A DNA stretch of 64,000 nucleotides from Rhodococcus sp. SGAir0479. Lineage in GTDB: Bacteria; Actinomycetota; Actinomycetes; Mycobacteriales; Mycobacteriaceae. Below the pieces are notes generated by a model, which did not search any database, was not told the origin of the DNA, and saw only the letters and a list, made by a program, of their open reading frames with translations. Shown here piece by piece: positions 1 through 64,000 of the stretch. The position numbers and the translations under genes were made by a program. The stretch lies in assembly GCF_005484805.1 (NCBI RefSeq), contig NZ_CP039432.1, positions 2,356,001 to 2,420,000 on the forward strand, in the 5' to 3' direction. Each line of letters begins with the position of its first letter. Positions within the stretch are counted from its first letter, which is position 1.

Positions 1-368
1 GACCCGTCGTCGTCTCGGAGCACGCCGAGAATCGGGTGGATCACCTCGCCGATCGACGCCTCGAGTCGGCTCAGCAGCGCGGTCACCGACTCGACGATGA
101 GCGGCATGTCGTCGGTGACGACCTGCAGCGCCGCCCCCACCCCGGTGCCGTCGCCCGGGCGGTGCACCCGCGTGACCGAGCGGCCGGGCAGGCGGTGGCG
201 GGCGAGCGCCAGGTGCTCGCGGAGGATCGCGTCGGTGTGCTCGTCGAGAACGCCGTCCGGCTCACCGGCCGACGTGTGCCGGAAGTATGCGGTGGCCAGT
301 TCGGGTAGCCGGGCCCTCAGGTCCTCGGGCAGCTCGTGTGCCCAGTCGGCATCCACTGAATCGGTCAT
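1..368 (-). CDS. gdh: NAD-dependent glutamate dehydrogenase, large type, N-terminal fragment
   Basis: The gene runs off the left edge; about 122 N-terminal residues are visible from an ATG at 366-368. The segment QVVTDDMPLIVESV followed by HPILGVLRDDDG (about residues 80-120) matches the N-terminal regulatory part of the 180-kDa bacterial NAD-glutamate dehydrogenases, which deaminate glutamate to 2-oxoglutarate in the cytoplasm. Only the non-catalytic start is present, so the assignment rests on this region and on context: as I recall, M. tuberculosis has the same neighbours (gdh, ABC-F protein, SSB-like gene). The next gene upstream on this strand is the thioesterase, 107 bp away. Confidence 0.8.
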   Translation of the reverse strand, partial: MTDSVDADWAHELPEDLRARLPELATAYFRHTSAGEPDGVLDEHTDAILREHLALARHRLPGRSVTRVHRPGDGTGVGAALQVVTDDMPLIVESVTALLSRLEASIGEVIHPILGVLRDDDG

Positions 369-475
369 CGCGACGCTCCGTCCGTGTTCGAGGTCACCGC
401 GGGTCGGCTCACTGGCGAGCCTAACCGCGGCGACCCCGAGTCGCGCGGGACTGCGGCGCCGGAGCGCAGCGCCCG

Positions 476-904
476 TTACGCGGGCGCGGTAACCGGCAGA
501 TAGCGCTCCAGTATCCCCCGCTCGCCGTCGGACAACGGTCGCGAGGTCTCGGTCCGCACGTCGAAGCTCACCAGCACCGCGTCCCCGGTAGCGCAGACGT
601 TGCCGGCGGTGTCCTTGACGACGTGCCGCAGCGTGAACGACGACGTCCCGACCCGCACCACCGACACGTCGACCCGGACCGGACCGGACGCGTCGGTGAT
701 GGGACGCAGGAACTCGGCGTCCATCTTGCGGACCACGACCGCGCGCGGGGTGACGCCCGCCGACGTCGCCCCCTCGGTCAGGAAGAGCGACCGCGCCTCC
801 TGCATGTACTCCACGACGCGGGCGTTGTTGACGTGACCGAGGCGGTCGGAGTCACCCCAACGGACCTGGATGTCGCAGCTGTAGACCTCAGGTGTCGTCG
901 TCAC
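476..904 (-). CDS. acyl-CoA thioesterase, hotdog fold (4HBT/YbgC type)
   Basis: A 142-residue cytoplasmic protein of normal length for single hotdog-fold thioesterases. Near the N-terminus it carries IQVRWGDSDRLGHVNN, the family motif in which the Asp of the WGDSD turn is the usual catalytic residue of 4-hydroxybenzoyl-CoA/YbgC-type enzymes. It would hydrolyse a CoA thioester; the acyl group cannot be read from sequence. The ATG at 904 lies one base from the end of ettA, so the two genes are almost certainly cotranscribed. I am sure of the fold, not of the substrate. Confidence 0.85.
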   Translation of the reverse strand: MTTTPEVYSCDIQVRWGDSDRLGHVNNARVVEYMQEARSLFLTEGATSAGVTPRAVVVRKMDAEFLRPITDASGPVRVDVSVVRVGTSSFTLRHVVKDTAGNVCATGDAVLVSFDVRTETSRPLSDGERGILERYLPVTAPA

Positions 905-905
905 G

Positions 906-2579
<1,674 letters not shown>

Positions 2580-2689
2580 CCAACGGCTCCAATCTGGACT
2601 GGAAATGTGCAGCTCACCGGCTGCGAGAACGTACGACTCGCCCGCCAGCCTACCGCGCCCGTCCCGCACCGGGCCCGCGCGCGGGACCG

Positions 2690-3277
2690 GTGCCCGATAA
2701 TGGCGCGGTGCGGTCGCGGAAGAAGATCTTGGACGCCACGCTCGGGCTCATCGGGAGCGCCGGGTTCGCCGGCGTCAACATCGCCGCCGTGGCGGCCGCC
2801 GCGGGCGTGACCCGGCAGACCGTCTACTCCATCTTCGGCACCCGCGAGGACCTCGTCTCGCAGGCGGTCGCCGGGCTTCTCGCCCAGGTCCTCGGCGACA
2901 TCCGCGCCCGCGTCGACACCGCGTCGTCGCCCGTGGAGTACATCGTCGAACTCGTCGTCGCCGGGCGCGCCGCCATCCGGGACGTGCCCGTGCTCGGCGC
3001 CCTGCTCCACGCCGGGCAGGGCAATCCGCTGTTCGACCCCGGCATGATCGCGCGCGCCAAACCGGTTGCCCACGAACTGCTCTCACCGATCGTCGAACTG
3101 GAGCCCGCCCTGGAGAGCCGGTTGGACGACATCGTCGAGATCGCCTTGCGGCTCGGCATGTCCGTCGTGATCTTCGACGACGAGGCGGTCCACACCGACG
3201 ACGACCTGCGCCGGTTCCTCACCCGCTGGTTGCGTCCGGCGCTCACCGGGAGCGCGCCCGACCACGCGGGTTCTTGA
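2690..3277 (+). CDS. TetR/AcrR-family transcriptional regulator
   Basis: A 195-residue protein with an N-terminal TetR DNA-binding domain: SRKKILDATLGLIGSAGF, then AAVAAAAGVTRQTVYSIFGT, the helix-turn-helix with the typical VY..F recognition helix. The C-terminal two thirds form the variable ligand domain. The start is GTG 2690. It is divergent from ettA (110 bp apart) and points at the cholesterol oxidase and lipase genes, so it could control them, but the 190-bp gap and the inverted repeat in between argue against a single operon. The ligand is unknown. Confidence 0.9.
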   Translation: MPDNGAVRSRKKILDATLGLIGSAGFAGVNIAAVAAAAGVTRQTVYSIFGTREDLVSQAVAGLLAQVLGDIRARVDTASSPVEYIVELVVAGRAAIRDVPVLGALLHAGQGNPLFDPGMIARAKPVAHELLSPIVELEPALESRLDDIVEIALRLGMSVVIFDDEAVHTDDDLRRFLTRWLRPALTGSAPDHAGS

Positions 3278-3364
3278 CACTTGCGGCGACGAATGTCTAG
3301 TTTTAGCTCGCTCTTCGGAGTGAGCACCGTCACTCCGCGCGGCTGACCGCTGCTCCGCCCGAGA

Positions 3365-3413
3365 GCTGAAGGGACCGTTCATGCGCTGCCCGCGCACGAA
3401 GGGACCCTTCAGC
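3365..3413. repeat. imperfect 22-bp inverted repeat, REP-like
   Basis: The 190-bp gap 3278-3467 holds two arms, 3365-3386 and 3392-3413, complementary at 19 of 22 positions around a 5-base loop; each contains GAAGGGACC or GGGACCCTTC. It lies between a TetR gene and the cholesterol oxidase and could be a transcription terminator or a dispersed palindromic repeat. I have an uncertain memory of GAAGGGTCCCTTC-type palindromes recurring in Rhodococcus genomes. Confidence 0.6.
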
Positions 3414-3467
3414 CCACTGGGGTGTCCGGGACGAACCGACGTGCGGTAGCCCGTCTCGAGCCAGGTC

Positions 3468-5087
3468 GTGTCCGAGAAGTGGGGGGAATTCGCCGTGCCC
3501 GAGATCACGAGAAGGTCGTTCCTGACGGCCGCCGCCACCGCGGGGGTGGCGCTGGCCGCGTCCGGAACAGCCCGCGCCGCGGGCGTCGCGGCGCGCGTCG
3601 CCCGGGTCCCGGTCACCCGCGAGGAACATCGCGTGATCGTGGTCGGGTCGGGATTCGGCGGCGGCGTGGCCGCGCTCCGGCTCGCGGAGGCCGGCGTCCC
3701 GACGCTCGTGCTCGAGCGCGGAATCCGCTGGCCCACAGGACCGAACGCCACCACCTTCCCCAGCCCGACGGCGCCCGACAAGCGTGCTCTCTGGTACCGG
3801 TCGGCGCCGCAGCTGTTCGGGCGCCCGGTGGTCGTCGAGCCGTTCACCGGCCTGGTCGAAGCGGTGGTCGGGGACAACATCACGGCCCTGTGCGCCGCCG
3901 GACTCGGCGGCGGATCGCTGATCTACCAGGGAATGTCGCTGCAGCCGTCGGAGGCCGTCTTCACGACGCACTTCCCCACCGGCTTGGACTGGACCGAGAT
4001 GGATCGCATCCACTATCCGCGCGTCGCCCGCATGCTGGGGCTCGCGGTCGCCCCCGACGAACTCGTCGACAGCCCCACCTATCTGGCCCCGCGGACGTTC
4101 GCGCAACACGTCCGGCGCGCCGGGCTGCCGCTGTCGAAGATCCCGATGCCGATCGACTGGAACTACGCGCTCGACGAGCTCCGCGGCCTGATGAAGCCGG
4201 CGTACATCACCGGCGAGGGAGCACTCGGCGTCAACAACGGCGGCAAGCACTCCGTCGACGTCACCTACCTCGCGGCCGCCGAGGCGACCGGCACGGTCAC
4301 TGTGCAGACGCTGCACGAGGTCACCGACGTGGAGCGGGCGCCGGACGGCCGCTGGACGGTGTACGTGAACCGGATCGACACCGCAGGGCGGGTCGTCGAG
4401 AACAAGGTCCTCACGACGAACGCGCTCGTCATGGCCGCGGGCAGCCTGGGCACCACCAGGCTGCTGGTGCGCGCCGCGGCGCAGGGCCGCATCCCCGACC
4501 TGCCCGACGGGCTCGGCGGCGGCTGGGGTACCAACGCCGACCGGATCTACGTGTGGACCGACCCCGCCACCGCCTTCGGCGAGACGCAGGGCGGGCCGGT
4601 CGTCTACGGCAGCCTCAACTGGGACGATCCCCGCTCGGCGCACACCGTCATCCAGGCCTCGATCCCGTCCCTGTCCGTGGATGTCCGCAGCACCATGCTC
4701 GTCGGCTACGGCGTGAGCGACGGGCGGGGCAGCGTCGTGTACGACCCGTCGGTGCACGACACGGTGCTCCGGTGGCCCCGCGAGGGCGACCGGGCCATCC
4801 AGAACGGCCACATCGACCCGACGGTCCGGGCGATCGCCGGGCCGTCGAGCATCCTCACCGACACCAACGCCCTCGTCCCGTCGACGTGGCACCCGCTGGG
4901 CGGTGCGTGCATGGGGACGGTCTGCGATCTCGAGGGCCGCGTCGTCGGGCAGCGCGGACTGTACGTGCTCGACGGCGCCCTCATGCCCGGCAACACCGCC
5001 GCATGCAACCCGTCGATGACGATCGCCGCCGTCGCCGAACGCGCACTCGACCGCATCGTGACGCAGGACGTGGGCACCGTCATCTGA
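3468..5087 (+). CDS. choD: secreted cholesterol oxidase (FAD, GMC family)
   Basis: A 539-residue flavoprotein. Residues ~14-38 are a twin-arginine signal (TRRSFLTAAATAGVALAA), so it is exported folded. The FAD dinucleotide fold follows at VVGSGFGGGVAALRL, then GLGGGSLIYQGMSLQPS. Near the C-terminus are HPLGGACMG and TAACNPSMTI, which carry the conserved catalytic His and Asn of cholesterol oxidases. The enzyme oxidises and isomerises cholesterol to cholest-4-en-3-one with release of hydrogen peroxide. Length equals the Streptomyces/Rhodococcus enzymes. Start GTG 3468; GTG 3495 is an alternative nearer the Tat motif. The lipase gene follows after 44 bp, same direction. Confidence 0.92.
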   Translation: MSEKWGEFAVPEITRRSFLTAAATAGVALAASGTARAAGVAARVARVPVTREEHRVIVVGSGFGGGVAALRLAEAGVPTLVLERGIRWPTGPNATTFPSPTAPDKRALWYRSAPQLFGRPVVVEPFTGLVEAVVGDNITALCAAGLGGGSLIYQGMSLQPSEAVFTTHFPTGLDWTEMDRIHYPRVARMLGLAVAPDELVDSPTYLAPRTFAQHVRRAGLPLSKIPMPIDWNYALDELRGLMKPAYITGEGALGVNNGGKHSVDVTYLAAAEATGTVTVQTLHEVTDVERAPDGRWTVYVNRIDTAGRVVENKVLTTNALVMAAGSLGTTRLLVRAAAQGRIPDLPDGLGGGWGTNADRIYVWTDPATAFGETQGGPVVYGSLNWDDPRSAHTVIQASIPSLSVDVRSTMLVGYGVSDGRGSVVYDPSVHDTVLRWPREGDRAIQNGHIDPTVRAIAGPSSILTDTNALVPSTWHPLGGACMGTVCDLEGRVVGQRGLYVLDGALMPGNTAACNPSMTIAAVAERALDRIVTQDVGTVI

Positions 5088-5131
5088 CGGCCCACCGTCG
5101 CCCCCGACCCTACGACCCGAAAGCTCCGTGC

Positions 5132-6442
5132 ATGAAGAACTCTCGACCGTCTCGTCGTCCCACCCGAGCTGCTGTCGCGGCAGTACTGAGCTGGGTGACC
5201 GGCGCACTCGTCCTCACCGCGGCTCCGGCTGTGGCCGACACCGACTTCTACACGCCGCCGGTCGACTTGCCGGCCGCCGCGGGTGCGGTGGTCCGGGCCG
5301 AGCCGTTGCCGCTGTTCGCGACGATTCCCGAGGCGGACGGGACGTGGCCGGCCGCAGCGCAACTGGTCATGTACACCTCCCGTCTGCAGGACGGCACGCC
5401 GACGGCGGTCACCGGCACCTTCATCGACAGCACCCACCCGTGGCGCGGTGACGGTCCGCGCCCCACGGTGATCATCGCGCCCGGCACGTCCGGCCAGGGT
5501 GACCGGTGCGCGATGTCCCGTGCCTTCTCCACGGGCGTGATCGCAGGTACCGATCCCCTGTTCGTGTCGGCGAATCAGGAGGCGCCGTCGGCGGCGCTGT
5601 GGTCGTCGTTGGGGGCGCGGGTCTTCGTCACCGACTACATCGGACTCGGTACGCCCGGCGTCCACACCTACGTCAACCGTGTGGAGCAGGCCCACGCCGT
5701 GCTCGACGCGGCCCGAGCGGCGAACCAGCTCAGCGGCAGCGGGCCCGGGACCCCGCTCGCGTTCTGGGGATACTCGCAAGGAGGCGGGGCCACGGCGGCG
5801 GCCACCGAACTGGCACCCACCTACGCTCCCGAGCTGAACATCGCGGGCGCGTGGGCCGGTGGGCCGACCGCCGACCTCGAGCAGGTGCTCGGGCAGATCG
5901 ACGGCAACCTCATCGGCGGTGCGATCGGGTTCGCCGTCAACGGTTTCGTCGCCCGGTACCCGGAGCTGGAATCGACGCTCGAGCAGCGGATGACACCCGA
6001 GGGCCGCGCGGTCCTCGACACCATCGGCAGCGAGTGCATCGCCGACGTCATCGTCGAGCAGCCGTTCCTGCAGACGCGGGACTACACGCGCGACGGGGCG
6101 TCGCTGCTCGACAACCTCCGCACCGTCCCGGAGGCGATGCGGGTGCTCGACGACCAGCGCATCGGCAGGATCGCGCCGCAGGTTCCCGTGCTCGTCACCA
6201 GCGGCCGAAACGACGACACGGTGCCGTACGCGCAGGCCCGGCAGTTGGCCGTGGACTGGTGCGAGCGCGGCGCCGACGTCACCTTCCGCACCAACGAACT
6301 ACCGCCGATCCTGCCGGGCACCACGTTCGGCAACCATTTCGGCCCGCAGATCCAGGATGCGTACGTCGACGGCGCGCCGGTCCGGTTCCTGCTCGACAGG
6401 TTCGACGGCGTCCCCGTCGCCCCCGGCTGCAGCCTGGCGTGA
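5132..6442 (+). CDS. secretory lipase (LIP family, alpha/beta hydrolase)
   Basis: A 436-residue exported protein: Sec signal peptide at residues 1-34 ending APAVA-DT. It matches the secretory lipase family by APGTSGQGDRC, TDYIGLGTPG and the nucleophile elbow GYSQGGG (Ser in GxSxG); a late NDDTVPY supplies the probable catalytic Asp and FGNHFG a His. It would hydrolyse acylglycerols or other esters outside the cell. Start ATG 5132. It sits just behind the cholesterol oxidase and converges on a second member of the family, separated by a strong hairpin. Confidence 0.85.
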   Translation: MKNSRPSRRPTRAAVAAVLSWVTGALVLTAAPAVADTDFYTPPVDLPAAAGAVVRAEPLPLFATIPEADGTWPAAAQLVMYTSRLQDGTPTAVTGTFIDSTHPWRGDGPRPTVIIAPGTSGQGDRCAMSRAFSTGVIAGTDPLFVSANQEAPSAALWSSLGARVFVTDYIGLGTPGVHTYVNRVEQAHAVLDAARAANQLSGSGPGTPLAFWGYSQGGGATAAATELAPTYAPELNIAGAWAGGPTADLEQVLGQIDGNLIGGAIGFAVNGFVARYPELESTLEQRMTPEGRAVLDTIGSECIADVIVEQPFLQTRDYTRDGASLLDNLRTVPEAMRVLDDQRIGRIAPQVPVLVTSGRNDDTVPYAQARQLAVDWCERGADVTFRTNELPPILPGTTFGNHFGPQIQDAYVDGAPVRFLLDRFDGVPVAPGCSLA

Positions 6443-6447
6443 AAGAT

Positions 6448-6474
6448 CGCCGCCGCGGCGACACCGCGGCGGCG
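6448..6474. terminator. bidirectional hairpin between convergent lipase genes
   Basis: A perfect 11-bp GC stem (6448-6458 with 6464-6474) around loop CGACA. It lies exactly between the stop codons of the two converging lipase genes. There is no T tract, as is common for actinobacterial terminators. Confidence 0.7.
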
Positions 6475-6479
6475 GTCCG

Positions 6480-7619
6480 TCAGAGCCGTGCCCGCACGAA
6501 CGGGGTCGAGTCCGGCAACGACGCGGCCATGGTGCCGTCGTGGTTGGTCGGGTACGTCATGTAGGTGGCGTCGACCCCGGCCAGGCGCAGGTCGGCGATC
6601 AGCTTGAACGACAACGGTGCCGGCACCACGGTGTCGAGCAACCCCTGCGCGATGAACAGCGGTCGGTCGTACCCACCGGTGGGCACGCCGAGGTACTGCG
6701 TGAGCGCCGCGTGCATCGCCGGCTCTCCGAGCGAGCGGGTGAGCAGTTCCCCGACGGACACCCCCTGCACCGCCTCGGTCTGGTCGTCGTAACACAGCGT
6801 CTCGGCCGCGTCGACGAGTTCCCGGCCGCGCGGGGTGAGATAGCCGTCGACGTCGACCTGGGGCATCGTCGCCCGCATGCCCGCCAGGATGTACGTCGTG
6901 AAGACCGTGAGCCCGTCGAGCCCGAGTGGGGGAATCCATGGTCCGCCGACCGCGAACGCCGACTCGAGGTTCGACGGTGCCCCGGTGGTGACCGCGCCGC
7001 GGTAGTCGAGTTCGGGCGCGTACCGCGTCGCCTCGTGGGCGGTGAACAGCGCCGCGTGCCCGCCCTGCGACTGACCGATCGCCATCCAGCGCGGCGACAG
7101 CTCCGGCGCCACCGCACGTCCCGCACGCACCATGTCGATCACCGCGGTCGCCTCGGACGCACCCTCGAGGTACGGATGCACACCGGGAGTGCCGAGCCCG
7201 ATGTAGTCGGTCGCGACGATGGCATACCCCTGGGACAGCCAGTGCCCCAGGTAGTTCGCGTCCCGCACGCTGCGGGCATTGGCCGAGGGCGCGCACGCGT
7301 CCCCGAGTCCCACGGTGCCGTGCGCCCACGAGACCACCGGCCAGCCGCCCTCCGGTGGCGTGCCTTGTGGCACGAACACCACGCCCGTACTCGACGCGGG
7401 CCGGCCGGCGGCGTCCCGCGTCGAATACGTGACCCGGTACTGCCGTGCCGTTCCGGGCAACCCCAACTCGGGAGGTAGCGCCTCCACCGATTGCACCGCG
7501 CCGGCGGCGTCGGCCGGCGCCGCGCCCGCCGACGCCGTGGCGGGAACCAGCACGGTCAGCGCCAGCGCGGTCATCACCGCCGTCGCGCGGCCCCACATTC
7601 CGACGGTAGTTCGACGCAT
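6480..7619 (-). CDS. secretory lipase (LIP family), second copy
   Basis: A 379-residue exported alpha/beta hydrolase. The signal peptide occupies residues 1-32 (GRATAVMTALALTVLVPATASA). Family motifs: SWAHGTVGLGDACAPS, ATDYIGLGTPG, nucleophile elbow GQSQGGHAA, and late GLLDTVVPA and TNHDGT for the acid and His. It is a diverged relative of the neighbouring lipase, sharing TDYIGLGTPGVH. Start ATG 7619, chosen because it begins the signal peptide. It is convergent with the first lipase and is followed upstream by the interrupted ssb gene on the same strand. Confidence 0.85.
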   Translation of the reverse strand: MRRTTVGMWGRATAVMTALALTVLVPATASAGAAPADAAGAVQSVEALPPELGLPGTARQYRVTYSTRDAAGRPASSTGVVFVPQGTPPEGGWPVVSWAHGTVGLGDACAPSANARSVRDANYLGHWLSQGYAIVATDYIGLGTPGVHPYLEGASEATAVIDMVRAGRAVAPELSPRWMAIGQSQGGHAALFTAHEATRYAPELDYRGAVTTGAPSNLESAFAVGGPWIPPLGLDGLTVFTTYILAGMRATMPQVDVDGYLTPRGRELVDAAETLCYDDQTEAVQGVSVGELLTRSLGEPAMHAALTQYLGVPTGGYDRPLFIAQGLLDTVVPAPLSFKLIADLRLAGVDATYMTYPTNHDGTMAASLPDSTPFVRARL

Positions 7620-7714
7620 TTTCCCTCCCGGCACGTGGATCGGATGTGCCGTCACTCTTGCAGACGGCGGACCGATCGGGTGCCGAACACGCGATCGCGC
7701 GGAGCGGACGGTCG

Positions 7715-8136
7715 TCAGCCGGCGAGCACCGCGACGTCCTCCGCCACCGCCCCGTCCTCGTCCGGGGTCTCGGCGTCGGGTGCGTCCGCGCTGTCGGGTT
7801 CGGTCGTCGCCCGTCCCCGCCCCGACCGATCGAGCCGGGCGGTGCAGCGCGCCAGGTCGGGTCCGACCGCGCTGGCCCGCATCTCCAGGTCGGTGCGCGG
7901 TTCCCCGTCCCGGGTGCGGTATTCGTTGGTGCGCAGCTCGCCGTGCGCGATGATCGGGTCGCCCTTCATCAGCGACGCGCCCACCCCCTGCACCAGCCGA
8001 CGCCAGCAGCTCACCGTCAGGTACAGCGTTCCGCCGTCGACCCACTCACCCGACTCGCGGTCGCGGCGGCGGACGTTGCTGGCCATCCGGAAACTCATGA
8101 CCTCCTCCCCGGACGCGGTCTCCCGCTTGACCGGAT
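7715..8136 (-). pseudogene. ssb: single-strand DNA-binding protein, 3' part, cut off by prophage insertion
   Basis: The fragment encodes VKRETASGEEVMSFRMAS, WVDGGTLYLTVSCWRRL and the rest of an OB fold plus an acidic tail ending EDVAVLAG, lacking a typical DDDIPF tip. Its first ~16 codons lie 43.5 kb away at 51650-51697; joined at the shared CGGAT the frame is continuous. By position next to ettA it is the second, SSB-like paralogue rather than the rpsF-ssb-rpsR gene. The phage arm leaves the frame open upstream and provides an ATG at 8140 with GGAAG directly before it, so a product lacking the first beta strand is conceivable. A terminator just upstream should limit transcription. Confidence 0.9.
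8132..8136. other. attL: attL core (CGGAT)
   Basis: To the left lies host ssb (codons from VKRET on); to the right lies phage DNA. The pentamer is repeated at 51650-51654. A short identity of this size is typical for large serine integrases, which need only a 2-bp crossover. Confidence 0.85.
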
Positions 8137-8164
8137 ACATCTTCCGTAAGGGGTGGCGATCGAA

Positions 8165-8201
8165 AGAAAAAGACCCGACGCGGTTGCAGCCGCTCGGGTC
8201 T
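8165..8201 (-). terminator. intrinsic terminator inside the left prophage end
   Basis: On the minus strand AGACCCGA pairs with TCGGGTCT (8194-8201 and 8171-8178) and is followed by CTTTTTCTTT. In the lysogen it stops transcription toward the ssb remnant; on the circular phage genome it would lie just upstream of the integrase gene and shield it from the late operon. Confidence 0.75.
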
Positions 8202-8228
8202 GGTGTCCGACTGTCGAAGGAGTCGAAC

Positions 8229-9098
8229 GTGCCCAATCATACCCCTACCAGCGGAATTAGGCGAGGCCCCCGCCTGACCGCCCACTTCACGACGATCAGC
8301 AACGCCGTCATGAACGACGACCGCTTAAGCTTCCGCGCTCGCGGCGTCTTGATGTGGCTGCTGTCCAAGCCGACCGACTGGCGCACCCGGTCCGTCGCGA
8401 TCGCGGCGCAGTCCCCGCGTGAGGGACGCGAGGCGATCCGCACTGCGATGCGGGAACTCGAAGAGTTTGGGTACCTAGTGCGCGAGCGCGTCCGTGACGG
8501 AGAGACTGGCCAGTTCGCGATCGTCCAGATCATCCACGAGGTTCCCGCCGACACCGAGCCCTCCCCTGCTCCGGAGCCCAGGAATCCGGGCTCCGGGAAC
8601 CCGACCGCCGGGATTCTGGGCGCTACAGAAAGAACTGATCGAGCAAGAATTGAAACCAACCACCCACCGCGCCCCACGACGAAGCCGCTGACGTCGCCGA
8701 CGCACCGAGCACCGCGGCGAACGGGTGTCGTGGTGTCGAAGCACTCGAACGGGCAACTCGACGCTCTCGCGGCCGCGTGCCGTGACCGCGGCCTGACGGC
8801 CAGCTGGACCGCGCTGAAGCCCGAGCAGTGCCAGATGATCGAGGCCTTGCTCGAAACCCACGGCGCCGCCGCCCTCGCCGACGCTGCACGCGCGGCGCAC
8901 CGCCCCCACAATCCGACGCTGTACGCCCAGGGCTGGATCGGGGCCTGGTCGACGCTGCCACTGCCCCGCCCCGCCACGACTGCACGGCCGGCATGCGGCG
9001 CATGCGTCAACGGCTGGATCGAGGACCCCGACGACCTGTACGGAAAGAAGCCCGCGGTCCGCTGCGCCTGCCGCTCCACCGAGGCGGTGGCGGCATGA
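8229..9098 (+). CDS. winged-helix and zinc-ribbon phage protein (replication or regulatory)
   Basis: 289 residues from GTG 8229, preceded by GAAGGAG at good spacing. Residues ~14-95 (LTAHFTTISNAVMNDDRLSF, then RGVLMWLLSKP and AMRELEEFGYLVRERV) form a winged-helix region of the type found at the N-terminus of replication initiators and in actinobacterial phage and ICE proteins. The middle is Pro/Thr-rich linker. The C-terminus has CGACVNGWIED...CAC, a possible zinc ribbon. First gene of a rightward operon next to attL; the next start overlaps its stop (ATGA). Role in replication is inference. Confidence 0.6.
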   Translation: MPNHTPTSGIRRGPRLTAHFTTISNAVMNDDRLSFRARGVLMWLLSKPTDWRTRSVAIAAQSPREGREAIRTAMRELEEFGYLVRERVRDGETGQFAIVQIIHEVPADTEPSPAPEPRNPGSGNPTAGILGATERTDRARIETNHPPRPTTKPLTSPTHRAPRRTGVVVSKHSNGQLDALAAACRDRGLTASWTALKPEQCQMIEALLETHGAAALADAARAAHRPHNPTLYAQGWIGAWSTLPLPRPATTARPACGACVNGWIEDPDDLYGKKPAVRCACRSTEAVAA

Positions 9099-9265
9099 CG
9101 GTCGCTGAGCAACTGACACAGATCCTCGATGCGTCCACAGTGCGCACCTGCACCGAAACGCACGACCGCAACCAGACGCCCGCCCTCGCCTACGCCCGCG
9201 CGCTCTGGGCGCTCGAGGCCGACCTCCGCGCACTCGCCGCGACGATCGAAGGAGCCCACCAGTGA
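9095..9265 (+). CDS. small phage protein, unknown function
   Basis: 56 residues, mostly helical (ALAYARALWALEADLRALAAT), no Cys and no membrane segment. Its ATG overlaps the previous stop and its own end overlaps the start of the DUF2637 gene, so translation of the three is coupled. I do not recognise a family. Confidence 0.6.
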   Translation: MTVAEQLTQILDASTVRTCTETHDRNQTPALAYARALWALEADLRALAATIEGAHQ

Positions 9266-10089
9266 CCCGCTTCCGTTTCGACGCCGTCGCGACATACGTG
9301 ATTGCGATCCTCGCTTTCGCCCTGTCGTACGCCAACCTCGCCGACCTCGCCGCACGGGCCGGGTACGGCACCGTCATGGCCCACGCGTGGCCGCTCGTCG
9401 TCGACGGCCTCGCGGTCGTCGCGACCTCTGCGGTGATGCGGCTGCGCGGCGGCCGCGCCTACGCGTGGATCCTGCTCGGCGCATCCACCATCGTGTCCGT
9501 CGTCGCGGGCGGCGCGGCGCACCTGTTGCCGGCGGGCCCACTCCCCGGGTGGGCGGGCGCGGCCGTCGCAGTCATACCGCCGCTGTGCCTACTCGTCGCG
9601 CCGCATCTCGCCGTGCAGCTCCACCGCGACGCAGTCGCCGCCACGGACGCCGACGCACTCGACGCGGCGACGCGCGACGCAAACGCCACCGACGCGCCCG
9701 GCGCACCCGACGACGAGCCGACGCGGGAGCCTGAGCCCGACACCGACGCGCCGGTCGTCACGCTCGTCGCCGTGCCCGACCCGGCTCCTGTCTCCGACGC
9801 ACCCACTGACCAGGAGCGACGCACCACCGCGCAGGCCGACGCACTGCGCACCGCCACGGCGTCGGATGCCGACGCACCTGCGACCACGGGCGACGCGGCG
9901 CGTGAGTCGAACGACACGAAGTGGCCCCGTGCGGTGCATCTGCTCGTGACGCGCCCGGACATGTCGCAGCGCGCCGTCGCGGCCGACGTCGGCATGTCCG
10001 ACGCAGCACTGCGACGACGCATCGGGCCCGGCGGGCGCGACGCACTCGTGGCAGCGCACCGCGGCGCGGCCGACGCGCTCGCCGGGTAA
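9262..10089 (+). CDS. DUF2637 membrane protein with C-terminal helix-turn-helix
   Basis: 275 residues from GTG 9262. Four hydrophobic segments lie in the first ~115 residues (around 8-30, 40-60, 66-88 and 92-115), the arrangement of DUF2637 proteins common on actinobacterial plasmids, ICEs and phages. A long acidic Asp/Ala/Thr/Pro-rich stretch with many DA repeats follows (~125-220). The last ~50 residues (TRPDMSQRAVAADVGMSDAA) look like a helix-turn-helix. A membrane-tethered DNA-binding role, for example in replication or superinfection control, is possible but unproven. Confidence 0.7.
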   Translation: MTRFRFDAVATYVIAILAFALSYANLADLAARAGYGTVMAHAWPLVVDGLAVVATSAVMRLRGGRAYAWILLGASTIVSVVAGGAAHLLPAGPLPGWAGAAVAVIPPLCLLVAPHLAVQLHRDAVAATDADALDAATRDANATDAPGAPDDEPTREPEPDTDAPVVTLVAVPDPAPVSDAPTDQERRTTAQADALRTATASDADAPATTGDAARESNDTKWPRAVHLLVTRPDMSQRAVAADVGMSDAALRRRIGPGGRDALVAAHRGAADALAG

Positions 10090-10129
10090 GCACGTGTGGA
10101 AGAAACCCGCCGCTGGCATGATCCGTCGC

Positions 10130-10474
10130 ATGAAACGAACCATCAGCGCTGTCGCGCTGTCAGCTTCGGTGCTGGTGCTCGGCGGGTGCACCAGCACCGA
10201 CAGCGGGCCCTCGGACGCCGAGCTTCGCGAGACCGCGTGCGAGTCCTTCGCCGCCGTCACTCCGGGCTTCTACGAAAGCACAGCCGCGGTGCAGACATTG
10301 GCCGATCCCAGCGCCAGCACGCGCGATCGGACGGACGCGATGAATCAGCAGCTCGATCAGATGTCCGGCGCGAGGCTGCGGACCCGACCCTACGACTGCG
10401 ACGACCCACGGGACGAGAAGTACTTCGATGACTTCTACGCCGGCTTCCTGAAAGACCAGCAGGGCGAGAAGTAG
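10130..10474 (+). CDS. small lipoprotein
   Basis: A short signal (MKRTISAVALSASVLVLGGC) ends in a lipobox with Cys at residue 20; the mature domain is ~95 residues, acidic, with two further Cys (TACESF, PYDCDDP) that could pair. It would be lipid-anchored on the cell surface. ATG 10130 puts the signal at the very start; ATG 10118 and GTG 10094 are alternatives. As the last gene of the rightward operon beside attL, outside the lytic transcript, it may be expressed in the lysogen and alter the surface or exclude other phages. Confidence 0.7.
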   Translation: MKRTISAVALSASVLVLGGCTSTDSGPSDAELRETACESFAAVTPGFYESTAAVQTLADPSASTRDRTDAMNQQLDQMSGARLRTRPYDCDDPRDEKYFDDFYAGFLKDQQGEK

Positions 10475-10501
10475 CCGACCCGCCGCCAGAAACAACGAAG
10501 G

Positions 10502-10546
10502 GCCCCCACCGCGCCAGTGGATCTGGCGCAGTGGGGGCTGTTTTCT
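10502..10546. terminator. terminator between the rightward operon and the late operon
   Basis: A 16-bp stem with one mismatch (10502-10517 with 10523-10538) is followed on the plus strand by GTTTTCT; on the minus strand by a weaker T-rich tract. It separates two converging operons. Confidence 0.8.
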
Positions 10547-10757
10547 ACGGGGGCGTGTCGGTCGCAAAGCCTTCTGGCTGGGGTGGTTCCGGTGTGATGA
10601 CGATCGGTTCGATGGGTTCGGAGGTGATAGCGAATCCGGATGCCGAGACGAGGGCGCCGGAGGTGTCGTGCCCTTCGAGACGCATCCATGACTGTTCAGG
10701 GTCGTACGTGGCGGTAAGGGTGATCCCGTCCAGGCCGGGGACGGTGAACGTAGTCAT
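10545..10757 (-). CDS. small phage structural-region protein, unknown
   Basis: 70 residues beginning TTFTVPGLDGITLTATYDPE, beta-rich and ending in a Pro-rich tail (TPEPPQPEGFATDTPP). It is the last gene of the late operon and overlaps the preceding tail-fibre gene by 4 bp. Position suggests a small virion or fibre-associated protein; no family recognised. Confidence 0.6.
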   Translation of the reverse strand: MTTFTVPGLDGITLTATYDPEQSWMRLEGHDTSGALVSASGFAITSEPIEPIVITPEPPQPEGFATDTPP

Positions 10758-12298
10758 AGGTCTCTCGCTTTCCATTCGTTTATGCCGACGGACGGGCTGT
10801 GGTACTGGGTGAACACGAGTGCGCGGCACGTGTTGGAGGTCTCGAACGCGGCGTACCGGAAGCCCGCGCCCCGACTCGACTCGCCGCCGGTGTCGGTCCA
10901 CTCCAGAACTGGTGCGTCGTTGACGTAGGCGACGTACGTCGACCCGTTGACACCATCGGTGACCCTCAACTCGACGATGTCGCCCGCCACCCACGCGTGA
11001 TCCGTCGAATTCATCGTCTTGCCCGCCGGGTTGGCGTCGGTATATGCCCGGATCTCGATGACTCCCCACCAGATCCCGACCGTGACTGCGCGGCTCATGG
11101 ACCCGTTCGAACGGACCGCTACCTGGGCCCGCGGATTCTCCGCCCACTCGATGTTGGTGCGGTCGAACGCGGTGATCTTCACCGCCGCTCCCTGCGAGTC
11201 CGTGGCCAGGCGGGAGGCATACACGCCACACGAGGAGTCAGTACGGATGGTGTTTGAGGAACCGACGATCTGCTTGCACCGTGCGATCCCGGACATGATG
11301 TTCATGCCGGCGCCGTACACCGACCAGTTCGTTCCGAGGACCGAAGCGTCGGCCCGGTCGAACAGGTCGATGAAGGTGACCTTCACGATCCCGACCGTCT
11401 GGCCGAGACACAGCCATGGCACCCACGTCGAGTTCGTGTCGAGCTGGCCCGGTATGAGCGAACTGGGTGCCACGGCCTGCCCGGACCTGGTCATCCCGAG
11501 CCGGGACGGATACACGCCGGGCATCGCGGCGATCGCAGCAGTCTGTTTGCCGACCAGGTTCCGCGGCGTGGTCCCCGCCCCGGTCTGGTGGACGACGACC
11601 GCGAACCAGTCGCCCTTCTTCGCTGGGATGTCATATCCGATCTCGATACGGACATCGGCGGCTCCGCCGCCGAACGTCCCCTCCTGGGGAGGGCTCGACC
11701 ACTGCAGCGTGAGTTCGCCGTTCGGCCGGCCGCTGGGGTTCTTCCCCATCTTGTAGACGTGCACTGTGAACATCGCAGGGCTGTTCACGACCTGGTCTGC
11801 GATCACGAGTCCCACGGTGTTGTAGACCCGGTCCCGTGTGGCGTTGATGTAGCCGATGTCGAGGCGGTTGAGCGCGGTGGTGTACACCGGTTGCGCCCAG
11901 ACCAGTGCGCCACCGCTGATCGTCGGCACCGGCACCATCTCCGACCGCGGGAATACAGCGTCCTCGACCGGGTTCAGTGTCACCCACCCGGGGACGTCGG
12001 TAGGCACCTGCTCGGGGTTGACCTTCGTGCCGATCTTCAGATCCGCTTCTGCGAGGCGATCCGAGACATCGATGTTCACCTTCTCCTGGGCCGCTGCCGC
12101 CTCCGCTGCCAACCTCGCGTCCTCTTGCGCGGTCATCACGACCGGCGCGGTCTCGATCTTTCCACCGACCTCGGTGTCCATCGACTTGCCGGCGTCGCGC
12201 AGGAACGGCGAGTCGAATGAGATACCCTCCGGCGGATCGAACTCCCGGCCGGAGTACCCGATGTGCGGTGCAATCGGATCGAAGAACTCGGTCGTCAT
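10754..12298 (-). CDS. tail fibre / receptor-binding minor tail protein
   Basis: 514 residues from ATG 12298. Residues ~50-95 (EDARLAAEAAAAQEKVNIDV and on) look like a short coiled coil for trimerisation. The middle is beta-rich; the C-terminal ~190 residues, from FIDLFDRADASVLGTNWSV to AAFETSNTCRALVF, have the look of a lectin-like jelly roll (concanavalin/laminin-G type). As the most distal large gene of the tail module it is the best candidate for the host-binding tip. Overlaps its neighbours by 4 bp on both sides. Confidence 0.65.
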   Translation of the reverse strand: MTTEFFDPIAPHIGYSGREFDPPEGISFDSPFLRDAGKSMDTEVGGKIETAPVVMTAQEDARLAAEAAAAQEKVNIDVSDRLAEADLKIGTKVNPEQVPTDVPGWVTLNPVEDAVFPRSEMVPVPTISGGALVWAQPVYTTALNRLDIGYINATRDRVYNTVGLVIADQVVNSPAMFTVHVYKMGKNPSGRPNGELTLQWSSPPQEGTFGGGAADVRIEIGYDIPAKKGDWFAVVVHQTGAGTTPRNLVGKQTAAIAAMPGVYPSRLGMTRSGQAVAPSSLIPGQLDTNSTWVPWLCLGQTVGIVKVTFIDLFDRADASVLGTNWSVYGAGMNIMSGIARCKQIVGSSNTIRTDSSCGVYASRLATDSQGAAVKITAFDRTNIEWAENPRAQVAVRSNGSMSRAVTVGIWWGVIEIRAYTDANPAGKTMNSTDHAWVAGDIVELRVTDGVNGSTYVAYVNDAPVLEWTDTGGESSRGAGFRYAAFETSNTCRALVFTQYHSPSVGINEWKARDL

Positions 12299-13359
12299 TC
12301 GTTCACCGGCATCAGCCGCACGCGCAGGAACGCGCGCTCCTTGCGGGTGTAGAACCGGCACGGTGTGGCGCCGCCTTCCACGCGGGATGCGATGACGTAC
12401 AGCACGGCCTGCGTGTTGGCTGGCACCACGGCGCCACCGCCGGGTGCGGCGGTCACGTCGGCGGCGGGGATGGCGTGGCGCGTCGTCCACGCGTCGAGGG
12501 GCTCGCTGGCGGACGCGCCCGCGCCGCGTGCGACCAGCTGCCCGGTCACTGCGTTCAGGCGCACCTCGAGGTCGAAGCGCTGACCGGACGCCGACTGCGT
12601 CATGAACTCGCAGAACGCAGTGGCGTCCGGCTGCCACGCGAACGGCTGCGGGGGGACGGTCAGCGACGCGATCTGCTGCATCGTGCCGTTCCACTTCACG
12701 CCCGAATCGACCGACAGCCAGTCCGCCTCGGTGCCGACCTTGGTGTAGGTGCCGGGCGAGAGGGCAAGCTTCTTCGCGCCGACGCGGTCCGGTGCCGACT
12801 TGTACAGCACCGTTCCGACGTCGGCCGCCGCGATGTTGTCCGCGTCGGAGGCGGTCATGATCGTCGCGGGCGGGCCCGGGACGGTGGAGGCGTCACCCTT
12901 CGGGCCCGGCTTGGCGACGATGTTCAGCCGGTACGCGGCGTCGCCGACCTTGTCGAGGGAGAACCCCCACTCGGGCCCCTCGGTGATGGTGCCGGGGGTG
13001 AGGGTGATCGCGGGCCCGGCGGGGCCGACCTGGATGTAGTTGGGCTTGCGGGCGAGGTTGGTGCCGTTCCAGAACCAGGCGTCCGCGGAGTCGGTGACCG
13101 ACCACCACTTGCCGATGTCGGCCGGTCCCAGCGTCTGTGGTGACGGCAGTGCGCCGATGTTCGGGACCTCGCTCATGTAGCGGGCGGGCGGCCCGGGCTC
13201 ACCGTCCTTGCCCGGGTCGCCCTTGTACGCGAGCGCGTCGATGTCGAGGTTTCCGCCTTCGAGTTCGAGGACGCCGCGGCCGGTCGACCGGATGTCCCAC
13301 GAGTCACGAAGCCGGATCCGCAGCGTCGCCGGTACCTCAAAGTTGAATCCTGGCTCCAT
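12295..13359 (-). CDS. minor tail protein with collagen-like stretches
   Basis: 354 residues. A beta-rich N-terminus (~1-45) is followed by collagen-type triplets (KGDPGKDGEPGPP), further Gly-Pro runs at VGPAGPA and KPGPKGDASTVPGPPAT, and a C-terminal beta domain ending RAFLRVRLMPVNE. Collagen-like triplets interleaved with beta domains are typical of trimeric minor tail proteins of actinophages. Adjacent to the receptor-binding gene, which starts on its stop codon. Confidence 0.7.
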   Translation of the reverse strand: MEPGFNFEVPATLRIRLRDSWDIRSTGRGVLELEGGNLDIDALAYKGDPGKDGEPGPPARYMSEVPNIGALPSPQTLGPADIGKWWSVTDSADAWFWNGTNLARKPNYIQVGPAGPAITLTPGTITEGPEWGFSLDKVGDAAYRLNIVAKPGPKGDASTVPGPPATIMTASDADNIAAADVGTVLYKSAPDRVGAKKLALSPGTYTKVGTEADWLSVDSGVKWNGTMQQIASLTVPPQPFAWQPDATAFCEFMTQSASGQRFDLEVRLNAVTGQLVARGAGASASEPLDAWTTRHAIPAADVTAAPGGGAVVPANTQAVLYVIASRVEGGATPCRFYTRKERAFLRVRLMPVNE

Positions 13360-13370
13360 CTTTCACCTTC

Positions 13371-13850
13371 TCAGTTTGTTGCGTTCTCGACGGCGGTCCG
13401 CGTGGCGTTCACACCCGCGATCGTCGTCGCCAGCTGCCGGCGGGTTTCACCGAGCGCGCTGATGATGATCTGCATGTCGGCGTCGTGCTGTTTGCGCATC
13501 GCTGCGATCTCGTGGGAGTGCTGCTCTCGCATCGCCGCGATCTCCTCCGAGTGCTGCTCCCGCATCGCGGCGATCTCCTCCGAGTGCCGCTCGTCGGCCC
13601 GCCGGCGCTCGAGTCGGGACGCTTCGAGTTGCTCCTTCACGAGTTCGAGTTCGCCGACGACCTCGGCGTAGGCGCGGGTGTCGCGGCCGGTTACCCATCG
13701 CCAGGCCGGGACGACGGTCTGGGCGGCGTACCGCTTCGCGGCCGCGGCGAGGACGAGCAGGATCAGGACGACGAAACCGGCGATGGTGAGTGGGTGGTTC
13801 ATAGCGGGCTCGGGGATCTCGACGCCGCTAGGCAGCTCCTGCGCTTCCAC
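13371..13850 (-). CDS. membrane-anchored coiled-coil protein of the lysis region
   Basis: 159 residues from GTG 13850, preceded by AAGGAG. One membrane helix at residues ~18-40 (HPLTIAGFVVLILLVLAAAA), a linker, then a long charged coiled coil (~60-145) containing three tandem 11-residue repeats of the pattern HSEEIAAMREQ. It directly follows the holin gene. It could be an accessory lysis protein or membrane spanner; that is inference from position and shape. Confidence 0.6.
   Translation of the reverse strand: MEAQELPSGVEIPEPAMNHPLTIAGFVVLILLVLAAAAKRYAAQTVVPAWRWVTGRDTRAYAEVVGELELVKEQLEASRLERRRADERHSEEIAAMREQHSEEIAAMREQHSHEIAAMRKQHDADMQIIISALGETRRQLATTIAGVNATRTAVENATN
13488..13586 (-). repeat. 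three tandem 33-bp in-frame repeats
   Basis: Each unit encodes HS(E/H)EIAAMR(E/K)Q within the coiled-coil gene at 13371-13850. The near-identical DNA points to recent duplication by slippage, and the unit count may vary between relatives. Confidence 0.85.
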
Positions 13851-13853
13851 CGA

Positions 13854-14132
13854 TCACTCCTTGCGTTCGGCGGCGTAACGCTCGATCTCGGTGATCTGGC
13901 GCTCGGTGATGCCGTTCGGGGTGTTCTTCACCCCGACGGTGGTGAGTGCGGCGATCGCGACGAGGACCCCGACGACGATCTGGTTCGGTAGGCCCATACC
14001 GGACGCGATGATCGTCCACACGATCGACACCACAAGGCCCATGAGCGATGTCGCGGTGTTCGAGAACTTCCGGTACCAGGGCTGCGATTCGAGGACGGGG
14101 CGCAGCAGGTCGCCGATCAGCTGAGGGTTCAT
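13854..14132 (-). CDS. phage holin (two membrane helices)
   Basis: 92 residues with two hydrophobic segments (~24-45, SLMGLVVSIVWTIIASGMG; ~48-66, QIVVGVLVAIAALTTVGV) and a charged C-terminus (ERYAAERKE). Size, topology and position immediately after the endolysin, with TGATG overlap, fit a holin that permeabilises the inner membrane at lysis. Family not identified beyond that. Confidence 0.75.
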   Translation of the reverse strand: MNPQLIGDLLRPVLESQPWYRKFSNTATSLMGLVVSIVWTIIASGMGLPNQIVVGVLVAIAALTTVGVKNTPNGITERQITEIERYAAERKE

Positions 14133-15544
14133 CACTTGGCTCCGATCTCGTCGAGGATTGCTTGCGCGCGGCGCTTCGATTCGTTGACGAGCTCGGGGTA
14201 GCCGAACCCGTCTGTGTTCCCGACGATCCCGTCGCGGGCGACCCGGCGGACGAGGTCGACGTACTCCGGGATTCCCTTGCGTGCCTGGTCCTCGACGAAC
14301 CGTTCGTGTTCGCGGGCGTCGATGTTGGAGAGGAACGCGGCGAGGCGGTGCTTCGCCTCGTCGGAGTCCCGGTAGATCGAACGGGACGGGAACAGCTTCC
14401 CGAGTTCGTCGTCAGCGACGGACATGAGTGCCTCCTGCAGGTTGGGGACGCCCGCGAACAGGGCGTCGAGTTCGAGGGTGGTGCCGCGGAACGCGTTGAC
14501 GTCGACCGTCTGGCCGGCCACACGTCCGCGTTCGGAGAACTGCAGCAACTGCACCGGTGCTGCGCCGGGGTGGAAGGGCTCCCAACCCTTGTAGCCGTTG
14601 CCCGGGTACAGGTTCGACGCGTAGCCGGTGCCGGCGACGTAGTCGCTGTTCCAGACGCCCACGGGGAGGCCGGACAGGTTCGGCGCCCCCATGTGGTCGC
14701 GCCAGTACCAGCGCGGGATGTACACCGGGAGTAGGCGGACACCGCGCTCCCGGTATGCGCTGATCCGGGCGAGCAGGTCGTCGAGGCTGCCCCGGTTCTC
14801 GTCGTCCTCGTAGTCGATCTGCAGCGGGAAGTCGGTGCCGCCGGCATGGTCGAGGTAGGTGTCGGCCTCACGCTGCGGATCGGTGTCGACCCGGCAGAAG
14901 GCGTATCCGCCGAACCGTCCCGTGAAGTGCTTGCGCATCTCCTCGCGGGCCCGCGGCCAGAACGGGTCGCGCCAGGTTCCCTCGGTGACCTTGTGGGTGG
15001 CCCACGTGAAGCCTTCGGCACGGGCAGCGGCGAAGTCGAAGTTCTTCTGGTGGTTGGAGACATCGATGCCGTACTGAACCGGTGGCAGCAACGTCCCGCC
15101 GCCGGCGAACGGGTAGGGGTCCTCGGCGCCAGTGAGGAGCGCGGCGGGGTCGAGGCGGTCCGGCCCGGGTGGCACCCATACGAAGCGGTGCCACTCGAGG
15201 TGCAGGTGCGGGTCGACGCCGCCGTTCGAGCTGCGGTCGGGGTTGATCGAGGCGATGCGTTGGCCGGCCTCCACCCGCTGTCCGAGTTCGACCTCCGGGA
15301 TGACATGTCCGTAGACGGTGGTGCCGCCGCCGTCGGCGGTCGGGTGGTCGAGGACCACCCAGCGGCCGAACCCGTCGGCTGGACCGGCCATGATGACGGT
15401 GCCGCCCTGGACGGCGTAGACGGGCAGCCCCCCGGAGCCGCCCACCCGGCCGAAGTCGGTGCCGTAGTGGAACTCGGCGCCGCGCCGTCCGAACTGCGAG
15501 GTGATGATGCGGCCGCGTTCGAGCGGCCAGAACTTCGGAGCCAT
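14132..15544 (-). CDS. lysA: endolysin with M23 peptidase and GH25 muramidase domains
   Basis: 470 residues from ATG 15544. Residues ~15-120 form an M23 metallopeptidase: HYGTDFG supplies the first His and Asp ligands and HLHLEW the HxH pair. Residues ~160-360 form a GH25 lysozyme fold: GIDVSNHQKNFDF at the start with the catalytic Asp, LQIDYEDDE in the middle and a late VQLLQFSE strand. The C-terminal ~110 residues are probably a wall-binding or linker region. It cuts both peptide cross-links and glycan of peptidoglycan. Followed by the holin gene. Confidence 0.92.
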   Translation of the reverse strand: MAPKFWPLERGRIITSQFGRRGAEFHYGTDFGRVGGSGGLPVYAVQGGTVIMAGPADGFGRWVVLDHPTADGGGTTVYGHVIPEVELGQRVEAGQRIASINPDRSSNGGVDPHLHLEWHRFVWVPPGPDRLDPAALLTGAEDPYPFAGGGTLLPPVQYGIDVSNHQKNFDFAAARAEGFTWATHKVTEGTWRDPFWPRAREEMRKHFTGRFGGYAFCRVDTDPQREADTYLDHAGGTDFPLQIDYEDDENRGSLDDLLARISAYRERGVRLLPVYIPRWYWRDHMGAPNLSGLPVGVWNSDYVAGTGYASNLYPGNGYKGWEPFHPGAAPVQLLQFSERGRVAGQTVDVNAFRGTTLELDALFAGVPNLQEALMSVADDELGKLFPSRSIYRDSDEAKHRLAAFLSNIDAREHERFVEDQARKGIPEYVDLVRRVARDGIVGNTDGFGYPELVNESKRRAQAILDEIGAK

Positions 15545-15575
15545 ATCGGTCCTCGAATCCTGTTGTGTGCAGGTG

Positions 15576-17168
15576 CTATTGAATGGCCATCGTGATCGCG
15601 TTGAACTGGGCGATGAGCCGCTTGACGCGTTCGGCGTTCTTCTGGGTCGGTGACTTGTCGGGTTCGTCGTCGCCGATGTAGGTGGTCGCGATGACCGACG
15701 TCTCTCGGTCGTCGGCGGCCTCGATCGCCTCGACGCGGTCGTAGAAGGTGCGTAGTTCGCCGCCGCCGACGCGGTCTTCCCAGCCGACGAGGTGCGCGAT
15801 GTCGTAGTCGCGGAACGCGCCCCACGGCGACCAGTCGAGAACCTCGATCTTTGCGCGGCGCTTGCCGGCGTTGTCGAACAGCGTCTGCTTGGCGACCTGG
15901 CGACCGGACCACGTGTAGGCGGCCGGGCCGCCGTTGCCGAGCGCCTCCGGGAGCGCGAACGGCCCGAGCTGGGCCTTGAGCCGGTAGTCCGTTGCGGCCA
16001 TGAACGCGAAGAACAGGTTGTCGAGGACGCCCTTCAGTGCCGACGCGAGCCCGGGGATGATCAGGCCGGCGAAGGAGAGCAGCGCGGAGATGCCGGACTC
16101 GACGCCGATCTGCACCAGCTTGTTCAGCCACGACGGCGACTTGCCGCCGACGACCGCCCGGTACGCCTTCGGGGCGGTCACCTCGACAGTGGCGTCGATG
16201 ATGCCGTCCGAGTCCTCCGACCACACCACCGACGGCAACTCCTGCTGCCGCATGATCTTGCCGATCTTGTCGGCCAGACCGGGCAGGTAGCCGCCGACCA
16301 AATCGTCGATCCCGTCGGCGATGGCCTCCGCGATGGTGTTGACGATGCTGTCGAGCATCGTGCCCGTCTTGAGCACGCCGCCCTTCTTCGGGCGGTCGAC
16401 GACGTCGACGATAATCTGCGACTCGGTCAGCGTGATCTTGTCGGGCATCGGCTGCGGGTCGCGTCCCTTGATCCAGTAGCGGGGCCGCACGTGGAGGGTC
16501 GAGTCCTTCAGCCATTCCTCGAACAGCTGACCGAGCGGCACCATCCTGGCCTGCATCATCGAGAACTCGGACGTGTCGCGCAGCGCGTTGTACGGCAGGA
16601 CCGTGATCGGGCACTGCCCGGTGCGGAACTTCAGGCGCCAGACGTTCCGCTCGATGTAGTAGCGGATCCCCGAGGCGAGGGGACCGTGCCACAGGTCCTG
16701 CGGGATGATCTGTGCCTCTTCGATGCCCGGGATGGGCATCGGGTAGGCCATCATCGCGTAGAACCACACCCAGTTGTCGACGAGGGTGACGGTGATGGTC
16801 TTGTTGCCCTTCACCCCACGCGAGATCGCCTTGTCGACGCGGCCATCCCAGTTCTTCCCGTTGTAGGTGACACGGACCGGGATCACAGTGGTGTCGCACG
16901 ACATGAACAGCTCGGCGAACTCGGAGTCGCCAGCGACGACGAGCTGCGCGACGCCGACGCCGCGGCGCACCCACTTCGCGCGCGCGGACTCGTAGTCCCC
17001 CACCATGCCGAGTGGGGCGAGCTTCGGACTGAACACCTCGACCTCGAACTCGGCCGCCTGCCCCTGTGGGGGCTTCTCCTCGAGGAGCTCGGCCCACATC
17101 TGTGCGGACCAGGTGTCGAGCGGTGACGCGGCGTCGGGGTCGATCGCCGGGATGGTCGGTGCGGTCAC
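15576..17168 (-). CDS. tail-tip (Gp37-like) minor tail protein
   Basis: 530 residues from GTG 17168, preceded by GAGGAGG and overlapping the previous stop by 4 bp. It is beta-rich with a central hydrophobic stretch (GISALLSFAGLIIPGLASALKG, ~345-365) and the segments VRVTYNGKNWDGRVDKAIS and KTITVTLVDNWVWFYA. Placement right after the distal tail protein, and the sequence type, fit the siphovirus ReqiPepy6 Gp37-like / Tal-type baseplate proteins. Domain assignment is from memory and moderate. Confidence 0.65.
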   Translation of the reverse strand: MTAPTIPAIDPDAASPLDTWSAQMWAELLEEKPPQGQAAEFEVEVFSPKLAPLGMVGDYESARAKWVRRGVGVAQLVVAGDSEFAELFMSCDTTVIPVRVTYNGKNWDGRVDKAISRGVKGNKTITVTLVDNWVWFYAMMAYPMPIPGIEEAQIIPQDLWHGPLASGIRYYIERNVWRLKFRTGQCPITVLPYNALRDTSEFSMMQARMVPLGQLFEEWLKDSTLHVRPRYWIKGRDPQPMPDKITLTESQIIVDVVDRPKKGGVLKTGTMLDSIVNTIAEAIADGIDDLVGGYLPGLADKIGKIMRQQELPSVVWSEDSDGIIDATVEVTAPKAYRAVVGGKSPSWLNKLVQIGVESGISALLSFAGLIIPGLASALKGVLDNLFFAFMAATDYRLKAQLGPFALPEALGNGGPAAYTWSGRQVAKQTLFDNAGKRRAKIEVLDWSPWGAFRDYDIAHLVGWEDRVGGGELRTFYDRVEAIEAADDRETSVIATTYIGDDEPDKSPTQKNAERVKRLIAQFNAITMAIQ

Positions 17169-18028
17169 CGGGGCCTCCTCGACTTCGGTCGGATGGTGCA
17201 CACCGCCGACGAGGCGGCGTTACCGGCGATCACGGTGAGTTTCTTCAGCGAGAACCAGGTGCGCCCCGGCACCGCGTTGCGGAACCGCTGCGCGCCCATG
17301 TCCCCGTACAAGTTCGGGCGCATGTTCGACTTCGCTAGCCGCTTCGACGGATCGGTGTGGAAGAGCGCGACCTCCCCGGCCTTGAGCATCGGCGTCGTGA
17401 CGACGGTGTCACCGTCCGGGATCCGGAAGATGCCGGGTCCCTTGACGACCCACTCCGGGTACGCCTTGCGGTCGCCGGAGTTGTAGATCTTCAGCCGTTC
17501 GGTGGATTGGCCGTTGCTCCACTCGCGGGTTTCTTCGATGCCCGACCAGTACGAGTTCCCGGAGATCACCGGGACCAGGTAGGGGACGAACCTGTCGAAC
17601 GCCGGGTCCATCTTGTCCGCGATCCGCGGCTGGTCGGCGAGCCGGATGTCGATGTACCGGAGCCCGAACGTCTTCGTGTACACCTGCAGCTGAGATTCGA
17701 AGATGTAGTCGATGTCCGACCAGAACCCGTCGTTGACGACCTGGAACGGCCGGCCGAACGCCTCGTGCACGTAGACCGGGAGGAAGAACTCCCGCGGGTC
17801 CATCACCGCGCCGAGCCAGCGGGCGCCGTCGCCGCGGGCGGACTTGAACCACTGATGGATGCCCTTGGGCTCTTGGTAGTCCGCCCAGCCGGGCGCGAGG
17901 ACTGCACCGCAGTCCCGGCGCCCGACCAGGTGGTGTTCGGACAGGTACCACGCCCGCTCCGGCAGACCTTGCGCCGCGCCGGGGCCGACGAGGACCACGT
18001 TCGCGGTGTCGTCCGGAAAGAAGGTCAC
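17165..18028 (-). CDS. distal tail (Dit-like) minor tail protein
   Basis: 287 residues from GTG 18028, overlapping the tape-measure stop as GTGA with AGGAG 8 bases before. The N-terminal part is a beta domain; the C-terminal part (ISGNSYWSGIEETREWSNG, KIYNSGDRKAYPEWVVKGPG) resembles the jelly-roll portion of Dit/Gp28-like proteins, where NxGD..YP marks the fold. It would form the hub below the tail tube. Position between tape measure and Tal-like gene is canonical. Confidence 0.72.
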   Translation of the reverse strand: MTFFPDDTANVVLVGPGAAQGLPERAWYLSEHHLVGRRDCGAVLAPGWADYQEPKGIHQWFKSARGDGARWLGAVMDPREFFLPVYVHEAFGRPFQVVNDGFWSDIDYIFESQLQVYTKTFGLRYIDIRLADQPRIADKMDPAFDRFVPYLVPVISGNSYWSGIEETREWSNGQSTERLKIYNSGDRKAYPEWVVKGPGIFRIPDGDTVVTTPMLKAGEVALFHTDPSKRLAKSNMRPNLYGDMGAQRFRNAVPGRTWFSLKKLTVIAGNAASSAVCTIRPKSRRPR

Positions 18029-21000
18029 ATCCACACTCCTGCCGTTTCGAACTGCTCGATCTGTCTTGCCTTGTGAATGCCGGTCGCAACCGCGTTCGAG
18101 TCGTATCCGTTCGGCAGCTGGAACACGTACTGCCTGGCATCGTCGAAGGTGTCGGCGGGCTGTGGCGCCGCGGCGGCGGGCTGGTCCATCGACGAGCGCA
18201 TGATGGCGCGGAACGACTGGAACATCTCCCGCGTTGCTTCCATCTCGACCGTCTCCCGCGGGTTCAGCACGAACTCGCGCTGCCGGGAGAGGTTGAGCCC
18301 GAGGTCGCCGGGTTCGAGTGCGCCACCGTTGTCGTAGACCTTCACCCCGAGTGACTGCAGGAACGCCTTCGCCCAGTCCGGCACGAACGCCGCTGCCTGC
18401 CCTTCCGGGCCGACGAGGTCGGTGATCCACGACGGCAGCTGCACGGCCGGCTGGGTGCCGTCCGCGCCGAAGCCGTCGGGGGCGGCTTTCGCGACCGCCA
18501 GTCCGGCGTTGATGAGCGGTCCGAGGTCGTCGGAGGCGCCGTAGTAGCCGAGGACGTCGGAGACGTTCGACGACACGAACTCCTTCGCCACCTCGCCGAA
18601 CAACTCGGACCATGTCGACGGAAGCCCGGAGGGCCGCTCGAGATCGGCCTTCCGGTTGTTCGCGCGCATGAGCGCGATGTCGGCTTCCTGCATCTCGCCC
18701 GGGGTTCGGTCCGGTTTCGCGTAGACCTCGTCGCGTTCCCGCGATGCGCGGTCGACCGCGAGTTGCGCTTCGAGTCGGTCGAGCTGTTCGTTCGACATCG
18801 ACTTTCCGAGTGCCGGCGCCGGTGGTGCCGGCGCCTCGCCACGCAACGCGGCTGCCTTTTCCCGTTCGAGATCCTCGACCCGGATCTCCGCCTGCCGCAG
18901 CTGGATCCGGTCGTCCTCGTAGTCGCGCGGTGTGCGCTTGTCGTCCTTCTTCGGGTTCAGGTCGTCACGAGCCTTGTCCACCGCAATCCGTGCACGCTGC
19001 AGATCGAGCTCGTCCTTCTCCGTCCACTCCTTCTTCTTGTCCGACGAGACGCTGTACCCGAGCACGACGGCCTGCGGCTGCCCCACCGGGCCGTTCACTG
19101 CCCAGTGGACGTGGTCGCGGTGCTCGGCCATCGTGCCCGCCCCGTAGAAGCCCATCCCGTCGCCGACGTACGCGCCGTTCTTGATGTTGCGGTCGAACGG
19201 CGAGTGGATCAGCTCGAGCGTCTGGGACAGGTAGTTGTCGGCGATGAACGCGGCCAGCGCCCGCATCTCCGGGGTGGAGTCGTAGCCGTTGGAGAAGTCC
19301 GCGGCATGCCCGGTCGAGTGGTGACCGTTGTCGGTGAACCGCAGCCCCGACGACATCTGCATGCCCGGGAACCGGGACTGCACCACCGCGGTCATCGAAT
19401 CGACGATCTCGCCGCCGTTCGCGTACCCGCGGACCAGGCCCGCCTGCAGCGCGGCACGGAACCGGTACACACCCGCCTGCCCGCCGAGCCGGTCGACGTC
19501 GTCCGTGGTGAGCATGTGCTCACCCGGCATCGCGAGGATCGGCACCGAATCCTTCCCCCGGATGCCGCCGCTGATCTCACCGCCGAGCGCCTTCGGCTGT
19601 CCCGGTAGCGGCAGAGCCGACGGGATGTTCGATGCCACGGCCGCAGGGATCGGGTTCGGGTTGAGCACGCGCAGCGTGACATTCGCGAAGTAGTTGCCGC
19701 TCGTGACCGCGTTGATTTTCGACGTCGCCGGGTCGGTGTTGGCGTCGACGACGACCGTCTTGCCGGGCAGCTCCTTGTCGATCACGGCCTGCAGGTCCGC
19801 CAACGTCTGCTCGTTCGGAGCGGACAGCCTGACGATGCCCGGCTTGCCGTCCACGTTCTCGACGCTGATCTTGACCTCGTCGAGCTTCGCGAGCGTTTCT
19901 TTCGTGAGAGCGGTGGTCGGGATCTCGATGCCCTCGGCGTTCCGGTCGAGCAGTCCCTTGACGACGACCAGTTCCTGCTTGACGGAGTCCGCACCCTTGA
20001 GGGAGGCAACGATCTCGAAGTTCTTCGGGAGCAGACCCGCTTCCTCGGACATCTTCCGGATCTCGCCCACAGAGAGCCCGGTCGCGGTCGCGAGCTGTTG
20101 GAACGCCTCCTCGTTCTTCTGCCAGATCGGCGCCATATCGGCACCGGACGCGGCGGCCTGGATCGTCGCGTCCTTGATGTCGTTGAGCTTCGTCAGCAAA
20201 CGATCGCCGTTGGTGGTGGTCGTGTTGACCGAGCCGTCGGCGTTCTTCAGTGCCTGCCCGAACCCGAGCGAGGCATCCCACACGTCGCGGGTTGCCTCGG
20301 CAGTTTCCCGGATCTGCCGGTTGTAGGCCTGCATCGCGGCGCCGACGTCGATCGGCTTCCCCGACAGGATGTCGAGCGCCGTCTTGAGTGCGTTCGTCCG
20401 GTCAGCAGCCGACGACGCGTCGTCGGCCAGGGTCTTCACGGCCTCCGACAGACCGAAGAACCCGGGGGTGGTGTTCTGTGCGACGTCGCGGGTCTCGAGG
20501 ATCCGCTGACGGACCTCGTTCAGCTTGTCGGCGGCGGCACCGCCGCCGTCCCCCATGCCGCGCAGCTTCTGTTCGATGTCCGACCACTTGGCGTTGTCGA
20601 GCATGGCCTGCGCGACCTGCTGGTCGGTCATCCCCAGATCTTGGATCGCCTGCGCTGCCTGGCGGTTCGCCAGACCGATCCGGTCCTTCTCCTGCGAGAT
20701 GTCGTCGGAGGAGCCGCGCCAGAACATGACGACGTCGCCGATCATGTCCTTCGTGACGTCGGTCCACCGCGCGTCGTTCGCGGCCGCGGCGTCGAACTGT
20801 TTCGCGAGCGAGGACACCTGGCTCGTCACGTTAGCGATCGCGAGGTCGTCGAACTTGCCCTTCGACCGCGCGAGGATGTCGCCGAGCTCGGACTGCGAGA
20901 CCGCGATCTGCCGGACAGCGTCGTCGTACTGCTTCGTCAGCGCCTTCGCCTCGCTGACCGACGCCATCCACGCAGTGAGTCCGATCCCGGCAGCGGCGAG

Positions 21001-22629
21001 ACCGGCCGCCCACGGGCCACCGAACGCCGAGACCACACCGCCGAGCGCCGAACCGAGCCCGCGCACGCCGGCCACCGCGGTGCCGGCGAACGCGCCGCCG
21101 AGCCGAACAGCCTCACCGGTGGCGGCCCGCAGGCTCCCGGTCAGCGGTCCGGACGCCGCCGCGAGTGCGACCTGCCGCGTCGCGAAGTCGGCCGCGGGCC
21201 CCGCGACGGACCGGTATGCGGCCCCCATGCTCGCGATCGCCGGCACCCGCGTTTCGAGGACCGCGATCGAGGACGTCAGTCGGCCGACCTGCTCCCCCGA
21301 CATCGCGGCGAGGGACTGCTGCACGCGCAGCTCGTCGTTGAATCCGCGCAGGCTCGCCACGCCCCGGCCGCCGAGGTCGGACAGGAACCCGCCGAGCCCG
21401 GTGACCTTGAACGCCACCGCCGCGACCGCGGCCGCCTGTAGCGCGGGGTCGAGTTCCATGAACTCCGAGGCCGCCTTCGCCGCAACCGATCCCGCCGTTT
21501 CGATACCACTGATGATCGTCGGGGTGACGTCGGTGATCTTGTCGGCCGCGCCGCGGGCGAGCGACTCGAGCGGCCCGTCGACGAGGTCGTACAGGCGCAG
21601 CGAGAGATCCTCGGCCGCGTTCTGCACCGACCCGATCGCTCCGGGCAGGCCCTGCGTCTTCGCAGCGGCAACCTCCGCGGCCGCACCCTGCCGGCTGATG
21701 GCCTCGCGCATCGAGTCGTAGCCAGTCACGCCCTGCTCGGCCGCGATACCGGCCAGCCGCATCGCGTCCGACCCGAACAGCGTGGCCGTCGCCGCCTGGT
21801 ACTGCTCGTCGGTCATCCGCTCGGACGCCGTCTTTAGTTGCGCGAACAGCTCGCGCATGCCGACGAACTTGCCCTGCGCGTTGTAGATCGTGAGCCCGAG
21901 GTCTTCGATCGCTGCCTGCGCGGGCTTGCCCTGATCAGTCAGAGACAGCAGCGCCGTCTTGAGTAGCGTGCCCGCGTCGCTGCCGGTGATGCCGGCGTTC
22001 GCGAACAGACCGATCGTGGCGGCCGTGTCCTCGAGGGAGACACCGAACTGATTGGTTACGGTGCCCGCCTGCGCAAGCCCGTACGCGACGTCGGTGATCT
22101 CCGCCGACGACGCGTTCGCCGCGTTCGCCAGGACGTCGGCCGCGGTCGCCGCGTAACTCGCGTCCAGACCGTACGCCTGCAGCGCCTGCGACTGGATGGT
22201 CGCCGCCTGCGCGGCATCGACGCCGGCGGCCGCGGCGAGCTGCAGGGTGCCCTTCGCCGCACTCATCGCCTGATCGACCGAGAACCCGCCCTTCGCGAGC
22301 TCGGTCATGGCCAGGGCCGCGTCCGACGCCGACGTGTTCGGCAACTCGATGTCGTTGCCGAGCTGCTTCGCGCGTTCGCTCACGATGGCCATCTGCGCGG
22401 CCGACGCCTGCGAGACCGCGGCCATCTCGTTCAGCGACGTCGTGTATTCGTTGCCGAGCTTGATGACCTGCTTGCCTGCGCTGACGAGCGCTGCGCCACC
22501 CAGGGCGAGCCCCAGCGTTCCGGCGAGACGCTTCGCCATCCCGAGAGCGGGCTGCATCCCGGACTGCAGCTGCGCGGGGATGCTCCCCGTTTCGAGTCCG
22601 ACCTCGATGTCGATCCGACCACCGGCCAC
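18025..22629 (-). CDS. tape measure protein with embedded M15-type peptidase domain
   Basis: About 1534 residues. The N-terminal ~400 residues hold the TP901-type core (QLGNDIELPNTSASDAALAM, FANAGITGSDAGTLLKTALL). Several hydrophobic helices follow. At about residues 1083-1178 there is a peptidase-like module: SSGLRFTDNGHHSTGHAADF and EHRDHVHWAV give the H-x6-D and HxH pattern of M15 carboxypeptidases, probably to open peptidoglycan during DNA entry. The start is taken at GTG 22629 (VAGGRIDIEVGLETG) because GTGGGGG precedes it; GTG 22641 is the alternative. The length sets the tail length. Confidence 0.9.
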   Translation of the reverse strand: MAGGRIDIEVGLETGSIPAQLQSGMQPALGMAKRLAGTLGLALGGAALVSAGKQVIKLGNEYTTSLNEMAAVSQASAAQMAIVSERAKQLGNDIELPNTSASDAALAMTELAKGGFSVDQAMSAAKGTLQLAAAAGVDAAQAATIQSQALQAYGLDASYAATAADVLANAANASSAEITDVAYGLAQAGTVTNQFGVSLEDTAATIGLFANAGITGSDAGTLLKTALLSLTDQGKPAQAAIEDLGLTIYNAQGKFVGMRELFAQLKTASERMTDEQYQAATATLFGSDAMRLAGIAAEQGVTGYDSMREAISRQGAAAEVAAAKTQGLPGAIGSVQNAAEDLSLRLYDLVDGPLESLARGAADKITDVTPTIISGIETAGSVAAKAASEFMELDPALQAAAVAAVAFKVTGLGGFLSDLGGRGVASLRGFNDELRVQQSLAAMSGEQVGRLTSSIAVLETRVPAIASMGAAYRSVAGPAADFATRQVALAAASGPLTGSLRAATGEAVRLGGAFAGTAVAGVRGLGSALGGVVSAFGGPWAAGLAAAGIGLTAWMASVSEAKALTKQYDDAVRQIAVSQSELGDILARSKGKFDDLAIANVTSQVSSLAKQFDAAAANDARWTDVTKDMIGDVVMFWRGSSDDISQEKDRIGLANRQAAQAIQDLGMTDQQVAQAMLDNAKWSDIEQKLRGMGDGGGAAADKLNEVRQRILETRDVAQNTTPGFFGLSEAVKTLADDASSAADRTNALKTALDILSGKPIDVGAAMQAYNRQIRETAEATRDVWDASLGFGQALKNADGSVNTTTTNGDRLLTKLNDIKDATIQAAASGADMAPIWQKNEEAFQQLATATGLSVGEIRKMSEEAGLLPKNFEIVASLKGADSVKQELVVVKGLLDRNAEGIEIPTTALTKETLAKLDEVKISVENVDGKPGIVRLSAPNEQTLADLQAVIDKELPGKTVVVDANTDPATSKINAVTSGNYFANVTLRVLNPNPIPAAVASNIPSALPLPGQPKALGGEISGGIRGKDSVPILAMPGEHMLTTDDVDRLGGQAGVYRFRAALQAGLVRGYANGGEIVDSMTAVVQSRFPGMQMSSGLRFTDNGHHSTGHAADFSNGYDSTPEMRALAAFIADNYLSQTLELIHSPFDRNIKNGAYVGDGMGFYGAGTMAEHRDHVHWAVNGPVGQPQAVVLGYSVSSDKKKEWTEKDELDLQRARIAVDKARDDLNPKKDDKRTPRDYEDDRIQLRQAEIRVEDLEREKAAALRGEAPAPPAPALGKSMSNEQLDRLEAQLAVDRASRERDEVYAKPDRTPGEMQEADIALMRANNRKADLERPSGLPSTWSELFGEVAKEFVSSNVSDVLGYYGASDDLGPLINAGLAVAKAAPDGFGADGTQPAVQLPSWITDLVGPEGQAAAFVPDWAKAFLQSLGVKVYDNGGALEPGDLGLNLSRQREFVLNPRETVEMEATREMFQSFRAIMRSSMDQPAAAAPQPADTFDDARQYVFQLPNGYDSNAVATGIHKARQIEQFETAGVWM

Positions 22630-22648
22630 GGGGACCCCCACTCTGTAG

Positions 22649-23164
22649 TTACTGACCAGCCCGTTCGAGGGCTGCCTCGTACGCGAGGAACGCACCTGCG
22701 TTCACGCGTTCGCGGCCGTTCACCGTCGTGGTGGCGGCCGGTTGCGCCGGCTGCGCGAACTTCGCGCGCAGCTCGGTCGCTTGCTTCTGTCGGATCTGCG
22801 CGATGTCGTCGCGCCGCAACGCGATCGGCTCCAGGACCGGCACCGGCGGCGGTTTGATCCCCCGGCGGCGCCGGTCGTCGGCCGCGGCCTTGACCGCGGG
22901 GTCTTCCGGATCGGTGGTTCGGTCGATGTACTCGCCGTTGAGGAAGAAGTCGAACCGGTCGAGGAGCATCGCGGTGTTCTCCGAGTCCCGGAACTCGCGT
23001 TCGTTCTGGGCCGCGACGTCCTCGAGTAGCGCGACCGCGTCCCGCCACGGCTCCGTCCGGAGCAGCTCCCGCAGACCGAGCCTGTGATGCCTGCGCAGAC
23101 CAGCAAGGGCCGCGCCCCAACCATCCTCGGAGAGAAGGGAGGCTAGGACGCGAGGAATTCCCCC
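22649..23164 (-). CDS. tail assembly chaperone, frameshift extension (gpT-like)
   Basis: This reading frame (SLLSEDGWGAALAGLRRHH to FLAYEAALERAGQ, ~170 residues) is reached by a -1 shift from the upstream chaperone at GGGGGAA (23158-23164). It is helical, Arg/Ala-rich in its second half, and has no convincing start of its own. The pair is the actinophage equivalent of lambda G/GT: the short and the long protein coat the tape measure during tail assembly. It is followed directly by the tape measure gene. Confidence 0.82.
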   Translation of the reverse strand, partial: GGIPRVLASLLSEDGWGAALAGLRRHHRLGLRELLRTEPWRDAVALLEDVAAQNEREFRDSENTAMLLDRFDFFLNGEYIDRTTDPEDPAVKAAADDRRRRGIKPPPVPVLEPIALRRDDIAQIRQKQATELRAKFAQPAQPAATTTVNGRERVNAGAFLAYEAALERAGQ

Positions 23165-23574
23165 TGCGCGTTGAACAGGCCGGTGCGGCGCATGATCCCC
23201 CGCACGAGCCGGTTCGAGACGTTCGCGGGCCGTTCTCCGATCTCGTCCCACAGCAGCGCGGGGTCACCCTCCGCGAGCATGAACGCCAGCTGCGCGACCA
23301 TCCACTCGTTGTAGGCCCGGTTGATCTCCGCGCGATGTAGCTCGTCCGCGGCTTTCCGATCCGCCGGGTCCATCTCGCGGTACTCCTCCGGACTGATCGG
23401 ATGCTCCGGAGCGACGAACAGCAGTCGCGCCGACAGCTCGAGCACCTCCTCGCCGGTGTACCGGGTCCGGGCCGCGTACTGGCGTCCGTTGTACGTGAAC
23501 GGCACCGGGGCGCCGCCGTCCGTCGCGAGGTCGTCGAGCAGGTCGGTGATCGTGGTCGCGTCAGTGCCTGGCAT
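23143..23574 (-). CDS. tail assembly chaperone (gpG-like)
   Basis: 143 residues from ATG 23574 (MPGTDATTITDLLDDLATDG), preceded by AAAGGAA. The sequence contains FTYNGRQYAARTRYTGEEVLEL and EYREMDPADRKAADELHRAE and ends GEFLAS. Size and position before the tape measure fit gpG-type chaperones, and the slippery heptamer lies five codons before its stop. It is separated from the major tail gene by a 4.8-kb cassette, which is unusual. Confidence 0.85.
   Translation of the reverse strand: MPGTDATTITDLLDDLATDGGAPVPFTYNGRQYAARTRYTGEEVLELSARLLFVAPEHPISPEEYREMDPADRKAADELHRAEINRAYNEWMVAQLAFMLAEGDPALLWDEIGERPANVSNRLVRGIMRRTGLFNAQGEFLAS
23158..23164 (-). promoter_or_regulatory. programmed -1 frameshift site GGGGGAA
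   Basis: The zero frame reads CAG GGG GAA TTC and stops at TAG 23143-23145; the -1 frame reads GCA GGG GGA ATT and stays open for ~170 codons to 22649. Tail chaperone genes of long-tailed phages conserve this arrangement. Because the window shows indels in G runs elsewhere, the run length should be confirmed, but the case does not need an error to make sense. Confidence 0.8.
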
Positions 23575-23605
23575 GGCAGTTCCTTTCAGAGGGGTGTTAG
23601 AAACG

Positions 23606-23637
23606 CCGCAGCCCCGTCGGTGAGGACGGGGCTGCGG
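23606..23637 (-). terminator. strong hairpin after the tyrosine recombinase gene
   Basis: A perfect 13-bp stem (23606-23618 with 23625-23637) around GTGAGG, followed on the minus strand by GCGTTTCT. It lies between the recombinase stop and the tail chaperone start and would weaken or end transcription from the cassette into the tape measure gene. Confidence 0.7.
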
Positions 23638-23659
23638 AGGTATGTGGTTGCGGCGGCGA

Positions 23660-24592
23660 TTAGGCAGCGCCGCCGAGGTATGCGGCGAGGACGTAGTTGC
23701 CGTGCCGGTCGAGGTTGCCGCGCGCACGGTCGTACCGTGACGTCATCCGGGGGTCGGAGTGGCGGGCCATGATCTGCACGTCACGCAGTGGCACACCAGC
23801 GTCGAGCGCGCTAGTGACGAACCCGTGCCGCAGCAGGTGCGGATGCACGTTGCGGGTGATGCCGGCCTTCTTCGCCAGCCGCGCCACCACGCGGGAGGCG
23901 CTGCGGCGGGTCATGCGGGTGCCGTCGCGGCGCAGCAGCAGCGGACCCGACGTCCGGTCGCCGGCCGCGCGGTCGAGCGAGCGGGACACCGGCACCGGCA
24001 GCGGGATCGTCACCGGCTTGCCGCCCTTGCCGACGAGCTGCAGGACGCGGTGGCCGCGTTCGGTTCCCTGGAAGTCGCCGATGTCGACGTTGCAGGCCTC
24101 CGATACGCGGAGGCCGAGGAGCGCGAGCATCGTGATCAGCGCATCGTCGGTCGGCGTCGAGGCCCGGGCCGCGGACACCAGCGCCGACAGTTCGGATCGG
24201 GAGAGCCCGATCATGCGGGACTCGTCGAAGTACACCTTCGGCATCCGCACGTACTCAGCGGGATTGCGTTCGATCACGCCGTCGTGGTGCATGGTGCGGT
24301 AGAGCATCCGCAGGCACGAGAGGCGGCGGTGCACCGTCGCGGACGCGTTGCCGCGCTCGTGCTCGAGGTAGCGGGCGAACAGCTCCAGGTGCGGGCGCTG
24401 GGCCTGCATCGGGTCGAGGCAGACGCGCTCGCACCACTGGACATAGGTGCGCAGGTCGGTCTGATAGGCGGAGAAGGTCTGGCCGCTGTAGCGCGCGAGG
24501 AACCCCGCCACAGCGAGGTCGAACGGGCTGAATACGGCGGGAGTTTCGGTGCTGCGGGCAGACGGCAGCAAGGTATGGTCGAGCACGGTCAT
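23660..24592 (-). CDS. tyrosine recombinase (phage integrase family)
   Basis: 310 residues from ATG 24592. An N-terminal SAM-like core-binding domain (~25-110, FSPFDLAVAGFLARYSGQTF) is followed by the catalytic domain with R in LLGLRVSEACN, HLLRHGFV (HxxR), ARHSDPRMT (His) and the nucleophile Tyr in TSRYDRARGN. All catalytic residues are present, so it can cut and join DNA. It sits inside the tail module, far from both prophage ends, while a serine integrase lies at attR. It may be a relic or alternative integrase, or serve a nested element. Confidence 0.9.
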   Translation of the reverse strand: MTVLDHTLLPSARSTETPAVFSPFDLAVAGFLARYSGQTFSAYQTDLRTYVQWCERVCLDPMQAQRPHLELFARYLEHERGNASATVHRRLSCLRMLYRTMHHDGVIERNPAEYVRMPKVYFDESRMIGLSRSELSALVSAARASTPTDDALITMLALLGLRVSEACNVDIGDFQGTERGHRVLQLVGKGGKPVTIPLPVPVSRSLDRAAGDRTSGPLLLRRDGTRMTRRSASRVVARLAKKAGITRNVHPHLLRHGFVTSALDAGVPLRDVQIMARHSDPRMTSRYDRARGNLDRHGNYVLAAYLGGAA

Positions 24593-24609
24593 CACTCCAG
24601 GCACATGGT

Positions 24610-24710
24610 GTGGTGGCAAGGCCCCGAGCCGGTGTTGGTAGCACCGATCGGGGCCGTCCTCGTTTTCGAGGTCCACCATCCAAAGTACCGAAAACCGACC
24701 ATCCGTCGAC
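24610..24710 (-). promoter_or_regulatory. hairpins and a repeated GGATGGT before the tyrosine recombinase
   Basis: Read on the minus strand: GGATGGT twice, about 25 bp apart (around 24675-24706), a small stem CCTCG-AAAA-CGAGG, then a long hairpin with outer arms GGCCCCGA and TCGGGGCC at about 24620-24656, then CTGGAG before the ATG. This 150-bp leader could hold arm-type recombinase sites, an operator or an RNA control element. Description only; function is inferred. Confidence 0.4.
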
Positions 24711-24742
24711 TTGCCCTGATCAGGCGGCGACCGTCAGCAGTG

Positions 24743-25108
24743 TTACCTGCCGCCGGTGCCGTCTTTGAACAGGTCCGAAGCGATGATGTACGCGATACCG
24801 AGCACCTCGACCACGGTGGCACTGATCCACGCGATCATCACTCCATCGGAGATGTGCCCCCACTCCGAACCCATATAGAGCACGAAAATCCCGAAGTTCA
24901 GCATCAGTGCGAAGGGGACAATCCACATCGTCCACGTGAGCAGCTGATCTCGGTGGTCGTTGTCCTGTCGCGCGCGGTCGACCTGCGCCTGGAGAAGATG
25001 CTCCGCAGCGCCGGGCGGCACCTCATTGTTGGGTAGCTCTTGCGCTTTGAGCGCATCTATCTCGGCGTTGTCGAAGTCCCCAGTGTCGACTTCGCCGTAT
25101 GAGCTCAC
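24743..25108 (-). CDS. small two-helix membrane protein paired with ImmA/IrrE gene
   Basis: 121 residues from GTG 25108, overlapping the stop of the ImmA-type gene as GTGA. The N-terminal 65 residues are soluble and acidic (VDTGDFDNAEIDALKAQE); two hydrophobic helices follow at ~68-84 (TMWIVPFALMLNFGIFVL) and ~92-112 (MIAWISATVVEVLGIAYIIA), then a short polar tail. No family recognised. Coupling to an ImmA/IrrE peptidase suggests a role in immunity or exclusion, but that is inference. Confidence 0.65.
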   Translation of the reverse strand: MSSYGEVDTGDFDNAEIDALKAQELPNNEVPPGAAEHLLQAQVDRARQDNDHRDQLLTWTMWIVPFALMLNFGIFVLYMGSEWGHISDGVMIAWISATVVEVLGIAYIIASDLFKDGTGGR

Positions 25109-25617
25109 CGACTCGCAGGTGCGACGAGCGCGATGCCTAGGCGCCGCAGCCGCACTTCCATGGCGGGAACGGACACGCCGAAGTGGCCGGCCATGCGGAT
25201 CAGCGTCATGCCTTCCGCTTCCAGTCGGCGCACTTCGTCTGCCGGCATGAGGAGGTTGGCCGCGAACTCGTTGGCGTAGAACTCGTGGATGTCCGTCTTC
25301 GAGGTACGGCGATCGACGAAGGCGAAACCTTCCCGCAGATCTCCCGCAGACTGCGTCCGCTCGACGAAGTGTCCTAACTCGTGGGCGCAGGTGAAACGCT
25401 GCCGCGGCCAGGTGTCGCTCGCCTCGACGAAAATCTCAGGCTGCGTACGCAGCCGGGCGATGATCATGCCGGAGGTGTCGGGATCCAAGCTCCGAAGGGA
25501 GGCGCGAATGCCCATCTTCTCGGCGATCGCGAAGGGGTCAACAGGGAAGGGCTGGCCCTTCCAGTGCGTGGCCAGCGCATCTTCTGCAGCTTCCCGTGCC
25601 GCATCTTTGATGAGCAT
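25105..25617 (-). CDS. ImmA/IrrE-type metallopeptidase
   Basis: 170 residues from ATG 25617, preceded by AGGGGAGG. The zinc motif HELGH lies in RFTCAHELGHFVER, and the downstream EFYANEFAANLLMP is the family's second conserved block with the third ligand. Members cleave phage or ICE repressors, or related regulators, under stress. Here it is the first gene of a leftward cassette with a membrane protein and the tyrosine recombinase. Its target could be the repressor at 49708 or an absent repressor of a nested element. Confidence 0.88.
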   Translation of the reverse strand: MLIKDAAREAAEDALATHWKGQPFPVDPFAIAEKMGIRASLRSLDPDTSGMIIARLRTQPEIFVEASDTWPRQRFTCAHELGHFVERTQSAGDLREGFAFVDRRTSKTDIHEFYANEFAANLLMPADEVRRLEAEGMTLIRMAGHFGVSVPAMEVRLRRLGIALVAPASR

Positions 25618-26054
25618 GCCCTCCCCTTTCACTAACAGGCAATACACATGTTTATCCACAGGCGAACCTGGTGTATTCCCCAAACCTTAGCGGAGCAAGG
25701 TGCTGCAGCCTAACCTCCTGCTTATCGACTTTCAAGTTTCACCTGGTCGGCCGCTCCGGCTGGACACCGTCCGCCAATCCACAGTGCAGATTCGCGGCAC
25801 CCACCCACAGGCCCGGCAACCAGCCGGCCGGAGGCCTCCTCCACGTACGGCCGCGGCCGCCTGTAGTGAGCGATTACGGGCGGGCGTGACGCTCGGCACA
25901 GAACCGCGAATCGGGCCATACAGGTCAGACGCGATCGATAGCTTCTGTGTCGCGACGCCCGGTCCACACCCCCGACTTGGACCGGGCGTCGCACCGTCCG
26001 GCTACTGGGAACGCGAACTCGCCGGTAGACGACCGATAAGCGACAATCCTTCGC
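25618..26054. promoter_or_regulatory. 437-bp divergent control region
   Basis: No credible gene lies here. At 25640-25680 AATACAC and GTGTATT form an inverted pair around CCACAGGCGAACCTGG, a possible operator for the leftward ImmA cassette. At 25952-25992 there is a perfect 15-bp hairpin (25952-25966 with 25978-25992, 11-base loop), upstream of the rightward SGNH gene. If the tyrosine recombinase has an attP, this AT-richer stretch is a candidate. Confidence 0.5.
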
Positions 26055-26924
26055 ATGTCGAAGAAGGAGCGGTCACAGACCGCAGGGGTTCGGGACCGAA
26101 AGACCGTGGCGTTCTGGTCGGTCATGGCTGTCGCGATCGTCGCGGCGCTCGTCATGTACGGAATCTCGGTTGTCCGGGAGGGCAGCCCTGACGAGGCGTA
26201 CGCGTCGACGTACGTGCCGGCAACAACCGAAGTTGTGGCGCCCGTGATGCCGAAGAACCAGATCGCGGACGTGATGGGCCGCCTCAACGATCCGAGCCAC
26301 GCTTTCCAGATCGTTGTCCTTGGGGATTCGACCGGTGTTGCACGCCGCGGGTGGGTCGTGCAGCTCGGGGAAGCGCTCGGCGCCAAGACTGGTCGTCTGG
26401 TGACACTGAACCCGTGGAGTGTCGAGCAGGAGCCGGACGGCTACATTCCCCCGTGGCGCCTGGCGAACGGAAGCCAGCCCGCTGTCACCATCTGGAACGG
26501 CTCCGCCTCCGGCACCAAGTCGGTGTACGCGCACTCGAACCTCAACCAGATCGTGCCGATCGACGGCAGCGCGGTTGACCTCGTGCTGGTCAATTACGGC
26601 CACAATGAGGAGACCGGTGGCCTCGTCGGCTACGCGGGCCCGCTCATGGCCGACATGATCAAGCGCTTCCCGAACGCTGCCATCGTCGGCGTTCTCCAGA
26701 ACCCCGAGCGCCCCGGCTCGGCACACGAGCAGATGCACGACATCAACATCGAAGCGTTCCGCACCTACCTGCAGGGGCGGAACGATCCGATGATTGACGT
26801 ATACACCCCGTACAAGGCGATGCCCGGGTGGGAGAACGCTTTCGAGGACAAGGGTGACCTTCATCCGAGTCAGGCCGGGTATGACCTGTGGGCCAGTGTT
26901 GTTCGGCAGGCGCTCGGGGTTTAG
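26055..26924 (+). CDS. membrane-anchored SGNH/GDSL hydrolase
   Basis: 289 residues. One N-terminal membrane helix at ~18-40 (TVAFWSVMAVAIVAALVMYG) orients the domain outside. The SGNH blocks are: IVVLGDSTG (nucleophile Ser), ASGTKS region (Gly), LVNYGHNE (Asn) and KGDLHPSQAGYD (Asp and His of DxxH). It would act as an esterase or deacylase on an envelope or extracellular substrate. It is the only rightward gene between the tail genes and converges with a second SGNH gene, the stops overlapping by 4 bp. Likely a lysogenic conversion gene. Confidence 0.82.
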   Translation: MSKKERSQTAGVRDRKTVAFWSVMAVAIVAALVMYGISVVREGSPDEAYASTYVPATTEVVAPVMPKNQIADVMGRLNDPSHAFQIVVLGDSTGVARRGWVVQLGEALGAKTGRLVTLNPWSVEQEPDGYIPPWRLANGSQPAVTIWNGSASGTKSVYAHSNLNQIVPIDGSAVDLVLVNYGHNEETGGLVGYAGPLMADMIKRFPNAAIVGVLQNPERPGSAHEQMHDINIEAFRTYLQGRNDPMIDVYTPYKAMPGWENAFEDKGDLHPSQAGYDLWASVVRQALGV

Positions 26925-28351
26925 TTCCCGGTGAGGTAGCGGAGTGGGAGCCAGGTGCCGGGTCGCCCTTCGACGGTGCAGATCCATCCGTAGGTGATGT
27001 ACTTGCCGCCGGCCGTGCCCTCTTCGACGGGATTCGAGTTCCGGATCTCATCGCCTACCCGATAGAACGTGCGGGTACCGGTGGGGATCGCAGTGCCCCG
27101 GTCGACACGTTGAGCCGGGGCGGTGCCGGTTTCGATCGTGAACCCACTCCGCGTGATGGCCCGATACGTCAGGTCGGCGATCTTCTGGTGCCCGAGGTCG
27201 GACGGATGAAGCTTGTCCACCATGTAGTAGGCGGCGACCTTGTTCATCGATGCCAGGTCGACCAGGATGGTGCGTTCACCGAACTCGGCGACGACGTCCG
27301 CCAGGACTTGGTTCAGGGCGAGGACTCCGGCGTCGGTGACCAGAGGTGTCCCGTAAGCGCTGTAGTCCACGAGCGTCGGCTGGTTCAGCACCGCGATCAA
27401 CGGGCACTCGGGTTCCGGAGCCTCCCACGACCAGTAGTCGACCGCGGTGTATTCGGAGACCCCAGACACGGTGCCGGTGATGGTGTGGACGCCCGGCGTC
27501 AGGCCCTTCAGTCGGAGCACGTGCGGCTGCACCGCGCCGGACCGGGCATTGCGGAACTCGTAGCTGGTGGCCGTCCCGCCGTCGATCTTGACGCTGTGTG
27601 TCGCGCCTTTCCCCGCGCCAGAGGGTGCGTGGTAGCCGATGCATACCGTGCCACCGGGGAAGTCCTCCGGCGTGGTGATCGTGTAGGCCGCGCCATCGGC
27701 GGACGCGTACCGGTACGACCCTCCTGAGTTGCGGTCCGTGGAAGCTGGCGCCGGCCAGGTGCCGGTGTACGAGAACGTGGGCGAGGTGTCCTCGAAGATC
27801 GCCCCGGCGCGAAGGCGTGAGAGCACGACCCGCATTGACTCTTTCACCGGGGCCAGGAGCGTAGTGGTGTTGCCGAGCGTGTTGGCGTCGTTGATGCCGT
27901 AGTTCAGAACGAACACGCCACCGGGTGGAGCGAACCCACGTTGGGTGGTCGAGGGGACGCCGGACCCTGCGACGGCTCCGCGACTGTTGCGGGTGACCTT
28001 CTGCAGGACGGCTGCCCACGATGCACCTGACGATTCGGTGGCGACCGCGGTGCCTGCGATGGCGTCCATGCGCTCGCTGAGTTGCAGCTTCTCCGCGAGA
28101 AGGGAGCCGTACCGACGGCCGACGTCGGATGCTCCGATGCCGAACGCGTAGGAATGACCCCACACCCCGAGTGCGCCGTCGCGGCTGCGGACGATCTTGT
28201 CCTGCCGCCCGTAAGTGGCGTTAGCTTCCTCCTTGGTCGGCCGGTCGGCCAGCCCTGCGTGGGCCCCGTCGATGCCGTCGAGGATCTTGTCGAAAAGTTG
28301 TTTCGTGGCGCGGGTGACCCCGCTGACAATGTTTGGTCGCTCCCATGCCAT
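26921..28351 (-). CDS. SGNH/GDSL hydrolase associated with the tail module
   Basis: 476 residues from ATG 28351 (MAWERPNIVSGVTR). After a ~45-residue N-terminal region, SGNH blocks appear split: GVWGHSYAFG (Ser), FVLNYGINDANT (Asn), and far later DKLHPSDLGHQKI (Asp/His), with a ~130-residue beta-sandwich insert (SPTFSYTGTWPAPAS to VSGVSEYTAVDYWSWE) between them. A ~75-residue beta tail domain follows. In phages such proteins sit on the tail tip and de-esterify surface polymers. Its place between major tail protein and chaperones suits a virion enzyme. Confidence 0.78.
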   Translation of the reverse strand: MAWERPNIVSGVTRATKQLFDKILDGIDGAHAGLADRPTKEEANATYGRQDKIVRSRDGALGVWGHSYAFGIGASDVGRRYGSLLAEKLQLSERMDAIAGTAVATESSGASWAAVLQKVTRNSRGAVAGSGVPSTTQRGFAPPGGVFVLNYGINDANTLGNTTTLLAPVKESMRVVLSRLRAGAIFEDTSPTFSYTGTWPAPASTDRNSGGSYRYASADGAAYTITTPEDFPGGTVCIGYHAPSGAGKGATHSVKIDGGTATSYEFRNARSGAVQPHVLRLKGLTPGVHTITGTVSGVSEYTAVDYWSWEAPEPECPLIAVLNQPTLVDYSAYGTPLVTDAGVLALNQVLADVVAEFGERTILVDLASMNKVAAYYMVDKLHPSDLGHQKIADLTYRAITRSGFTIETGTAPAQRVDRGTAIPTGTRTFYRVGDEIRNSNPVEEGTAGGKYITYGWICTVEGRPGTWLPLRYLTGN

Positions 28352-28448
28352 GCGGGGCCACCCACCTTTCAAATGCGTTGTGGTCAGGCGATGATCAGGT
28401 CAGGCCCGATGACAGCCGAATTCGACTCGTCACCGATCATCGGGCCGA

Positions 28449-29054
28449 CTAAGGGGTTCCGGCGAGGTCATCCTCGGTGCGCAGGCGCTTGACCGGGGCG
28501 AGTGCGTGGAGCTCGAAGTCGAATGCGTCGATCGACTTCCCGTCCGCGATCGCGGAGGCCACCGGGGTGCCGAGGGTCATGCGCTCGCAGTAGTAGCCGA
28601 TGCCGTCGGACCGCTGCTTCGAGATCCACAGGAAGGCGAACTCTTCGTCGTCGGCGACGTCCCAGACGTAGATACCGCTGCCGGCCGAGGACTCCGTGAT
28701 CGAGCCACCCTGGAGAGCGGTCTGCACGGAGGCCCGCGAGTAGTCGTACGCCTTGAACTTCAAGACCTCCTCGCGGGGATCGCGAAGGATCTTGTACGGG
28801 GCGTCGCGGTAGTTCGCGGCGTGGAGCTTGGTGAGGTTCTGCGACGGGCTCTTCTGGATGCCGGCCTCGACGCCGCCGAACGCGGGCCACGTCACCGCGG
28901 GGATGGCGGGCGGGCCGGTGATCGCCGCGGTGAGCGGGAGCTCGGTGCCGGTGAGTTTGAACGCGTTCGAGGGGATCTTGGTGCCGGCAGGCGCGCGGAA
29001 CGCGTCGCCGTCCATCCAGGCGTAGGCGTTCTGGGGATTGGCGTGGTTGCTCAC
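28449..29054 (-). CDS. major tail protein
   Basis: 201 residues from GTG 29054, preceded by AGGAGG. It contains the fold typical of actinophage tail tubes: MDGDAFRAPAGTKIP near the N-terminus, GGVEAGIQKSPSQNLTKLHA, and FKAYDYSRASVQTALQGGSI in the middle. Its position after the tail terminator and upstream of the tail chaperones and tape measure supports it. A 15-bp hairpin lies in its leader. It is followed by a 97-bp gap before the SGNH gene. Confidence 0.88.
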   Translation of the reverse strand: MSNHANPQNAYAWMDGDAFRAPAGTKIPSNAFKLTGTELPLTAAITGPPAIPAVTWPAFGGVEAGIQKSPSQNLTKLHAANYRDAPYKILRDPREEVLKFKAYDYSRASVQTALQGGSITESSAGSGIYVWDVADDEEFAFLWISKQRSDGIGYYCERMTLGTPVASAIADGKSIDAFDFELHALAPVKRLRTEDDLAGTP

Positions 29055-29102
29055 GGGTATTCCTCCTGCATGGGCTCACACGGTCGTGAGCGTCGATTGG
29101 TG

Positions 29103-29141
29103 GCCCGCCCGCGGATGCGCCAGGAACATCCGCGGGCGGGC
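29103..29141 (-). promoter_or_regulatory. perfect 15-bp hairpin in the leader of the major tail gene
   Basis: Arms 29103-29117 (GCCCGCCCGCGGATG) and 29127-29141 around a 9-base loop. There is no T tract. It may stabilise the abundant tail-protein mRNA, mark an mRNA processing site, or act as a terminator of the head operon. Confidence 0.65.
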
Positions 29142-29154
29142 GATCGGGGGTCGG

Positions 29155-29628
29155 TCAGGAGACCGACATCTTCAGCTCGACCCGTACGGGTGAGCGGTAC
29201 AACGGCATGTCGTTGGCGCGGGACTTGTCGGTGAGCGCCAGGGGGCCGTCTCTCCACTCCCCCCGCCAGGTCCCGTTCCGCCACTGCACGGGGCGGGCGC
29301 GGCCGATCAATTCACCGGCGAGCGCGGCGATGTTCCACGCTGTCTCTTCCGGGTCGGTGTGACAGAACGCGTCGATGATCGCGGGATCGTCGGTCGCGGC
29401 CATCACCTCGATCGGCGGCACGCACGCGTCGATTTGCACCCACGGCCGCCGCAGCATCGGATCGGTACCGGTGTTCGCGGACGGCCGCACGAGTACGAAC
29501 GGGCGCGTGATCTGCTCCGGAGTGTCCCGAGTCGAGATCAGATGCGCCGGAACGACGTCGGTGAACTCGGGCGTGTTGACGAGGAAGTCGCGCACCGCTG
29601 CCGGCGCGAACGGCATGACGATCCTCAT
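29155..29628 (-). CDS. tail terminator protein
   Basis: 157 residues from ATG 29628, overlapping the previous gene by 4 bp. The sequence (MPFAPAAVRDFLVNTPEFTD, WVQIDACVPP, CHTDPEETAWNIAALAGELI) fits the alpha/beta fold of lambda gpU / HK97 gp-type tail terminators, which cap the tail tube at the neck. It occupies the canonical slot just before the major tail protein. Family call by position and size, not by a diagnostic motif. Confidence 0.7.
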   Translation of the reverse strand: MRIVMPFAPAAVRDFLVNTPEFTDVVPAHLISTRDTPEQITRPFVLVRPSANTGTDPMLRRPWVQIDACVPPIEVMAATDDPAIIDAFCHTDPEETAWNIAALAGELIGRARPVQWRNGTWRGEWRDGPLALTDKSRANDMPLYRSPVRVELKMSVS

Positions 29629-29927
29629 CGCGGCTGCCACCCGGAGTATTCGCCGAACCGTGCGGCGTTGTTCGTCAGCACTGCGTGCGGCGGGGTGTCA
29701 ACGGTGCCGTACTCCTTGAAGATCGAGTCCTCGTCCTCGTCGACGACGAAGACCCGGTCGCCGTCCGCCTCGACCGTGATGCCGTCGCGGTAGTCACCGG
29801 TGAGGACCGGGGCGTCGGCCCGGGCGCCCTGGGCGATCTCCATGCCGATGTCGAGACGGTCATCGAACGACGCTTCGATCGCTTCGGCCTTGGCCGCGCC
29901 CGGGTAGACGACGAACCGCGTGGGCAT
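29625..29927 (-). CDS. HK97 gp10-like neck/tail completion protein
   Basis: 100 residues. It contains EIAQGARADAPVLTGDYRDGI and KEYGTVDTPPHAVLTNNAARF, the pattern (R..AP..TG.Y.......E.GT...P.....A) of HK97 gp10-family connector proteins that join head and tail. Its ATG follows the previous gene without a gap. Confidence 0.82.
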   Translation of the reverse strand: MPTRFVVYPGAAKAEAIEASFDDRLDIGMEIAQGARADAPVLTGDYRDGITVEADGDRVFVVDEDEDSIFKEYGTVDTPPHAVLTNNAARFGEYSGWQPR

Positions 29928-30223
29928 CAGGACTCCGCGGCCGCGCGAGGTCGACGAGAGCGCTTCGGCGCCGCCTCCGTCTCGGGAGTCGCGGGCACCT
30001 CGACGTCCACGGTGTCGGCCGGGAGCGGGTCCGGGTCGACCGGAAGATCGGCGGAGACCGGATCGGGCTCGTCCACGATCGGCACACCGTCGGCGATGTC
30101 CTCGGCCTCGAGGGAGGCGAGGTACGTGAGGTGTTCGACGTGGCGGTCGGATCCGCGGGTCGTCGAGACGGTCCGTCCTTCTGGATCGGTGAATGTGACG
30201 ACGTCGGAATGGTCTTCGGACAT
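29927..30223 (-). CDS. acidic phage protein in the connector region, unknown
   Basis: 98 residues. The first 45 residues are ordered (VVTFTDPEGRTVSTTRGSDRH, HLTYLASL); then comes an acidic Pro/Asp/Val-rich stretch (~45-80) and a basic end KRSRRPRAAAES. It lies between the head-closure and gp10-like genes. Similar unnamed proteins occur here in actinophages; no function can be read from the sequence. Confidence 0.6.
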   Translation of the reverse strand: MSEDHSDVVTFTDPEGRTVSTTRGSDRHVEHLTYLASLEAEDIADGVPIVDEPDPVSADLPVDPDPLPADTVDVEVPATPETEAAPKRSRRPRAAAES

Positions 30224-30225
30224 GG

Positions 30226-30600
30226 TTACTCCTTCATGTCGGATGCTGAGCGCACGATCGCGGCGATGTAGGCGACGCGGCGCGAGCCGCGTGCAGGTCG
30301 TCGGGGCCGCGGTGTGCCGACGACTTGATAGGTGGTCCCGTCCTCACCGCGGAAGCGGTCGCGGCGCTGCGGCATGCGCGGAATACCTGGGTCGAGCAGC
30401 AGCACCGCGCCGGACGTCTCGTGGCCGTTCTCGATCTCGGTGTTCCCGACGTCGATCGACGACGAGGTGAGCTGCCGCTGCTGCAGCAGCCCCGTCCACG
30501 GGATCTCGATCGGCCGGCCCGGAAGCCGGTTGTTGGTCACCGGGTCGATGGTGGGTTCACTGTCGGCGAGCAGGGTCCACTTCTCGGGCAGCTTCCTCAC
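30226..30600 (-). CDS. head closure / stopper protein
   Basis: 124 residues from GTG 30600, overlapping the preceding stop as GTGA. The order WTLLADSEPTIDPVTNNRLPG, then GAVLLLDPG and RDRFRGEDGTTYQVVGTPRP fits the small beta-barrel of SPP1 gp16-type stoppers that close the connector after packaging. Position between adaptor and gp10-like protein agrees. Confidence 0.68.
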   Translation of the reverse strand: MRKLPEKWTLLADSEPTIDPVTNNRLPGRPIEIPWTGLLQQRQLTSSSIDVGNTEIENGHETSGAVLLLDPGIPRMPQRRDRFRGEDGTTYQVVGTPRPRRPARGSRRVAYIAAIVRSASDMKE

Positions 30601-30998
30601 CGCACACCGCCGATCCGGATCGAGAACGCGCCGCCGGTGCCATCCGCGCCCGGGGATAGCGAGTTGATCTCGCTCTTGGAAAACCAGATCAGGTCCGGGC
30701 CCGCGGTGTACGTGGTGGACAGCTCGGGGAACTGTTCACTGCGGGTGAGGATCCCGATGCGCAGCGACTCGAGCGCGCGCGCCACCGCGGCGGCGAGGGT
30801 GCCCCGCACCTGGTCGACGTCGAGCTTGCCGGCCGCGACCCGCTCGTCGAGACGAGGGACGAGGGATCGGAGCTTCGGCGCGGCGAACACGATCAGTTGT
30901 TCGATGCGCGCGAGCTCCGTTTCGTCGGGCGTCTCGCCGAGCAGGTCGGCGACGTTGGCTGCGGTGATGTACTTCTCAGGCGTCGCCGGAGTCGTCAT
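30597..30998 (-). CDS. head-tail adaptor protein (gp6/gp15-like)
   Basis: 133 residues. All-helical start (YITAANVADLLGETPDETELARIEQLIVFA), then RGTLAAAVARALESLRIGI and LSTTYTAGPDLIWFSKSEIN, the arrangement of HK97 gp6 / SPP1 gp15-type adaptors that dock on the portal. Overlaps the upstream gene by 23 bp. Confidence 0.72.
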   Translation of the reverse strand: MTTPATPEKYITAANVADLLGETPDETELARIEQLIVFAAPKLRSLVPRLDERVAAGKLDVDQVRGTLAAAVARALESLRIGILTRSEQFPELSTTYTAGPDLIWFSKSEINSLSPGADGTGGAFSIRIGGVR

Positions 30999-31374
30999 CA
31001 GGCTCTCCCGCGGCGGTGACGTCGGCGGCGAGATCGGCGTCGGCGGCGACCTCGTGCGCAGCGATCGCGGCGAGGATCTCGTCCTTGTTCTTCGCCCCGT
31101 CGAGGTCGATGCCTTCGCGGCCGGCGTACGCCTTCAGCGCGGGCACCTTCCACTTGTCGTTCGGTGCGCCCTCCGGAATTTCCGGCGCCAGACGATTGAT
31201 CTCGATCTTCGGGACGGCCAGTGCCGGCACCGCGGCGGCGTCGCCGATGCGGTAGCCGTGGCGGGCGAAGTAGGACAGGGCGTTGTGGTCGTCAGTCTCG
31301 CCGCGGCCGTTGATGAACGCGACGCCAGCGACGATTCCGGTGTAGCCCTCGACGGGGGTTGTCACAGCAGTCAT
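30976..31374 (-). CDS. phage protein with HeH/SAP-like segment next to the capsid gene
   Basis: 132 residues; the ATG overlaps the capsid stop (TGATG). The N-terminal half (GYTGIVAGVAFINGRGETDD, HGYRIGD) resembles short proteins found after actinophage capsid genes; the C-terminal half KWKVPALKAYAGREGIDLDG...KDEILAAIAAHE has a helix-extension-helix look, as in Rho-N or SAP-type DNA-binding segments. The tail is acidic. Role unknown; perhaps capsid decoration or DNA contact. Confidence 0.6.
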   Translation of the reverse strand: MTAVTTPVEGYTGIVAGVAFINGRGETDDHNALSYFARHGYRIGDAAAVPALAVPKIEINRLAPEIPEGAPNDKWKVPALKAYAGREGIDLDGAKNKDEILAAIAAHEVAADADLAADVTAAGEPDDDSGDA

Positions 31375-32378
31375 CACGCCACCTTGATGTTGCGGAACAC
31401 GGCTGCGGCCTTGGTGGCCTTCAGCGCGACGGACACGGGGCCGAGCTCGACCTCGCCCTTCTTCACCGCACCGGAGGTGGAGAAGTCGGGCAGCCAGGTC
31501 TGGACGAGCTGGCTGCCGACGGTGGTCACACCGTGGAAGCCATCGAGGCCGACGCGGAACGCGTACAGATCGGTGAGACCGGTCTGGGCGGTGCCGATGG
31601 TGCGGGACTCGATCGGGATGATCGGATCGTTGGTGCCGGCCTTCGCGCCCGGGTCGGCGAACACGATGCCGCCGTACGTCTCGCGCTCGACAGGGCGGCC
31701 GTTCGCGCCGATCAGGCCCTCGACCGGGTCCTTGGTGTACATTCCAGCGCGCCGCGCGGCCGCACGGACCCGGGCGAGGGCGCGGGAGTTACCGAGGATG
31801 ACAGTCGGGCTGCCGTCGAGCAACGAGAGGAACTCGTCGATGGCGTCGAGCGCCTTGTGCTCGGCGCGCGTGTTGGTGTCGAAGTCCGTCCAGTCGGTGA
31901 CGGAGGTTCCCCGGAACTCGGTCGAGCTGCCCGTGAGCGCCTTGTCGAGGCCGTCGAAGCCGGCCGCGTCGACGGCGGTGTCGCCGTTGATCACCTCGTC
32001 CTGGAACTTGGTGACCGCGGCCTTGATCTTCTGCTGCAGGTTCACCGCGACAGCGGCGGACGCGGCGGGCCCGATCGAGGCGATGACGCGGTCGACCTCG
32101 AACGCTCCGCCGAGCACGGCGAGTTCGGTGGTCTTCGGCACGGTGGTGACGTTCTGCGGCGTGTACTCGGTGTTGAGCGGCCGGAACGCGGCCGTCGCCT
32201 GCGTGACCAGGCGCCGGTACCCGTAGGTGAGCGTGGCACCGCCACCGGCCGGGTTCACGGCCTGGTCGAAGGTCAGCGCGTCGAGAACGGCGCTCTCCTT
32301 GCGGAACTCGTCGATGACCGTGGGGTCGTAGTCGGTCTGGGCGTTGTTCTTCGCCTCAGCCAGGGTGGTCGGTGCCAT
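31374..32378 (-). CDS. major capsid protein, HK97 fold
   Basis: 334 residues from ATG 32378. Hallmarks: N-arm and E-loop region (FRKESAVLDALTFDQAVNPAG), a long helix (VAVNLQQKIKAAVTKFQDEV), and the P/A-domain pattern around ALDAIDEFLSLLDGSPTVILGNSRALARVRAAARRAG with a substrate-like GGIVFADPG near the end. It is preceded by a scaffold gene and followed by connectors, the standard order. No protease gene was seen, so maturation uses the separate scaffold. Confidence 0.9.
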   Translation of the reverse strand: MAPTTLAEAKNNAQTDYDPTVIDEFRKESAVLDALTFDQAVNPAGGGATLTYGYRRLVTQATAAFRPLNTEYTPQNVTTVPKTTELAVLGGAFEVDRVIASIGPAASAAVAVNLQQKIKAAVTKFQDEVINGDTAVDAAGFDGLDKALTGSSTEFRGTSVTDWTDFDTNTRAEHKALDAIDEFLSLLDGSPTVILGNSRALARVRAAARRAGMYTKDPVEGLIGANGRPVERETYGGIVFADPGAKAGTNDPIIPIESRTIGTAQTGLTDLYAFRVGLDGFHGVTTVGSQLVQTWLPDFSTSGAVKKGEVELGPVSVALKATKAAAVFRNIKVA

Positions 32379-32410
32379 ATCGGCTCTCCTTCAGTGTGGG
32401 ACCGTGACGA

Positions 32411-32967
32411 TCAGCTGCTGTAGTGGCTGCTCATCGCCTCGGTGAGGTTCGTGTGTGTCGTCTTGCCGCCTCCGCGGCCCTGGGACGGGTCCGGGGCCGG
32501 GTTCTTGGTCGCCGGGGTCGCTGCGCCGAGCAACTCCTTGAAGCTCTCGGCATCGGCGACGAGCTCGTCGAGCGTGGCGCCCTGCAGCCGGCCGGCCGCC
32601 GACAGCGGCAGACCAGCCTTGGCGGCTGCCTCGTACCGGAGCGCCTTCGTAGCGTTCTCGGCGGCCGTCCGCTCGAGCTCGGCACGCTGCTCGGCGTCGC
32701 GCTCGGCTTGGGTCTTCTGGGCGTCCTCGAACTCCTTCACGCGGTCCGCGAGCTCCTGCGCGCGCTGCTCGGCCGCAGCCCGCGCCTCTCGCTCGCTACG
32801 GAGCGCCTTCATCCCGCCTTCGCCGAGCGGCTCTCCTTCCGGCTTCGCCGGATTGGTCGGAGCAGGCGCAGGCGGTGTCGGGTTGGCCGGCGGCGTCGCG
32901 CCGCCTTCACCACCCGGCCCACCTTCGGGGCATTGAAGTACCGCAGCCAGGGCCGGTTCTTGCGCAT
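32411..32967 (-). CDS. capsid scaffold protein (frame changes near 32927)
   Basis: ATG 32967, with GGAGGA before it, reads MRKNRPWLRYFNAP, then must shift by -1 near the CCCC run at 32927-32930 to reach EGGPGGEGGATPPANP, PAKPEGEPLGEGGMKAL and the long helix RSEREARAAAEQRAQELADR, ending SSHYSS. Adding one C restores a single ~185-residue protein. The second frame alone has no start except ATG 32812, which would drop the conserved-looking PLGEGG segment. Composition (Pro-rich head, long coiled coil) and position upstream of the capsid gene fit a scaffold. Confidence 0.72.
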
Positions 32968-33056
32968 GACGATGTCCTCCATCGCGGAGTCGGTCCGCGG
33001 CGCATCGCGCGCCGCAGTTCGTGAATCCCCACCGGTCGGCGGGAAGAGTGTGCCGC

Positions 33057-34058
33057 CTACGCGGCGCCGAGCACGTACCCGTTGATCCGGAGCAGGCGCA
33101 GTGCCTGCTCCCGGGATTCGGCGAGTTCGTAGATCGCTTCGGGCATCAGCCGCGGCGTCCGGCGCGCGGTGCGTCCGCGCGACCGGATGACCTTGCCGGC
33201 GATGCCGCGTTTCGTGACGCCCTCGGTCGTGGTGAACAGCTGCTGCCCGTACACGTTCTGCCGCTGCAGTTGCCCCGCGGCGTCGAGCCCGTGCGCACCG
33301 CGGCGGGCGTTGACGACCTGGTTGATGTCGGCGCCGTCGCGGATCGCTTCCGCGCCAGCCGCCGTGAACAACTTGTCCTGCTGCTCGGTGTCGAGGGAGT
33401 CGAAGAACTTCCGCGGTTCGGTGGTGAGGTCGCCGGCAGTGTTCTCGGTCGCCGGGATGTGCCGACAGTTGCACTTCGGGTGCCGCAGGAAGCCCGCGCT
33501 GTAGCGGTAGAAACGCCCAGCGAGGACCACACACCGCGAACACGACGGCGGCACCAGCATCCGCACGTATCCCACCCGCGGCCGGGCAGCGATCGCCAGC
33601 CCGGTCGCGACGCGCGAGGCGTCTGCGAGTTGGGTGTGCATGCGCAGCATCAGCGCATGCAACCCGGGCCCGCGCCACGCCTGCAGCGCCGCAACCGATC
33701 CGGGCTCGGCCGACTTCCCGACCGCACCCTTCGCGGTGATCACGGCGCCATACAGCAATGAATCGAGCGGGCGGCCGTCGGAGGCGATGCCGACGAGGCG
33801 GGACTGGTTGATCTCGACATCCGGGTCGACCGGAGTTCCTGCCTCGTCGAGTGCGCCGGCGACGTACTCGTCGGCGCCCATCACCGCACGCTCCTGGCCG
33901 ACCGCCAGGAGACCGGTCAGCTCATCGACGTGCTCAGCGAACCACGCATCGAAGTCCGCCGGCGGGCGACGCCCCCAAATCCGCTCGGCTCGGGCGAGGA
34001 CGACCCCGCTGATCTTGCGCTGTTCCTCGTAATGATCAGTTGCCGCCTGCAGGATCAT
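33057..34058 (-). CDS. MuF-like capsid morphogenesis protein
   Basis: 333 residues from ATG 34058, overlapping the portal gene by 23 bp. The C-terminal half holds the minor-head motif: PSCSRCVVLAGRFYRYSAGFLRHPKCNCRHIPA, with CxxC and HPxCxCxH. Such proteins bind the portal inside the capsid; in some phages they carry effector domains, but none is evident here. Position after the portal is canonical. Confidence 0.85.
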   Translation of the reverse strand: MILQAATDHYEEQRKISGVVLARAERIWGRRPPADFDAWFAEHVDELTGLLAVGQERAVMGADEYVAGALDEAGTPVDPDVEINQSRLVGIASDGRPLDSLLYGAVITAKGAVGKSAEPGSVAALQAWRGPGLHALMLRMHTQLADASRVATGLAIAARPRVGYVRMLVPPSCSRCVVLAGRFYRYSAGFLRHPKCNCRHIPATENTAGDLTTEPRKFFDSLDTEQQDKLFTAAGAEAIRDGADINQVVNARRGAHGLDAAGQLQRQNVYGQQLFTTTEGVTKRGIAGKVIRSRGRTARRTPRLMPEAIYELAESREQALRLLRINGYVLGAA

Positions 34059-35397
34059 CGGTACCCCGATTCTCGTTCAGCGGTCGGGTGAGGAACGCGC
34101 CCAAGCCCTCGGCGGCTTCCTGCTCGAGGTACTTGCGCTCGCGGGCCTTGCGGGCTTCGCTCCACCCGAGCTCGTCCCACGCGCCCTCGCGGGAGAGGAT
34201 CTCCTTGCCGCCGGTCATCTTGTTCAGACCGTCGACCTTCTGCGCGAACGTCGGGGTGCCGGCGTCGTGCCACTCGACCCGGATCAGATCTCCGTCCGGC
34301 CACACGCCTGTCCGCAGGCGTTCGGCGATGCCGAGGACCCAACCCCAGCAGTCGCCGAACATCCGCTGTTGCTTCTCGCAGCGGGTGATCAGACGGTTCT
34401 CCGCAGCCCGGATCGCGCCCTCAGCAGGGGGGTTCGCGGTCGAGATGCCGAAGTAGTCCGGCGGCAGCCCCGTGATGGACGACATCTGCTCGGAGAGCAT
34501 GGTGACTACCTTCGTGAAGTTCGCCAGATCAGCGGCGTCGAAGTTGCCGAACTTCGCGGCCGGGTTCGCAGCTGCCTTCATCGCGGTGAAGTATGACTCC
34601 CAGACCGCGAGCGGCTCTCCGTTCTCGTCGACGAAGTCGCCCTTCGAGACGCCTACCGCCCATTTGTCCGGCACTGAATGCGACTCGGCTGCTACCTGCA
34701 GGTTCATCAGCTGCCGACCGACCATGTCGGTCGGGCCGATCAGCGGGGCGATCTCTGAGCGGCCCACGAATTTGCCGGCGCGAGGGCGGTTGAGGAACAG
34801 CACGATCGGGACCCGCCCCAGGCCGTGCCGGTCGCGCTTCTCCTCGACCAGTCGGCCGAATATGTTCGTACGGAGACTGATCGTCTCGTCCGGAAGGTAG
34901 AGCGTCGCGGCCTGCCGACCGATGTCGTCGACGTACGTGCGCAGGGCCGCCGTCAGGCGGCGGCTCTGTTGATCGACGATCGAGGTCATGTGCTCCGGGG
35001 ACTCCACCCGAATCAGGGGGCGGCCGGACGGGTCCGGGTTCGTACCCACCGACACGTAGGAACGGCGGTAGATCAGCGCGTCGAGGTGCGCCAGCATCGA
35101 CTGCGAATCGAGGTTCGATGCGTTCCAGTCCAGCATCATCTCCTCGTCCGCGAGTTCGGTGTCCGGACGGATGATCATCTTGACGTTCAACCGATCGTTG
35201 ATCGCGTCGACGGCGATCTGCGGCCATGCGAGGGCGAACTCGAAGACCCGTAGCTCCGGCGGGACGGCGAGGCCGATCGTCGGAATGATCTGCTCTGCGT
35301 TGTAGTACGCGTCGAACTTTTTGTCCTCTCTGCGTTCACGCGTCGCGTTCGTACGCAGCTCCCGCAGCATCGCCGACTCAGCCGAAGACAGACCCAC
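34036..35397 (-). CDS. portal protein
   Basis: 453 residues. SPP1/gp6-type portal features include the N-terminal helix and clip region (YYNAEQIIPTIGLAVPPELR), NVKMIIRPDTELADEEM, and the long helical region ending in the crown (AAENRLITRCEKQQRMFGDC, SREGAWDELGWSEARKARER). It forms the dodecameric DNA channel and docking site for terminase. Start taken at GTG 35397, 10 bases after AGGAGG; GTG 35418 is also open. It overlaps the terminase nuclease gene by 20 bp. Confidence 0.88.
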   Translation of the reverse strand: MGLSSAESAMLRELRTNATRERREDKKFDAYYNAEQIIPTIGLAVPPELRVFEFALAWPQIAVDAINDRLNVKMIIRPDTELADEEMMLDWNASNLDSQSMLAHLDALIYRRSYVSVGTNPDPSGRPLIRVESPEHMTSIVDQQSRRLTAALRTYVDDIGRQAATLYLPDETISLRTNIFGRLVEEKRDRHGLGRVPIVLFLNRPRAGKFVGRSEIAPLIGPTDMVGRQLMNLQVAAESHSVPDKWAVGVSKGDFVDENGEPLAVWESYFTAMKAAANPAAKFGNFDAADLANFTKVVTMLSEQMSSITGLPPDYFGISTANPPAEGAIRAAENRLITRCEKQQRMFGDCWGWVLGIAERLRTGVWPDGDLIRVEWHDAGTPTFAQKVDGLNKMTGGKEILSREGAWDELGWSEARKARERKYLEQEAAEGLGAFLTRPLNENRGTDDPAGGN

Positions 35398-36073
35398 CTC
35401 GCCCTCGCCTCCTCTCACTTCTCGCAGTTGCAGTCGAGCGCCCCTTGCTGGCGCCGAAACAGATCACCGTCGTGTCGGACTTCTCCGGCCAGCCGCTGGC
35501 CTCCGCATCGCACGCCGCGGCGTGGGCGAGCACCGACGTCATCGCGGCGTCGATCTTGCGGTGCTGCTCGCCGCCAGGCTTGCCGAGGATGTACCGCTGA
35601 CCGTTCTGCGCGACCTTTATCGCATTCGCCATGTGCACACGCGTGATCGGGCACCCGTCATCCTTGATCCGCCCCTCCTTCAGATCCACGAGGAACCGCT
35701 CAAGTTCCTCGTGCATGAACTTGACCCGGTACGTCGGCCACTCGACGACGCGCTTCTCGCCGTACTTCTGCGCCCACTCCCCGATCTCAGTCCGCCAACC
35801 CGGCGGGTCGTAGTAACCGCGCGAGACATCCCACCGGTCGTGGATCTCGTCGAGCGCTACCGCGACCTCGTGGCGCGGGATCTGCCCGCCCCACTCCGCC
35901 GGATTCCAGATCGTCGGCCGCTTGACGGGCCCGTAGCGCGGGGTGAACAGCCGCCCAGATCGAGTGCGACACCGGATCACCGTGAAGTCGTCACTGTCCG
36001 AGCCGTCGAACCCGACACTGACCTGCGTACCGCGCTCGGGGTTCGGGAGCCATTTGATCTCACGCACGGGCAT
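35378..36073 (-). CDS. terminase large subunit, C-terminal nuclease part
   Basis: 231 residues from ATG 36073 (MPVREIKWLPNPERGTQVSV). It carries the RuvC-like nuclease: VGFDGSDSDDFTVIRC gives the first Asp, and KIDAAMTSVLAHAAACDA near the end gives the last acidic residue. The ATPase half lies in another frame upstream and overlaps by 14 bp. It may be translated separately (GGGAG lies 8 bases before the ATG), or be one protein broken by a one-base insertion, for example in the CCC at 36068-36070. Confidence 0.82.
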   Translation of the reverse strand: MPVREIKWLPNPERGTQVSVGFDGSDSDDFTVIRCRTRSGRLFTPRYGPVKRPTIWNPAEWGGQIPRHEVAVALDEIHDRWDVSRGYYDPPGWRTEIGEWAQKYGEKRVVEWPTYRVKFMHEELERFLVDLKEGRIKDDGCPITRVHMANAIKVAQNGQRYILGKPGGEQHRKIDAAMTSVLAHAAACDAEASGWPEKSDTTVICFGASKGRSTATARSERRRGRGGSVFG

Positions 36074-37097
36074 ACGCGCTCTCCCACAGTCCATCCGGAA
36101 GCCACGCGCCCATACCCGAGACCTTCATGTTTCCGTAGAACCGCTGCGCCTCGGCTGGATTCGTCTGCATCAGGTCCATCGCCTCGGCGTCGATCGCATC
36201 CAGTTCGATCCAGCTGCAGCCGTCGTAGACGTACCGCAGGATCTTGCGCCGATCCCGCTTGTTGTTCCATGACAGACCCGCCGGTGGCGTGCGCAAAAAC
36301 TTGAACACGTCTTTCACGGTGCCCTCGAAAGTCTGTTGGGCATCGGAGTTTTCGGCCGGATCCCACATGTTCGTCGTCGCGATCGACCGACCCTGCATAC
36401 CGGCTACACCACGCCGCTGCGTAGACGCGACCTTGATCATCTTGTTCTCTTTGGTGTACAGGCCGTTCTCATCCTGCAGCACGAACGTGATCGGGTTACC
36501 GAGCCGCGAGTTCGCGGACGCGGTGACGACGTCGATCCGGCACTCGTCACCTGGCAGCCGGATGAAACCCTCGCGGATCGCCATCAACTCGGAGAGCGGG
36601 CCGTTGCGGATCATCGTCTTCAGCGGGTCGTAGACGTTGTCGACCTGGTCTTCCGACGTTGCCGTCAGCTGGATAAGCGGCGACGGGTGCGGCATACCCT
36701 TCGGCTCGCCGGCCCGGTACTCGTGCTCGAATCCGCAGTCGCAGCCGTGGTCAGCGCACCGGTACACCTCACCGTCTTCGGCCCACCCCGCGAACAGGGA
36801 GGGCCCGACCGCTTCGATGCACACGATCGTCGCCGACCACGGGCCCTTGCCGCACTTTTGCGGACCGACGATCAGCGATCGGCGGTACACGAATGCGGTG
36901 CTCCTCAACGGATTCTCGGGAATCCACTTCGCCTTCGGTCGCACCCGATAGTGCTGCGCGGTGCAGTAGAACTGCCAGTCAGCCGACACGAACGGCTCCC
37001 CTTTGTGGTGGCCGGTCGGGATCGAGCAATGCGCCTGGACCCACGCGTCCTGCAGGTGCGCGAGGGTCGGAAAGTCGACGACGTAGTCAGCCGACAT
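36060..37097 (-). CDS. terminase large subunit, N-terminal ATPase part
   Basis: 345 residues from ATG 37097. Packaging ATPase motifs: a degenerate Walker A SLIVGPQKCGKGPWSA, Walker B-like ITFVLQDENG, and the coupling region GRSIATTNMWDP. A Cys/His patch (YRCADHGCDCGFEHEY) lies in an insert. The frame ends SAYARA and stops where, in normal actinophage TerL, the nuclease domain would continue; that domain is in the +1 frame immediately after. Together they make ~575 residues, the normal TerL length. Confidence 0.85.
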   Translation of the reverse strand: MSADYVVDFPTLAHLQDAWVQAHCSIPTGHHKGEPFVSADWQFYCTAQHYRVRPKAKWIPENPLRSTAFVYRRSLIVGPQKCGKGPWSATIVCIEAVGPSLFAGWAEDGEVYRCADHGCDCGFEHEYRAGEPKGMPHPSPLIQLTATSEDQVDNVYDPLKTMIRNGPLSELMAIREGFIRLPGDECRIDVVTASANSRLGNPITFVLQDENGLYTKENKMIKVASTQRRGVAGMQGRSIATTNMWDPAENSDAQQTFEGTVKDVFKFLRTPPAGLSWNNKRDRRKILRYVYDGCSWIELDAIDAEAMDLMQTNPAEAQRFYGNMKVSGMGAWLPDGLWESAYARA

Positions 37098-37575
37098 CCG
37101 GCACCGGCGACAACCGCCGCTGCGGACCCGATCGACGCGCGGACTTCCGCGGCGTCCGCGTCGGTTCCGGAGCTCCACTCGGCTCGACCACGCCCTCGAC
37201 CGGACCGATGATCCAGCCGTTCTCCTTCAGCCCGGCGGGCGTGAGTCCGATCTGATCTGCGAAGCGCGTCGCAGACGTGACCGTCGCGGCCGGCGCATCA
37301 GCGGCCTCAGCCTTGACCGACCACCGCACCCACTGACCGATCGTGTACCAACGCCACGGCTCCTGAATCCACTGCGTCGCCTGCGGAGTCCGCCACGCCC
37401 ACTCCCACACCTCCGCCTCACGGACAGTCTGGGCAGCGAGCGGAAAGTCCGGGATCTTCTCCTGGTAGCCGCCGGCGTCGAGCCGCTTCGCCTTCAGATC
37501 CCGCGCGTCAGAACGCGCTGACACCATCGACGGATGCGGACCTGACCTGTTCCGGGCACCACCATGACCAGCCAT
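37087..37575 (-). CDS. terminase small subunit
   Basis: 162 residues from ATG 37575, preceded by AAGGAG. A basic Gly-rich start (AGHGGARNRSGPHPS) is followed by LKAKRLDAGGYQEKIPDFPL and VWEWAWRTPQATQWIQEPWRW, the Trp-rich segment typical of HK97-type small terminases in actinophages, then a DNA-binding-like region and a basic end. It recognises the packaging site. Overlaps the large subunit gene by 11 bp. Confidence 0.82.
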   Translation of the reverse strand: MAGHGGARNRSGPHPSMVSARSDARDLKAKRLDAGGYQEKIPDFPLAAQTVREAEVWEWAWRTPQATQWIQEPWRWYTIGQWVRWSVKAEAADAPAATVTSATRFADQIGLTPAGLKENGWIIGPVEGVVEPSGAPEPTRTPRKSARRSGPQRRLSPVPDVG

Positions 37576-37834
37576 CACTCACTCCTTCAGCAGCATCGCG
37601 CCGCACACGACGTCGGCCGGCATCGCGCCTGGCCGACAGGGAAACGAGTCACGGATCGGACGCGTGACGAAAAGACCGCCCGGGCAGCCACACCACCGCC
37701 GCTCTCTCAGACGGCGGATCTACCCAACGGCCGGCGCACTTCGGCAGCCGACTGCGGGCGTTGTGTGCAGCTTCGCTCCCATCCAGCGCTGGGTTCGGAT
37801 GACGCTGGCGGGTGACGTCCACCCGGGCGGAAAA
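37576..37834. other. 259-bp gap before terS
   Basis: No gene is supported. The stretch is GC-rich with short repeats (GGCGGATC, GCCGGCGCAC). Since terminase genes lie next to the packaging site in this phage type, it is one of two places (with 38513-38697) where cos could lie; I could not identify the site. Confidence 0.4.
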
Positions 37835-38512
37835 CTATGAGGTGAGAGCAGCGACGATCGCGCCGAAGACGGCGTCCTTTCTCCGCTGTGTCTCGGGTAG
37901 CTCGTCGTACGGGACCAGACACGGATGAGTCTTTGCGACCTCGTCCTTGGTCTCGCCATACGTCCAGCCGTCCGCGCGCTTGTACTCGCACCAGGACTCG
38001 TGGAGTTGCTCCGACGTCGCCCCGTTGATCGCCTTCTCGACGCCATCGATCGCGGACTCGCGCTGCCACTCCGGAGCGTCGTCCCATCCGGGTGACACCG
38101 CAGGATCGCAGAGGATCATCTGGATCGCGCGGTTGGCTTCGTGGCAGACCCGCGCGATGTCGACGAAGTATGCGGGTCGCTTCACGTCGTCTCCCCGGCT
38201 GACGAATTCTTCCTCGGTGTCGGTGTCGCGATGGGGCAGATCGTGACCCCGCACCAACCTGCAGCAGAGGTTCTCGCCCTCGTCCCACTCGCCGCACTCG
38301 GGGTTAGTGCAGTCGTGGTCTGGCTGATGGGTCGGGCAGAAGTACTTGCCGCAGCCGGGCTCGTCAGCGTCTTTGTGACCCTCTGGGTTCTGACCGCACA
38401 GGTAGCCGAGTCCGCGATCAATCCGTGCGGCGCAGCCAGCGCGGTCGCACTCCGCCTCGACCCCGTATCCGGCCTCGCGGCCGTCCGGCAGCAGGTAGTA
38501 CGCGTATCCCAT
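37835..38512 (-). CDS. RyR-domain protein with Cys-rich N-terminus
   Basis: 225 residues from ATG 38512. The first ~110 residues are rich in Cys (ECDRAGCAARID, YLCGQNPEG, CGKYFCPTHQPDHDC, CCRL), probably binding zinc. The C-terminal ~100 residues match the RyR domain first seen in ryanodine receptors and also found in bacteria and phages: IARVCHEANRAIQMI, PEWQRESAIDGVEKAING and YDELPETQRRKDAVFGAIVAAL. In eukaryotic receptors related modules bind nucleotides or partners; the phage role is unknown. It sits between HNH and small terminase, the packaging-initiation region. Confidence 0.78.
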   Translation of the reverse strand: MGYAYYLLPDGREAGYGVEAECDRAGCAARIDRGLGYLCGQNPEGHKDADEPGCGKYFCPTHQPDHDCTNPECGEWDEGENLCCRLVRGHDLPHRDTDTEEEFVSRGDDVKRPAYFVDIARVCHEANRAIQMILCDPAVSPGWDDAPEWQRESAIDGVEKAINGATSEQLHESWCEYKRADGWTYGETKDEVAKTHPCLVPYDELPETQRRKDAVFGAIVAALTS

Positions 38513-38697
38513 GTCGAACCCTTCTGGTGAGTCGATCGATTGCGCCGTAGCCACGGCTCGGCATTGGCAGGTGGCACCCGCCGGAACGTGTTGAACCCTC
38601 CGCACCTCTCAGAGCCCTCCCCCGCGGCGAGGGGCGCGCGTCCCGTTCGGGGTACCCCCCTGGGGGTGCCGGTCGGGCGATCGAACACCCGTTCGAC
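38513..38697. other. 185-bp gap between HNH and RyR genes, possible cos region
   Basis: No gene found. It holds a GC palindrome around 38659-38680 (GGTACCCCCCTGGGGGTGCC) and CCCCGCGGCGAGGGG nearby. HNH endonucleases beside terminase genes act at cos in HK97-like phages, so the physical genome end may be here; no overhang can be proven from the sequence. Confidence 0.4.
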
Positions 38698-39054
38698 TTA
38701 GGATGCCCTCACTTCGAACCGGTCGGCCTGGCGCGAGTTGCAGCGCCGGCACGCGACACCGAGCGGGCCGCGCGGATCGCCGCCGCGCGCGATCGGGACG
38801 AGGTGGTTCGCGGTCAAGTCGCGGCTGGGATGCGGTGGCTCTCCGATGCCGGGGCACCAGTAGCCATGCGCGGCCACGTGATCATCGACCGCCTTCTTCC
38901 TGCGCTTCTGCTCTTTCCAGTCCCGGGTCACCTTGGTCGGTGTGGTTCTACGTTGGTGCGCTTCACGATCCGCAGCGTGCGCCCGGCAGAGCGGCGCGCG
39001 CTGGATCTCGGGACAGCCGTGCACTCGGCACACGCGCATGGTGTTGCGGGTCAT
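38698..39054 (-). CDS. HNH endonuclease
   Basis: 118 residues from ATG 39054, preceded by GGAG. The beta-beta-alpha metal motif is visible: HGYWCPGIGEPPH then LTANHLVPIARGGDP and VACRRCNSRQADR. An N-terminal CRVHGCPEIQRAPLCRAH suggests a zinc site. In HK97-like phages the HNH protein works with terminase in cos cleavage; position beside the packaging genes fits. Confidence 0.85.
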   Translation of the reverse strand: MTRNTMRVCRVHGCPEIQRAPLCRAHAADREAHQRRTTPTKVTRDWKEQKRRKKAVDDHVAAHGYWCPGIGEPPHPSRDLTANHLVPIARGGDPRGPLGVACRRCNSRQADRFEVRAS

Positions 39055-39281
39055 CACCGGATCCTCTCCGTTGCAACGGGTACGCAGCTGCACCTACCTC
39101 GAAGGGGCGGAGGGTACGCACGGTCGCATTAAGTCGGCCAGTCGTGCCGCGCACGGTCGGGCGGTGGTGTGGTTTGACGAGCGCCTGCGACGGGGAGGAC
39201 CCGGTGAATGATTACGCGGCCAGGACTTAGAGTCACTGGCCGCGCAAGCGCAGCTTACACCATCGAGTGCGCACACGCAGG
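39055..39281. other. 227-bp gap with hairpin
   Basis: No gene supported. Around 39211-39245 a 9-bp stem (CGCGGCCAG with CTGGCCGCG, 12-base loop) could end the early transcript before the packaging genes; it has no clear T tract. Confidence 0.4.
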
Positions 39282-39509
39282 TCAGCCGGTTTCAGCAACT
39301 TCGCGTGTCCGCGTCTGGTTCTGGTGTGCTTGCGCTTCGGTGTCCCGGAGGTCGTTGACGCTGTACCCGACGACTCCGTCAGCGTGAATGGTCTGCACGG
39401 TCCCGCGCTTGACCCATCGCCTGATGGTGTCCCGACTGCGGCCGGTCAGTCGCATCGCTTGCCGGAGCGTGACGTACTCGTCGGTGTCGACGTCGAGCAG
39501 ATCAGTCAA
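39282..39509 (-). CDS. small helix-turn-helix (MerR/excisionase-like) protein
   Basis: 75 residues, read from TTG 39509 with GAGGAG 8 bases before, overlapping the end of the DUF6221 gene. EYVTLRQAMRLTGRSRDTIRRWVKRGTVQTIHADGVVGYSVNDL is a winged HTH of the excisionase/MerR type (HTH plus R-W-hydrophobic-G pattern). It could be the recombination directionality factor or a transcriptional regulator. Identity as Xis is inference. Confidence 0.68.
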   Translation of the reverse strand: MTDLLDVDTDEYVTLRQAMRLTGRSRDTIRRWVKRGTVQTIHADGVVGYSVNDLRDTEAQAHQNQTRTREVAETG

Positions 39510-39911
39510 CGGCCCACTCCTCGCGATAGTCGGCGTGATCCGAGTACACGGCGGCGAGGAGATCCAGCACAACTTCGAGAGCCATCGCGTGACCCCATCC
39601 GAGTCGGGATACTTGGCGTCCTTGTACAGCTCGTAGTCGGCGAGGACCCGCCGCTTCGCTTCCACTTCACGCAGCACTCGGGCCGGGTCGTAGCGGGCGA
39701 TGTGATCAGCGATGGGGAGCAGCACGTCGTCATCGTCGTGACCGCAGATTGCCGTGTGGTCCGCCATGACGTATCCGTGGGTCTGCCTACCGGTTCCGTC
39801 ATCCTTCGAAGTCCATGTCGAGTCTCCGCCGAAGGTGGCCGAAATGGCAGCAGTCGCCGTCTGCTCATCCTCGTCGAGCCGTGCCTGCAGGAACTCCAGG
39901 ATCTCGTTCAT
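39502..39911 (-). CDS. DUF6221-like phage protein (frame changes near 39593)
   Basis: From ATG 39911, overlapping the upstream stop, the frame reads NEILEFLQARLDEDEQTATAA, ARYDPARVLREVEAKRRVLADY and YPDSDG. After the G run at 39593-39596 the sense continues in the -1 frame: AMALEVVLDLLAAVYSDHA, ending REEWAVD at 39502. One added G restores a ~136-residue protein with the DUF6221 layout. Function of that family, common in actinobacteria and their phages, is unknown. Confidence 0.7.
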
Positions 39912-40876
39912 TGCCATCCGTTCCCTTCGTTTTCCCCGAGGCTACGGCGCCGTGCTCGGGGTCGCGTTGTGACGCCACGGATCTCGCGTCCGTAATGCTC
40001 TGCGGTCTGCGCTGCCCAGGCCCACTCCGACTCGGGTACTCGTTCCCCGCAGCGTGGGTCGGAGCAGGCGACGAGCATGGGGTACGCGTACGCGAGTGGG
40101 CGGATGGTCTGCGACTCGACTTGGCCGCGATGGCTGACCGCGAACAGGCGGTACTCGTCGTCGTAGACCGGGGGCCCGGCCGGCGGGTGCACGAGGACCG
40201 ACTCTCTGCTGCAGCGTGCGCATCGGTATCCGCGGAGTCGACGGGCGCGGTCACCGGTAGGCCAGCGCGCGAGGTGCGTCCCGCGCTGGGCCCCGAGCTC
40301 CTGCGTCATCTCGCCGACCCAGTCCCGCTCGATGATCCAGTCGAACCGGTCGAGCAGGAACCGGGCAGCCATGTTCGCGGTCATCCATACGGCCGGCCCT
40401 GGCCGGATCCCGATGACCCTGCGTTCGCCTGTGCGGTCCACCCGCCGCGCTGCGGGCAAGTCCGGCTCTGCCTCTCCCCTGTACGCCGCGACCATCCTCG
40501 CCCACTCGCAGAGGTAGACGAGCTCCTCGTCGGCGGCGTCGACAGCCGCGACCGAGAGCGGGAGCGGTGCTTCGTTCTTCGTCGATCGGGTGTAGCCGTT
40601 GCTGCGATCCGGGGCCGAGTTCGTCGGCTCGATCTGCTCCCGGAGCCACGCGATCATCTGCGGGGTGTCCGCGATGAGTTCCGCCAGGCGTGCGGCGTGG
40701 CCGCGGCACAGCTGAGCGTGCGGGTGGGCGCCGGCGACCGGGCGGCCGCCGTGGATCGCGAGGTCGTGCACGGCGCGGACGCCGTCACCGATACCGGTCT
40801 TCCCGTCCGGGAGCCGGAACGGTTCGCCGACTGCCGGTACCCGGCGGTGCGGCAGAACGCAGAGTCGGTCGGCCAC
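39908..40876 (-). CDS. unknown phage protein with zinc-ribbon-like Cys pairs
   Basis: 322 residues from GTG 40876. No family recognised. Features: LCRGHAARLAELIADTPQMIAWL (helical), a middle helix-rich region (MTANMAARFLLDRFDWI), GYRCARCSRE and VACSDPRCGER forming two Cys pairs (~225-300), then a basic end TRPRARRRS. The Cys pairs suggest zinc and nucleic-acid contact. Part of the coupled early chain: ends in ATGA with the DUF6221 gene. Confidence 0.6.
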   Translation of the reverse strand: MADRLCVLPHRRVPAVGEPFRLPDGKTGIGDGVRAVHDLAIHGGRPVAGAHPHAQLCRGHAARLAELIADTPQMIAWLREQIEPTNSAPDRSNGYTRSTKNEAPLPLSVAAVDAADEELVYLCEWARMVAAYRGEAEPDLPAARRVDRTGERRVIGIRPGPAVWMTANMAARFLLDRFDWIIERDWVGEMTQELGAQRGTHLARWPTGDRARRLRGYRCARCSRESVLVHPPAGPPVYDDEYRLFAVSHRGQVESQTIRPLAYAYPMLVACSDPRCGERVPESEWAWAAQTAEHYGREIRGVTTRPRARRRSLGENEGNGWQ

Positions 40877-41152
40877 CTACTCCTCCATCCTCTTCCACTG
40901 CTTCGATTCGGGGTCGATCACCCAGCCGTGCAGGCGGTTGAGGATCGCCTGCGCGAGGGGCGCGTAGAACTGGTCGTGTGAGCGGAACGCCTGCGGCTGG
41001 TCGAGGTGGCCGAAGAGCAACCCGCGCAGCCCTTTCGCGAGGTCGCGGACCTGCGGCCCGGTGTCGGTCGGGTATGGCGGCAGTTCGGCGGGCGGCGCAT
41101 CCTGAGCCGCCGCGACAGCGGCCCGGATAGTACTCGGATCGACACCGCTCAC
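40877..41152 (-). CDS. small phage early protein, unknown
   Basis: 91 residues from GTG 41152, overlapping the upstream stop. Pro-rich middle (AQDAPPAELPPYPTDTGP), then a helical C-terminus (FYAPLAQAILNRLHGWVIDPES). It abuts the next gene with no spacing. No family recognised. Confidence 0.58.
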   Translation of the reverse strand: MSGVDPSTIRAAVAAAQDAPPAELPPYPTDTGPQVRDLAKGLRGLLFGHLDQPQAFRSHDQFYAPLAQAILNRLHGWVIDPESKQWKRMEE

Positions 41153-41511
41153 GGCTGGTCACCGCCCTCCGCCACACGAGCAGCAGCCAGAAGCACGAGC
41201 CCGAGTTCCCTCAGCTTCGCCGCGTCGTACTCGCCCCTGCCGATCGTGCTCGCGACGTAGGCCCGACCAGGCTCCACACCAGCGATTACCTCGGACATCG
41301 CGGGAAGCCAAACCTTCTGCCCGTCCTCGTCGATCGCTTCGGGCAGCTCGACGACCGCCTTGCCGGCCGCCTCAAGTGCAGCCACGACATGCGCGGCGTG
41401 CAGGTCCTCGATGCGGTGGTAGCCGTCTCGGTCTGCGTCCCACTGCCACCCGCAGTCGCAGCCCACGTAGACGAGTCGGTGTGCGGCGATGATCTGTTCC
41501 GCGGTGCTCAT
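41149..41511 (-). CDS. small phage early protein, unknown
   Basis: 120 residues. The N-terminal half (STAEQIIAAHRLVYVGCDCG, YHRIEDLHAAHVVAALEAAG) resembles the short 'C.CG......H..H....L' proteins repeated in actinophage early regions, possibly a zinc-binding unit. ATGA overlap upstream, GTGA overlap downstream. Function unknown. Confidence 0.6.
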   Translation of the reverse strand: MSTAEQIIAAHRLVYVGCDCGWQWDADRDGYHRIEDLHAAHVVAALEAAGKAVVELPEAIDEDGQKVWLPAMSEVIAGVEPGRAYVASTIGRGEYDAAKLRELGLVLLAAARVAEGGDQP

Positions 41512-41981
41512 GCCGGACCCTGCTCGGTGACGCCGACGTACCGGATGTAGAGCTGTCCGCCCCGGACGGCTCCCTCGAAGCCGGGGCCGAATCCGCCCCC
41601 GCCCTTGCGGATCTGGTTGACGACCGAACTCGGTTGCTTGAACTTGTCGCCATCGGTCGAGCGGTACTCGATCCACTGGTCGACGTTGTCCTTCGCGAAG
41701 TCGATCAGCTGCTGGCGGATGGGCGGGACCGTGGGGCGGCGGCCGCTCTTGGTGTCGGGCAGTTCACCGACGAGCTGGAAGGCAGGCGGGGTTGCGGTGG
41801 CCGGCGCCTTCGTCGCAGGCATCGCAGCCGGAGTCGGGTTGACCACGACGGCGCGGGGACGATTGCCGGGGACGGGCATCGGAGGAGAGATGGGGCCGCC
41901 ACGGACCTGAGCTCTTGCGGCTTCGCGTCGTTCTCGTCGTTCGTCTGCCGCGTCCATGTCGGCGAGAGATCCGTAGGTCAC
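41508..41981 (-). CDS. phage early protein, unknown
   Basis: 157 residues from GTG 41981. Basic N-terminus (DERRERREAARAQVRGG), Pro/Ala-rich linker, then an ordered C-terminus (PPIRQQLIDFAKDNVDQWIE, FKQPSSVVNQIRKG, GQLYIRYVGV) that may fold as a small DNA-binding or structural domain. The GTG overlaps the true stop of the HNH-type gene upstream, which helps define that gene's frame. Confidence 0.6.
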   Translation of the reverse strand: MTYGSLADMDAADERRERREAARAQVRGGPISPPMPVPGNRPRAVVVNPTPAAMPATKAPATATPPAFQLVGELPDTKSGRRPTVPPIRQQLIDFAKDNVDQWIEYRSTDGDKFKQPSSVVNQIRKGGGGFGPGFEGAVRGGQLYIRYVGVTEQGPA

Positions 41982-43170
41982 TGGTGGTCTCCGATCGTGG
42001 GTGGGGTTGTGCCGGTGGTGTTGCGGGATCTGCGCCGTCGTCGTCCTCGGGAGGATGCGCGAGGCAGGTTCTGTCGTGTGGTGGGTTGCGTTGAGAGATC
42101 CGGGCTCCCGTCCCGTCCCGACCCGTCCCGCCCCGTCCCGCCCCGTCCAGTCCGGACAGGATCCGTACCCTGCTCGCCTGTCTGGCCTTGTCCGGTCCTG
42201 TCAGGGTTCTGACAGGCCGGGGGTTCGCGCTGGTCATCGCCCGGGCTGATGGCGTGCTCCGGTTGGCTGCCGGGTCGCGGAGACGTCGCGTCCGCCGACG
42301 GGGTGTCGGTTCGCTGTGCAGGAGCATCAACGGGGTTGATGCGCTGAACTGCCGCGTTCTCCGGCTGGGTGCCGGGTCGCTGTCCTGCGGGGGCCGCGGG
42401 CACCGACGGCGTGTCGGTTCGCTGGCCGGGCGTCTCGGTGGCGGCGGGCGGGAGGCCCGGCGCGCGGTTGCCTGGGGTGATGACCCTTCGGGGCGGGGTG
42501 GGACCTCGTACCCGTTGCGCTGGCGCCATTCGTTGTTGGTGAGCCAGGTGATGGTGTGGGGGCTGTAGTAGGGGCTACTCGGTTCGGGGAGAAGTCCGGT
42601 GGACCCGGCTGGAACGGCTCCGTCCTTGCGGCTGCTGTTGCAGCTGCGGCAGCACACGACGTAGGTGTCGATCGTCGCGGGCTGCCCGGGCGCGAGGTGG
42701 TCGTACGTGCCCGACCGGCCGCCGGTTCGGGAGTTCCAGTCGACAACATCGCCGCACCAGCGGCATCCGTCTCCGTCGCGGATACGGACCGGGACGATCA
42801 GCGCGGGGTTGCTGTTGTCGAGCTTGCGCTGTTTCTCCCAGTCGATCTCTTCCTTCAGACGGAGATGGAGGAAGTCCGGGTCGTCGTCGACGAGCTTGTA
42901 GACGGTGCGTCCGTCGACAGCGACCTCTGTGAGGTAGCCGGCGTCCTTCGCGACGTCGAGCAGTAGGTCCACACGTGACGCGCCACCGATCAGAACCGCT
43001 GTACCACGGGTAATCAGATAGTCGGTCGTGTGCGCACCTGCCTGCGCGGCGCAGCGTGAGATGAAGCCGTGCACCTCGTTGAGGAGTCTGTCGTCGAAAG
43101 CCTCGTGCTCGATGACGTTGAGGACGATCGGATGGTTCGCGGACGTGTCGCCCCAACGCACCCACGGCAC
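41978..43170 (-). CDS. HNH-nuclease-like protein with long Pro/Gln-rich tail (frame changes near 42484)
   Basis: From GTG 43170 the first ~225 residues are ordered: a helical start (VLNVIEHEAFDDRLLNEVHG), a wing-like region, and an HNH core CRWCGDVVDWNSRTGG, TYDHLAPGQ, VVCCRSCNSSRKD. After VPPRPE the frame must shift -1 at the CCC run 42484-42486 (one extra C on the plus strand repairs it) to give VITPGNRAPGLPP and a low-complexity tail ending TPPTIGDHQ at 41978, where the next gene starts by overlap. Unrepaired, the frame runs on to 41764. Confidence 0.72.
42108..42162. repeat. short tandem CCCGTCCCG-type repeat
   Basis: About five degenerate 10-bp units of C-rich sequence within the tail of the HNH-like gene, coding GRGGTGRDGSGRDGS. 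Prone to slippage and to sequencing error. Confidence 0.65.
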
Positions 43171-43173
43171 GGG

Positions 43174-43284
43174 TCAATCACCTACCCGGATCGTGTTGGG
43201 AAGCAGCATCATCGGCAGTCCTATCGTCGAGGGCGTACAGCGAGGCGGGGCGCGCGGCGGATCGGGGCCGCAGCAGTCGGACAT
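43174..43284 (-). CDS. micro-gene in the early chain, unknown
   Basis: 36 residues, MSDCCGPDPPRAPPRCTPST and on; ATG 43284 overlaps the stop of the upstream gene (TGATG). Cys pair near the start. Its reality rests on the overlap pattern and on filling a gap in an otherwise gapless chain; no RBS is obvious. Confidence 0.45.
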   Translation of the reverse strand: MSDCCGPDPPRAPPRCTPSTIGLPMMLLPNTIRVGD

Positions 43285-44093
43285 CAGTTGCCACCGCCGC
43301 TGGTCGGTTGAGGCTCACGGAACCCGCTGTCGGCGCGGTCCTTCAGGATCCGCGCCGCGATCGCCGCCTTCGCGTCGACGTCCCAGTCTGGGCGGCGCGA
43401 GGCGAGTGCCACGCCGAACCCGTAGGCGCGGTCGCCCTTCCATCCTCCGGACCGGTCGCGGCGATTGGGGATGCCATTGGGGGACTCGACGTTGACTACC
43501 CAGCTCTCCGTGCGGCGACGACTCTTCGGGCGCCCATACGTTTGGCGCTGGAGGGTGGCCGTGACCGGATATGCGCCTTCGGGGAGCTCGACGACGAGAT
43601 CGGCGCGGTCGACGTCGGCATGCCAGTAGCGGGCGGGACCGTAGAAGTGGTCGAGCGGGCTTACCAGCCAAGAGCCGGAACGCCATTGAGCGAACTCCCC
43701 GCGGACCCAGTTGTCGGGGTGCACCCACGCGGACAGGTAGGCCCGGCCGTTGTGAATACGTACTGAGAGGTCGCGACCGTCCCATGGATGCCGCTCCTCG
43801 CGCGTGAGCCACGCGGCGAGCTTGCGGCCGTTCTCGGTTCCCCAGTAGATTCCGCTGCCCAGGATGGTCAGGTGGCCGTCGAATGGAGTTTCCGACGCCG
43901 CGGTTCCCACGTGGAAGCGGGCGCTGAACTCCGGGTTTGGCTTCCGGATGATCGTCTCAAGGTGGCCGGCGAACAGTTGCGGTCCGTCCTCGAATCGACG
44001 GACGGTGAGGAACCGGCGCATGTGGTGGAGCACGCCGCGAGCGGGGCCACTCTCACGGCGGTTCTCGTCGATTACGTATCGGTGCACGTGCAT
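43284..44093 (-). CDS. phage early protein, unknown (beta-rich, 269 residues)
   Basis: Starts ATG 44093 (MHVHRYVIDENRRES). Sequence is beta- and Trp-rich (GIYWGTENGRKLAAWLTREE, RAYLSAWVHPDNWVRGEF, SGSWLVSPLDHFYGPARYW). No catalytic motif recognised. It is near the middle of the early chain, 4 bp from the small zinc protein upstream. Rhodococcus phages often have such an unnamed protein; I cannot assign a role. Confidence 0.6.
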   Translation of the reverse strand: MHVHRYVIDENRRESGPARGVLHHMRRFLTVRRFEDGPQLFAGHLETIIRKPNPEFSARFHVGTAASETPFDGHLTILGSGIYWGTENGRKLAAWLTREERHPWDGRDLSVRIHNGRAYLSAWVHPDNWVRGEFAQWRSGSWLVSPLDHFYGPARYWHADVDRADLVVELPEGAYPVTATLQRQTYGRPKSRRRTESWVVNVESPNGIPNRRDRSGGWKGDRAYGFGVALASRRPDWDVDAKAAIAARILKDRADSGFREPQPTSGGGN

Positions 44094-44097
44094 GGGA

Positions 44098-44274
44098 TCA
44101 GGAGTCCTTCGGTTCTGCGGTGGTGACGAGCTGGCACACCACGCGCTTGTTCTCGGCGTGGTGCCAGCCGTACGTGTCTTGCTGGATGGGGGCGGCGCAG
44201 TGCTTGCAGGTTCGGCGGCCCTGCTGCTCGGCTTCGCGCTTGCGGCGGCGCTCGCGGACGAGATCCTGGCTCAC
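44098..44274 (-). CDS. small zinc-ribbon-like early protein
   Basis: 58 residues from GTG 44274, overlapping the exonuclease stop as GTGA. A basic helix (RERRRKREAEQQGRR) is followed by TCKHCAAPI ... WHHAENKRVVCQ, likely one zinc site (CxxC...H...C). Possibly a small nucleic-acid-binding regulator. Confidence 0.62.
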   Translation of the reverse strand: MSQDLVRERRRKREAEQQGRRTCKHCAAPIQQDTYGWHHAENKRVVCQLVTTAEPKDS

Positions 44275-45107
44275 CGGGAAGCCTTCTTCGCGACCTCGGC
44301 GTGCCACTCGCAGCCCGGTGACGGTGCGGTCAGAACCTTGCCGCAGAGGCACCGCTTGATACCGAAGATTCGGTGCAGTTCGAGGGCCCACGTATGGATG
44401 CGTCCGGTGTCATCGCGGACGGCGTTGTCGTCCGAAAGGATTTCGACGACGCGTTGGTGCTGCTGGCGGGTCAGGTACTTGCCGATGTGAGGCAGAGGAA
44501 CTTCGGACGGCTCGGACGCGACGATGGCGTCGTACCAGCGTTCGACCCAGCGGGCGTCGCCATAGGCGGTGTGCTGCTCGTCCTCGTCGGGAGGGTTTAC
44601 TCCGCAGAGTTTCGACAGCTCGTACGACCTGTACGGGAGTTCCGGGGCGTCTTCGATCAGTTGCATCTCGGCGTGGGCGTGGAGCATGCCGAGGGCCATC
44701 GCGGGGACGTCGATGAGGTGGTAGTCCCAATTGGGCATCAGTCGGTTGCGGCGGAGCATGCGTTCGAGCACATCGGCGTCGAAAGCCGGGTTCACACCGA
44801 CGAAATGCGCGCCGGCCGTGAACTCGGCCACCTGCTGTGCGGCGTCGAACTCGAAGAGTGGTGCCGGTTCACGGTCGGCGCCGGCGTACTTCGCGGGATC
44901 GCGGTATCTGACGTGGCGTTCCCAGAACCGACCGACGTTGAGGCTGTGCGGGTCGGCGTCGGCGATGTCGACGTCGATGATCTGCAAGATGCAGGTGGTG
45001 GTCGCGCCGTTGTGGCGACGGATCATCGCGATCTCCCACGGGCGGCGGTGCCCTGGGTGGAGTGAGGTGGTCTCGGTGTCGACGAAGACGAGCGGAGTGC
45101 TGGTCAC
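44271..45107 (-). CDS. DnaQ-like 3'-5' exonuclease (DEDDh)
   Basis: 278 residues from GTG 45107. Exo motifs: LVFVDTETTSL (Exo I, D and E), FVGVNPAFDADVLERML (Exo II, Asp), and DEQHTAYGDARWVERW (Exo IIIe, His and Asp). A C-terminal CLCGKVLTAPSPGCEWH may bind zinc. It would trim 3' ends, as a proofreading-like or recombination nuclease, without a polymerase gene in the phage. Coupled to neighbours by 4-bp overlaps. Confidence 0.88.
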   Translation of the reverse strand: MTSTPLVFVDTETTSLHPGHRRPWEIAMIRRHNGATTTCILQIIDVDIADADPHSLNVGRFWERHVRYRDPAKYAGADREPAPLFEFDAAQQVAEFTAGAHFVGVNPAFDADVLERMLRRNRLMPNWDYHLIDVPAMALGMLHAHAEMQLIEDAPELPYRSYELSKLCGVNPPDEDEQHTAYGDARWVERWYDAIVASEPSEVPLPHIGKYLTRQQHQRVVEILSDDNAVRDDTGRIHTWALELHRIFGIKRCLCGKVLTAPSPGCEWHAEVAKKASR

Positions 45108-45366
45108 TTGTTCCTCCTGGCGGTCGAGCAGTTGACGGAGTGGGGCAGGTACATCTCGCGGCCGCCGGCGCGCATCGCGGCGGCTTTCGTGTTCTGGACG
45201 ACGTTCGCGCGGAGCACGCCCGCCCAGTTGTAGAGAGCGACAGTGCCGCTCAGTGACGGCTCGGGTTCGACGGCGACTGGCTTGCCGGCGTCGGTCACGG
45301 CCTGCACGATGAGCGCGCGGCAGGTTCCGCAGGGCTCGGGTCGGGCAGTACTGGCTCGGTGCTCAC
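45104..45366 (-). CDS. small early protein with Cys motif (frame changes near 45343)
   Basis: GTG 45366 overlaps the stop of the clamp-like gene (GTGA) and reads VSTEPVLP; one extra C in the CCC run 45343-45345 leads into RPEPCGTCRALIVQAVTDAG and on to HSVNCSTARRNK at 45104. The repaired protein has ~87 residues with CGTC and a late Cys, and contains GTVALYNWAGVLRANVVQNT. Without repair the first frame ends after ~23 codons. Family unknown. Confidence 0.62.
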
Positions 45367-46090
45367 GTGTGGACTCCCGTCCCGGTGGCGAGGTCGACGC
45401 GCGGTTCCGCACTCGGGTGCGGCAGCCGGGCGTCCCATCCGTCGGACCAAGCGGCGAGGTCGGCTGATGCGTTCTTCCCGACCGGGACGGTCGGCAGTAG
45501 TCCCAGGAACGACTCGCCGCAGCTGACGAGCAGCTGGTCGATGCTCGCCCGGGACTCGAGGAAGAGCGGTTGGCCGTAGACGCGCGCTGCTGGTCGAAAG
45601 TCGGCGAGGTAGCCGGCGCTGACGTAGATGCCCGAGACCGGTCGCGGTTCCCGCGAGCGGGCGCGGGCGATCAGCCGGGCGATGTCCGGGTAGTTCTCGG
45701 CGCTTGTCAGGCGCGGGAGGACGAGAGATTCCCCGTCGATCCCGGGAATACCGGAGACGTCGGAGACGGTGACGTAGTTGTCGCCGATCTCGATCTGGAC
45801 CTGGGCTTCGGGCTCGTCGGCCTTCTTCTTCCGGGCCTTGAAGACGGAGAGGATCTTGGCGACCTGGTCGCGTCCGATATCGACGGTGTCGGTGTCGTTC
45901 GCGTCGTTCACTTCCCAGATCGAGGCGATCGCGAGGGCGTACGCCTTGCCGTTCGTCGCGGTTGCGGTGAGGTTGTCGGGGTCGATGGTGAGGCGGAGGC
46001 GGCCCAGGTCTTCCCACTCGGGTGAGCGTGCGGGGCGACGGCGGCGAGTGCCTGCCGCAGGTCCTTCGTTTCGACGACGATCGCGGTCAT
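45363..46090 (-). CDS. DnaN-like sliding clamp homologue (frame changes near 46020)
   Basis: ATG 46090 reads TAIVVETKDLRQALAAVAPHAH, then one extra C at the CCC 46020-46022 joins to PEWEDLGRLRLTIDPDN, ATATNGKAYALAIASIWEVND and, near the end, LLVSCGESFLGLLPTVPV. The repaired ~242-residue product resembles the beta-clamp-like proteins annotated in actinophages (compare the last block with the GxL.P pattern of DnaN C-termini). It may hijack or modulate the host replisome. Fold call is moderate. Confidence 0.65.
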
Positions 46091-46096
46091 CGTGGG

Positions 46097-46234
46097 CTAC
46101 CTCCTGCGCTGTCGTGGTATGGGGATTTCGAGTTGGCCGGCGACTTCGACGTGCTGTTCGGGGCGTTCGATCCACCGCCAGATCTGTTCGCGCCGGTCGA
46201 GCGGGAGGCTGTTCCACCAGGCGTCTGCGGACAT
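46097..46234 (-). CDS. small early protein, unknown (45 residues)
   Basis: ATG 46234 reads SADAWWNSLPLDRREQIWRW then IERPEQHVEVAG and ends PRQRRR. It fits exactly between the ParB-like gene (6 bp) and the clamp-like gene (6 bp), whose RBS AGGAGG lies in its last codons. Trp-rich amphipathic helix; function unknown. Confidence 0.7.
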   Translation of the reverse strand: MSADAWWNSLPLDRREQIWRWIERPEQHVEVAGQLEIPIPRQRRR

Positions 46235-46240
46235 CGGCTG

Positions 46241-47686
46241 CTACTCGTCATCGGCGGCAGCTTCGGCGCGCGCGAGATCGTCGAGGAGACCGGCTTCGAC
46301 GTCCGACCACTCGTAGCCGAGCGGGCCGCCGAGCTCACAGCGCCATGCGTTGGCGGACTGGAGTGAGTACGGCGGGCAGTCGGGAAGCCACCGGGACAGG
46401 TTGTCGAGTGCGAGCTCGGCGGGGAGCTGCTCGAGGTAGCGGAGCAGGATCACCAGCTTCGCAGCGCTCATGCTCTGCGCCGCTCCCCGGACGCGGTCCG
46501 CGAGGATGTCTCCGCGGTCATCGGTGTTGTCGAGGACGGCGGGAAGGCTGAGCATGTCGACGACGAGCTCGAGGACGTCCACCTCAGTCTCGTCGAGCTG
46601 GTCGGAGACCATCCCGATCAGCAGTTCATGGGCGGTGTCGGCGCTCCCCTCCACCAGAACGTCGCGAAGGTGGTCGCGGCGCACGGTGGCCGCGGTGGTG
46701 AGGTCGGCGGCGAGCTGCTCGCGGCGGGCCTGCTCGGCGGCGGCCTCGGTCTTTGCCTTCTGTGCGGCGCGGGCTTCCTCGACGGAGGGGCGCTCGGTTG
46801 TCGGCGCGGCATCGACCTCTTCGTCGGCTTCGTCCTCTGTGACGAGGACGTGCCAGGAGACGCATCCGTCGATGGCGCCGTAGCCGGAGTCGTGGAACGA
46901 CGCGCAAACCGATTCCGAGGTGCGGTCTTTCGGCTCGGCCGGGAGCTTCGCCCACAGCAGGTTCACTCCGCGCGCCTTCGTCTGCTCGAGCCGGAACGCC
47001 TCACGCTCGTCGTTGTCCATCACGCGGACGCCTTCGGTGCGTAGCGCGGCGACGAGCTTGGTGCCCGCGTCGGCGCGGCTTCGGGCGTTCTTCGCGTTCT
47101 GCACAGCCCACGACCAGTTCGCGGTGCCGGGGTACTTCGCGAGCGTCTCGTACACGTTCGGATAGGCGGCGAACTGCTGAAGTGTGAGGGCCTCGTCGAT
47201 CGTGATCTGCCGGTCGATGACCTTCGTTCGGACGTCCTCCGGCGCTGCGGCGATCTTCACCCGTTCGCGGATCGTTTTCTGCGTGCGTCCGGTTCGCGCG
47301 GAGATCGCCTTGACGTCGATGGAGAGGTCGAGGAGCGCCTGGTAGGCGTCGCCCTCTTCGACGGCGTTGAGGTCCGAGCGTTGCAGGTTCTCGGTGAGCA
47401 TCGCCTGCAGCTGGTCGGCCCCGCCGGTGAGGTCATGACGGATGACGCACGGCACCGTCTTCAGGCCGGCCTTCTTCGCGGCGGCGTGGCGCCGGTGCCC
47501 GGCGATGATCGTCCACCGCTGGTCGAGGATCTCGTGGGGCGCAACGACGAGAGGCTGCAGGACACCCTGCGCCTTGATCGAGGTAGCGAGGTCGCTGACA
47601 TTGCCGACTGCAGTGCGCACGTTTCGCGGGTGCGGAACGAGATGGGCAAGTGGGAGCTGTTCGAACACTGTTGTGGTGGTGGTCAT
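46241..47686 (-). CDS. ParB/Srx-type nuclease-domain protein
   Basis: 481 residues from ATG 47686. Residues ~8-100 form the ParB N-terminal domain: LVPHPRNVRTAVGNVSDLA, GVLQPLVVAP, the catalytic-type WTIIAGHRRHAAAKKAG and TENLQRSDLNAVEEGDAY. A HTH region follows (KAISARTGRTQKTIRERVKIA). The rest is a long helical extension. Such phage ParB-like proteins may bind or nick DNA, use CTP, or regulate early genes; no ParA partner is present, so plasmid-type partition is unlikely. Confidence 0.82.
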   Translation of the reverse strand: MTTTTTVFEQLPLAHLVPHPRNVRTAVGNVSDLATSIKAQGVLQPLVVAPHEILDQRWTIIAGHRRHAAAKKAGLKTVPCVIRHDLTGGADQLQAMLTENLQRSDLNAVEEGDAYQALLDLSIDVKAISARTGRTQKTIRERVKIAAAPEDVRTKVIDRQITIDEALTLQQFAAYPNVYETLAKYPGTANWSWAVQNAKNARSRADAGTKLVAALRTEGVRVMDNDEREAFRLEQTKARGVNLLWAKLPAEPKDRTSESVCASFHDSGYGAIDGCVSWHVLVTEDEADEEVDAAPTTERPSVEEARAAQKAKTEAAAEQARREQLAADLTTAATVRRDHLRDVLVEGSADTAHELLIGMVSDQLDETEVDVLELVVDMLSLPAVLDNTDDRGDILADRVRGAAQSMSAAKLVILLRYLEQLPAELALDNLSRWLPDCPPYSLQSANAWRCELGGPLGYEWSDVEAGLLDDLARAEAAADDE

Positions 47687-48021
47687 CTGAGGTTCCGTTC
47701 GGTTCGTCGGGAGAGTCGGCGGCGGGGCGTGTAGACGGCGTGCGCGGGGCGTGGGTTGCGGGGCCGGTGGGCAGCGCAGGAGTCGCGGTGCAGGATCCAG
47801 AGCCGCTCGCCGTTGGCGATGGCTCGGTGCAGGTCGTCGCCCTTGAGGACTTCCGCGTAGACCGTGGCGGGACGGTCAGGTCCGTTCTCGTACACGAACC
47901 GCTTGCGGACCGATCCGAGTCCCGGGTCCGGGGAGGTGTCGAGCGCGATCCACGAGTCCTCGCGGACCATCGACTTAGCCCACGCGATCGGCTGGCGGCA
48001 TTCCTTGCACGATGAGCTCAC
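47683..48021 (-). CDS. small early protein with CxxC, unknown
   Basis: 112 residues from GTG 48021 (GTGA overlap). VSSSCKECRQPIAWAKSMV begins with a Cys pair; later GERLWILHRDSCAAHRPRNP may supply the other ligands, making a zinc-ribbon. It ends in a basic tail RRRLSRRTERNLR. ATGA overlap with the ParB-like gene. Confidence 0.62.
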   Translation of the reverse strand: MSSSCKECRQPIAWAKSMVREDSWIALDTSPDPGLGSVRKRFVYENGPDRPATVYAEVLKGDDLHRAIANGERLWILHRDSCAAHRPRNPRPAHAVYTPRRRLSRRTERNLR

Positions 48022-48263
48022 GTCTCCGGGGTCCTTTCCGGTCCAGCGCGGTTCGGTTCCAGGCCGCAGTTCTCGCGGATCCGCGCGGTGGTGTAGGTGG
48101 TCCACCGTGTGTGCGTTGCGATCTCGGTGTCGGTCATACCGCGGCGGACGAGGGCCGCCATCAGCACCCGACGGTCGTACGGGGTGAGCACTTCGGCGGG
48201 CTGGGTGCCGGCGAGTGCCGCCTCGAACCAGATCGGGTTGTCGAGCTGATGGCGGCCATTCAT
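48018..48263 (-). CDS. small helix-turn-helix early protein
   Basis: 81 residues from ATG 48263. NPIWFEAALAGTQPAEVLTP then DRRVLMAALVRRGMTDTEIA and WTTYTTARIRENCGLE form a helix-turn-helix of the sigma-like type common in WhiB-less actinophage early regions. Overlaps on both sides by 4 bp. Confidence 0.65.
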   Translation of the reverse strand: MNGRHQLDNPIWFEAALAGTQPAEVLTPYDRRVLMAALVRRGMTDTEIATHTRWTTYTTARIRENCGLEPNRAGPERTPET

Positions 48264-48415
48264 GGCAGGAGCCTGGCGGCCTGGATACCGATGATCGCGG
48301 CGGCCGCTGCGAGGATCGCGATCAGCGCCCACGCCTCCCCCGTCGAGCAGTCCCCGGACGCCAGGCCGAGGACTGCGGCGATGGCGGCGACGGCGGCTGC
48401 GAGTAGCGCGATCAC
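48260..48415 (-). CDS. small two-helix membrane protein
   Basis: 51 residues from GTG 48415: two hydrophobic helices (IALLAAAVAAIAAVLGLA and ALIAILAAAAAIIGIQAA) joined by SGDCSTGEAW. Coupled by GTGA and ATGA overlaps. Function unknown; such peptides may affect the host membrane early in infection. Confidence 0.62.
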   Translation of the reverse strand: MIALLAAAVAAIAAVLGLASGDCSTGEAWALIAILAAAAAIIGIQAARLLP

Positions 48416-48510
48416 GGCAGCAGCTCCGCGAGCCGGTATGTGATCCAGCAGGCGGCGATGATGCCGGCACCGATCGCGTACACGCTGACGACTGCGATGA
48501 GGCCCCTCAC
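48412..48510 (-). CDS. micro membrane protein
   Basis: 32 residues from GTG 48510, one membrane helix (IAVVSVYAIGAGIIAACWIT) and a short polar end. It overlaps the genes on both sides by 4 bp, which is the main support. Function unknown. Confidence 0.58.
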   Translation of the reverse strand: MRGLIAVVSVYAIGAGIIAACWITYRLAELLP

Positions 48511-48827
48511 GCCTGCGCCTCGATCCCTTGGATGACGGTGTGCGAGGGCATGTAGTCGACTTCGAGGTGGTCGCCCGGCTGAATCCAGAACGTGGTCACC
48601 GGCGTCCAGTAGTGGATGCCGTCGCGCTCGCCGGAGTAGATGAGGCGTGCGCGGCCGCGTTCACGGAGGCGGCCGTTCGGCAGGGCGTAGACCACGCGGG
48701 CGCCGGCAGGCTTCGGTGGGCGGGGTCGGATCGGCCGGAAGCTTGGTCCGTCGAAGTCGCCTGCCTGGATCTGGTCGAGGTCGAATCTGGCCACGAGCGC
48801 GGGTGTGGTGTCGACAGGGGCGCTCAT
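48507..48827 (-). CDS. small early protein, unknown (106 residues)
   Basis: ATG 48827 overlaps the previous stop. Beta-rich with Arg/Pro stretch (SFRPIRPRPPKPAGARVVYA) and IHYWTPVTTFWIQPGDHLEV. No cysteines or catalytic motif. Function unknown. Confidence 0.6.
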   Translation of the reverse strand: MSAPVDTTPALVARFDLDQIQAGDFDGPSFRPIRPRPPKPAGARVVYALPNGRLRERGRARLIYSGERDGIHYWTPVTTFWIQPGDHLEVDYMPSHTVIQGIEAQA

Positions 48828-49009
48828 GCGAGCCTGCCCGAGGTGACGATGGCGCCGAGTGGCATCTCGTCGATGTCGTCGAACCGCGGCAGGACGTTGC
48901 CGCGGGCGAGACCGGCGTAGATCGGATGGGTGGGGGCATCGTGGGCGCCGGTGGGCTGCACGGGCGCTGGGGCGGCGGGGGCGGGGCGGCGAGGCTTGCG
49001 GAGGCGCAT
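48824..49009 (-). CDS. small basic early protein, unknown
   Basis: 61 residues from ATG 49009: RLRKPRRPAPAAPAPVQPTG, a basic Pro/Ala-rich start, then an ordered end IYAGLARGNVLPRFDDIDEM. It is the first gene after the 196-bp structured stretch and has GGAGAG upstream. Function unknown. Confidence 0.6.
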   Translation of the reverse strand: MRLRKPRRPAPAAPAPVQPTGAHDAPTHPIYAGLARGNVLPRFDDIDEMPLGAIVTSGRLA

Positions 49010-49205
49010 TGTTGTTCTCTCCGTTCGTTGTTGGTGACCGGCAGCGACGGAAGTGCGGCGATGGCGCTGCACAGGAACAGGAACTCCCGATGTTGGGTTC
49101 CGTCGCTGCCGGGGACTGGTGGCCCCGGACGCCGATGGGGGGTGGACGGCGTCCGGGGCAGTCTCCGCGCCGGGGGTGCGCGGAGGGCTGTGGGAAGTCG
49201 AGGGG
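49010..49205. promoter_or_regulatory. structured non-coding stretch with three nested or tandem hairpins
   Basis: No gene is supported. It holds a perfect 15-bp inverted repeat (49038-49052 with 49098-49112, 45-base loop), a perfect 12-bp hairpin (49123-49134 with 49147-49158, 12-base loop) and a 7-bp stem TCCGCGC/GCGCGGA near 49164-49184. It interrupts the early chain after the two first genes, so an attenuator, antitermination site, small RNA or replication origin are all possible. No T tract follows. Confidence 0.6.
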
Positions 49206-49343
49206 CTAAGCAGCCTGGTCGGAGAGCGCTATCTTGCGGAACTCGGCCTTGACCGCGTTCTCCTGGAAGATAGTGAGTGGCGTTGCGCGAGCGAGGGTCT
49301 GGTCGAGCCATGCCTGCATGGCGGGCGTCCACTCGGTGGTCAT
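49206..49343 (-). CDS. small early protein, unknown (45 residues)
   Basis: ATG 49343 overlaps the Cro-like stop (ATGA). TTEWTPAMQAWLDQTLARAT then FQENAVKAEFRKIALSDQAA: an amphipathic helical peptide. Second gene of the leftward early operon; function unknown. Confidence 0.65.
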   Translation of the reverse strand: MTTEWTPAMQAWLDQTLARATPLTIFQENAVKAEFRKIALSDQAA

Positions 49344-49576
49344 GCCGCCGCCGAGGTCACAGCGAGGCGCATCAGTTCGGCGACGTCGATGTCGACCAGC
49401 TGGGCGATCAGTTCGATCTCGTCGAGCTGAAAGGGTCTGTATCCCTTCAGTCGCGCGTGGAGGGTGGTCGGGGAGATGCCGGTCTGTCTACAGACTTCGC
49501 GGAGGCTGATGTTGGCGTCGTCGAGCGCCTTCTGAACGATGCCGGCCACCGCCCGCGATAGCTTCGGTGGTTCCAT
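49340..49576 (-). CDS. Cro/excisionase-position HTH regulator
   Basis: 78 residues from ATG 49576. An XRE-type HTH spans ~12-65: IVQKALDDANISLREVCRQTG, SPTTLHARLKGYRPFQLDEI. It is the first leftward gene facing the rightward repressor, the place of Cro in lambdoid switches. A TAGCAT -10-like box lies 7 bases before the ATG and TTGCGA 17 bases further up, suggesting a leaderless transcript. Probably represses the repressor promoter or starts the lytic program; naming as Cro is by position. Confidence 0.75.
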   Translation of the reverse strand: MEPPKLSRAVAGIVQKALDDANISLREVCRQTGISPTTLHARLKGYRPFQLDEIELIAQLVDIDVAELMRLAVTSAAA

Positions 49577-49709
49577 ACAGAACATGCTACGGCTCCATAT
49601 GGAACATCGCAAGCAAATGGAAGAAGTGGTGCAAATCACCACTTTAGTGATCTTGAAAGGGTCTAAATGGAACACAAGGGGTGGCATTCGGCGGTAACGT
49701 GTTCCACAT
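49570..49709. promoter_or_regulatory. divergent lysis/lysogeny switch with repeated TGGAAC operators
   Basis: The 131-bp gap between the two HTH genes, far richer in A/T than its surroundings, holds four half-sites of one motif: GTTCCAT 49570-49576, ATGGAACAT 49599-49607, ATGGAACAC 49667-49675 and GTGTTCCAC 49699-49707. The outer two overlap the start codons of the two genes. Candidate -10 boxes TAGCAT (leftward) and TAACGT (rightward) each end about 7 bases before an ATG, so both messages may be leaderless. Confidence 0.72.
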
Positions 49710-49962
49710 GGCACAAGCCCCGAGGCGAGTAGGCAAGTACACCGCGGCAGTCGCTGAAATCGTTCGAGACGCCGCCGAGCGACTCAACCTCACGCACGCC
49801 GCAATCGCCGAACGGACCGGGATCGCACGCCCCACAATCACGAAGATCCTCACGGGCGATCGTGCGATGGATGTCGAGCAGCTCGCGCTGCTCGCTAACG
49901 CGATAGACATGAGCGTCGCCGACCTACTCGCGGCCGCCGAGAAGCGCCTTCTACGCGGCTGA
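49708..49962 (+). CDS. prophage repressor (XRE family), probable immunity repressor
   Basis: 84 residues from ATG 49708. HTH at ~14-65: AAVAEIVRDAAERLNLTHAA, IAERTGIARPTITKILTGDR, then MDVEQLALLANAIDMSVADL. It is the only rightward gene in the right half of the prophage and faces the leftward early operon, as expected for a CI-like repressor. It lacks a C-terminal cleavage/dimer domain, so induction must be by another route, possibly the ImmA/IrrE peptidase at 25105. Converges with another HTH gene, overlapping it by 12 bp. Confidence 0.75.
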   Translation: MAQAPRRVGKYTAAVAEIVRDAAERLNLTHAAIAERTGIARPTITKILTGDRAMDVEQLALLANAIDMSVADLLAAAEKRLLRG

Positions 49963-50156
49963 GAACAACGAAGAGGGCAGCACGCCGAACACGGCCGCCA
50001 CGTCGGCGACCGACTCGACGGACATCGCCTTCGGTGATGCCAGCCACCCTTCGATCAGGTGGGGCTTTCCCCCAATCGTGAAGCCAGCCCCCGTACGTCC
50101 AGGCCCACGCGTTCCATACCCGCGGCGATCGCTCGCGCGAGAGCAACATCAGGCAT
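49951..50156 (-). CDS. second XRE-type HTH protein, frame broken near 50061
   Basis: ATG 50156 reads PDVALARAIAAGMERVGLDV and RGLASRLGESP; one extra C at the CCCC run (plus-strand GGGG 50061-50064) continues as HLIEGWLASPKAMSVESVAD and VAAVFGVLPSSLFSAA to the stop at 49951. The repaired 68-residue protein is an XRE-type HTH resembling the repressor in layout. It lies between repressor and integrase. Without repair it stops after ~33 residues. Confidence 0.62.
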
Positions 50157-50260
50157 ACAGCTCGCCCCCATACCAAACAGTCGATCTTCTTCTGGGCATG
50201 AGAGTAAACCGGAGCGCCGACAGGGCGGAAGGCCCGGTCATACCTACCCGGAAGTAGGGA

Positions 50261-51606
50261 TCAGAGCCACTTCAAACGGATCAACTCCGGGTCGAACTTC
50301 GGGCCCGGCTTTCCGCGGTCGATGGTGATCTCCACCAGGTTTCGGACAACCGTCCGTTTCGCGATCACCGGCATCTGCTCCCATCGCACCCGGGCGTTCG
50401 TCCCGAGCAGCTCCCCCACTGCCGGCGGCACGACGACCGCGGCTCGCCGCTCGGCGGCGCGGATCTGCGGGAGCAACTTCGCTTCGATCCGGGCGAGTGA
50501 TGCCGCGGAGAGTTCGCCCGCCGCCGCCTTGTCGCAGAAGTCGTCCAGCTGAGCCCGCAGTCGAGCGGCCTCCCGTTCCGCATCGGCGACGTCGTCGTCG
50601 ACGAGCTCCTGCAGGCCGGTCATCTGCTCGCACCGGGCGATGATCGCCTCGGAGACCATCAGGTCAACAGGTTCGCTCCGCCGGTAGACGCAGTGGTTCC
50701 GCAGGCACCCGTACGAGTTCCCGCCGTGACTTTTCTTCCGGCCCATGGACTCGCCGCAGACACCGCAGCGCGCGATGCCCGACAGCAGATGCACGGGCGC
50801 GCTCCCTCGCGTCGTCTTCCGCCTGGGGTCCGTCAGAATCGAACGGATGACGCGGTGGTCCTCGACGTCGATCAGCGGCTCCCACACTGCCGGCGTCAGC
50901 ACGCCGAGGTGTGTCCTCAGGCCGGCGTAGGTTGGGCTCAGCAGCATCTGCCGAACCTTCTGCGTGTTCCATCGCTTGGAGCCGCGCGGAGTGGGTGTGC
51001 CGCGATCGTTCAGGTCGTTGCAGATCGAGTACATGGTCTCGCCGGCGAGTACACGCTTCGCCAGTTCCTGGACGATCGGCGCGGTCACCTCGTCTGGCAC
51101 TCGGCGGCCATCGTCGGAGAGTCGATACCCGTACGCGATGCGGCCGTGCGCCCGCCCCTGGGCGGCGGCCTGCGCGTGCGCGGCTTTGATGCGCGATCGG
51201 GCGTGGTCGATCTCGTGGCGGGCGACCGCGCCGACGATGCGCGCGGTCATCTGGCCGGCGGGGTGGAGAGGTCGAGTTCTCCGGCCTGCACGGTCCGCAC
51301 GGTGATGCTGCGGCGCTCGCACAGGGTGATGAATTCTTCGAGTTCGGACGGGGACCTGTGGAGTCGGTCGGTGTGCCAGGCGATGACCGCCTGGGCCTCG
51401 CCGTGGTCGAGGGCGTCGAGCATGGCGCGGTACTCGGGGCGCGGTTTGCCCGAGTAGGCGGAGATGTCGTTGTCGGAGAAGACTCGCGCGACGGTCCAGC
51501 CGAGCTGATCGGCGAGCTTCTGGCAGTCCTCCCGTTGCCGTTCGACGCCGAGGCCGGCGCCGACGCGGTCCTTCGAGATTCGTGTGTAGACAACGGCAAC
51601 GGTCAT
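50261..51606 (-). CDS. int: large serine integrase (frame changes near 51260)
   Basis: ATG 51606 reads TVAVVYTRISKDRVGAGLGV with the catalytic Ser in YTRIS, RQREDCQKLA and IAWHTDRLHRSPSELEEFI. At LSTPP the frame must gain one C (plus-strand GGGG 51260-51263) to continue as AGQMTARIVGAVARHEIDHA, the recombinase domain (YGYRLSDDG, ILNDLNDRGTPTPRGS-like block), the zinc ribbon CGVCGESM...CLRNHC and a coiled coil. Repaired length ~449 residues, normal for phiC31/Bxb1-type enzymes. TAGACT 6 bases before the ATG may be its -10 box. Confidence 0.9.
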
Positions 51607-51628
51607 GGATACAGTCTAGTCGGTATCG

Positions 51629-51697
51629 TCACCGGTTATCCACATTGAACGGATCGGTGATGACCGTGCCGACCACAGTGCCGTGTGTCTCGTACAT
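51629..51697 (-). pseudogene. ssb: single-strand DNA-binding protein, 5' part, running into phage DNA
   Basis: ATG 51697, with AAGGGGGAAG before it, reads MYETHGTVVGTVITDP, the first beta strand of an actinobacterial SSB, then leaves the host sequence at CGGAT (51650-51654) and ends FNVDNR-stop in phage DNA at 51629. The remaining ~140 codons are at 7715-8136. The native promoter therefore now reads a 22-codon stub and then the integrase gene 23 bp further on. Confidence 0.9.
51650..51654. other. attR: attR core (CGGAT)
   Basis: Phage DNA lies to the left and the ssb start to the right. Together with 8132-8136 it defines the element; the integrase gene starts 44 bp to the left. Confidence 0.85.
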
Positions 51698-51738
51698 CGA
51701 CTTCCCCCTTCGCTGCCACCGACGTTCCCCGAAACGGC

Positions 51739-51769
51739 GAACGCACCGCCCGGAAGAGGCGGTGCGTTC
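51739..51769. terminator. perfect 12-bp hairpin between ssb and the CopD/CtaG gene
   Basis: GAACGCACCGCC (51739-51750) pairs with 51758-51769 around CGGAAGA. No T tract. It probably ends the leftward transcript of the membrane-protein gene upstream of the ssb promoter. The rest of 51698-51889 shows nothing else that I can name. Confidence 0.65.
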
Positions 51770-51889
51770 GACGATGCCGTGAATCGGCGGCCGGTGGTGC
51801 GGCGCCGGCACGGTTGTGGATGAACCGGAGTCGTATCCACATCCCGGCCCGCAGGAGCTCTCGGCGGCGGACGGTGACGGTGGCCCGTG

Positions 51890-53920
51890 CTACAGGCCCG
51901 CCTCCCGGTCGCGGCGGGCGAGTTCGGCGAACATCGCGTTGTGCGCGGCCAGCTCCGCGCCGTCGTCCCGCTCGGCGGCACGGTCGACGCGCTTGGCGGC
52001 CTTCTGGTCGCTGCGCGACCACTGCACCAGCAGCGCCAGCATCACCAGGACGAGCGGCACCTCACCGGTGGCCCACGCGATCGAGCCGCCCAGCTGCTGG
52101 TCCTTCAACAGGTCGGCGTTCCACGTCAGGTTCAGCGAGCGGTAGAACGTGGCGCCCATGACCTCACCCATGCTCATGAGCGCGACACCGAAGAACGCGT
52201 GGAACGGCAGCGAGCCGAAGACCATCGCGAGCTTGGTCATGGGCTGCAGGTTGCGCGGCGACGGGTCGACACCGATCACCACCCAGTAGAACAGGTAGCC
52301 GCTGAGGATGAAGTGCAGGTTCATCAGCAGGTGCGCGGCATGACTGTCGACGTTCGCGCCGAAGATGCCGCCCAGGTACAGCGCGTAGAAGCCGCCGACG
52401 AACAGGACCGACGCGACCAGCGGATGCGTCAGGAATCTGGAGATGGGGCTGTGCAGGAAGCTCAGCAGCCACTCACGCGGGCCGGGGACACCGTCCTTGC
52501 CCGCGGGACGCAGCGCCCGCAGCGCCAGCGTGATCGGCCCGCCCAGCACCAGCAGGACGGGGGCGAGCATCGACAGCGCCATGTGTGCGCCCATGTGGAC
52601 GCTGAACATCGCGGGCGCGTACCGGCCGACACCGGAGGACGTGCCGAGCAGCAGCACCACGCAACCGGAGAACCACGCGATGGTGCGCCCCACCGGCCAG
52701 CTGTCCCCGCGCCGGCGCAGCGTCCGCAGACCGACGACGTAGAGCACGGCCAGGGCGATAGCGGCGGTGCCGAAGATCAGGTCGAAACGCCAGTCCAGGA
52801 CGAGGCGGCCGAAGGTGGGCGCGCCGTCGAGGTTGTAGCCGAGTTCCACCTCGGTGAGCGTCGGGATCGACGACGGCGGCGGTGGCGGGGTGCGGCCCAG
52901 GCCCACCGCGATGCCGATGGTCGCGGCGAACACGAGCGCCTCCGCGCCCGCGAAGCGGACGAGGGCGCCTCGCGACTGGGGGTCGGCGGCGAGCGCGGGC
53001 AGCGAGCGGCGGCGCTGGAACCAGCCGAAGACACCGAGCACGACGAGCGCGACGACCTTGGCGACGATCAGCCGGCCGTAGGTGGTGGCGAACAGATCAC
53101 CGATCGGCATGCGGACGAGGGCGTTGACGACGCCGCTGATGCCCATCGCGACGAAGCAGATGGTGGCGACGAACGAGAACCGGCGGGCCGCGACGTCGGT
53201 GTACGCGCCGCCCCGACGGGCGTGGGCGAGCAGCGCGAACAGGCCACCCGCCCAGAACGCGGCCGCGACGAGATGCCAGATGAGGCTGTTGGTCGCCACG
53301 TCGTGGGAACCGCCGGACGAGGAGTGCCCGGTGAGCGCGATCGGGAGCATCGTGGCGATGCTCAGCAGCAGCAGGAACGGCGTCCACGACCAGCGCAGCG
53401 CAACGCGTGACGCGATCGCGAGGACCAGCGCGAGGCCGGCCGTCCACGCCCATGCCACGGCGTTCTCCACCTGCCCGATCGCCGACCACAGGTTGTCGGG
53501 CTTGATCGCCTCCGAGAACGGCTGACCGGAGGTGTCCGACAGCGTCTGCGGCACCAGGATCACCGCGCACAGCGCCCAGACGAGCGCCGCGTGCGACGCG
53601 GTACGGACGGCGCGGTAACCGTCGACGTCCAGCACACCGGTCTTCTGTGGCGGCACCATGAACGCCGCGAACAGCAGCGACCCGACCGCGATGACGGCCG
53701 CGACCTCGCTGACCGCACGCAGCGCCGGCAGTCCGTACGTGGTGAACGGGCCGGGGTCGGGAATGCCCATCAACACCAGCGCCTGGGACGCCGACATCGC
53801 CACGACCAGCGCGGCGACGACGCCCGCGAGCACGGCACTGACGGTGTACAGGGCGCCGGATCCGGCACGGGAGGACGGAACGGGAGCGCGCTCGGACTGC
53901 TCTCGCAGGGGTGTTGCCAT
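51890..53920 (-). CDS. polytopic membrane protein, CopD plus CtaG (cytochrome oxidase assembly) domains
   Basis: 676 residues from ATG 53920, with about 16 hydrophobic segments. The N-terminal half has the copper-export/CopD pattern (SGHSSSGGSHDVATNSLIWH, HLVAAAFWAGGLFAL); the C-terminal half is a CtaG/caa3_CtaG domain (MFSVHMGAHMALSMLAPVLL, HLLMNLHFILSGYLFYW, LPFHAFFGVALM) with several conserved His. It probably delivers copper to respiratory oxidases. Such fusions are common in Rhodococcus and Mycobacterium. A charged cytoplasmic tail ends the protein. Confidence 0.85.
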   Translation of the reverse strand: MATPLREQSERAPVPSSRAGSGALYTVSAVLAGVVAALVVAMSASQALVLMGIPDPGPFTTYGLPALRAVSEVAAVIAVGSLLFAAFMVPPQKTGVLDVDGYRAVRTASHAALVWALCAVILVPQTLSDTSGQPFSEAIKPDNLWSAIGQVENAVAWAWTAGLALVLAIASRVALRWSWTPFLLLLSIATMLPIALTGHSSSGGSHDVATNSLIWHLVAAAFWAGGLFALLAHARRGGAYTDVAARRFSFVATICFVAMGISGVVNALVRMPIGDLFATTYGRLIVAKVVALVVLGVFGWFQRRRSLPALAADPQSRGALVRFAGAEALVFAATIGIAVGLGRTPPPPPSSIPTLTEVELGYNLDGAPTFGRLVLDWRFDLIFGTAAIALAVLYVVGLRTLRRRGDSWPVGRTIAWFSGCVVLLLGTSSGVGRYAPAMFSVHMGAHMALSMLAPVLLVLGGPITLALRALRPAGKDGVPGPREWLLSFLHSPISRFLTHPLVASVLFVGGFYALYLGGIFGANVDSHAAHLLMNLHFILSGYLFYWVVIGVDPSPRNLQPMTKLAMVFGSLPFHAFFGVALMSMGEVMGATFYRSLNLTWNADLLKDQQLGGSIAWATGEVPLVLVMLALLVQWSRSDQKAAKRVDRAAERDDGAELAAHNAMFAELARRDREAGL

Positions 53921-53937
53921 AGCTACCAGGGTAGGAC

Positions 53938-55205
53938 CTACGACATCGTGTCGGACTCGGACCTCGGCCCGCCGCGCGGGCCCGCGCCTGCGGCGGCGTC
54001 GGCGACGGTCGTCAACATCTCGCCCAGCGCGGTGATGGTGTGCGCCGGGAGAAAGTGATCGCAGTACGGCAGCGCGGCCAGCAGGGAGCCGGCGGCGGGC
54101 TCGAATCCCGGTGCGCCCGCGCGGGGATCGAGCCACACCAACCGGTGCGCCCGCCGCCGGATGCGGGCGACGGCGCGGCCCAGTTCGGCGGGCGGGTCAC
54201 TGTCCCAGCCGTCGGACGCGATGATCACGACGGCGCCGCGCAGCAGACTGCCGTGTGGCGAGCCCGACAGCGCCGCGAGGCTCCGGGCGATGTGGGTGCC
54301 GCCGAAGCGGTCCACCACACGCTCGTTGGCCCGGGCCACCGCGACCTCGGCGTCGTGGTGCGCGAGCACAGGGGTCAGCCGGGTGAGGCGCGTCGAGAAC
54401 GCGAACACCTCGGCGTCGTGCCCGGCGCGGAGCACGGCCGCGCGCATCAGGTGGAGGTAGACGTCGGCGTATCCGCGCATCGACCGGCTGACGTCGCACA
54501 GCAGGACGATCCGGCGGCGGCGCACGCGCCGGCGGTAGCGGGTCAACCGGATCGGTTCGAACGCCGTCCCGCGGGCCCGCCGCAGCGTGGCGCGCAGGTC
54601 CACCCGCCCGTGCCGGTGCGGGGCGCGGCGACGGGTGCGGCGGGTGGGCCAACGCATCGCGGCAGCCTCGAACCAACGGCCCAGCGCCGCCAGATCCTCG
54701 TCCCGGAACCCCCGAACGGCTCGTCCGCGAGCGCCTCGAGTGCGCTCGGCAGCCGCAGCGTCACGCCGGGGCCCGGGGTGTCCTCGTCGCGCGGCGCCGG
54801 CACGTCGGCCGCCGTGACCGCGGGTACCTCGCGGGTGGTCCACGGCACGCGGGTTTCGGACGCGCTCGGCGGCGCCGCCTCGGGACTGTTCTCGCGCGGA
54901 CGGGACGCCCGGTGCCGGTGCGCCGCCCGGGCCGCCGGATCGAGGGGCAGCACGGCCGCGTCGAAGACCGACCCGAACACCGCGTCGAAGGCTGCGATGT
55001 CGCCGCGCCGACTCACGAGTGTGACCCGCGCGATCCAGTAGAGCCGTCGCCGATCGGTCGGGGGCAGCACGCGCAGCGCCTCCGTGAACCGGGCCCCGCC
55101 GCTGGCCGAGACCGCAACGCCCGCAGCCCGCGCCCGCGTGACGAGTGCCACCGCGAACGCCGCCAGGTCGACGCCGCGCAGCAGTGCCGCCGACCGTCCG
55201 GTCAC
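53938..55205 (-). CDS. coxE: CoxE-like VWA-domain protein (frame changes near 54709)
   Basis: From GTG 55205 (GTGA overlap with coxG) the frame reads LLRGVDLAAFAVALVTRARA to LPSALEALADEPF; one extra G in the run 54709-54713 continues as GGFRDEDLAALGRWFEAAAM and VDLRATLRRARGTAFEP to the stop at 53938. The VWA metal site is VLLCDVSRSMRGYADVY (DxSxS). Repaired length ~422. CoxE acts with the AAA protein CoxD in inserting or activating the Mo-Cu site of CO dehydrogenase-type enzymes. Confidence 0.82.
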
Positions 55206-55875
55206 CGGCGGCGGGACCGCAGGACCACGAACACGACGACGGCGGCCACCACCGCCGCGAGCCACGGCGCCACGCGCCGCGCGACCGACCCGCCGGCGAG
55301 CTCGAGCAGGTCGATCGGTTCGGCTTCGGGCCCCACTTCGGCGACCGGCTCGGGTTCGGGGACCGCGGTCAGCACGATCGCCCCGGACTCGGCCGCAGTC
55401 GCGCTCGCGGCGGCGGCAGCCGGCGCGGTGGCGTCGGCCGCCAGTTTGTCCGCGAGCGCCGCCGCGAACTGGCGCATCAGCTTCGACGAGACCTGTTGGA
55501 TCATGCCGCTGCCGAACTGGGCGAGTTTGCCGACGACCTTCATGTCGGTCTCGACGGTGACCCGCGTCGCGCCGTCCGATTCGTGGAGGCGGGCGGTGAT
55601 CGTCGCCGACGCGTTGCCGCTGCCGCGCTTCTCGCGGCCCCGCGCGTCGATCACCGCGGTGCGGGACCCGCGTCCCTCGACACGAACGAGGCGCGGCCGG
55701 CGAACTCGCTTGTCACCGGACCGACCTTGATCTTGACGGTCCCGAGGTAGTCGTCGCCCTCCCGCCCGGTCATCTGCGCACCCGGCAGCAGAGGTGCGAT
55801 GCCTTCGAGGTCGGTGAGCACCACCCAGGCGCGGTCGATCGGAGCGTCGACCGTGAACTCGTCCGTGATCTTCAT
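55202..55875 (-). CDS. coxG: CoxG-like carbon monoxide dehydrogenase subunit G (frame changes near 55667)
   Basis: ATG 55875 reads KITDEFTVDAPIDRAWVVLT, GIAPLLPGAQMTGREGDDYL, VKIKVGPVTSEFAGRASFV, all typical of CoxG (SRPBCC fold). One extra G at 55667-55669 joins to VIDARGREKRGSGNASATIT and KVVGKLAQFGSGMIQQVSSK. A C-terminal membrane helix (PWLAAVVAAVVVFVVL) anchors it, consistent with CoxG recruiting the enzyme to the membrane. Repaired length ~224. Confidence 0.85.
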
Positions 55876-55885
55876 CGTCGTCCTC

Positions 55886-56787
55886 TCATCCGGTGGCGCC
55901 GCCCGTCGGCAAGTCGCCGACGGCCTCGGCGAGCACGATGCGGTCGTCGGGGTCTTCGCGATCGCGCCCAGGCTGGCGACGGCGGTGGCCGGCACCAGAT
56001 CGCCGGCGCCGAGTGCGGTGAGTGCCGCGACCCAGTCGATCGCCTCGGCGATGCCGGGCGGCTTGTCCAGGTCCAGCGCGCGGGCCGAGGCGACGAACTC
56101 GGTGACGCTCGTGATCAACGGGGCGGCCGCGCCCGGCACCGTGCGGCGCAGGATTGCGGCGGCCCGCTCGGGGGCCGGGTAGTCGATCCAGTGGTAGAGA
56201 CAGCGGCGACGCAGCGCATCGTGCAGGTCGCGGCTGCGGTTGGAGGTGAGCACGACGATCGGCGCCCGCTCCGCGACGAACGTTCCCAGTTCGGGCACCG
56301 TGACCGCGGCCTCGCCCAGGAACTCGAGCAGCAGCGCCTCGAATTCGTCGTCGGCACGGTCGATCTCGTCGATCAGCAGCACCGGTGGCGCCGCGCCGCG
56401 GTGCCGTACGCACTGCAGAACCGGGCGTTCGAGGAGGAACCGGTCGGTGAACAGATCGGCTTCGTCGAGTCGATCGCCGCGGGCCTCGGACAGCCGGACG
56501 GCCAGCAGCTGCCGCTGGTAGTTCCAGTCGTAGAGCGCCTCGTCCGCCCCCAGCCCCTCGTAGCACTGCAAGCGCAGCAGCGGCGTGTCCAACGCCGCGG
56601 CCAGCACTTTCGCGGCGGTTGTCTTTCCGACCCCGGGCTCGCCCTCGAGCAGCAACGGCCGGCCCAGTCGCAGCGCCAGGAACAGCGCGGTGGCGGTGCC
56701 CTCGTCGAGGAGGTAGCCGTAGGCGTCGAACCGTGCGGTCAACTCCGCGACGTCGGTGAACCCGTCGTCGCCGGCCACCGCGGTCAC
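55886..56787 (-). CDS. coxD: CoxD-like MoxR AAA+ ATPase (frame changes near 55949)
   Basis: From GTG 56787, overlapping the MobA-like stop. Walker A GEPGVGKTT, Walker B VLLIDEIDRAD, sensor VVLTSNRSRDLHDALRRRC. After SLGAIAKTP one extra C (plus-strand GGGG 55949-55952) gives DDRIVLAEAVGDLPTGGATG and a stop at 55886; otherwise the frame runs through into coxG. Repaired length ~300 residues, standard for CoxD, the chaperone that with CoxE completes the Mo-Cu cofactor. Confidence 0.87.
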
Positions 56788-57374
56788 GACGCGTCCCGGT
56801 CCTGGTCGAGGAGCTCGCGGTACTCGTCCCAGGTGTCGACGTCGAGCGGGATCCGGCCGTCCGCCGGGACGTCGAACATCTCGATGTCCGTGCGGTCGAA
56901 CAGCTTCCACACGGCCTTGTCGCCGACCAGTCCGGCGAGGTCGTCGAACACGGTGCGGCCCAACCACAGAGGATGACCCACACCGTTCTCGTAGCGGCAC
57001 AACCCGATGTTCTCCATGGCCCCGCGTCCGACGAGTGCGCGCACCGTCCACGGCTGCACGCCGGGCTGGTCGCCCAGCAGCAACACGATGCCCGCGGAGA
57101 GGGGATCGACGTGCGGCAGCGCCGATTTCACCGAGGCAGCGCAGCCGCTGCCGGCGTCCGGGGCGTGGACGACGATGCACCCGCGCAGATCGACGAGGTC
57201 CTCGATGGCCTCCGCCGAACCCGGCACGGTCACAAGCAGCTGATGGAATCGGCAGGCACGGGCCGTGGTCAGGCTGGCGTCGAGCAGGGTCGCACCACGA
57301 TAGGGCAACAGTTGCTTGGGGCGCCCCAGTCGCCGCGAGCCCCCGGCCGCGAGCACCAGCCCGGTCACGTACAT
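56784..57374 (-). CDS. MobA/MocA-like nucleotidyltransferase
   Basis: 196 residues from ATG 57374. GLVLAAGGSRRLGRPKQLLPY is the nucleotide-binding loop of the NTP-transferase family; LLLGDQPGVQPWTVRAL carries the metal-binding Asp. Such enzymes make molybdopterin cytosine dinucleotide, the cofactor form used by CO dehydrogenase-type hydroxylases, which fits the operon. It overlaps XdhC-YHS by 10 bp and coxD by 4 bp. Confidence 0.87.
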   Translation of the reverse strand: MYVTGLVLAAGGSRRLGRPKQLLPYRGATLLDASLTTARACRFHQLLVTVPGSAEAIEDLVDLRGCIVVHAPDAGSGCAASVKSALPHVDPLSAGIVLLLGDQPGVQPWTVRALVGRGAMENIGLCRYENGVGHPLWLGRTVFDDLAGLVGDKAVWKLFDRTDIEMFDVPADGRIPLDVDTWDEYRELLDQDRDAS

Positions 57375-58271
57375 TCCGCGCGCTCCTTCTCGTAGGTGCG
57401 GCGGCAGCCGGGCGCACAGAACCAGTAGTCCTCACCGTCGATCTGCAGGTGTGGGGTGTCCTCCTCGACGACGACGGTCATCCCGCAGACGGGGTCGATC
57501 ACCGCGAGCCGCTCGTCGCGCTGCCCGCTCGGCTCCCCCGTGTCACCGGCCGCACGCTCGGCAACGTGGTCGACGCGGAGTGCCTGCACCAGCTCCGCGA
57601 GAATCGACACCGCGATCTCGCCCGGGTGCGGGCCCCGATGGCGAATCCGGCCGGGGTGTGGACCCGCTGCCGCCGCGCCGGGTCGAGCCCGAGTTCGTCG
57701 AGGATCGCGGCACCGCGGGTACTGCTCGCGACCAGACCGACGTAGCCGGCGCCCGCGTCGAGTGCGTCGCGGACGGCACTCGATTCGTCGCCGCCGAGGC
57801 TGGCCACGAGGACCGCGCACTCGCCCTCCTGCCGTGTCGCACCGCGGCGCACGTCGAGGTCGAGCGCGCCGGCGAGCTCGGCGACCGCGTCGGCGACCGG
57901 GGTCTGTCCCACCACGCGCACGATCGGGGCAGGCAGGCACGGCTGCAGGAAGATTTCCATCGCCCCGCCGGAGAGGCAGGGGTTGACGACGACCGCGCGC
58001 CGGGCACGTCCGGAAAGCCGACACCGTCCTCTGGCAGGATGCGCAGCAACAGGCTTTCCCCCGTCTCGAGCGCGTCGATCGCCGCCTGCCGCAATGAGTT
58101 CTGCGCGCAGTGACCGCCGACGAACCCCTCGATCGTGCCGTCGGCCGTCACGATCGCCCGGTTCCCCGGCGACGCCGACGTCGGTTGCTGGGCGCGCACC
58201 ACGGTCGCGCGCACGAACGGGCGCCGCTCGCCGGTCAACCGGGCGGCGCGCGCGTCGAGGTCCATTGGCAT
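57365..58271 (-). CDS. XdhC-type cofactor protein with C-terminal YHS domain (two frame changes)
   Basis: ATG 58271 reads DLDARAARLTGERRPFVRAT, then VTADGTIEGFVGGHCAQNSL; one extra C at 58002-58004 leads to RRAVVVNPCLSGGAMEIFLQ and VGLVASSTRGAAILDELGLD; another at 57624-57626 leads to PGEIAVSILAELVQALRVDH and a YHS module DPVCGMTVVVEED...DYWFCAPGC. XdhC proteins bind and sulfurate the molybdenum cofactor before insertion; YHS modules bind metal. Repaired length ~302. Confidence 0.82.
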
Positions 58272-58289
58272 CGTCTCCTCGGAGCGGGG

Positions 58290-60703
<2,414 letters not shown>

Positions 60704-60707
<4 letters not shown>

Positions 60708-61195
60708 GACGCACCTCCCGTCGTCAGAGTGTCCGCGCCGCTGTGTTCGGCCGCCCACCGCACCGACCGGACGATGGTGGTGTACCCGGTACAGCGGCAG
60801 ATCTGGCCGGAGACGGCCTCCCGAATCGTCTGCTCGTCGGGGTCTGGATCGCGGTCGAGGAGCGCCCGAGCGGTGATCATCATTCCGGGTGTGCAGAATC
60901 CACACTGCAGGCCGTGGCACTGCATGAACCCCTCCTGCACCGGATCGAGGGCCCCGTCCTTCGCGAGTCCCTCCACGGTGCGCACGTCGTGTCCGGCCGC
61001 CATCACCGCCAGCATCGTGCACGACTTCACCGGATCCCCGTCGACGGACACCACGCACGTGCCGCAGTTGCTGGTGTCGCAACCCCAATGGGTTCCGGTG
61101 AGCCCCAGCCGGTCCCGCAGGAAGTGGACCAGCAGCATGCGCGGTTCGACATCGTCGGTGACCTCGGCTCCGTTGACCCTCATCGTCACCTGCAT
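60704..61195 (-). CDS. coxS: molybdenum hydroxylase small [2Fe-2S] subunit (CoxS-like)
   Basis: 163 residues. Plant-type ferredoxin cluster in the N-terminal part (GCDTSNCGTCVVSVDGDPVK, then SCTML) and the second cluster in the C-terminal helical domain (CHGLQCGFCTPGMMI and QICRCTGYT). All eight cluster cysteines are visible. It carries electrons from the Mo site in CoxL to FAD in CoxM. ATG 61195 lies one base from coxM. Confidence 0.95.
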
Positions 61196-61196
61196 C

Positions 61197-62081
61197 TCAC
61201 GCCTCCGTTCGTGCGACGCCGGCTCGCTGCGCGGCGGCGCGCAGGGAGCGGACCGTCAGTTCACCGGCGAGGTGCCGCTTGTAGGCGGCGGTGCCGCGGG
61301 TGTCGGTGACCGGCTCACACGCCTGCGCCGCCAGCTCGCCGGCCCACCGGAAGGTGTCCTCGTCCACCGGCCGGCCCGCCAACTGTTCACCGATCCGGGC
61401 CACCCGGTCGACGTCCGCCTCCACAGCGGTGAGACCGATCCGGGCGCGGCCGATGCGGGTGCCGTCGAGCGTCAGCGCCGCCCCGGCGGCGGCGATGGCC
61501 CAGTCCCCCACGCGCCGATGCACTTTCGTGTAGGCGCTCGACACGGAACGGACGATCGGGATCCGGACCTCGACGAGAAGTTCGTTGCCCCGGACGTCGG
61601 TCTCGTACGGGCCCACCACGAAGTCGGCCATCGACACCTCCCGCACCCCGGCGGGTCCGCGGACCACGCACACCGCGTCGACCACCGAACAGACCGTCGT
61701 CAGATCCTCTGCGGGGTCCGCCTGGCACAGCGACCCACCGATCGTCCCCCGGTTGCGGACCACCGGGTCCGCGATCACCCGTTCGGCGTCGCGGAAGATC
61801 GGGAGGACGGCGGCCAGGGCGTCCGACTCGAGGATCTCGCGATGACGAGCCAGCGCACCGATTCGCACGACGTCCGGTTCCACGGTGACGTAGCCGAGCT
61901 CGGCGGCCAGGTCGTTGATGTCGACGAGGTACTCGGGATTGGCCAACCGCAGCTTCATCATCGGCAGCAGGCTGTGTCCGCCGGCGACGACCCTGGCCTC
62001 GTCCCCGAGCCGGTCCAGCAATGCGATCGCGTCCGCCACGTCGGCGGCGCGCTCGTATTCGAACAACCCCGGAACCTGCAT
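61197..62081 (-). CDS. coxM: molybdenum hydroxylase medium FAD subunit (CoxM-like)
   Basis: 294 residues from ATG 62081. FAD motifs of the family are complete: VVAGGHSLLPMMKLRLANPE (AGGHS) and NRGTIGGSLCQADPAEDL (TIGG), followed by the CO-dehydrogenase flavoprotein C-terminal domain (AGAALTLDGTRIGRARIGLT). First gene of the CoxMSL order; transfers electrons to the respiratory chain. 95 bp separate it from the upstream XdhC gene. Confidence 0.94.
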   Translation of the reverse strand: MQVPGLFEYERAADVADAIALLDRLGDEARVVAGGHSLLPMMKLRLANPEYLVDINDLAAELGYVTVEPDVVRIGALARHREILESDALAAVLPIFRDAERVIADPVVRNRGTIGGSLCQADPAEDLTTVCSVVDAVCVVRGPAGVREVSMADFVVGPYETDVRGNELLVEVRIPIVRSVSSAYTKVHRRVGDWAIAAAGAALTLDGTRIGRARIGLTAVEADVDRVARIGEQLAGRPVDEDTFRWAGELAAQACEPVTDTRGTAAYKRHLAGELTVRSLRAAAQRAGVARTEA

Positions 62082-62176
62082 GTGACACTCCTCACAGAGC
62101 GTGATGGTTCCAGCCTGTGCCCGGCCGAGCCCGTCGTCAAGGCCGATTCAGTGATTGCTTCATCGCGGCACCGCAA

Positions 62177-63304
62177 TCATCCGGAAGGTTCGTGATGGAT
62201 ACGTCCGCCCAGGTCACGCAGGCGCCGACCGCGTCCGCCCCACCGCGCGGCGATGATCTCCGCTGCGATGGACACCGCGGTCTCCTCCGGCGTCCGGGCC
62301 CCGAGGTCGAGCCCGATCGGACTCGACAGACGGGCCAGTTCGGTGTCGGTGAGGCCGGCGTCGCGCAGGCGCTGCAGTCGGTCGAGATGGGTGCGCTCGG
62401 ACCCCATCGCCCCGACGTACCCCACCTCCGGGAGCCGGAGGGCGACACTCAGCAGCGGGACGTCGAACTTGGGGTCGTGGGTGAGCACGCAGATCACCGT
62501 CCGCCGATCGAGCGCGCCGGCGGCGGCCTGCGCGGACAGGTAGCGGTGCGGCCAGTCGACCACCACCTCGTCGGCGGTCGGGAAGCGGCTCGCGGTCGCG
62601 AACACCGCCCGCGCGTCACATACCGTCACGCGATAGCCGAGGAACGACCCCTGCCGCGCAACGGCCGCCGCGAAGTCGATGGCGCCGAACACCAGCATGC
62701 GTGGCGGCGGCGCGTAACTGGCGACGAACACCCGCATCCCATCGCCGCGACGCTGGCCGTCGGGCCCGTACTCGAGTACCGCGGTCCGTCCCGCCGCGAG
62801 CATCCCCCGGCCGTCGTCGACCACGGCCTGATCGATGCGCGCGGAGCCCAGCGATCCGTCGGCCGAGTCGGGCCGGACGACCAGGTGTCGTCCGATCCGG
62901 GACCGGTCGGCGTGGTCGACGACGGCGGCGACCGCGACCGGGCGACCCGCATCGACGTCCGCGGCCACGGCGCCGAGACCGGGGAACGTGCGGCGCGAGA
63001 CGGGCTCGACGAACACGTCGAGAATGCCGCCGCACGTGAGTCCGACGGCGAACGCGTCCTCGTCGCTGACGCCGTACCGTTCGAGGACGGGTGCTCCCGT
63101 GCCGACGACCTCGGTCGCCAACTCGTACACCGCACCCTCGACGCAGCCCCCGGAGACAGAGCCGGCGACCGTTCCGTCCGGTGCCACCACCATGGCGGCG
63201 CCCGGATCGCGCGGCGCCGACCGGAACGCCGCGACGACCGTGCCCAGTCCCGCGGTGTCCCCCGCCCGCCAGATGTCGAGCAGCTCGGGCAGGACGTCGC
63301 GCAT
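62177..63304 (-). CDS. XdhC/CoxF-family molybdenum cofactor protein
   Basis: 375 residues from ATG 63304. The N-terminal XdhC/CoxI domain has VVAPDGTVAGSVSGGCVEGA and YGVSDEDAFAVGLTCGGILD (Cys in GGCVE and TCGG); the C-terminal Rossmann-like XdhC_C domain has LVFGAIDFAAAVARQGSFLG, VDWPHRYL and YVGAMGSERTHLDRLQRL. It delivers mature cofactor to the apo-enzyme. It is divergent from the LysR gene (88 bp) and starts the leftward cox operon. Confidence 0.92.
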   Translation of the reverse strand: MRDVLPELLDIWRAGDTAGLGTVVAAFRSAPRDPGAAMVVAPDGTVAGSVSGGCVEGAVYELATEVVGTGAPVLERYGVSDEDAFAVGLTCGGILDVFVEPVSRRTFPGLGAVAADVDAGRPVAVAAVVDHADRSRIGRHLVVRPDSADGSLGSARIDQAVVDDGRGMLAAGRTAVLEYGPDGQRRGDGMRVFVASYAPPPRMLVFGAIDFAAAVARQGSFLGYRVTVCDARAVFATASRFPTADEVVVDWPHRYLSAQAAAGALDRRTVICVLTHDPKFDVPLLSVALRLPEVGYVGAMGSERTHLDRLQRLRDAGLTDTELARLSSPIGLDLGARTPEETAVSIAAEIIAARWGGRGRRLRDLGGRIHHEPSG

Positions 63305-63392
63305 GTGTCAGCCTCCCTGCCCCGGCCGGCGCGGCTCGCGGCGACGGCCGATTCGCGGATGTCGATCTCTGCCGGGACGTAGGCTCGGGTCC

Positions 63393-64000
63393 GTGACACC
63401 CGCTCAACTGCGAGCCTATTCCGCGGTGGTGCGGCTCGGATCGGTTCGAGCGGCGGCACGCGAACTGGGCATGACGGATTCGGGTGTCTCCATGCACATC
63501 GCCCAGCTCCGCAAGGAACTCGACGATCCGCTCTACAGCCGCCGGCCGTCCGGGCTGGCCTTCACCCCCGGCGGTCTGCGGCTCGCCAGCCGCGCCGTCG
63601 AGATCCTCGGCCTGCAACAGCAGACGGCGCTCGAGGTGAGCCAGGCCGGGCACGGGCGGCGCCTGCTGCGGATCGCGGCGTCGCCGCTGTTCGCAGAGCA
63701 CGCCGCCCCCGGTCTGATCGCGTTGTTCGCGAGCCGAGCCAAGGACCTGTCCGTCGAGTTGAGCGTGCACCCGATGCGGCAGTTCGCGAATCTCGTCTCC
63801 TCGCGTGCGGTCGACGTCGCACTGGGCCCCCGCACGCCGGGCGACCGGCAACCGCTGTTCGTGCACCCCTTCTTGCAGTACGAGGTGCTGACCGTGTGCG
63901 CGCCCGACCATTCGCTGGCGCGCACCCGGCCGTCGATCCGGCACCTCCGAGAACAGCAGTGGTTTCTGGGCCCGTCCGCCGCCGGCGGCGACGGCGTCAC
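63393..64000 (+). CDS. LysR-family regulator of the cox operon, N-terminal part
   Basis: From GTG 63393 to the right edge, about 202 residues. A LysR winged HTH occupies the first ~60 residues: LRAYSAVVRLGSVRAAAREL, GMTDSGVSMHIAQLRKELDD, PLYSRRPSGLAFTPGGLRLA. The effector domain begins LRIAASPLFAEHAAPGLIAL. It is divergent from the xdhC-cox operon, the usual arrangement for a LysR activator of its neighbour; M. tuberculosis Rv0377 occupies the same place as I recall. The ligand is unknown and the C-terminus is outside the window. Confidence 0.88.
   Translation, partial: MTPAQLRAYSAVVRLGSVRAAARELGMTDSGVSMHIAQLRKELDDPLYSRRPSGLAFTPGGLRLASRAVEILGLQQQTALEVSQAGHGRRLLRIAASPLFAEHAAPGLIALFASRAKDLSVELSVHPMRQFANLVSSRAVDVALGPRTPGDRQPLFVHPFLQYEVLTVCAPDHSLARTRPSIRHLREQQWFLGPSAAGGDGV

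Follow-up and report, generated by a model that had tools for sequence, protein, structure and literature searches.

By joining the two ends of a prophage in the 64,000-nt window (the whole stretch of DNA analysed), it may be asked how the element came to lie inside an ssb gene, what became of the gene product, and whether the choice of this target was accidental.

A prophage between two pieces of ssbB

On the minus strand, the 5' piece of the gene starts at 51697 and reads MYETHGTVVGTVITDP, after which phage sequence begins, and the 3' piece reads PVKRETASGEEVMSFR... below 8136. The two prophage ends have the core CGGAT in common (8132-8136 and 51650-51654), and once the flanks are joined at this core, one open SSB frame of 154 residues is obtained, split by the prophage at codons 15-16. 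Chance is ruled out as the source of two fragments that meet in one frame at CGGAT. The initial annotation, which had placed a prophage exactly inside a host ssb with a protein-coding att site, is borne out in its fragments, core, rebuilt frame and codons. The window contains no tRNA genes, which rules out a tRNA attachment site.

Between the cores lies a siphovirus-type prophage of 43.5 kb (Table 1). The terminase, portal, capsid, tail, tape measure and lysis genes are all located between the att sites, which identifies a temperate siphovirus. The excisionase-family protein near the left end is a candidate directionality factor, and the metalloprotease is presumably ImmA-like. The tyrosine label of the second integrase-type gene was taken from named phage matches.

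Table 1. Coordinates of the att sites, ssbB pieces, flanking host genes and prophage features in the window
Feature	Position	Strand	Support
Downstream flank gene of the host, also beside ssbB in closest relatives	6480..7598	-	
ssbB 3' piece, attL core to stop codon	7715..8136	-	PF00436, E 7.5e-14
Hybrid ORF, 141 aa (MYPVKRETA...), new ATG from phage end, without SsbB residues 3-15	7715..8140	-	
attL core CGGAT	8132..8136		
Hairpin with following T run, read on the minus strand; separates truncated ssbB from phage	8171..8201	-	folding z -3.27
Excisionase-family protein near left end	9262..10089	+	phrog_733, E 4.5e-28
Endolysin	14132..15544	-	
Tape measure protein	18025..22641	-	
Tyrosine recombinase within tail-gene block, second integrase-type gene	23660..24586	-	phrog_1, E 5e-42
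Metalloprotease	25105..25617	-	phrog_87
Major tail protein	28449..29054	-	
Major head protein	31374..32378	-	phrog_212, E 1.3e-77
Head maturation protease	33057..34058	-	
Portal protein	34036..35370	-	
Terminase large subunit, two ORFs (35378-36073, 36060-37097)	35378..37097	-	
ParB-like protein	46241..47686	-	
Repressor-like protein	49340..49585	-	
C-terminal part of large serine integrase, in the other frame, with recombinase and zinc-ribbon domains	50261..51250	-	PF07508, PF13408 on 50261-51322; phrog_95
N-terminal part of large serine integrase (resolvase domain), 119 aa	51247..51606	-	PF00239, E 2.2e-23
attR core CGGAT; its GG is the dyad centre of rebuilt attP	51650..51654		
ssbB 5' piece, codons 1-16 (MYETHGTVVGTVITDP), attR core included	51650..51697	-	
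Upstream flank gene of the host, conserved beside ssbB in relatives	51890..53833	-	

The interrupted gene, ssbB, encodes an SSB domain protein that is a paralogue of a separate main SSB. In fact, the genome has two PF00436 genes, ssbB and the main ssb at G000:C1:3956275, and the rebuilt SsbB is 38% identical to the main SSB. Another intact ssb as a better fit to the flanks was considered and rejected, the main ssb being the only one present. The best solved relative of SsbB is 5gqo, which we take to be from M. smegmatis. Residues 3-15 of SsbB correspond in alignment to where the solved actinobacterial SSBs begin and are presumably the first strand of the SSB fold; the loss of this strand is judged from that alignment.

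In 12 of the 13 other Prescottella genomes, SsbB is matched from residue 1 at 76-85% identity and the gene is intact without an insertion, and the source genome matches the rebuilt protein from residue 16 onward only. The remaining genome (G001, assembly rated 100% complete) has no SsbB orthologue, and ssbB is absent from the 1.5 kb beyond its flank gene. The junction script took in 12 relative loci and found the start by pattern in six; in these six, the DNA runs without interruption through the junction, reading ACCGATCCG, exactly as rebuilt, in four and ACCGACCCG in two. Consistent with the claim that attB can be reconstructed, the site is conserved across nearly all examined members of Prescottella, and no relative was found with the same two ssb fragments but without a prophage. 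The setting of the gene is also shared: among 80 named loci of approximately 10 kb or less, the upstream flank gene was found in 73 and both flank genes in 13.

The integrase, the att sites and the fate of SsbB

The serine integrase that the initial annotation had presumed is found beside attR, its start codon 43 bases from the core. Its two pieces together carry the resolvase, recombinase and zinc-ribbon domains (PF00239, PF07508, PF13408); the frame is interrupted, the two frames overlapping near 51250, and intact relatives exist. A sequencing error might conceivably be the cause. We infer that the integrase carried out the integration while still intact and that the prophage is now unable to excise with its two-frame integrase. 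The core is short, and its central dinucleotide, GG, is non-palindromic. When attP is rebuilt, the best scanned centre of dyad symmetry is this GG (15/27 pairs), a score matched at one of four core centres in 0.2% of 20,000 shuffles; no such symmetry is seen in the rebuilt attB (8/27 pairs, p 0.89). Serine integrases of M. abscessus prophages are likewise described as having a short core and an ORF target (PMC8092301).

A sibling phage, G401, has a capsid 97% identical to that of the prophage, and its integrase is one open frame with 90% identity over the N-terminal piece and 74% over the C-terminal part. In this sibling, the integrase is joined to the left-end genes through an unbroken attP; the alignment is gapless across the junction with GG conserved, and the GG centre is tied for best in dyad symmetry (11/25 pairs). 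A search of the genome and viral contigs for the C-terminal part of the integrase by peptide patterns confirmed nothing, and the 22-base attP junction was not found in the viral contigs.

These results make it extremely improbable that the internal tyrosine recombinase inserted the prophage and that the serine integrase is a relic. The tyrosine-type gene at 23660-24586 is 96% identical in G401, but the prophage end lies next to the serine integrase rather than beside this gene, the core is 5 bp, the dyad centre of attP coincides with it, and the unbroken attP of the sibling is at the serine-integrase end.

Based on the above, a temperate siphovirus-type phage almost certainly used its own large serine integrase to recombine its attP with attB at ssbB codons 15-16, with SsbB very probably lost. 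The crossover would most likely have occurred at the GG of CGGAT. Integration would thereby separate the ssbB start, and presumably its promoter, from the remainder, and would place a phage hairpin, a probable terminator, upstream of that remainder; SsbB would be lost and the main SSB retained. Features that count against this account are the two-frame integrase, the internal tyrosine-type recombinase, the attB without a dyad, the hybrid ORF with its own ATG, from which a truncated SsbB might still be produced, the lack of an ssbB start at the 35 other integrase loci and, as regards the wider target pattern, the family targets outside DNA uptake (13 of 17 named).

The hybrid ORF raises the alternative that the phage end gives the 3' piece a new start (MYP...) and that integration leaves a working SsbB. 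The in-frame ATG at 8138-8140 and the 141-residue length agree with this; however, residues 3-15, which match the start of solved actinobacterial SSBs, are missing and the terminator-like hairpin stands just upstream of the 3' piece, so that we regard a working hybrid as improbable. The hairpin sequence is conserved in G401, and it is likely a terminator. A consensus terminator scan of 7700-8700 gave one site (8663-8683); the imperfect hairpin at 8171..8201 is not on that list and was shown by folding. A promoter scan of the same interval gave no promoter. Since the ssbB start is severed and the hairpin precedes the remainder, SsbB was probably lost through integration. We infer that it is non-functional in this host, and it is plausible that its loss alters host physiology.

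The exact in-frame attB and the excisionase-family gene near the left end would also suit a reversible switch in which ssbB becomes whole again by excision when needed, in the manner of active lysogeny, but the integrase in two frames argues against it, no excised copy was seen among the strains available, which were all of other species, and this reading is very unlikely.

Target genes of related elements

The initial annotation had suggested looking for other prophages at the same codon, and none was found: SsbB residues 1-18 had no match at any of 35 other integrase loci, each covered with approximately 1.5-3 kb of flanking DNA, and in a search of 401 genomes, the source genome gave the only match starting after residue 5, among the matches listed. 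It follows from the absence of an ssbB start beside these 35 loci that ssbB is not a common target of the integrase's relatives. An ssb as the common target of these relatives was accordingly rejected; four of them adjoin an amino-acid permease gene instead, including the closest relative in the family set (G149, 59%).

Targets were read on the integrase-start side only, from stop-free stretches within 160 bases, with the orientation chosen by eye. Pfam was run on 30 of the 33 genome loci (L061 was left out, and L048 has just 29 bases upstream); the target of L036 was read by eye and via L242 and L245, L060 was entered as comEC by eye (no Pfam or NCBIfam match), and the MFS name of L034 was given by eye, its Pfam match being below the cut-off. 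Of nine large-serine-recombinase matches in 14 Prescottella genomes, seven adjoin a broken gene (ssbB, dprA, tadA, tadE or flp); comM is the neighbour at a further, tenth locus. In the wider family, some relatives adjoin comEC, which appears in two matches in G021 and G114. The target names are supported for dprA, tadA, tadE (weakly), flp, comM and comEC, and dprA is the only target for which both halves of the broken gene were seen with positions.

This pattern suggests, as far as gene sequences can indicate, a conflict between transformation and mobile elements in Actinobacteria, in which mobile elements may disable the gene-exchange machinery of the host. The proposed pathway would comprise uptake by a Flp/Tad pilus (flp, tadA, tadE), import (comEC) and the processing of the single strands taken up (dprA, comM, ssbB). 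Because the large-serine-recombinase elements of the genus mostly adjoin putative DNA-uptake or recombination genes (comEC elsewhere in the family), the ssbB site may be no accident: selection may favour mobile elements that weaken the gene exchange by which they could be deleted, a step proposed with lower confidence. The fuller proposal is that in Prescottella and related Mycobacteriales, such elements repeatedly evolved to knock out one pathway, since natural transformation, so far unrecognised in these bacteria, works there and deletes integrated elements; we advance it tentatively, with slightly less than even confidence. If true, the ssbB prophage would mark SsbB as a component of the proposed pathway.

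A different explanation, possible though less likely than not, is that a conserved, dispensable gene simply provides a stable and widely available attB, that the loss of SsbB is neutral, and that the uptake-gene pattern reflects genes that are conserved yet dispensable. The presence of ssbB in 12 of 13 relatives and its absence from the complete G001 assembly fit this explanation, as do the wider-family targets: 17 of 28 loci could be named and 11 could not, and 13 of the 17 named targets are genes other than uptake genes, including amino-acid permease (4/28 loci) and NlpC/P60 genes (3/28). Against it, a comparison of 15 uptake genes with 1000 conserved dispensable genes gives approximately 1.6e-8 for five of seven distinct non-ssbB genus targets, a value computed with a gene set whose members and number were settled after the data had been seen.

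Comparison with known systems

SsbB is a candidate actinobacterial SsbB of the Rv2478c/MSMEG_4701 type, in that it is a paralogue of the main SSB. MSMEG_4701 is described as a RecA accessory factor in recombination repair (PMC8931766, citing Singh 2018). Among phages, the C-terminal part of the integrase is 39-45% identical to those of the Gordonia/Rhodococcus temperate phages JuJu, Mellie and Shagrat, whereas little else is similar, no more than 3% of the query being covered by the best matches at the DNA level. The prophage shares a serine integrase, a core of 5-8 bp and a disrupted ORF with mycobacteriophage Bxb1 in groEL1 and with M. abscessus prophages, as these are described in PMC8092301, where the Bxb1 work is cited; unlike them, it has a different target gene and an integrase in two frames.

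The closest parallels are found in streptococci. S. mitis phage phi-B6 is reported to disrupt ssbB near its 5' end (PMC2828477, PMC12637031), and the pneumococcal PPH085 prophages, which like the present one have a serine integrase, are reported with a core by the single-stranded-DNA-binding gene SPD_RS09110 (PMC8637289). The ssb target, which the initial annotation called unusual, is indeed unusual but not new, given these precedents. In both, the core is short and sits where an accessory ssb paralogue linked to competence begins, according to the same sources (PMC8637289, PMC2828477, PMC12637031). The host of the present prophage, however, belongs to another phylum, and the core is here within the reading frame itself, at codons 15-16. 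Neither this host nor its genus, Prescottella, is known to be naturally transformable. The same unusual target has arisen in two phyla: in each, a serine-integrase prophage sits near the beginning of an accessory ssb.

Insertions that inhibit transformation are described in pneumococcus, where they affect comYC, ssbB and a small RNA that suppresses competence, and in Acinetobacter, where they affect comM; escape from deletion by recombination is the benefit proposed there (PMC12637031, PMC11472951). The elements found here are similarly located in putative transformation genes; in contrast, their hosts are actinobacterial and their targets include dprA, tadA, tadE, flp and comEC. If the pattern holds, what is described for pneumococcus and Acinetobacter, transformation in conflict with mobile elements, would extend to Actinobacteria, and Prescottella would be predicted to have, or to have recently had, a working Flp-pilus-based system, for which the target pattern supplies a testable gene list that now includes SsbB.

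The prophage within ssbB and its attachment sites

By removing the DNA between two copies of CGGAT, the two pieces of ssbB are joined into a single frame, as proposed in the initial annotation; it is 154 residues long. The 5' piece reads MYETHGTVVGTVITDP before entering phage sequence, the 3' piece continues PVKRETASGEEVMSFR..., and the cut lies at codons 15-16. In a search of 14 genomes of the genus, which is called Prescottella, 12 of the 13 other genomes match the rebuilt SsbB from residue 1 (76-85% identical), and the window's genome matches it only from residue 16. Similarly, the DNA runs uninterrupted across the junction in six relative loci (the start pattern was found by script in 6 of the 12 supplied); four read ACCGATCCG, exactly the rebuilt sequence, and two read ACCGACCCG, which bears out the attB expected in relatives. 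The closest named ssbB loci are those of Prescottella equi, Rhodococcus hoagii, P. defluvii and close Rhodococcus; the upstream flank gene is present in 73 of 80 named relative loci and both flank genes in 13 (loci of about 10 kb or less). It is nearly certain that the prophage lies inside ssbB.

A large serine integrase adjoins attR in two frames, and the two pieces were read and searched separately. Intact relatives occur in G149, a related genome, where the C part is 59% identical, and in G401, the record of a sibling phage, where the N piece is 90% and the C part 74% identical; the capsid protein of G401 is 97% identical to that of the prophage. In the rebuilt attP, the best dyad centre among those scanned is the GG of CGGAT, with 15/27 pairs, a value reached at one of four core centres in about 0.2% of 20,000 shuffles; dyad symmetry was also looked for in the rebuilt attB, and none was found (8/27 pairs, p 0.89). 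In G401, the integrase gene and the left-end genes are adjacent and joined by an unbroken attP, which aligns with the rebuilt attP without gaps across the junction, with the GG conserved and the core flanks diverged; the same GG (11/25 pairs) is tied with one other centre in its symmetry scan. This gives the strongest support for the attachment site, attL and attR thus being the two halves of one phage site. Compared with the window, the G401 record (L152, L234-L236) is circularly permuted and has the unbroken serine attP in mid-record; it ends within a stretch matching 26-28 kb of the window and is not integrated at the serine attP.

Positions of features in the window
Feature	Position	Remarks
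3' piece of ssbB	below 8136, stop at 7715	minus strand
attL core	8132-8136	CGGAT
Tyrosine-type recombinase and ImmA-like metalloprotease	23660-25617	within tail-gene block
26-base stretch shared with G401	25858-25883	25/26 identical
Two convergent genes	26055-28351	289 and 476 aa, beside tail genes
Integrase C piece	50261-51250	recombinase and zinc-ribbon domains
Integrase N piece	51247-51606	resolvase domain
attR core	51650-51654	CGGAT
5' piece of ssbB	from 51697	minus strand

The region bounded by the cores encodes terminase, portal, protease, major head, major tail, tape measure, minor tail and endolysin functions; nearer its right end are genes resembling those for an exonuclease, a resolvase, ParB and a repressor. 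Likeness to known phages is slight (no megablast match covers more than 3% of the query). Because a tyrosine-type recombinase sits in the tail block, the prophage has two integrase-type genes. The G401 counterpart of this recombinase is 96% identical, similarity breaks off immediately ahead of the two genes that follow, and the shared 26-base stretch comes directly after the lost similarity. Of the convergent pair, one gene matches a tail-fibre family and the other has only weak tail matches; by eye, both resemble SGNH-type hydrolases.

Fate of the SSB paralogue

A PF00436 search of the genome returned two SSB genes: ssbB, which is a paralogue, and the main ssb at C1:3956275. The solved chain closest to the rebuilt SsbB is 5gqo, which we take to be the SsbB of M. 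smegmatis. The gene of that species (MSMEG_4701/Rv2478c) encodes a RecA accessory factor according to the cited passage of PMC8931766, which itself cites another paper. The insertion places a hairpin and T run before the remaining ssbB (z -3.27), and the hairpin sequence is kept in the sibling phage. In addition, the phage end supplies an in-frame ATG, giving a 141-residue ORF without SsbB residues 3-15; this hybrid is unlikely to work. In G001, another genome of the set, only the main ssb was found, with no ssbB within 1.5 kb beside its flank gene. Downstream of that conserved gene (L149) lies unrelated sequence, including by eye a transposase.

SsbB residues 1-18 have no match in 35 other integrase loci; nine matches to other parts of SsbB there, and one more in the window's own locus, are at chance level (E 0.55 or more). 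In a family search, SsbB was matched at 1e-30 in 260 of 401 genomes, and among the matches listed all but the window's genome begin at residue 1 or 5. The search for other prophages at the same codon, suggested in the initial annotation, thus returned none among the 35 loci or the matches listed.

Targets of related serine recombinases

Since ssbB is not common to the integrase relatives, the neighbours of related integrases were examined, the sequence on the start side being read for these and for each PF07508 hit across the 14 Prescottella genomes (nine matches in five genomes). Besides ssbB, the targets are dprA in G007; tadA (TIGR03819, 2.6e-74) and tadE (PF07811, 1.7e-4, just under the cut-off) in G003; the small pilin gene flp (DUF4244) in G002 and G010, with TadE just beyond it in G010; and, also in G010, a transporter (MFS by eye, Pfam match below cut-off) and an HhH-GPD repair gene. 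Counting genes of DNA uptake and recombination (uptake genes), this amounts to 7 of the 9 hits, or 5 distinct genes out of 7. G003 also has a tenth locus, found by integrase similarity only, which adjoins comM/yifB (TIGR00368, 5.6e-25). In G007, an element of about 10 kb that carries a serine recombinase (G007:C5:50810-61508; L260, L261) splits dprA at Glu-Tyr codons kept at both ends, so that the recombinase now separates two dprA pieces lying 10 kb apart; each of the 13 other genomes has a single dprA match, and the G003 copy has an internal stop. The name flp follows the M. tuberculosis homologue, recognized by its position and by having the TGDSIV stretch in common, which is called Flp in the cited part of PMC9531140. 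At G002:C53 (L242, L245), two different serine recombinases flank one Flp pilin remnant of about 22 residues; apparently two elements lie in the same small flp gene.

In the wider family, 28 related-integrase loci comprise 17 with a named target and 11 without: amino-acid permease in four (L039, L040, L041, L043), comEC in four (three by Pfam, one by eye), NlpC/P60 peptidase in three (L046, L050, L053) and six single others. Uptake genes are a minority of the named targets here: 13 of the 17 are other genes. comEC was found in 245 of 251 genomes, in two matches in nine, three of which (G021, G114, G146) have a related integrase; their best comEC matches are weaker than those of most other genomes, as would follow if the gene were split. 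For G146, the two-match pattern is the sole sign by which comEC would be the target, and other two-match cases may be due to fragmented assemblies.

For five uptake genes among seven distinct non-ssbB targets of the genus (comM included), the probability is 7e-12 with 15 of 4700 genes counted as uptake, 9e-8 if the list is loosened to 100 of 4700, and 1.6e-8 with 15 among 1000 conserved dispensable genes. We chose the list and set sizes with the data already in view, targets that share one tad locus are not independent of each other, and G003, the source of three target loci, is an assembly rated 79% complete with 5% contamination. These values show only that the target pattern deserves a proper census. 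It is possible, though less likely, that the targets are simply conserved, dispensable harbours: the 13 of 17 family targets outside uptake genes fit this, whereas the predominance of uptake genes in the genus is improbable even against the conserved dispensable set.

Comparison with known systems

The favoured reading is that the same conflict between transformation and mobile elements as in the systems below exists in these bacteria. No report of such a conflict for Actinobacteria appeared among the listed results of searches of open-access literature. One study (PMC10083194) reportedly deals with serine recombinases in their thousands, along with the sites they use. According to the cited passages of PMC4322843, transformation of Micrococcus luteus requires ComEC and Flp-pilus genes, and tad combined with comEA/comEC is frequent in actinobacteria. 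The passages cited from other sources describe pneumococcal prophages in or near competence genes, including ssbB, read as avoiding deletion by recombination (PMC12637031), and an Acinetobacter comM interrupted by mobile elements (PMC11472951). The initial annotation called ssb an unusual target; it is indeed rare, but has precedents in pneumococcus and S. mitis. In the parts cited, phage phi-B6 of S. mitis interrupts ssbB close to the 5' end of the gene (PMC2828477), and the pneumococcal PPH085 group carries a serine integrase and has its core next to SPD_RS09110, an SSB gene (PMC8637289). Like these, the present prophage lies at an ssb gene, and like PPH085 it has a serine integrase. Taken alone, it adds a new example to a kind that is rare and already known, and the target pattern around it makes it more interesting.
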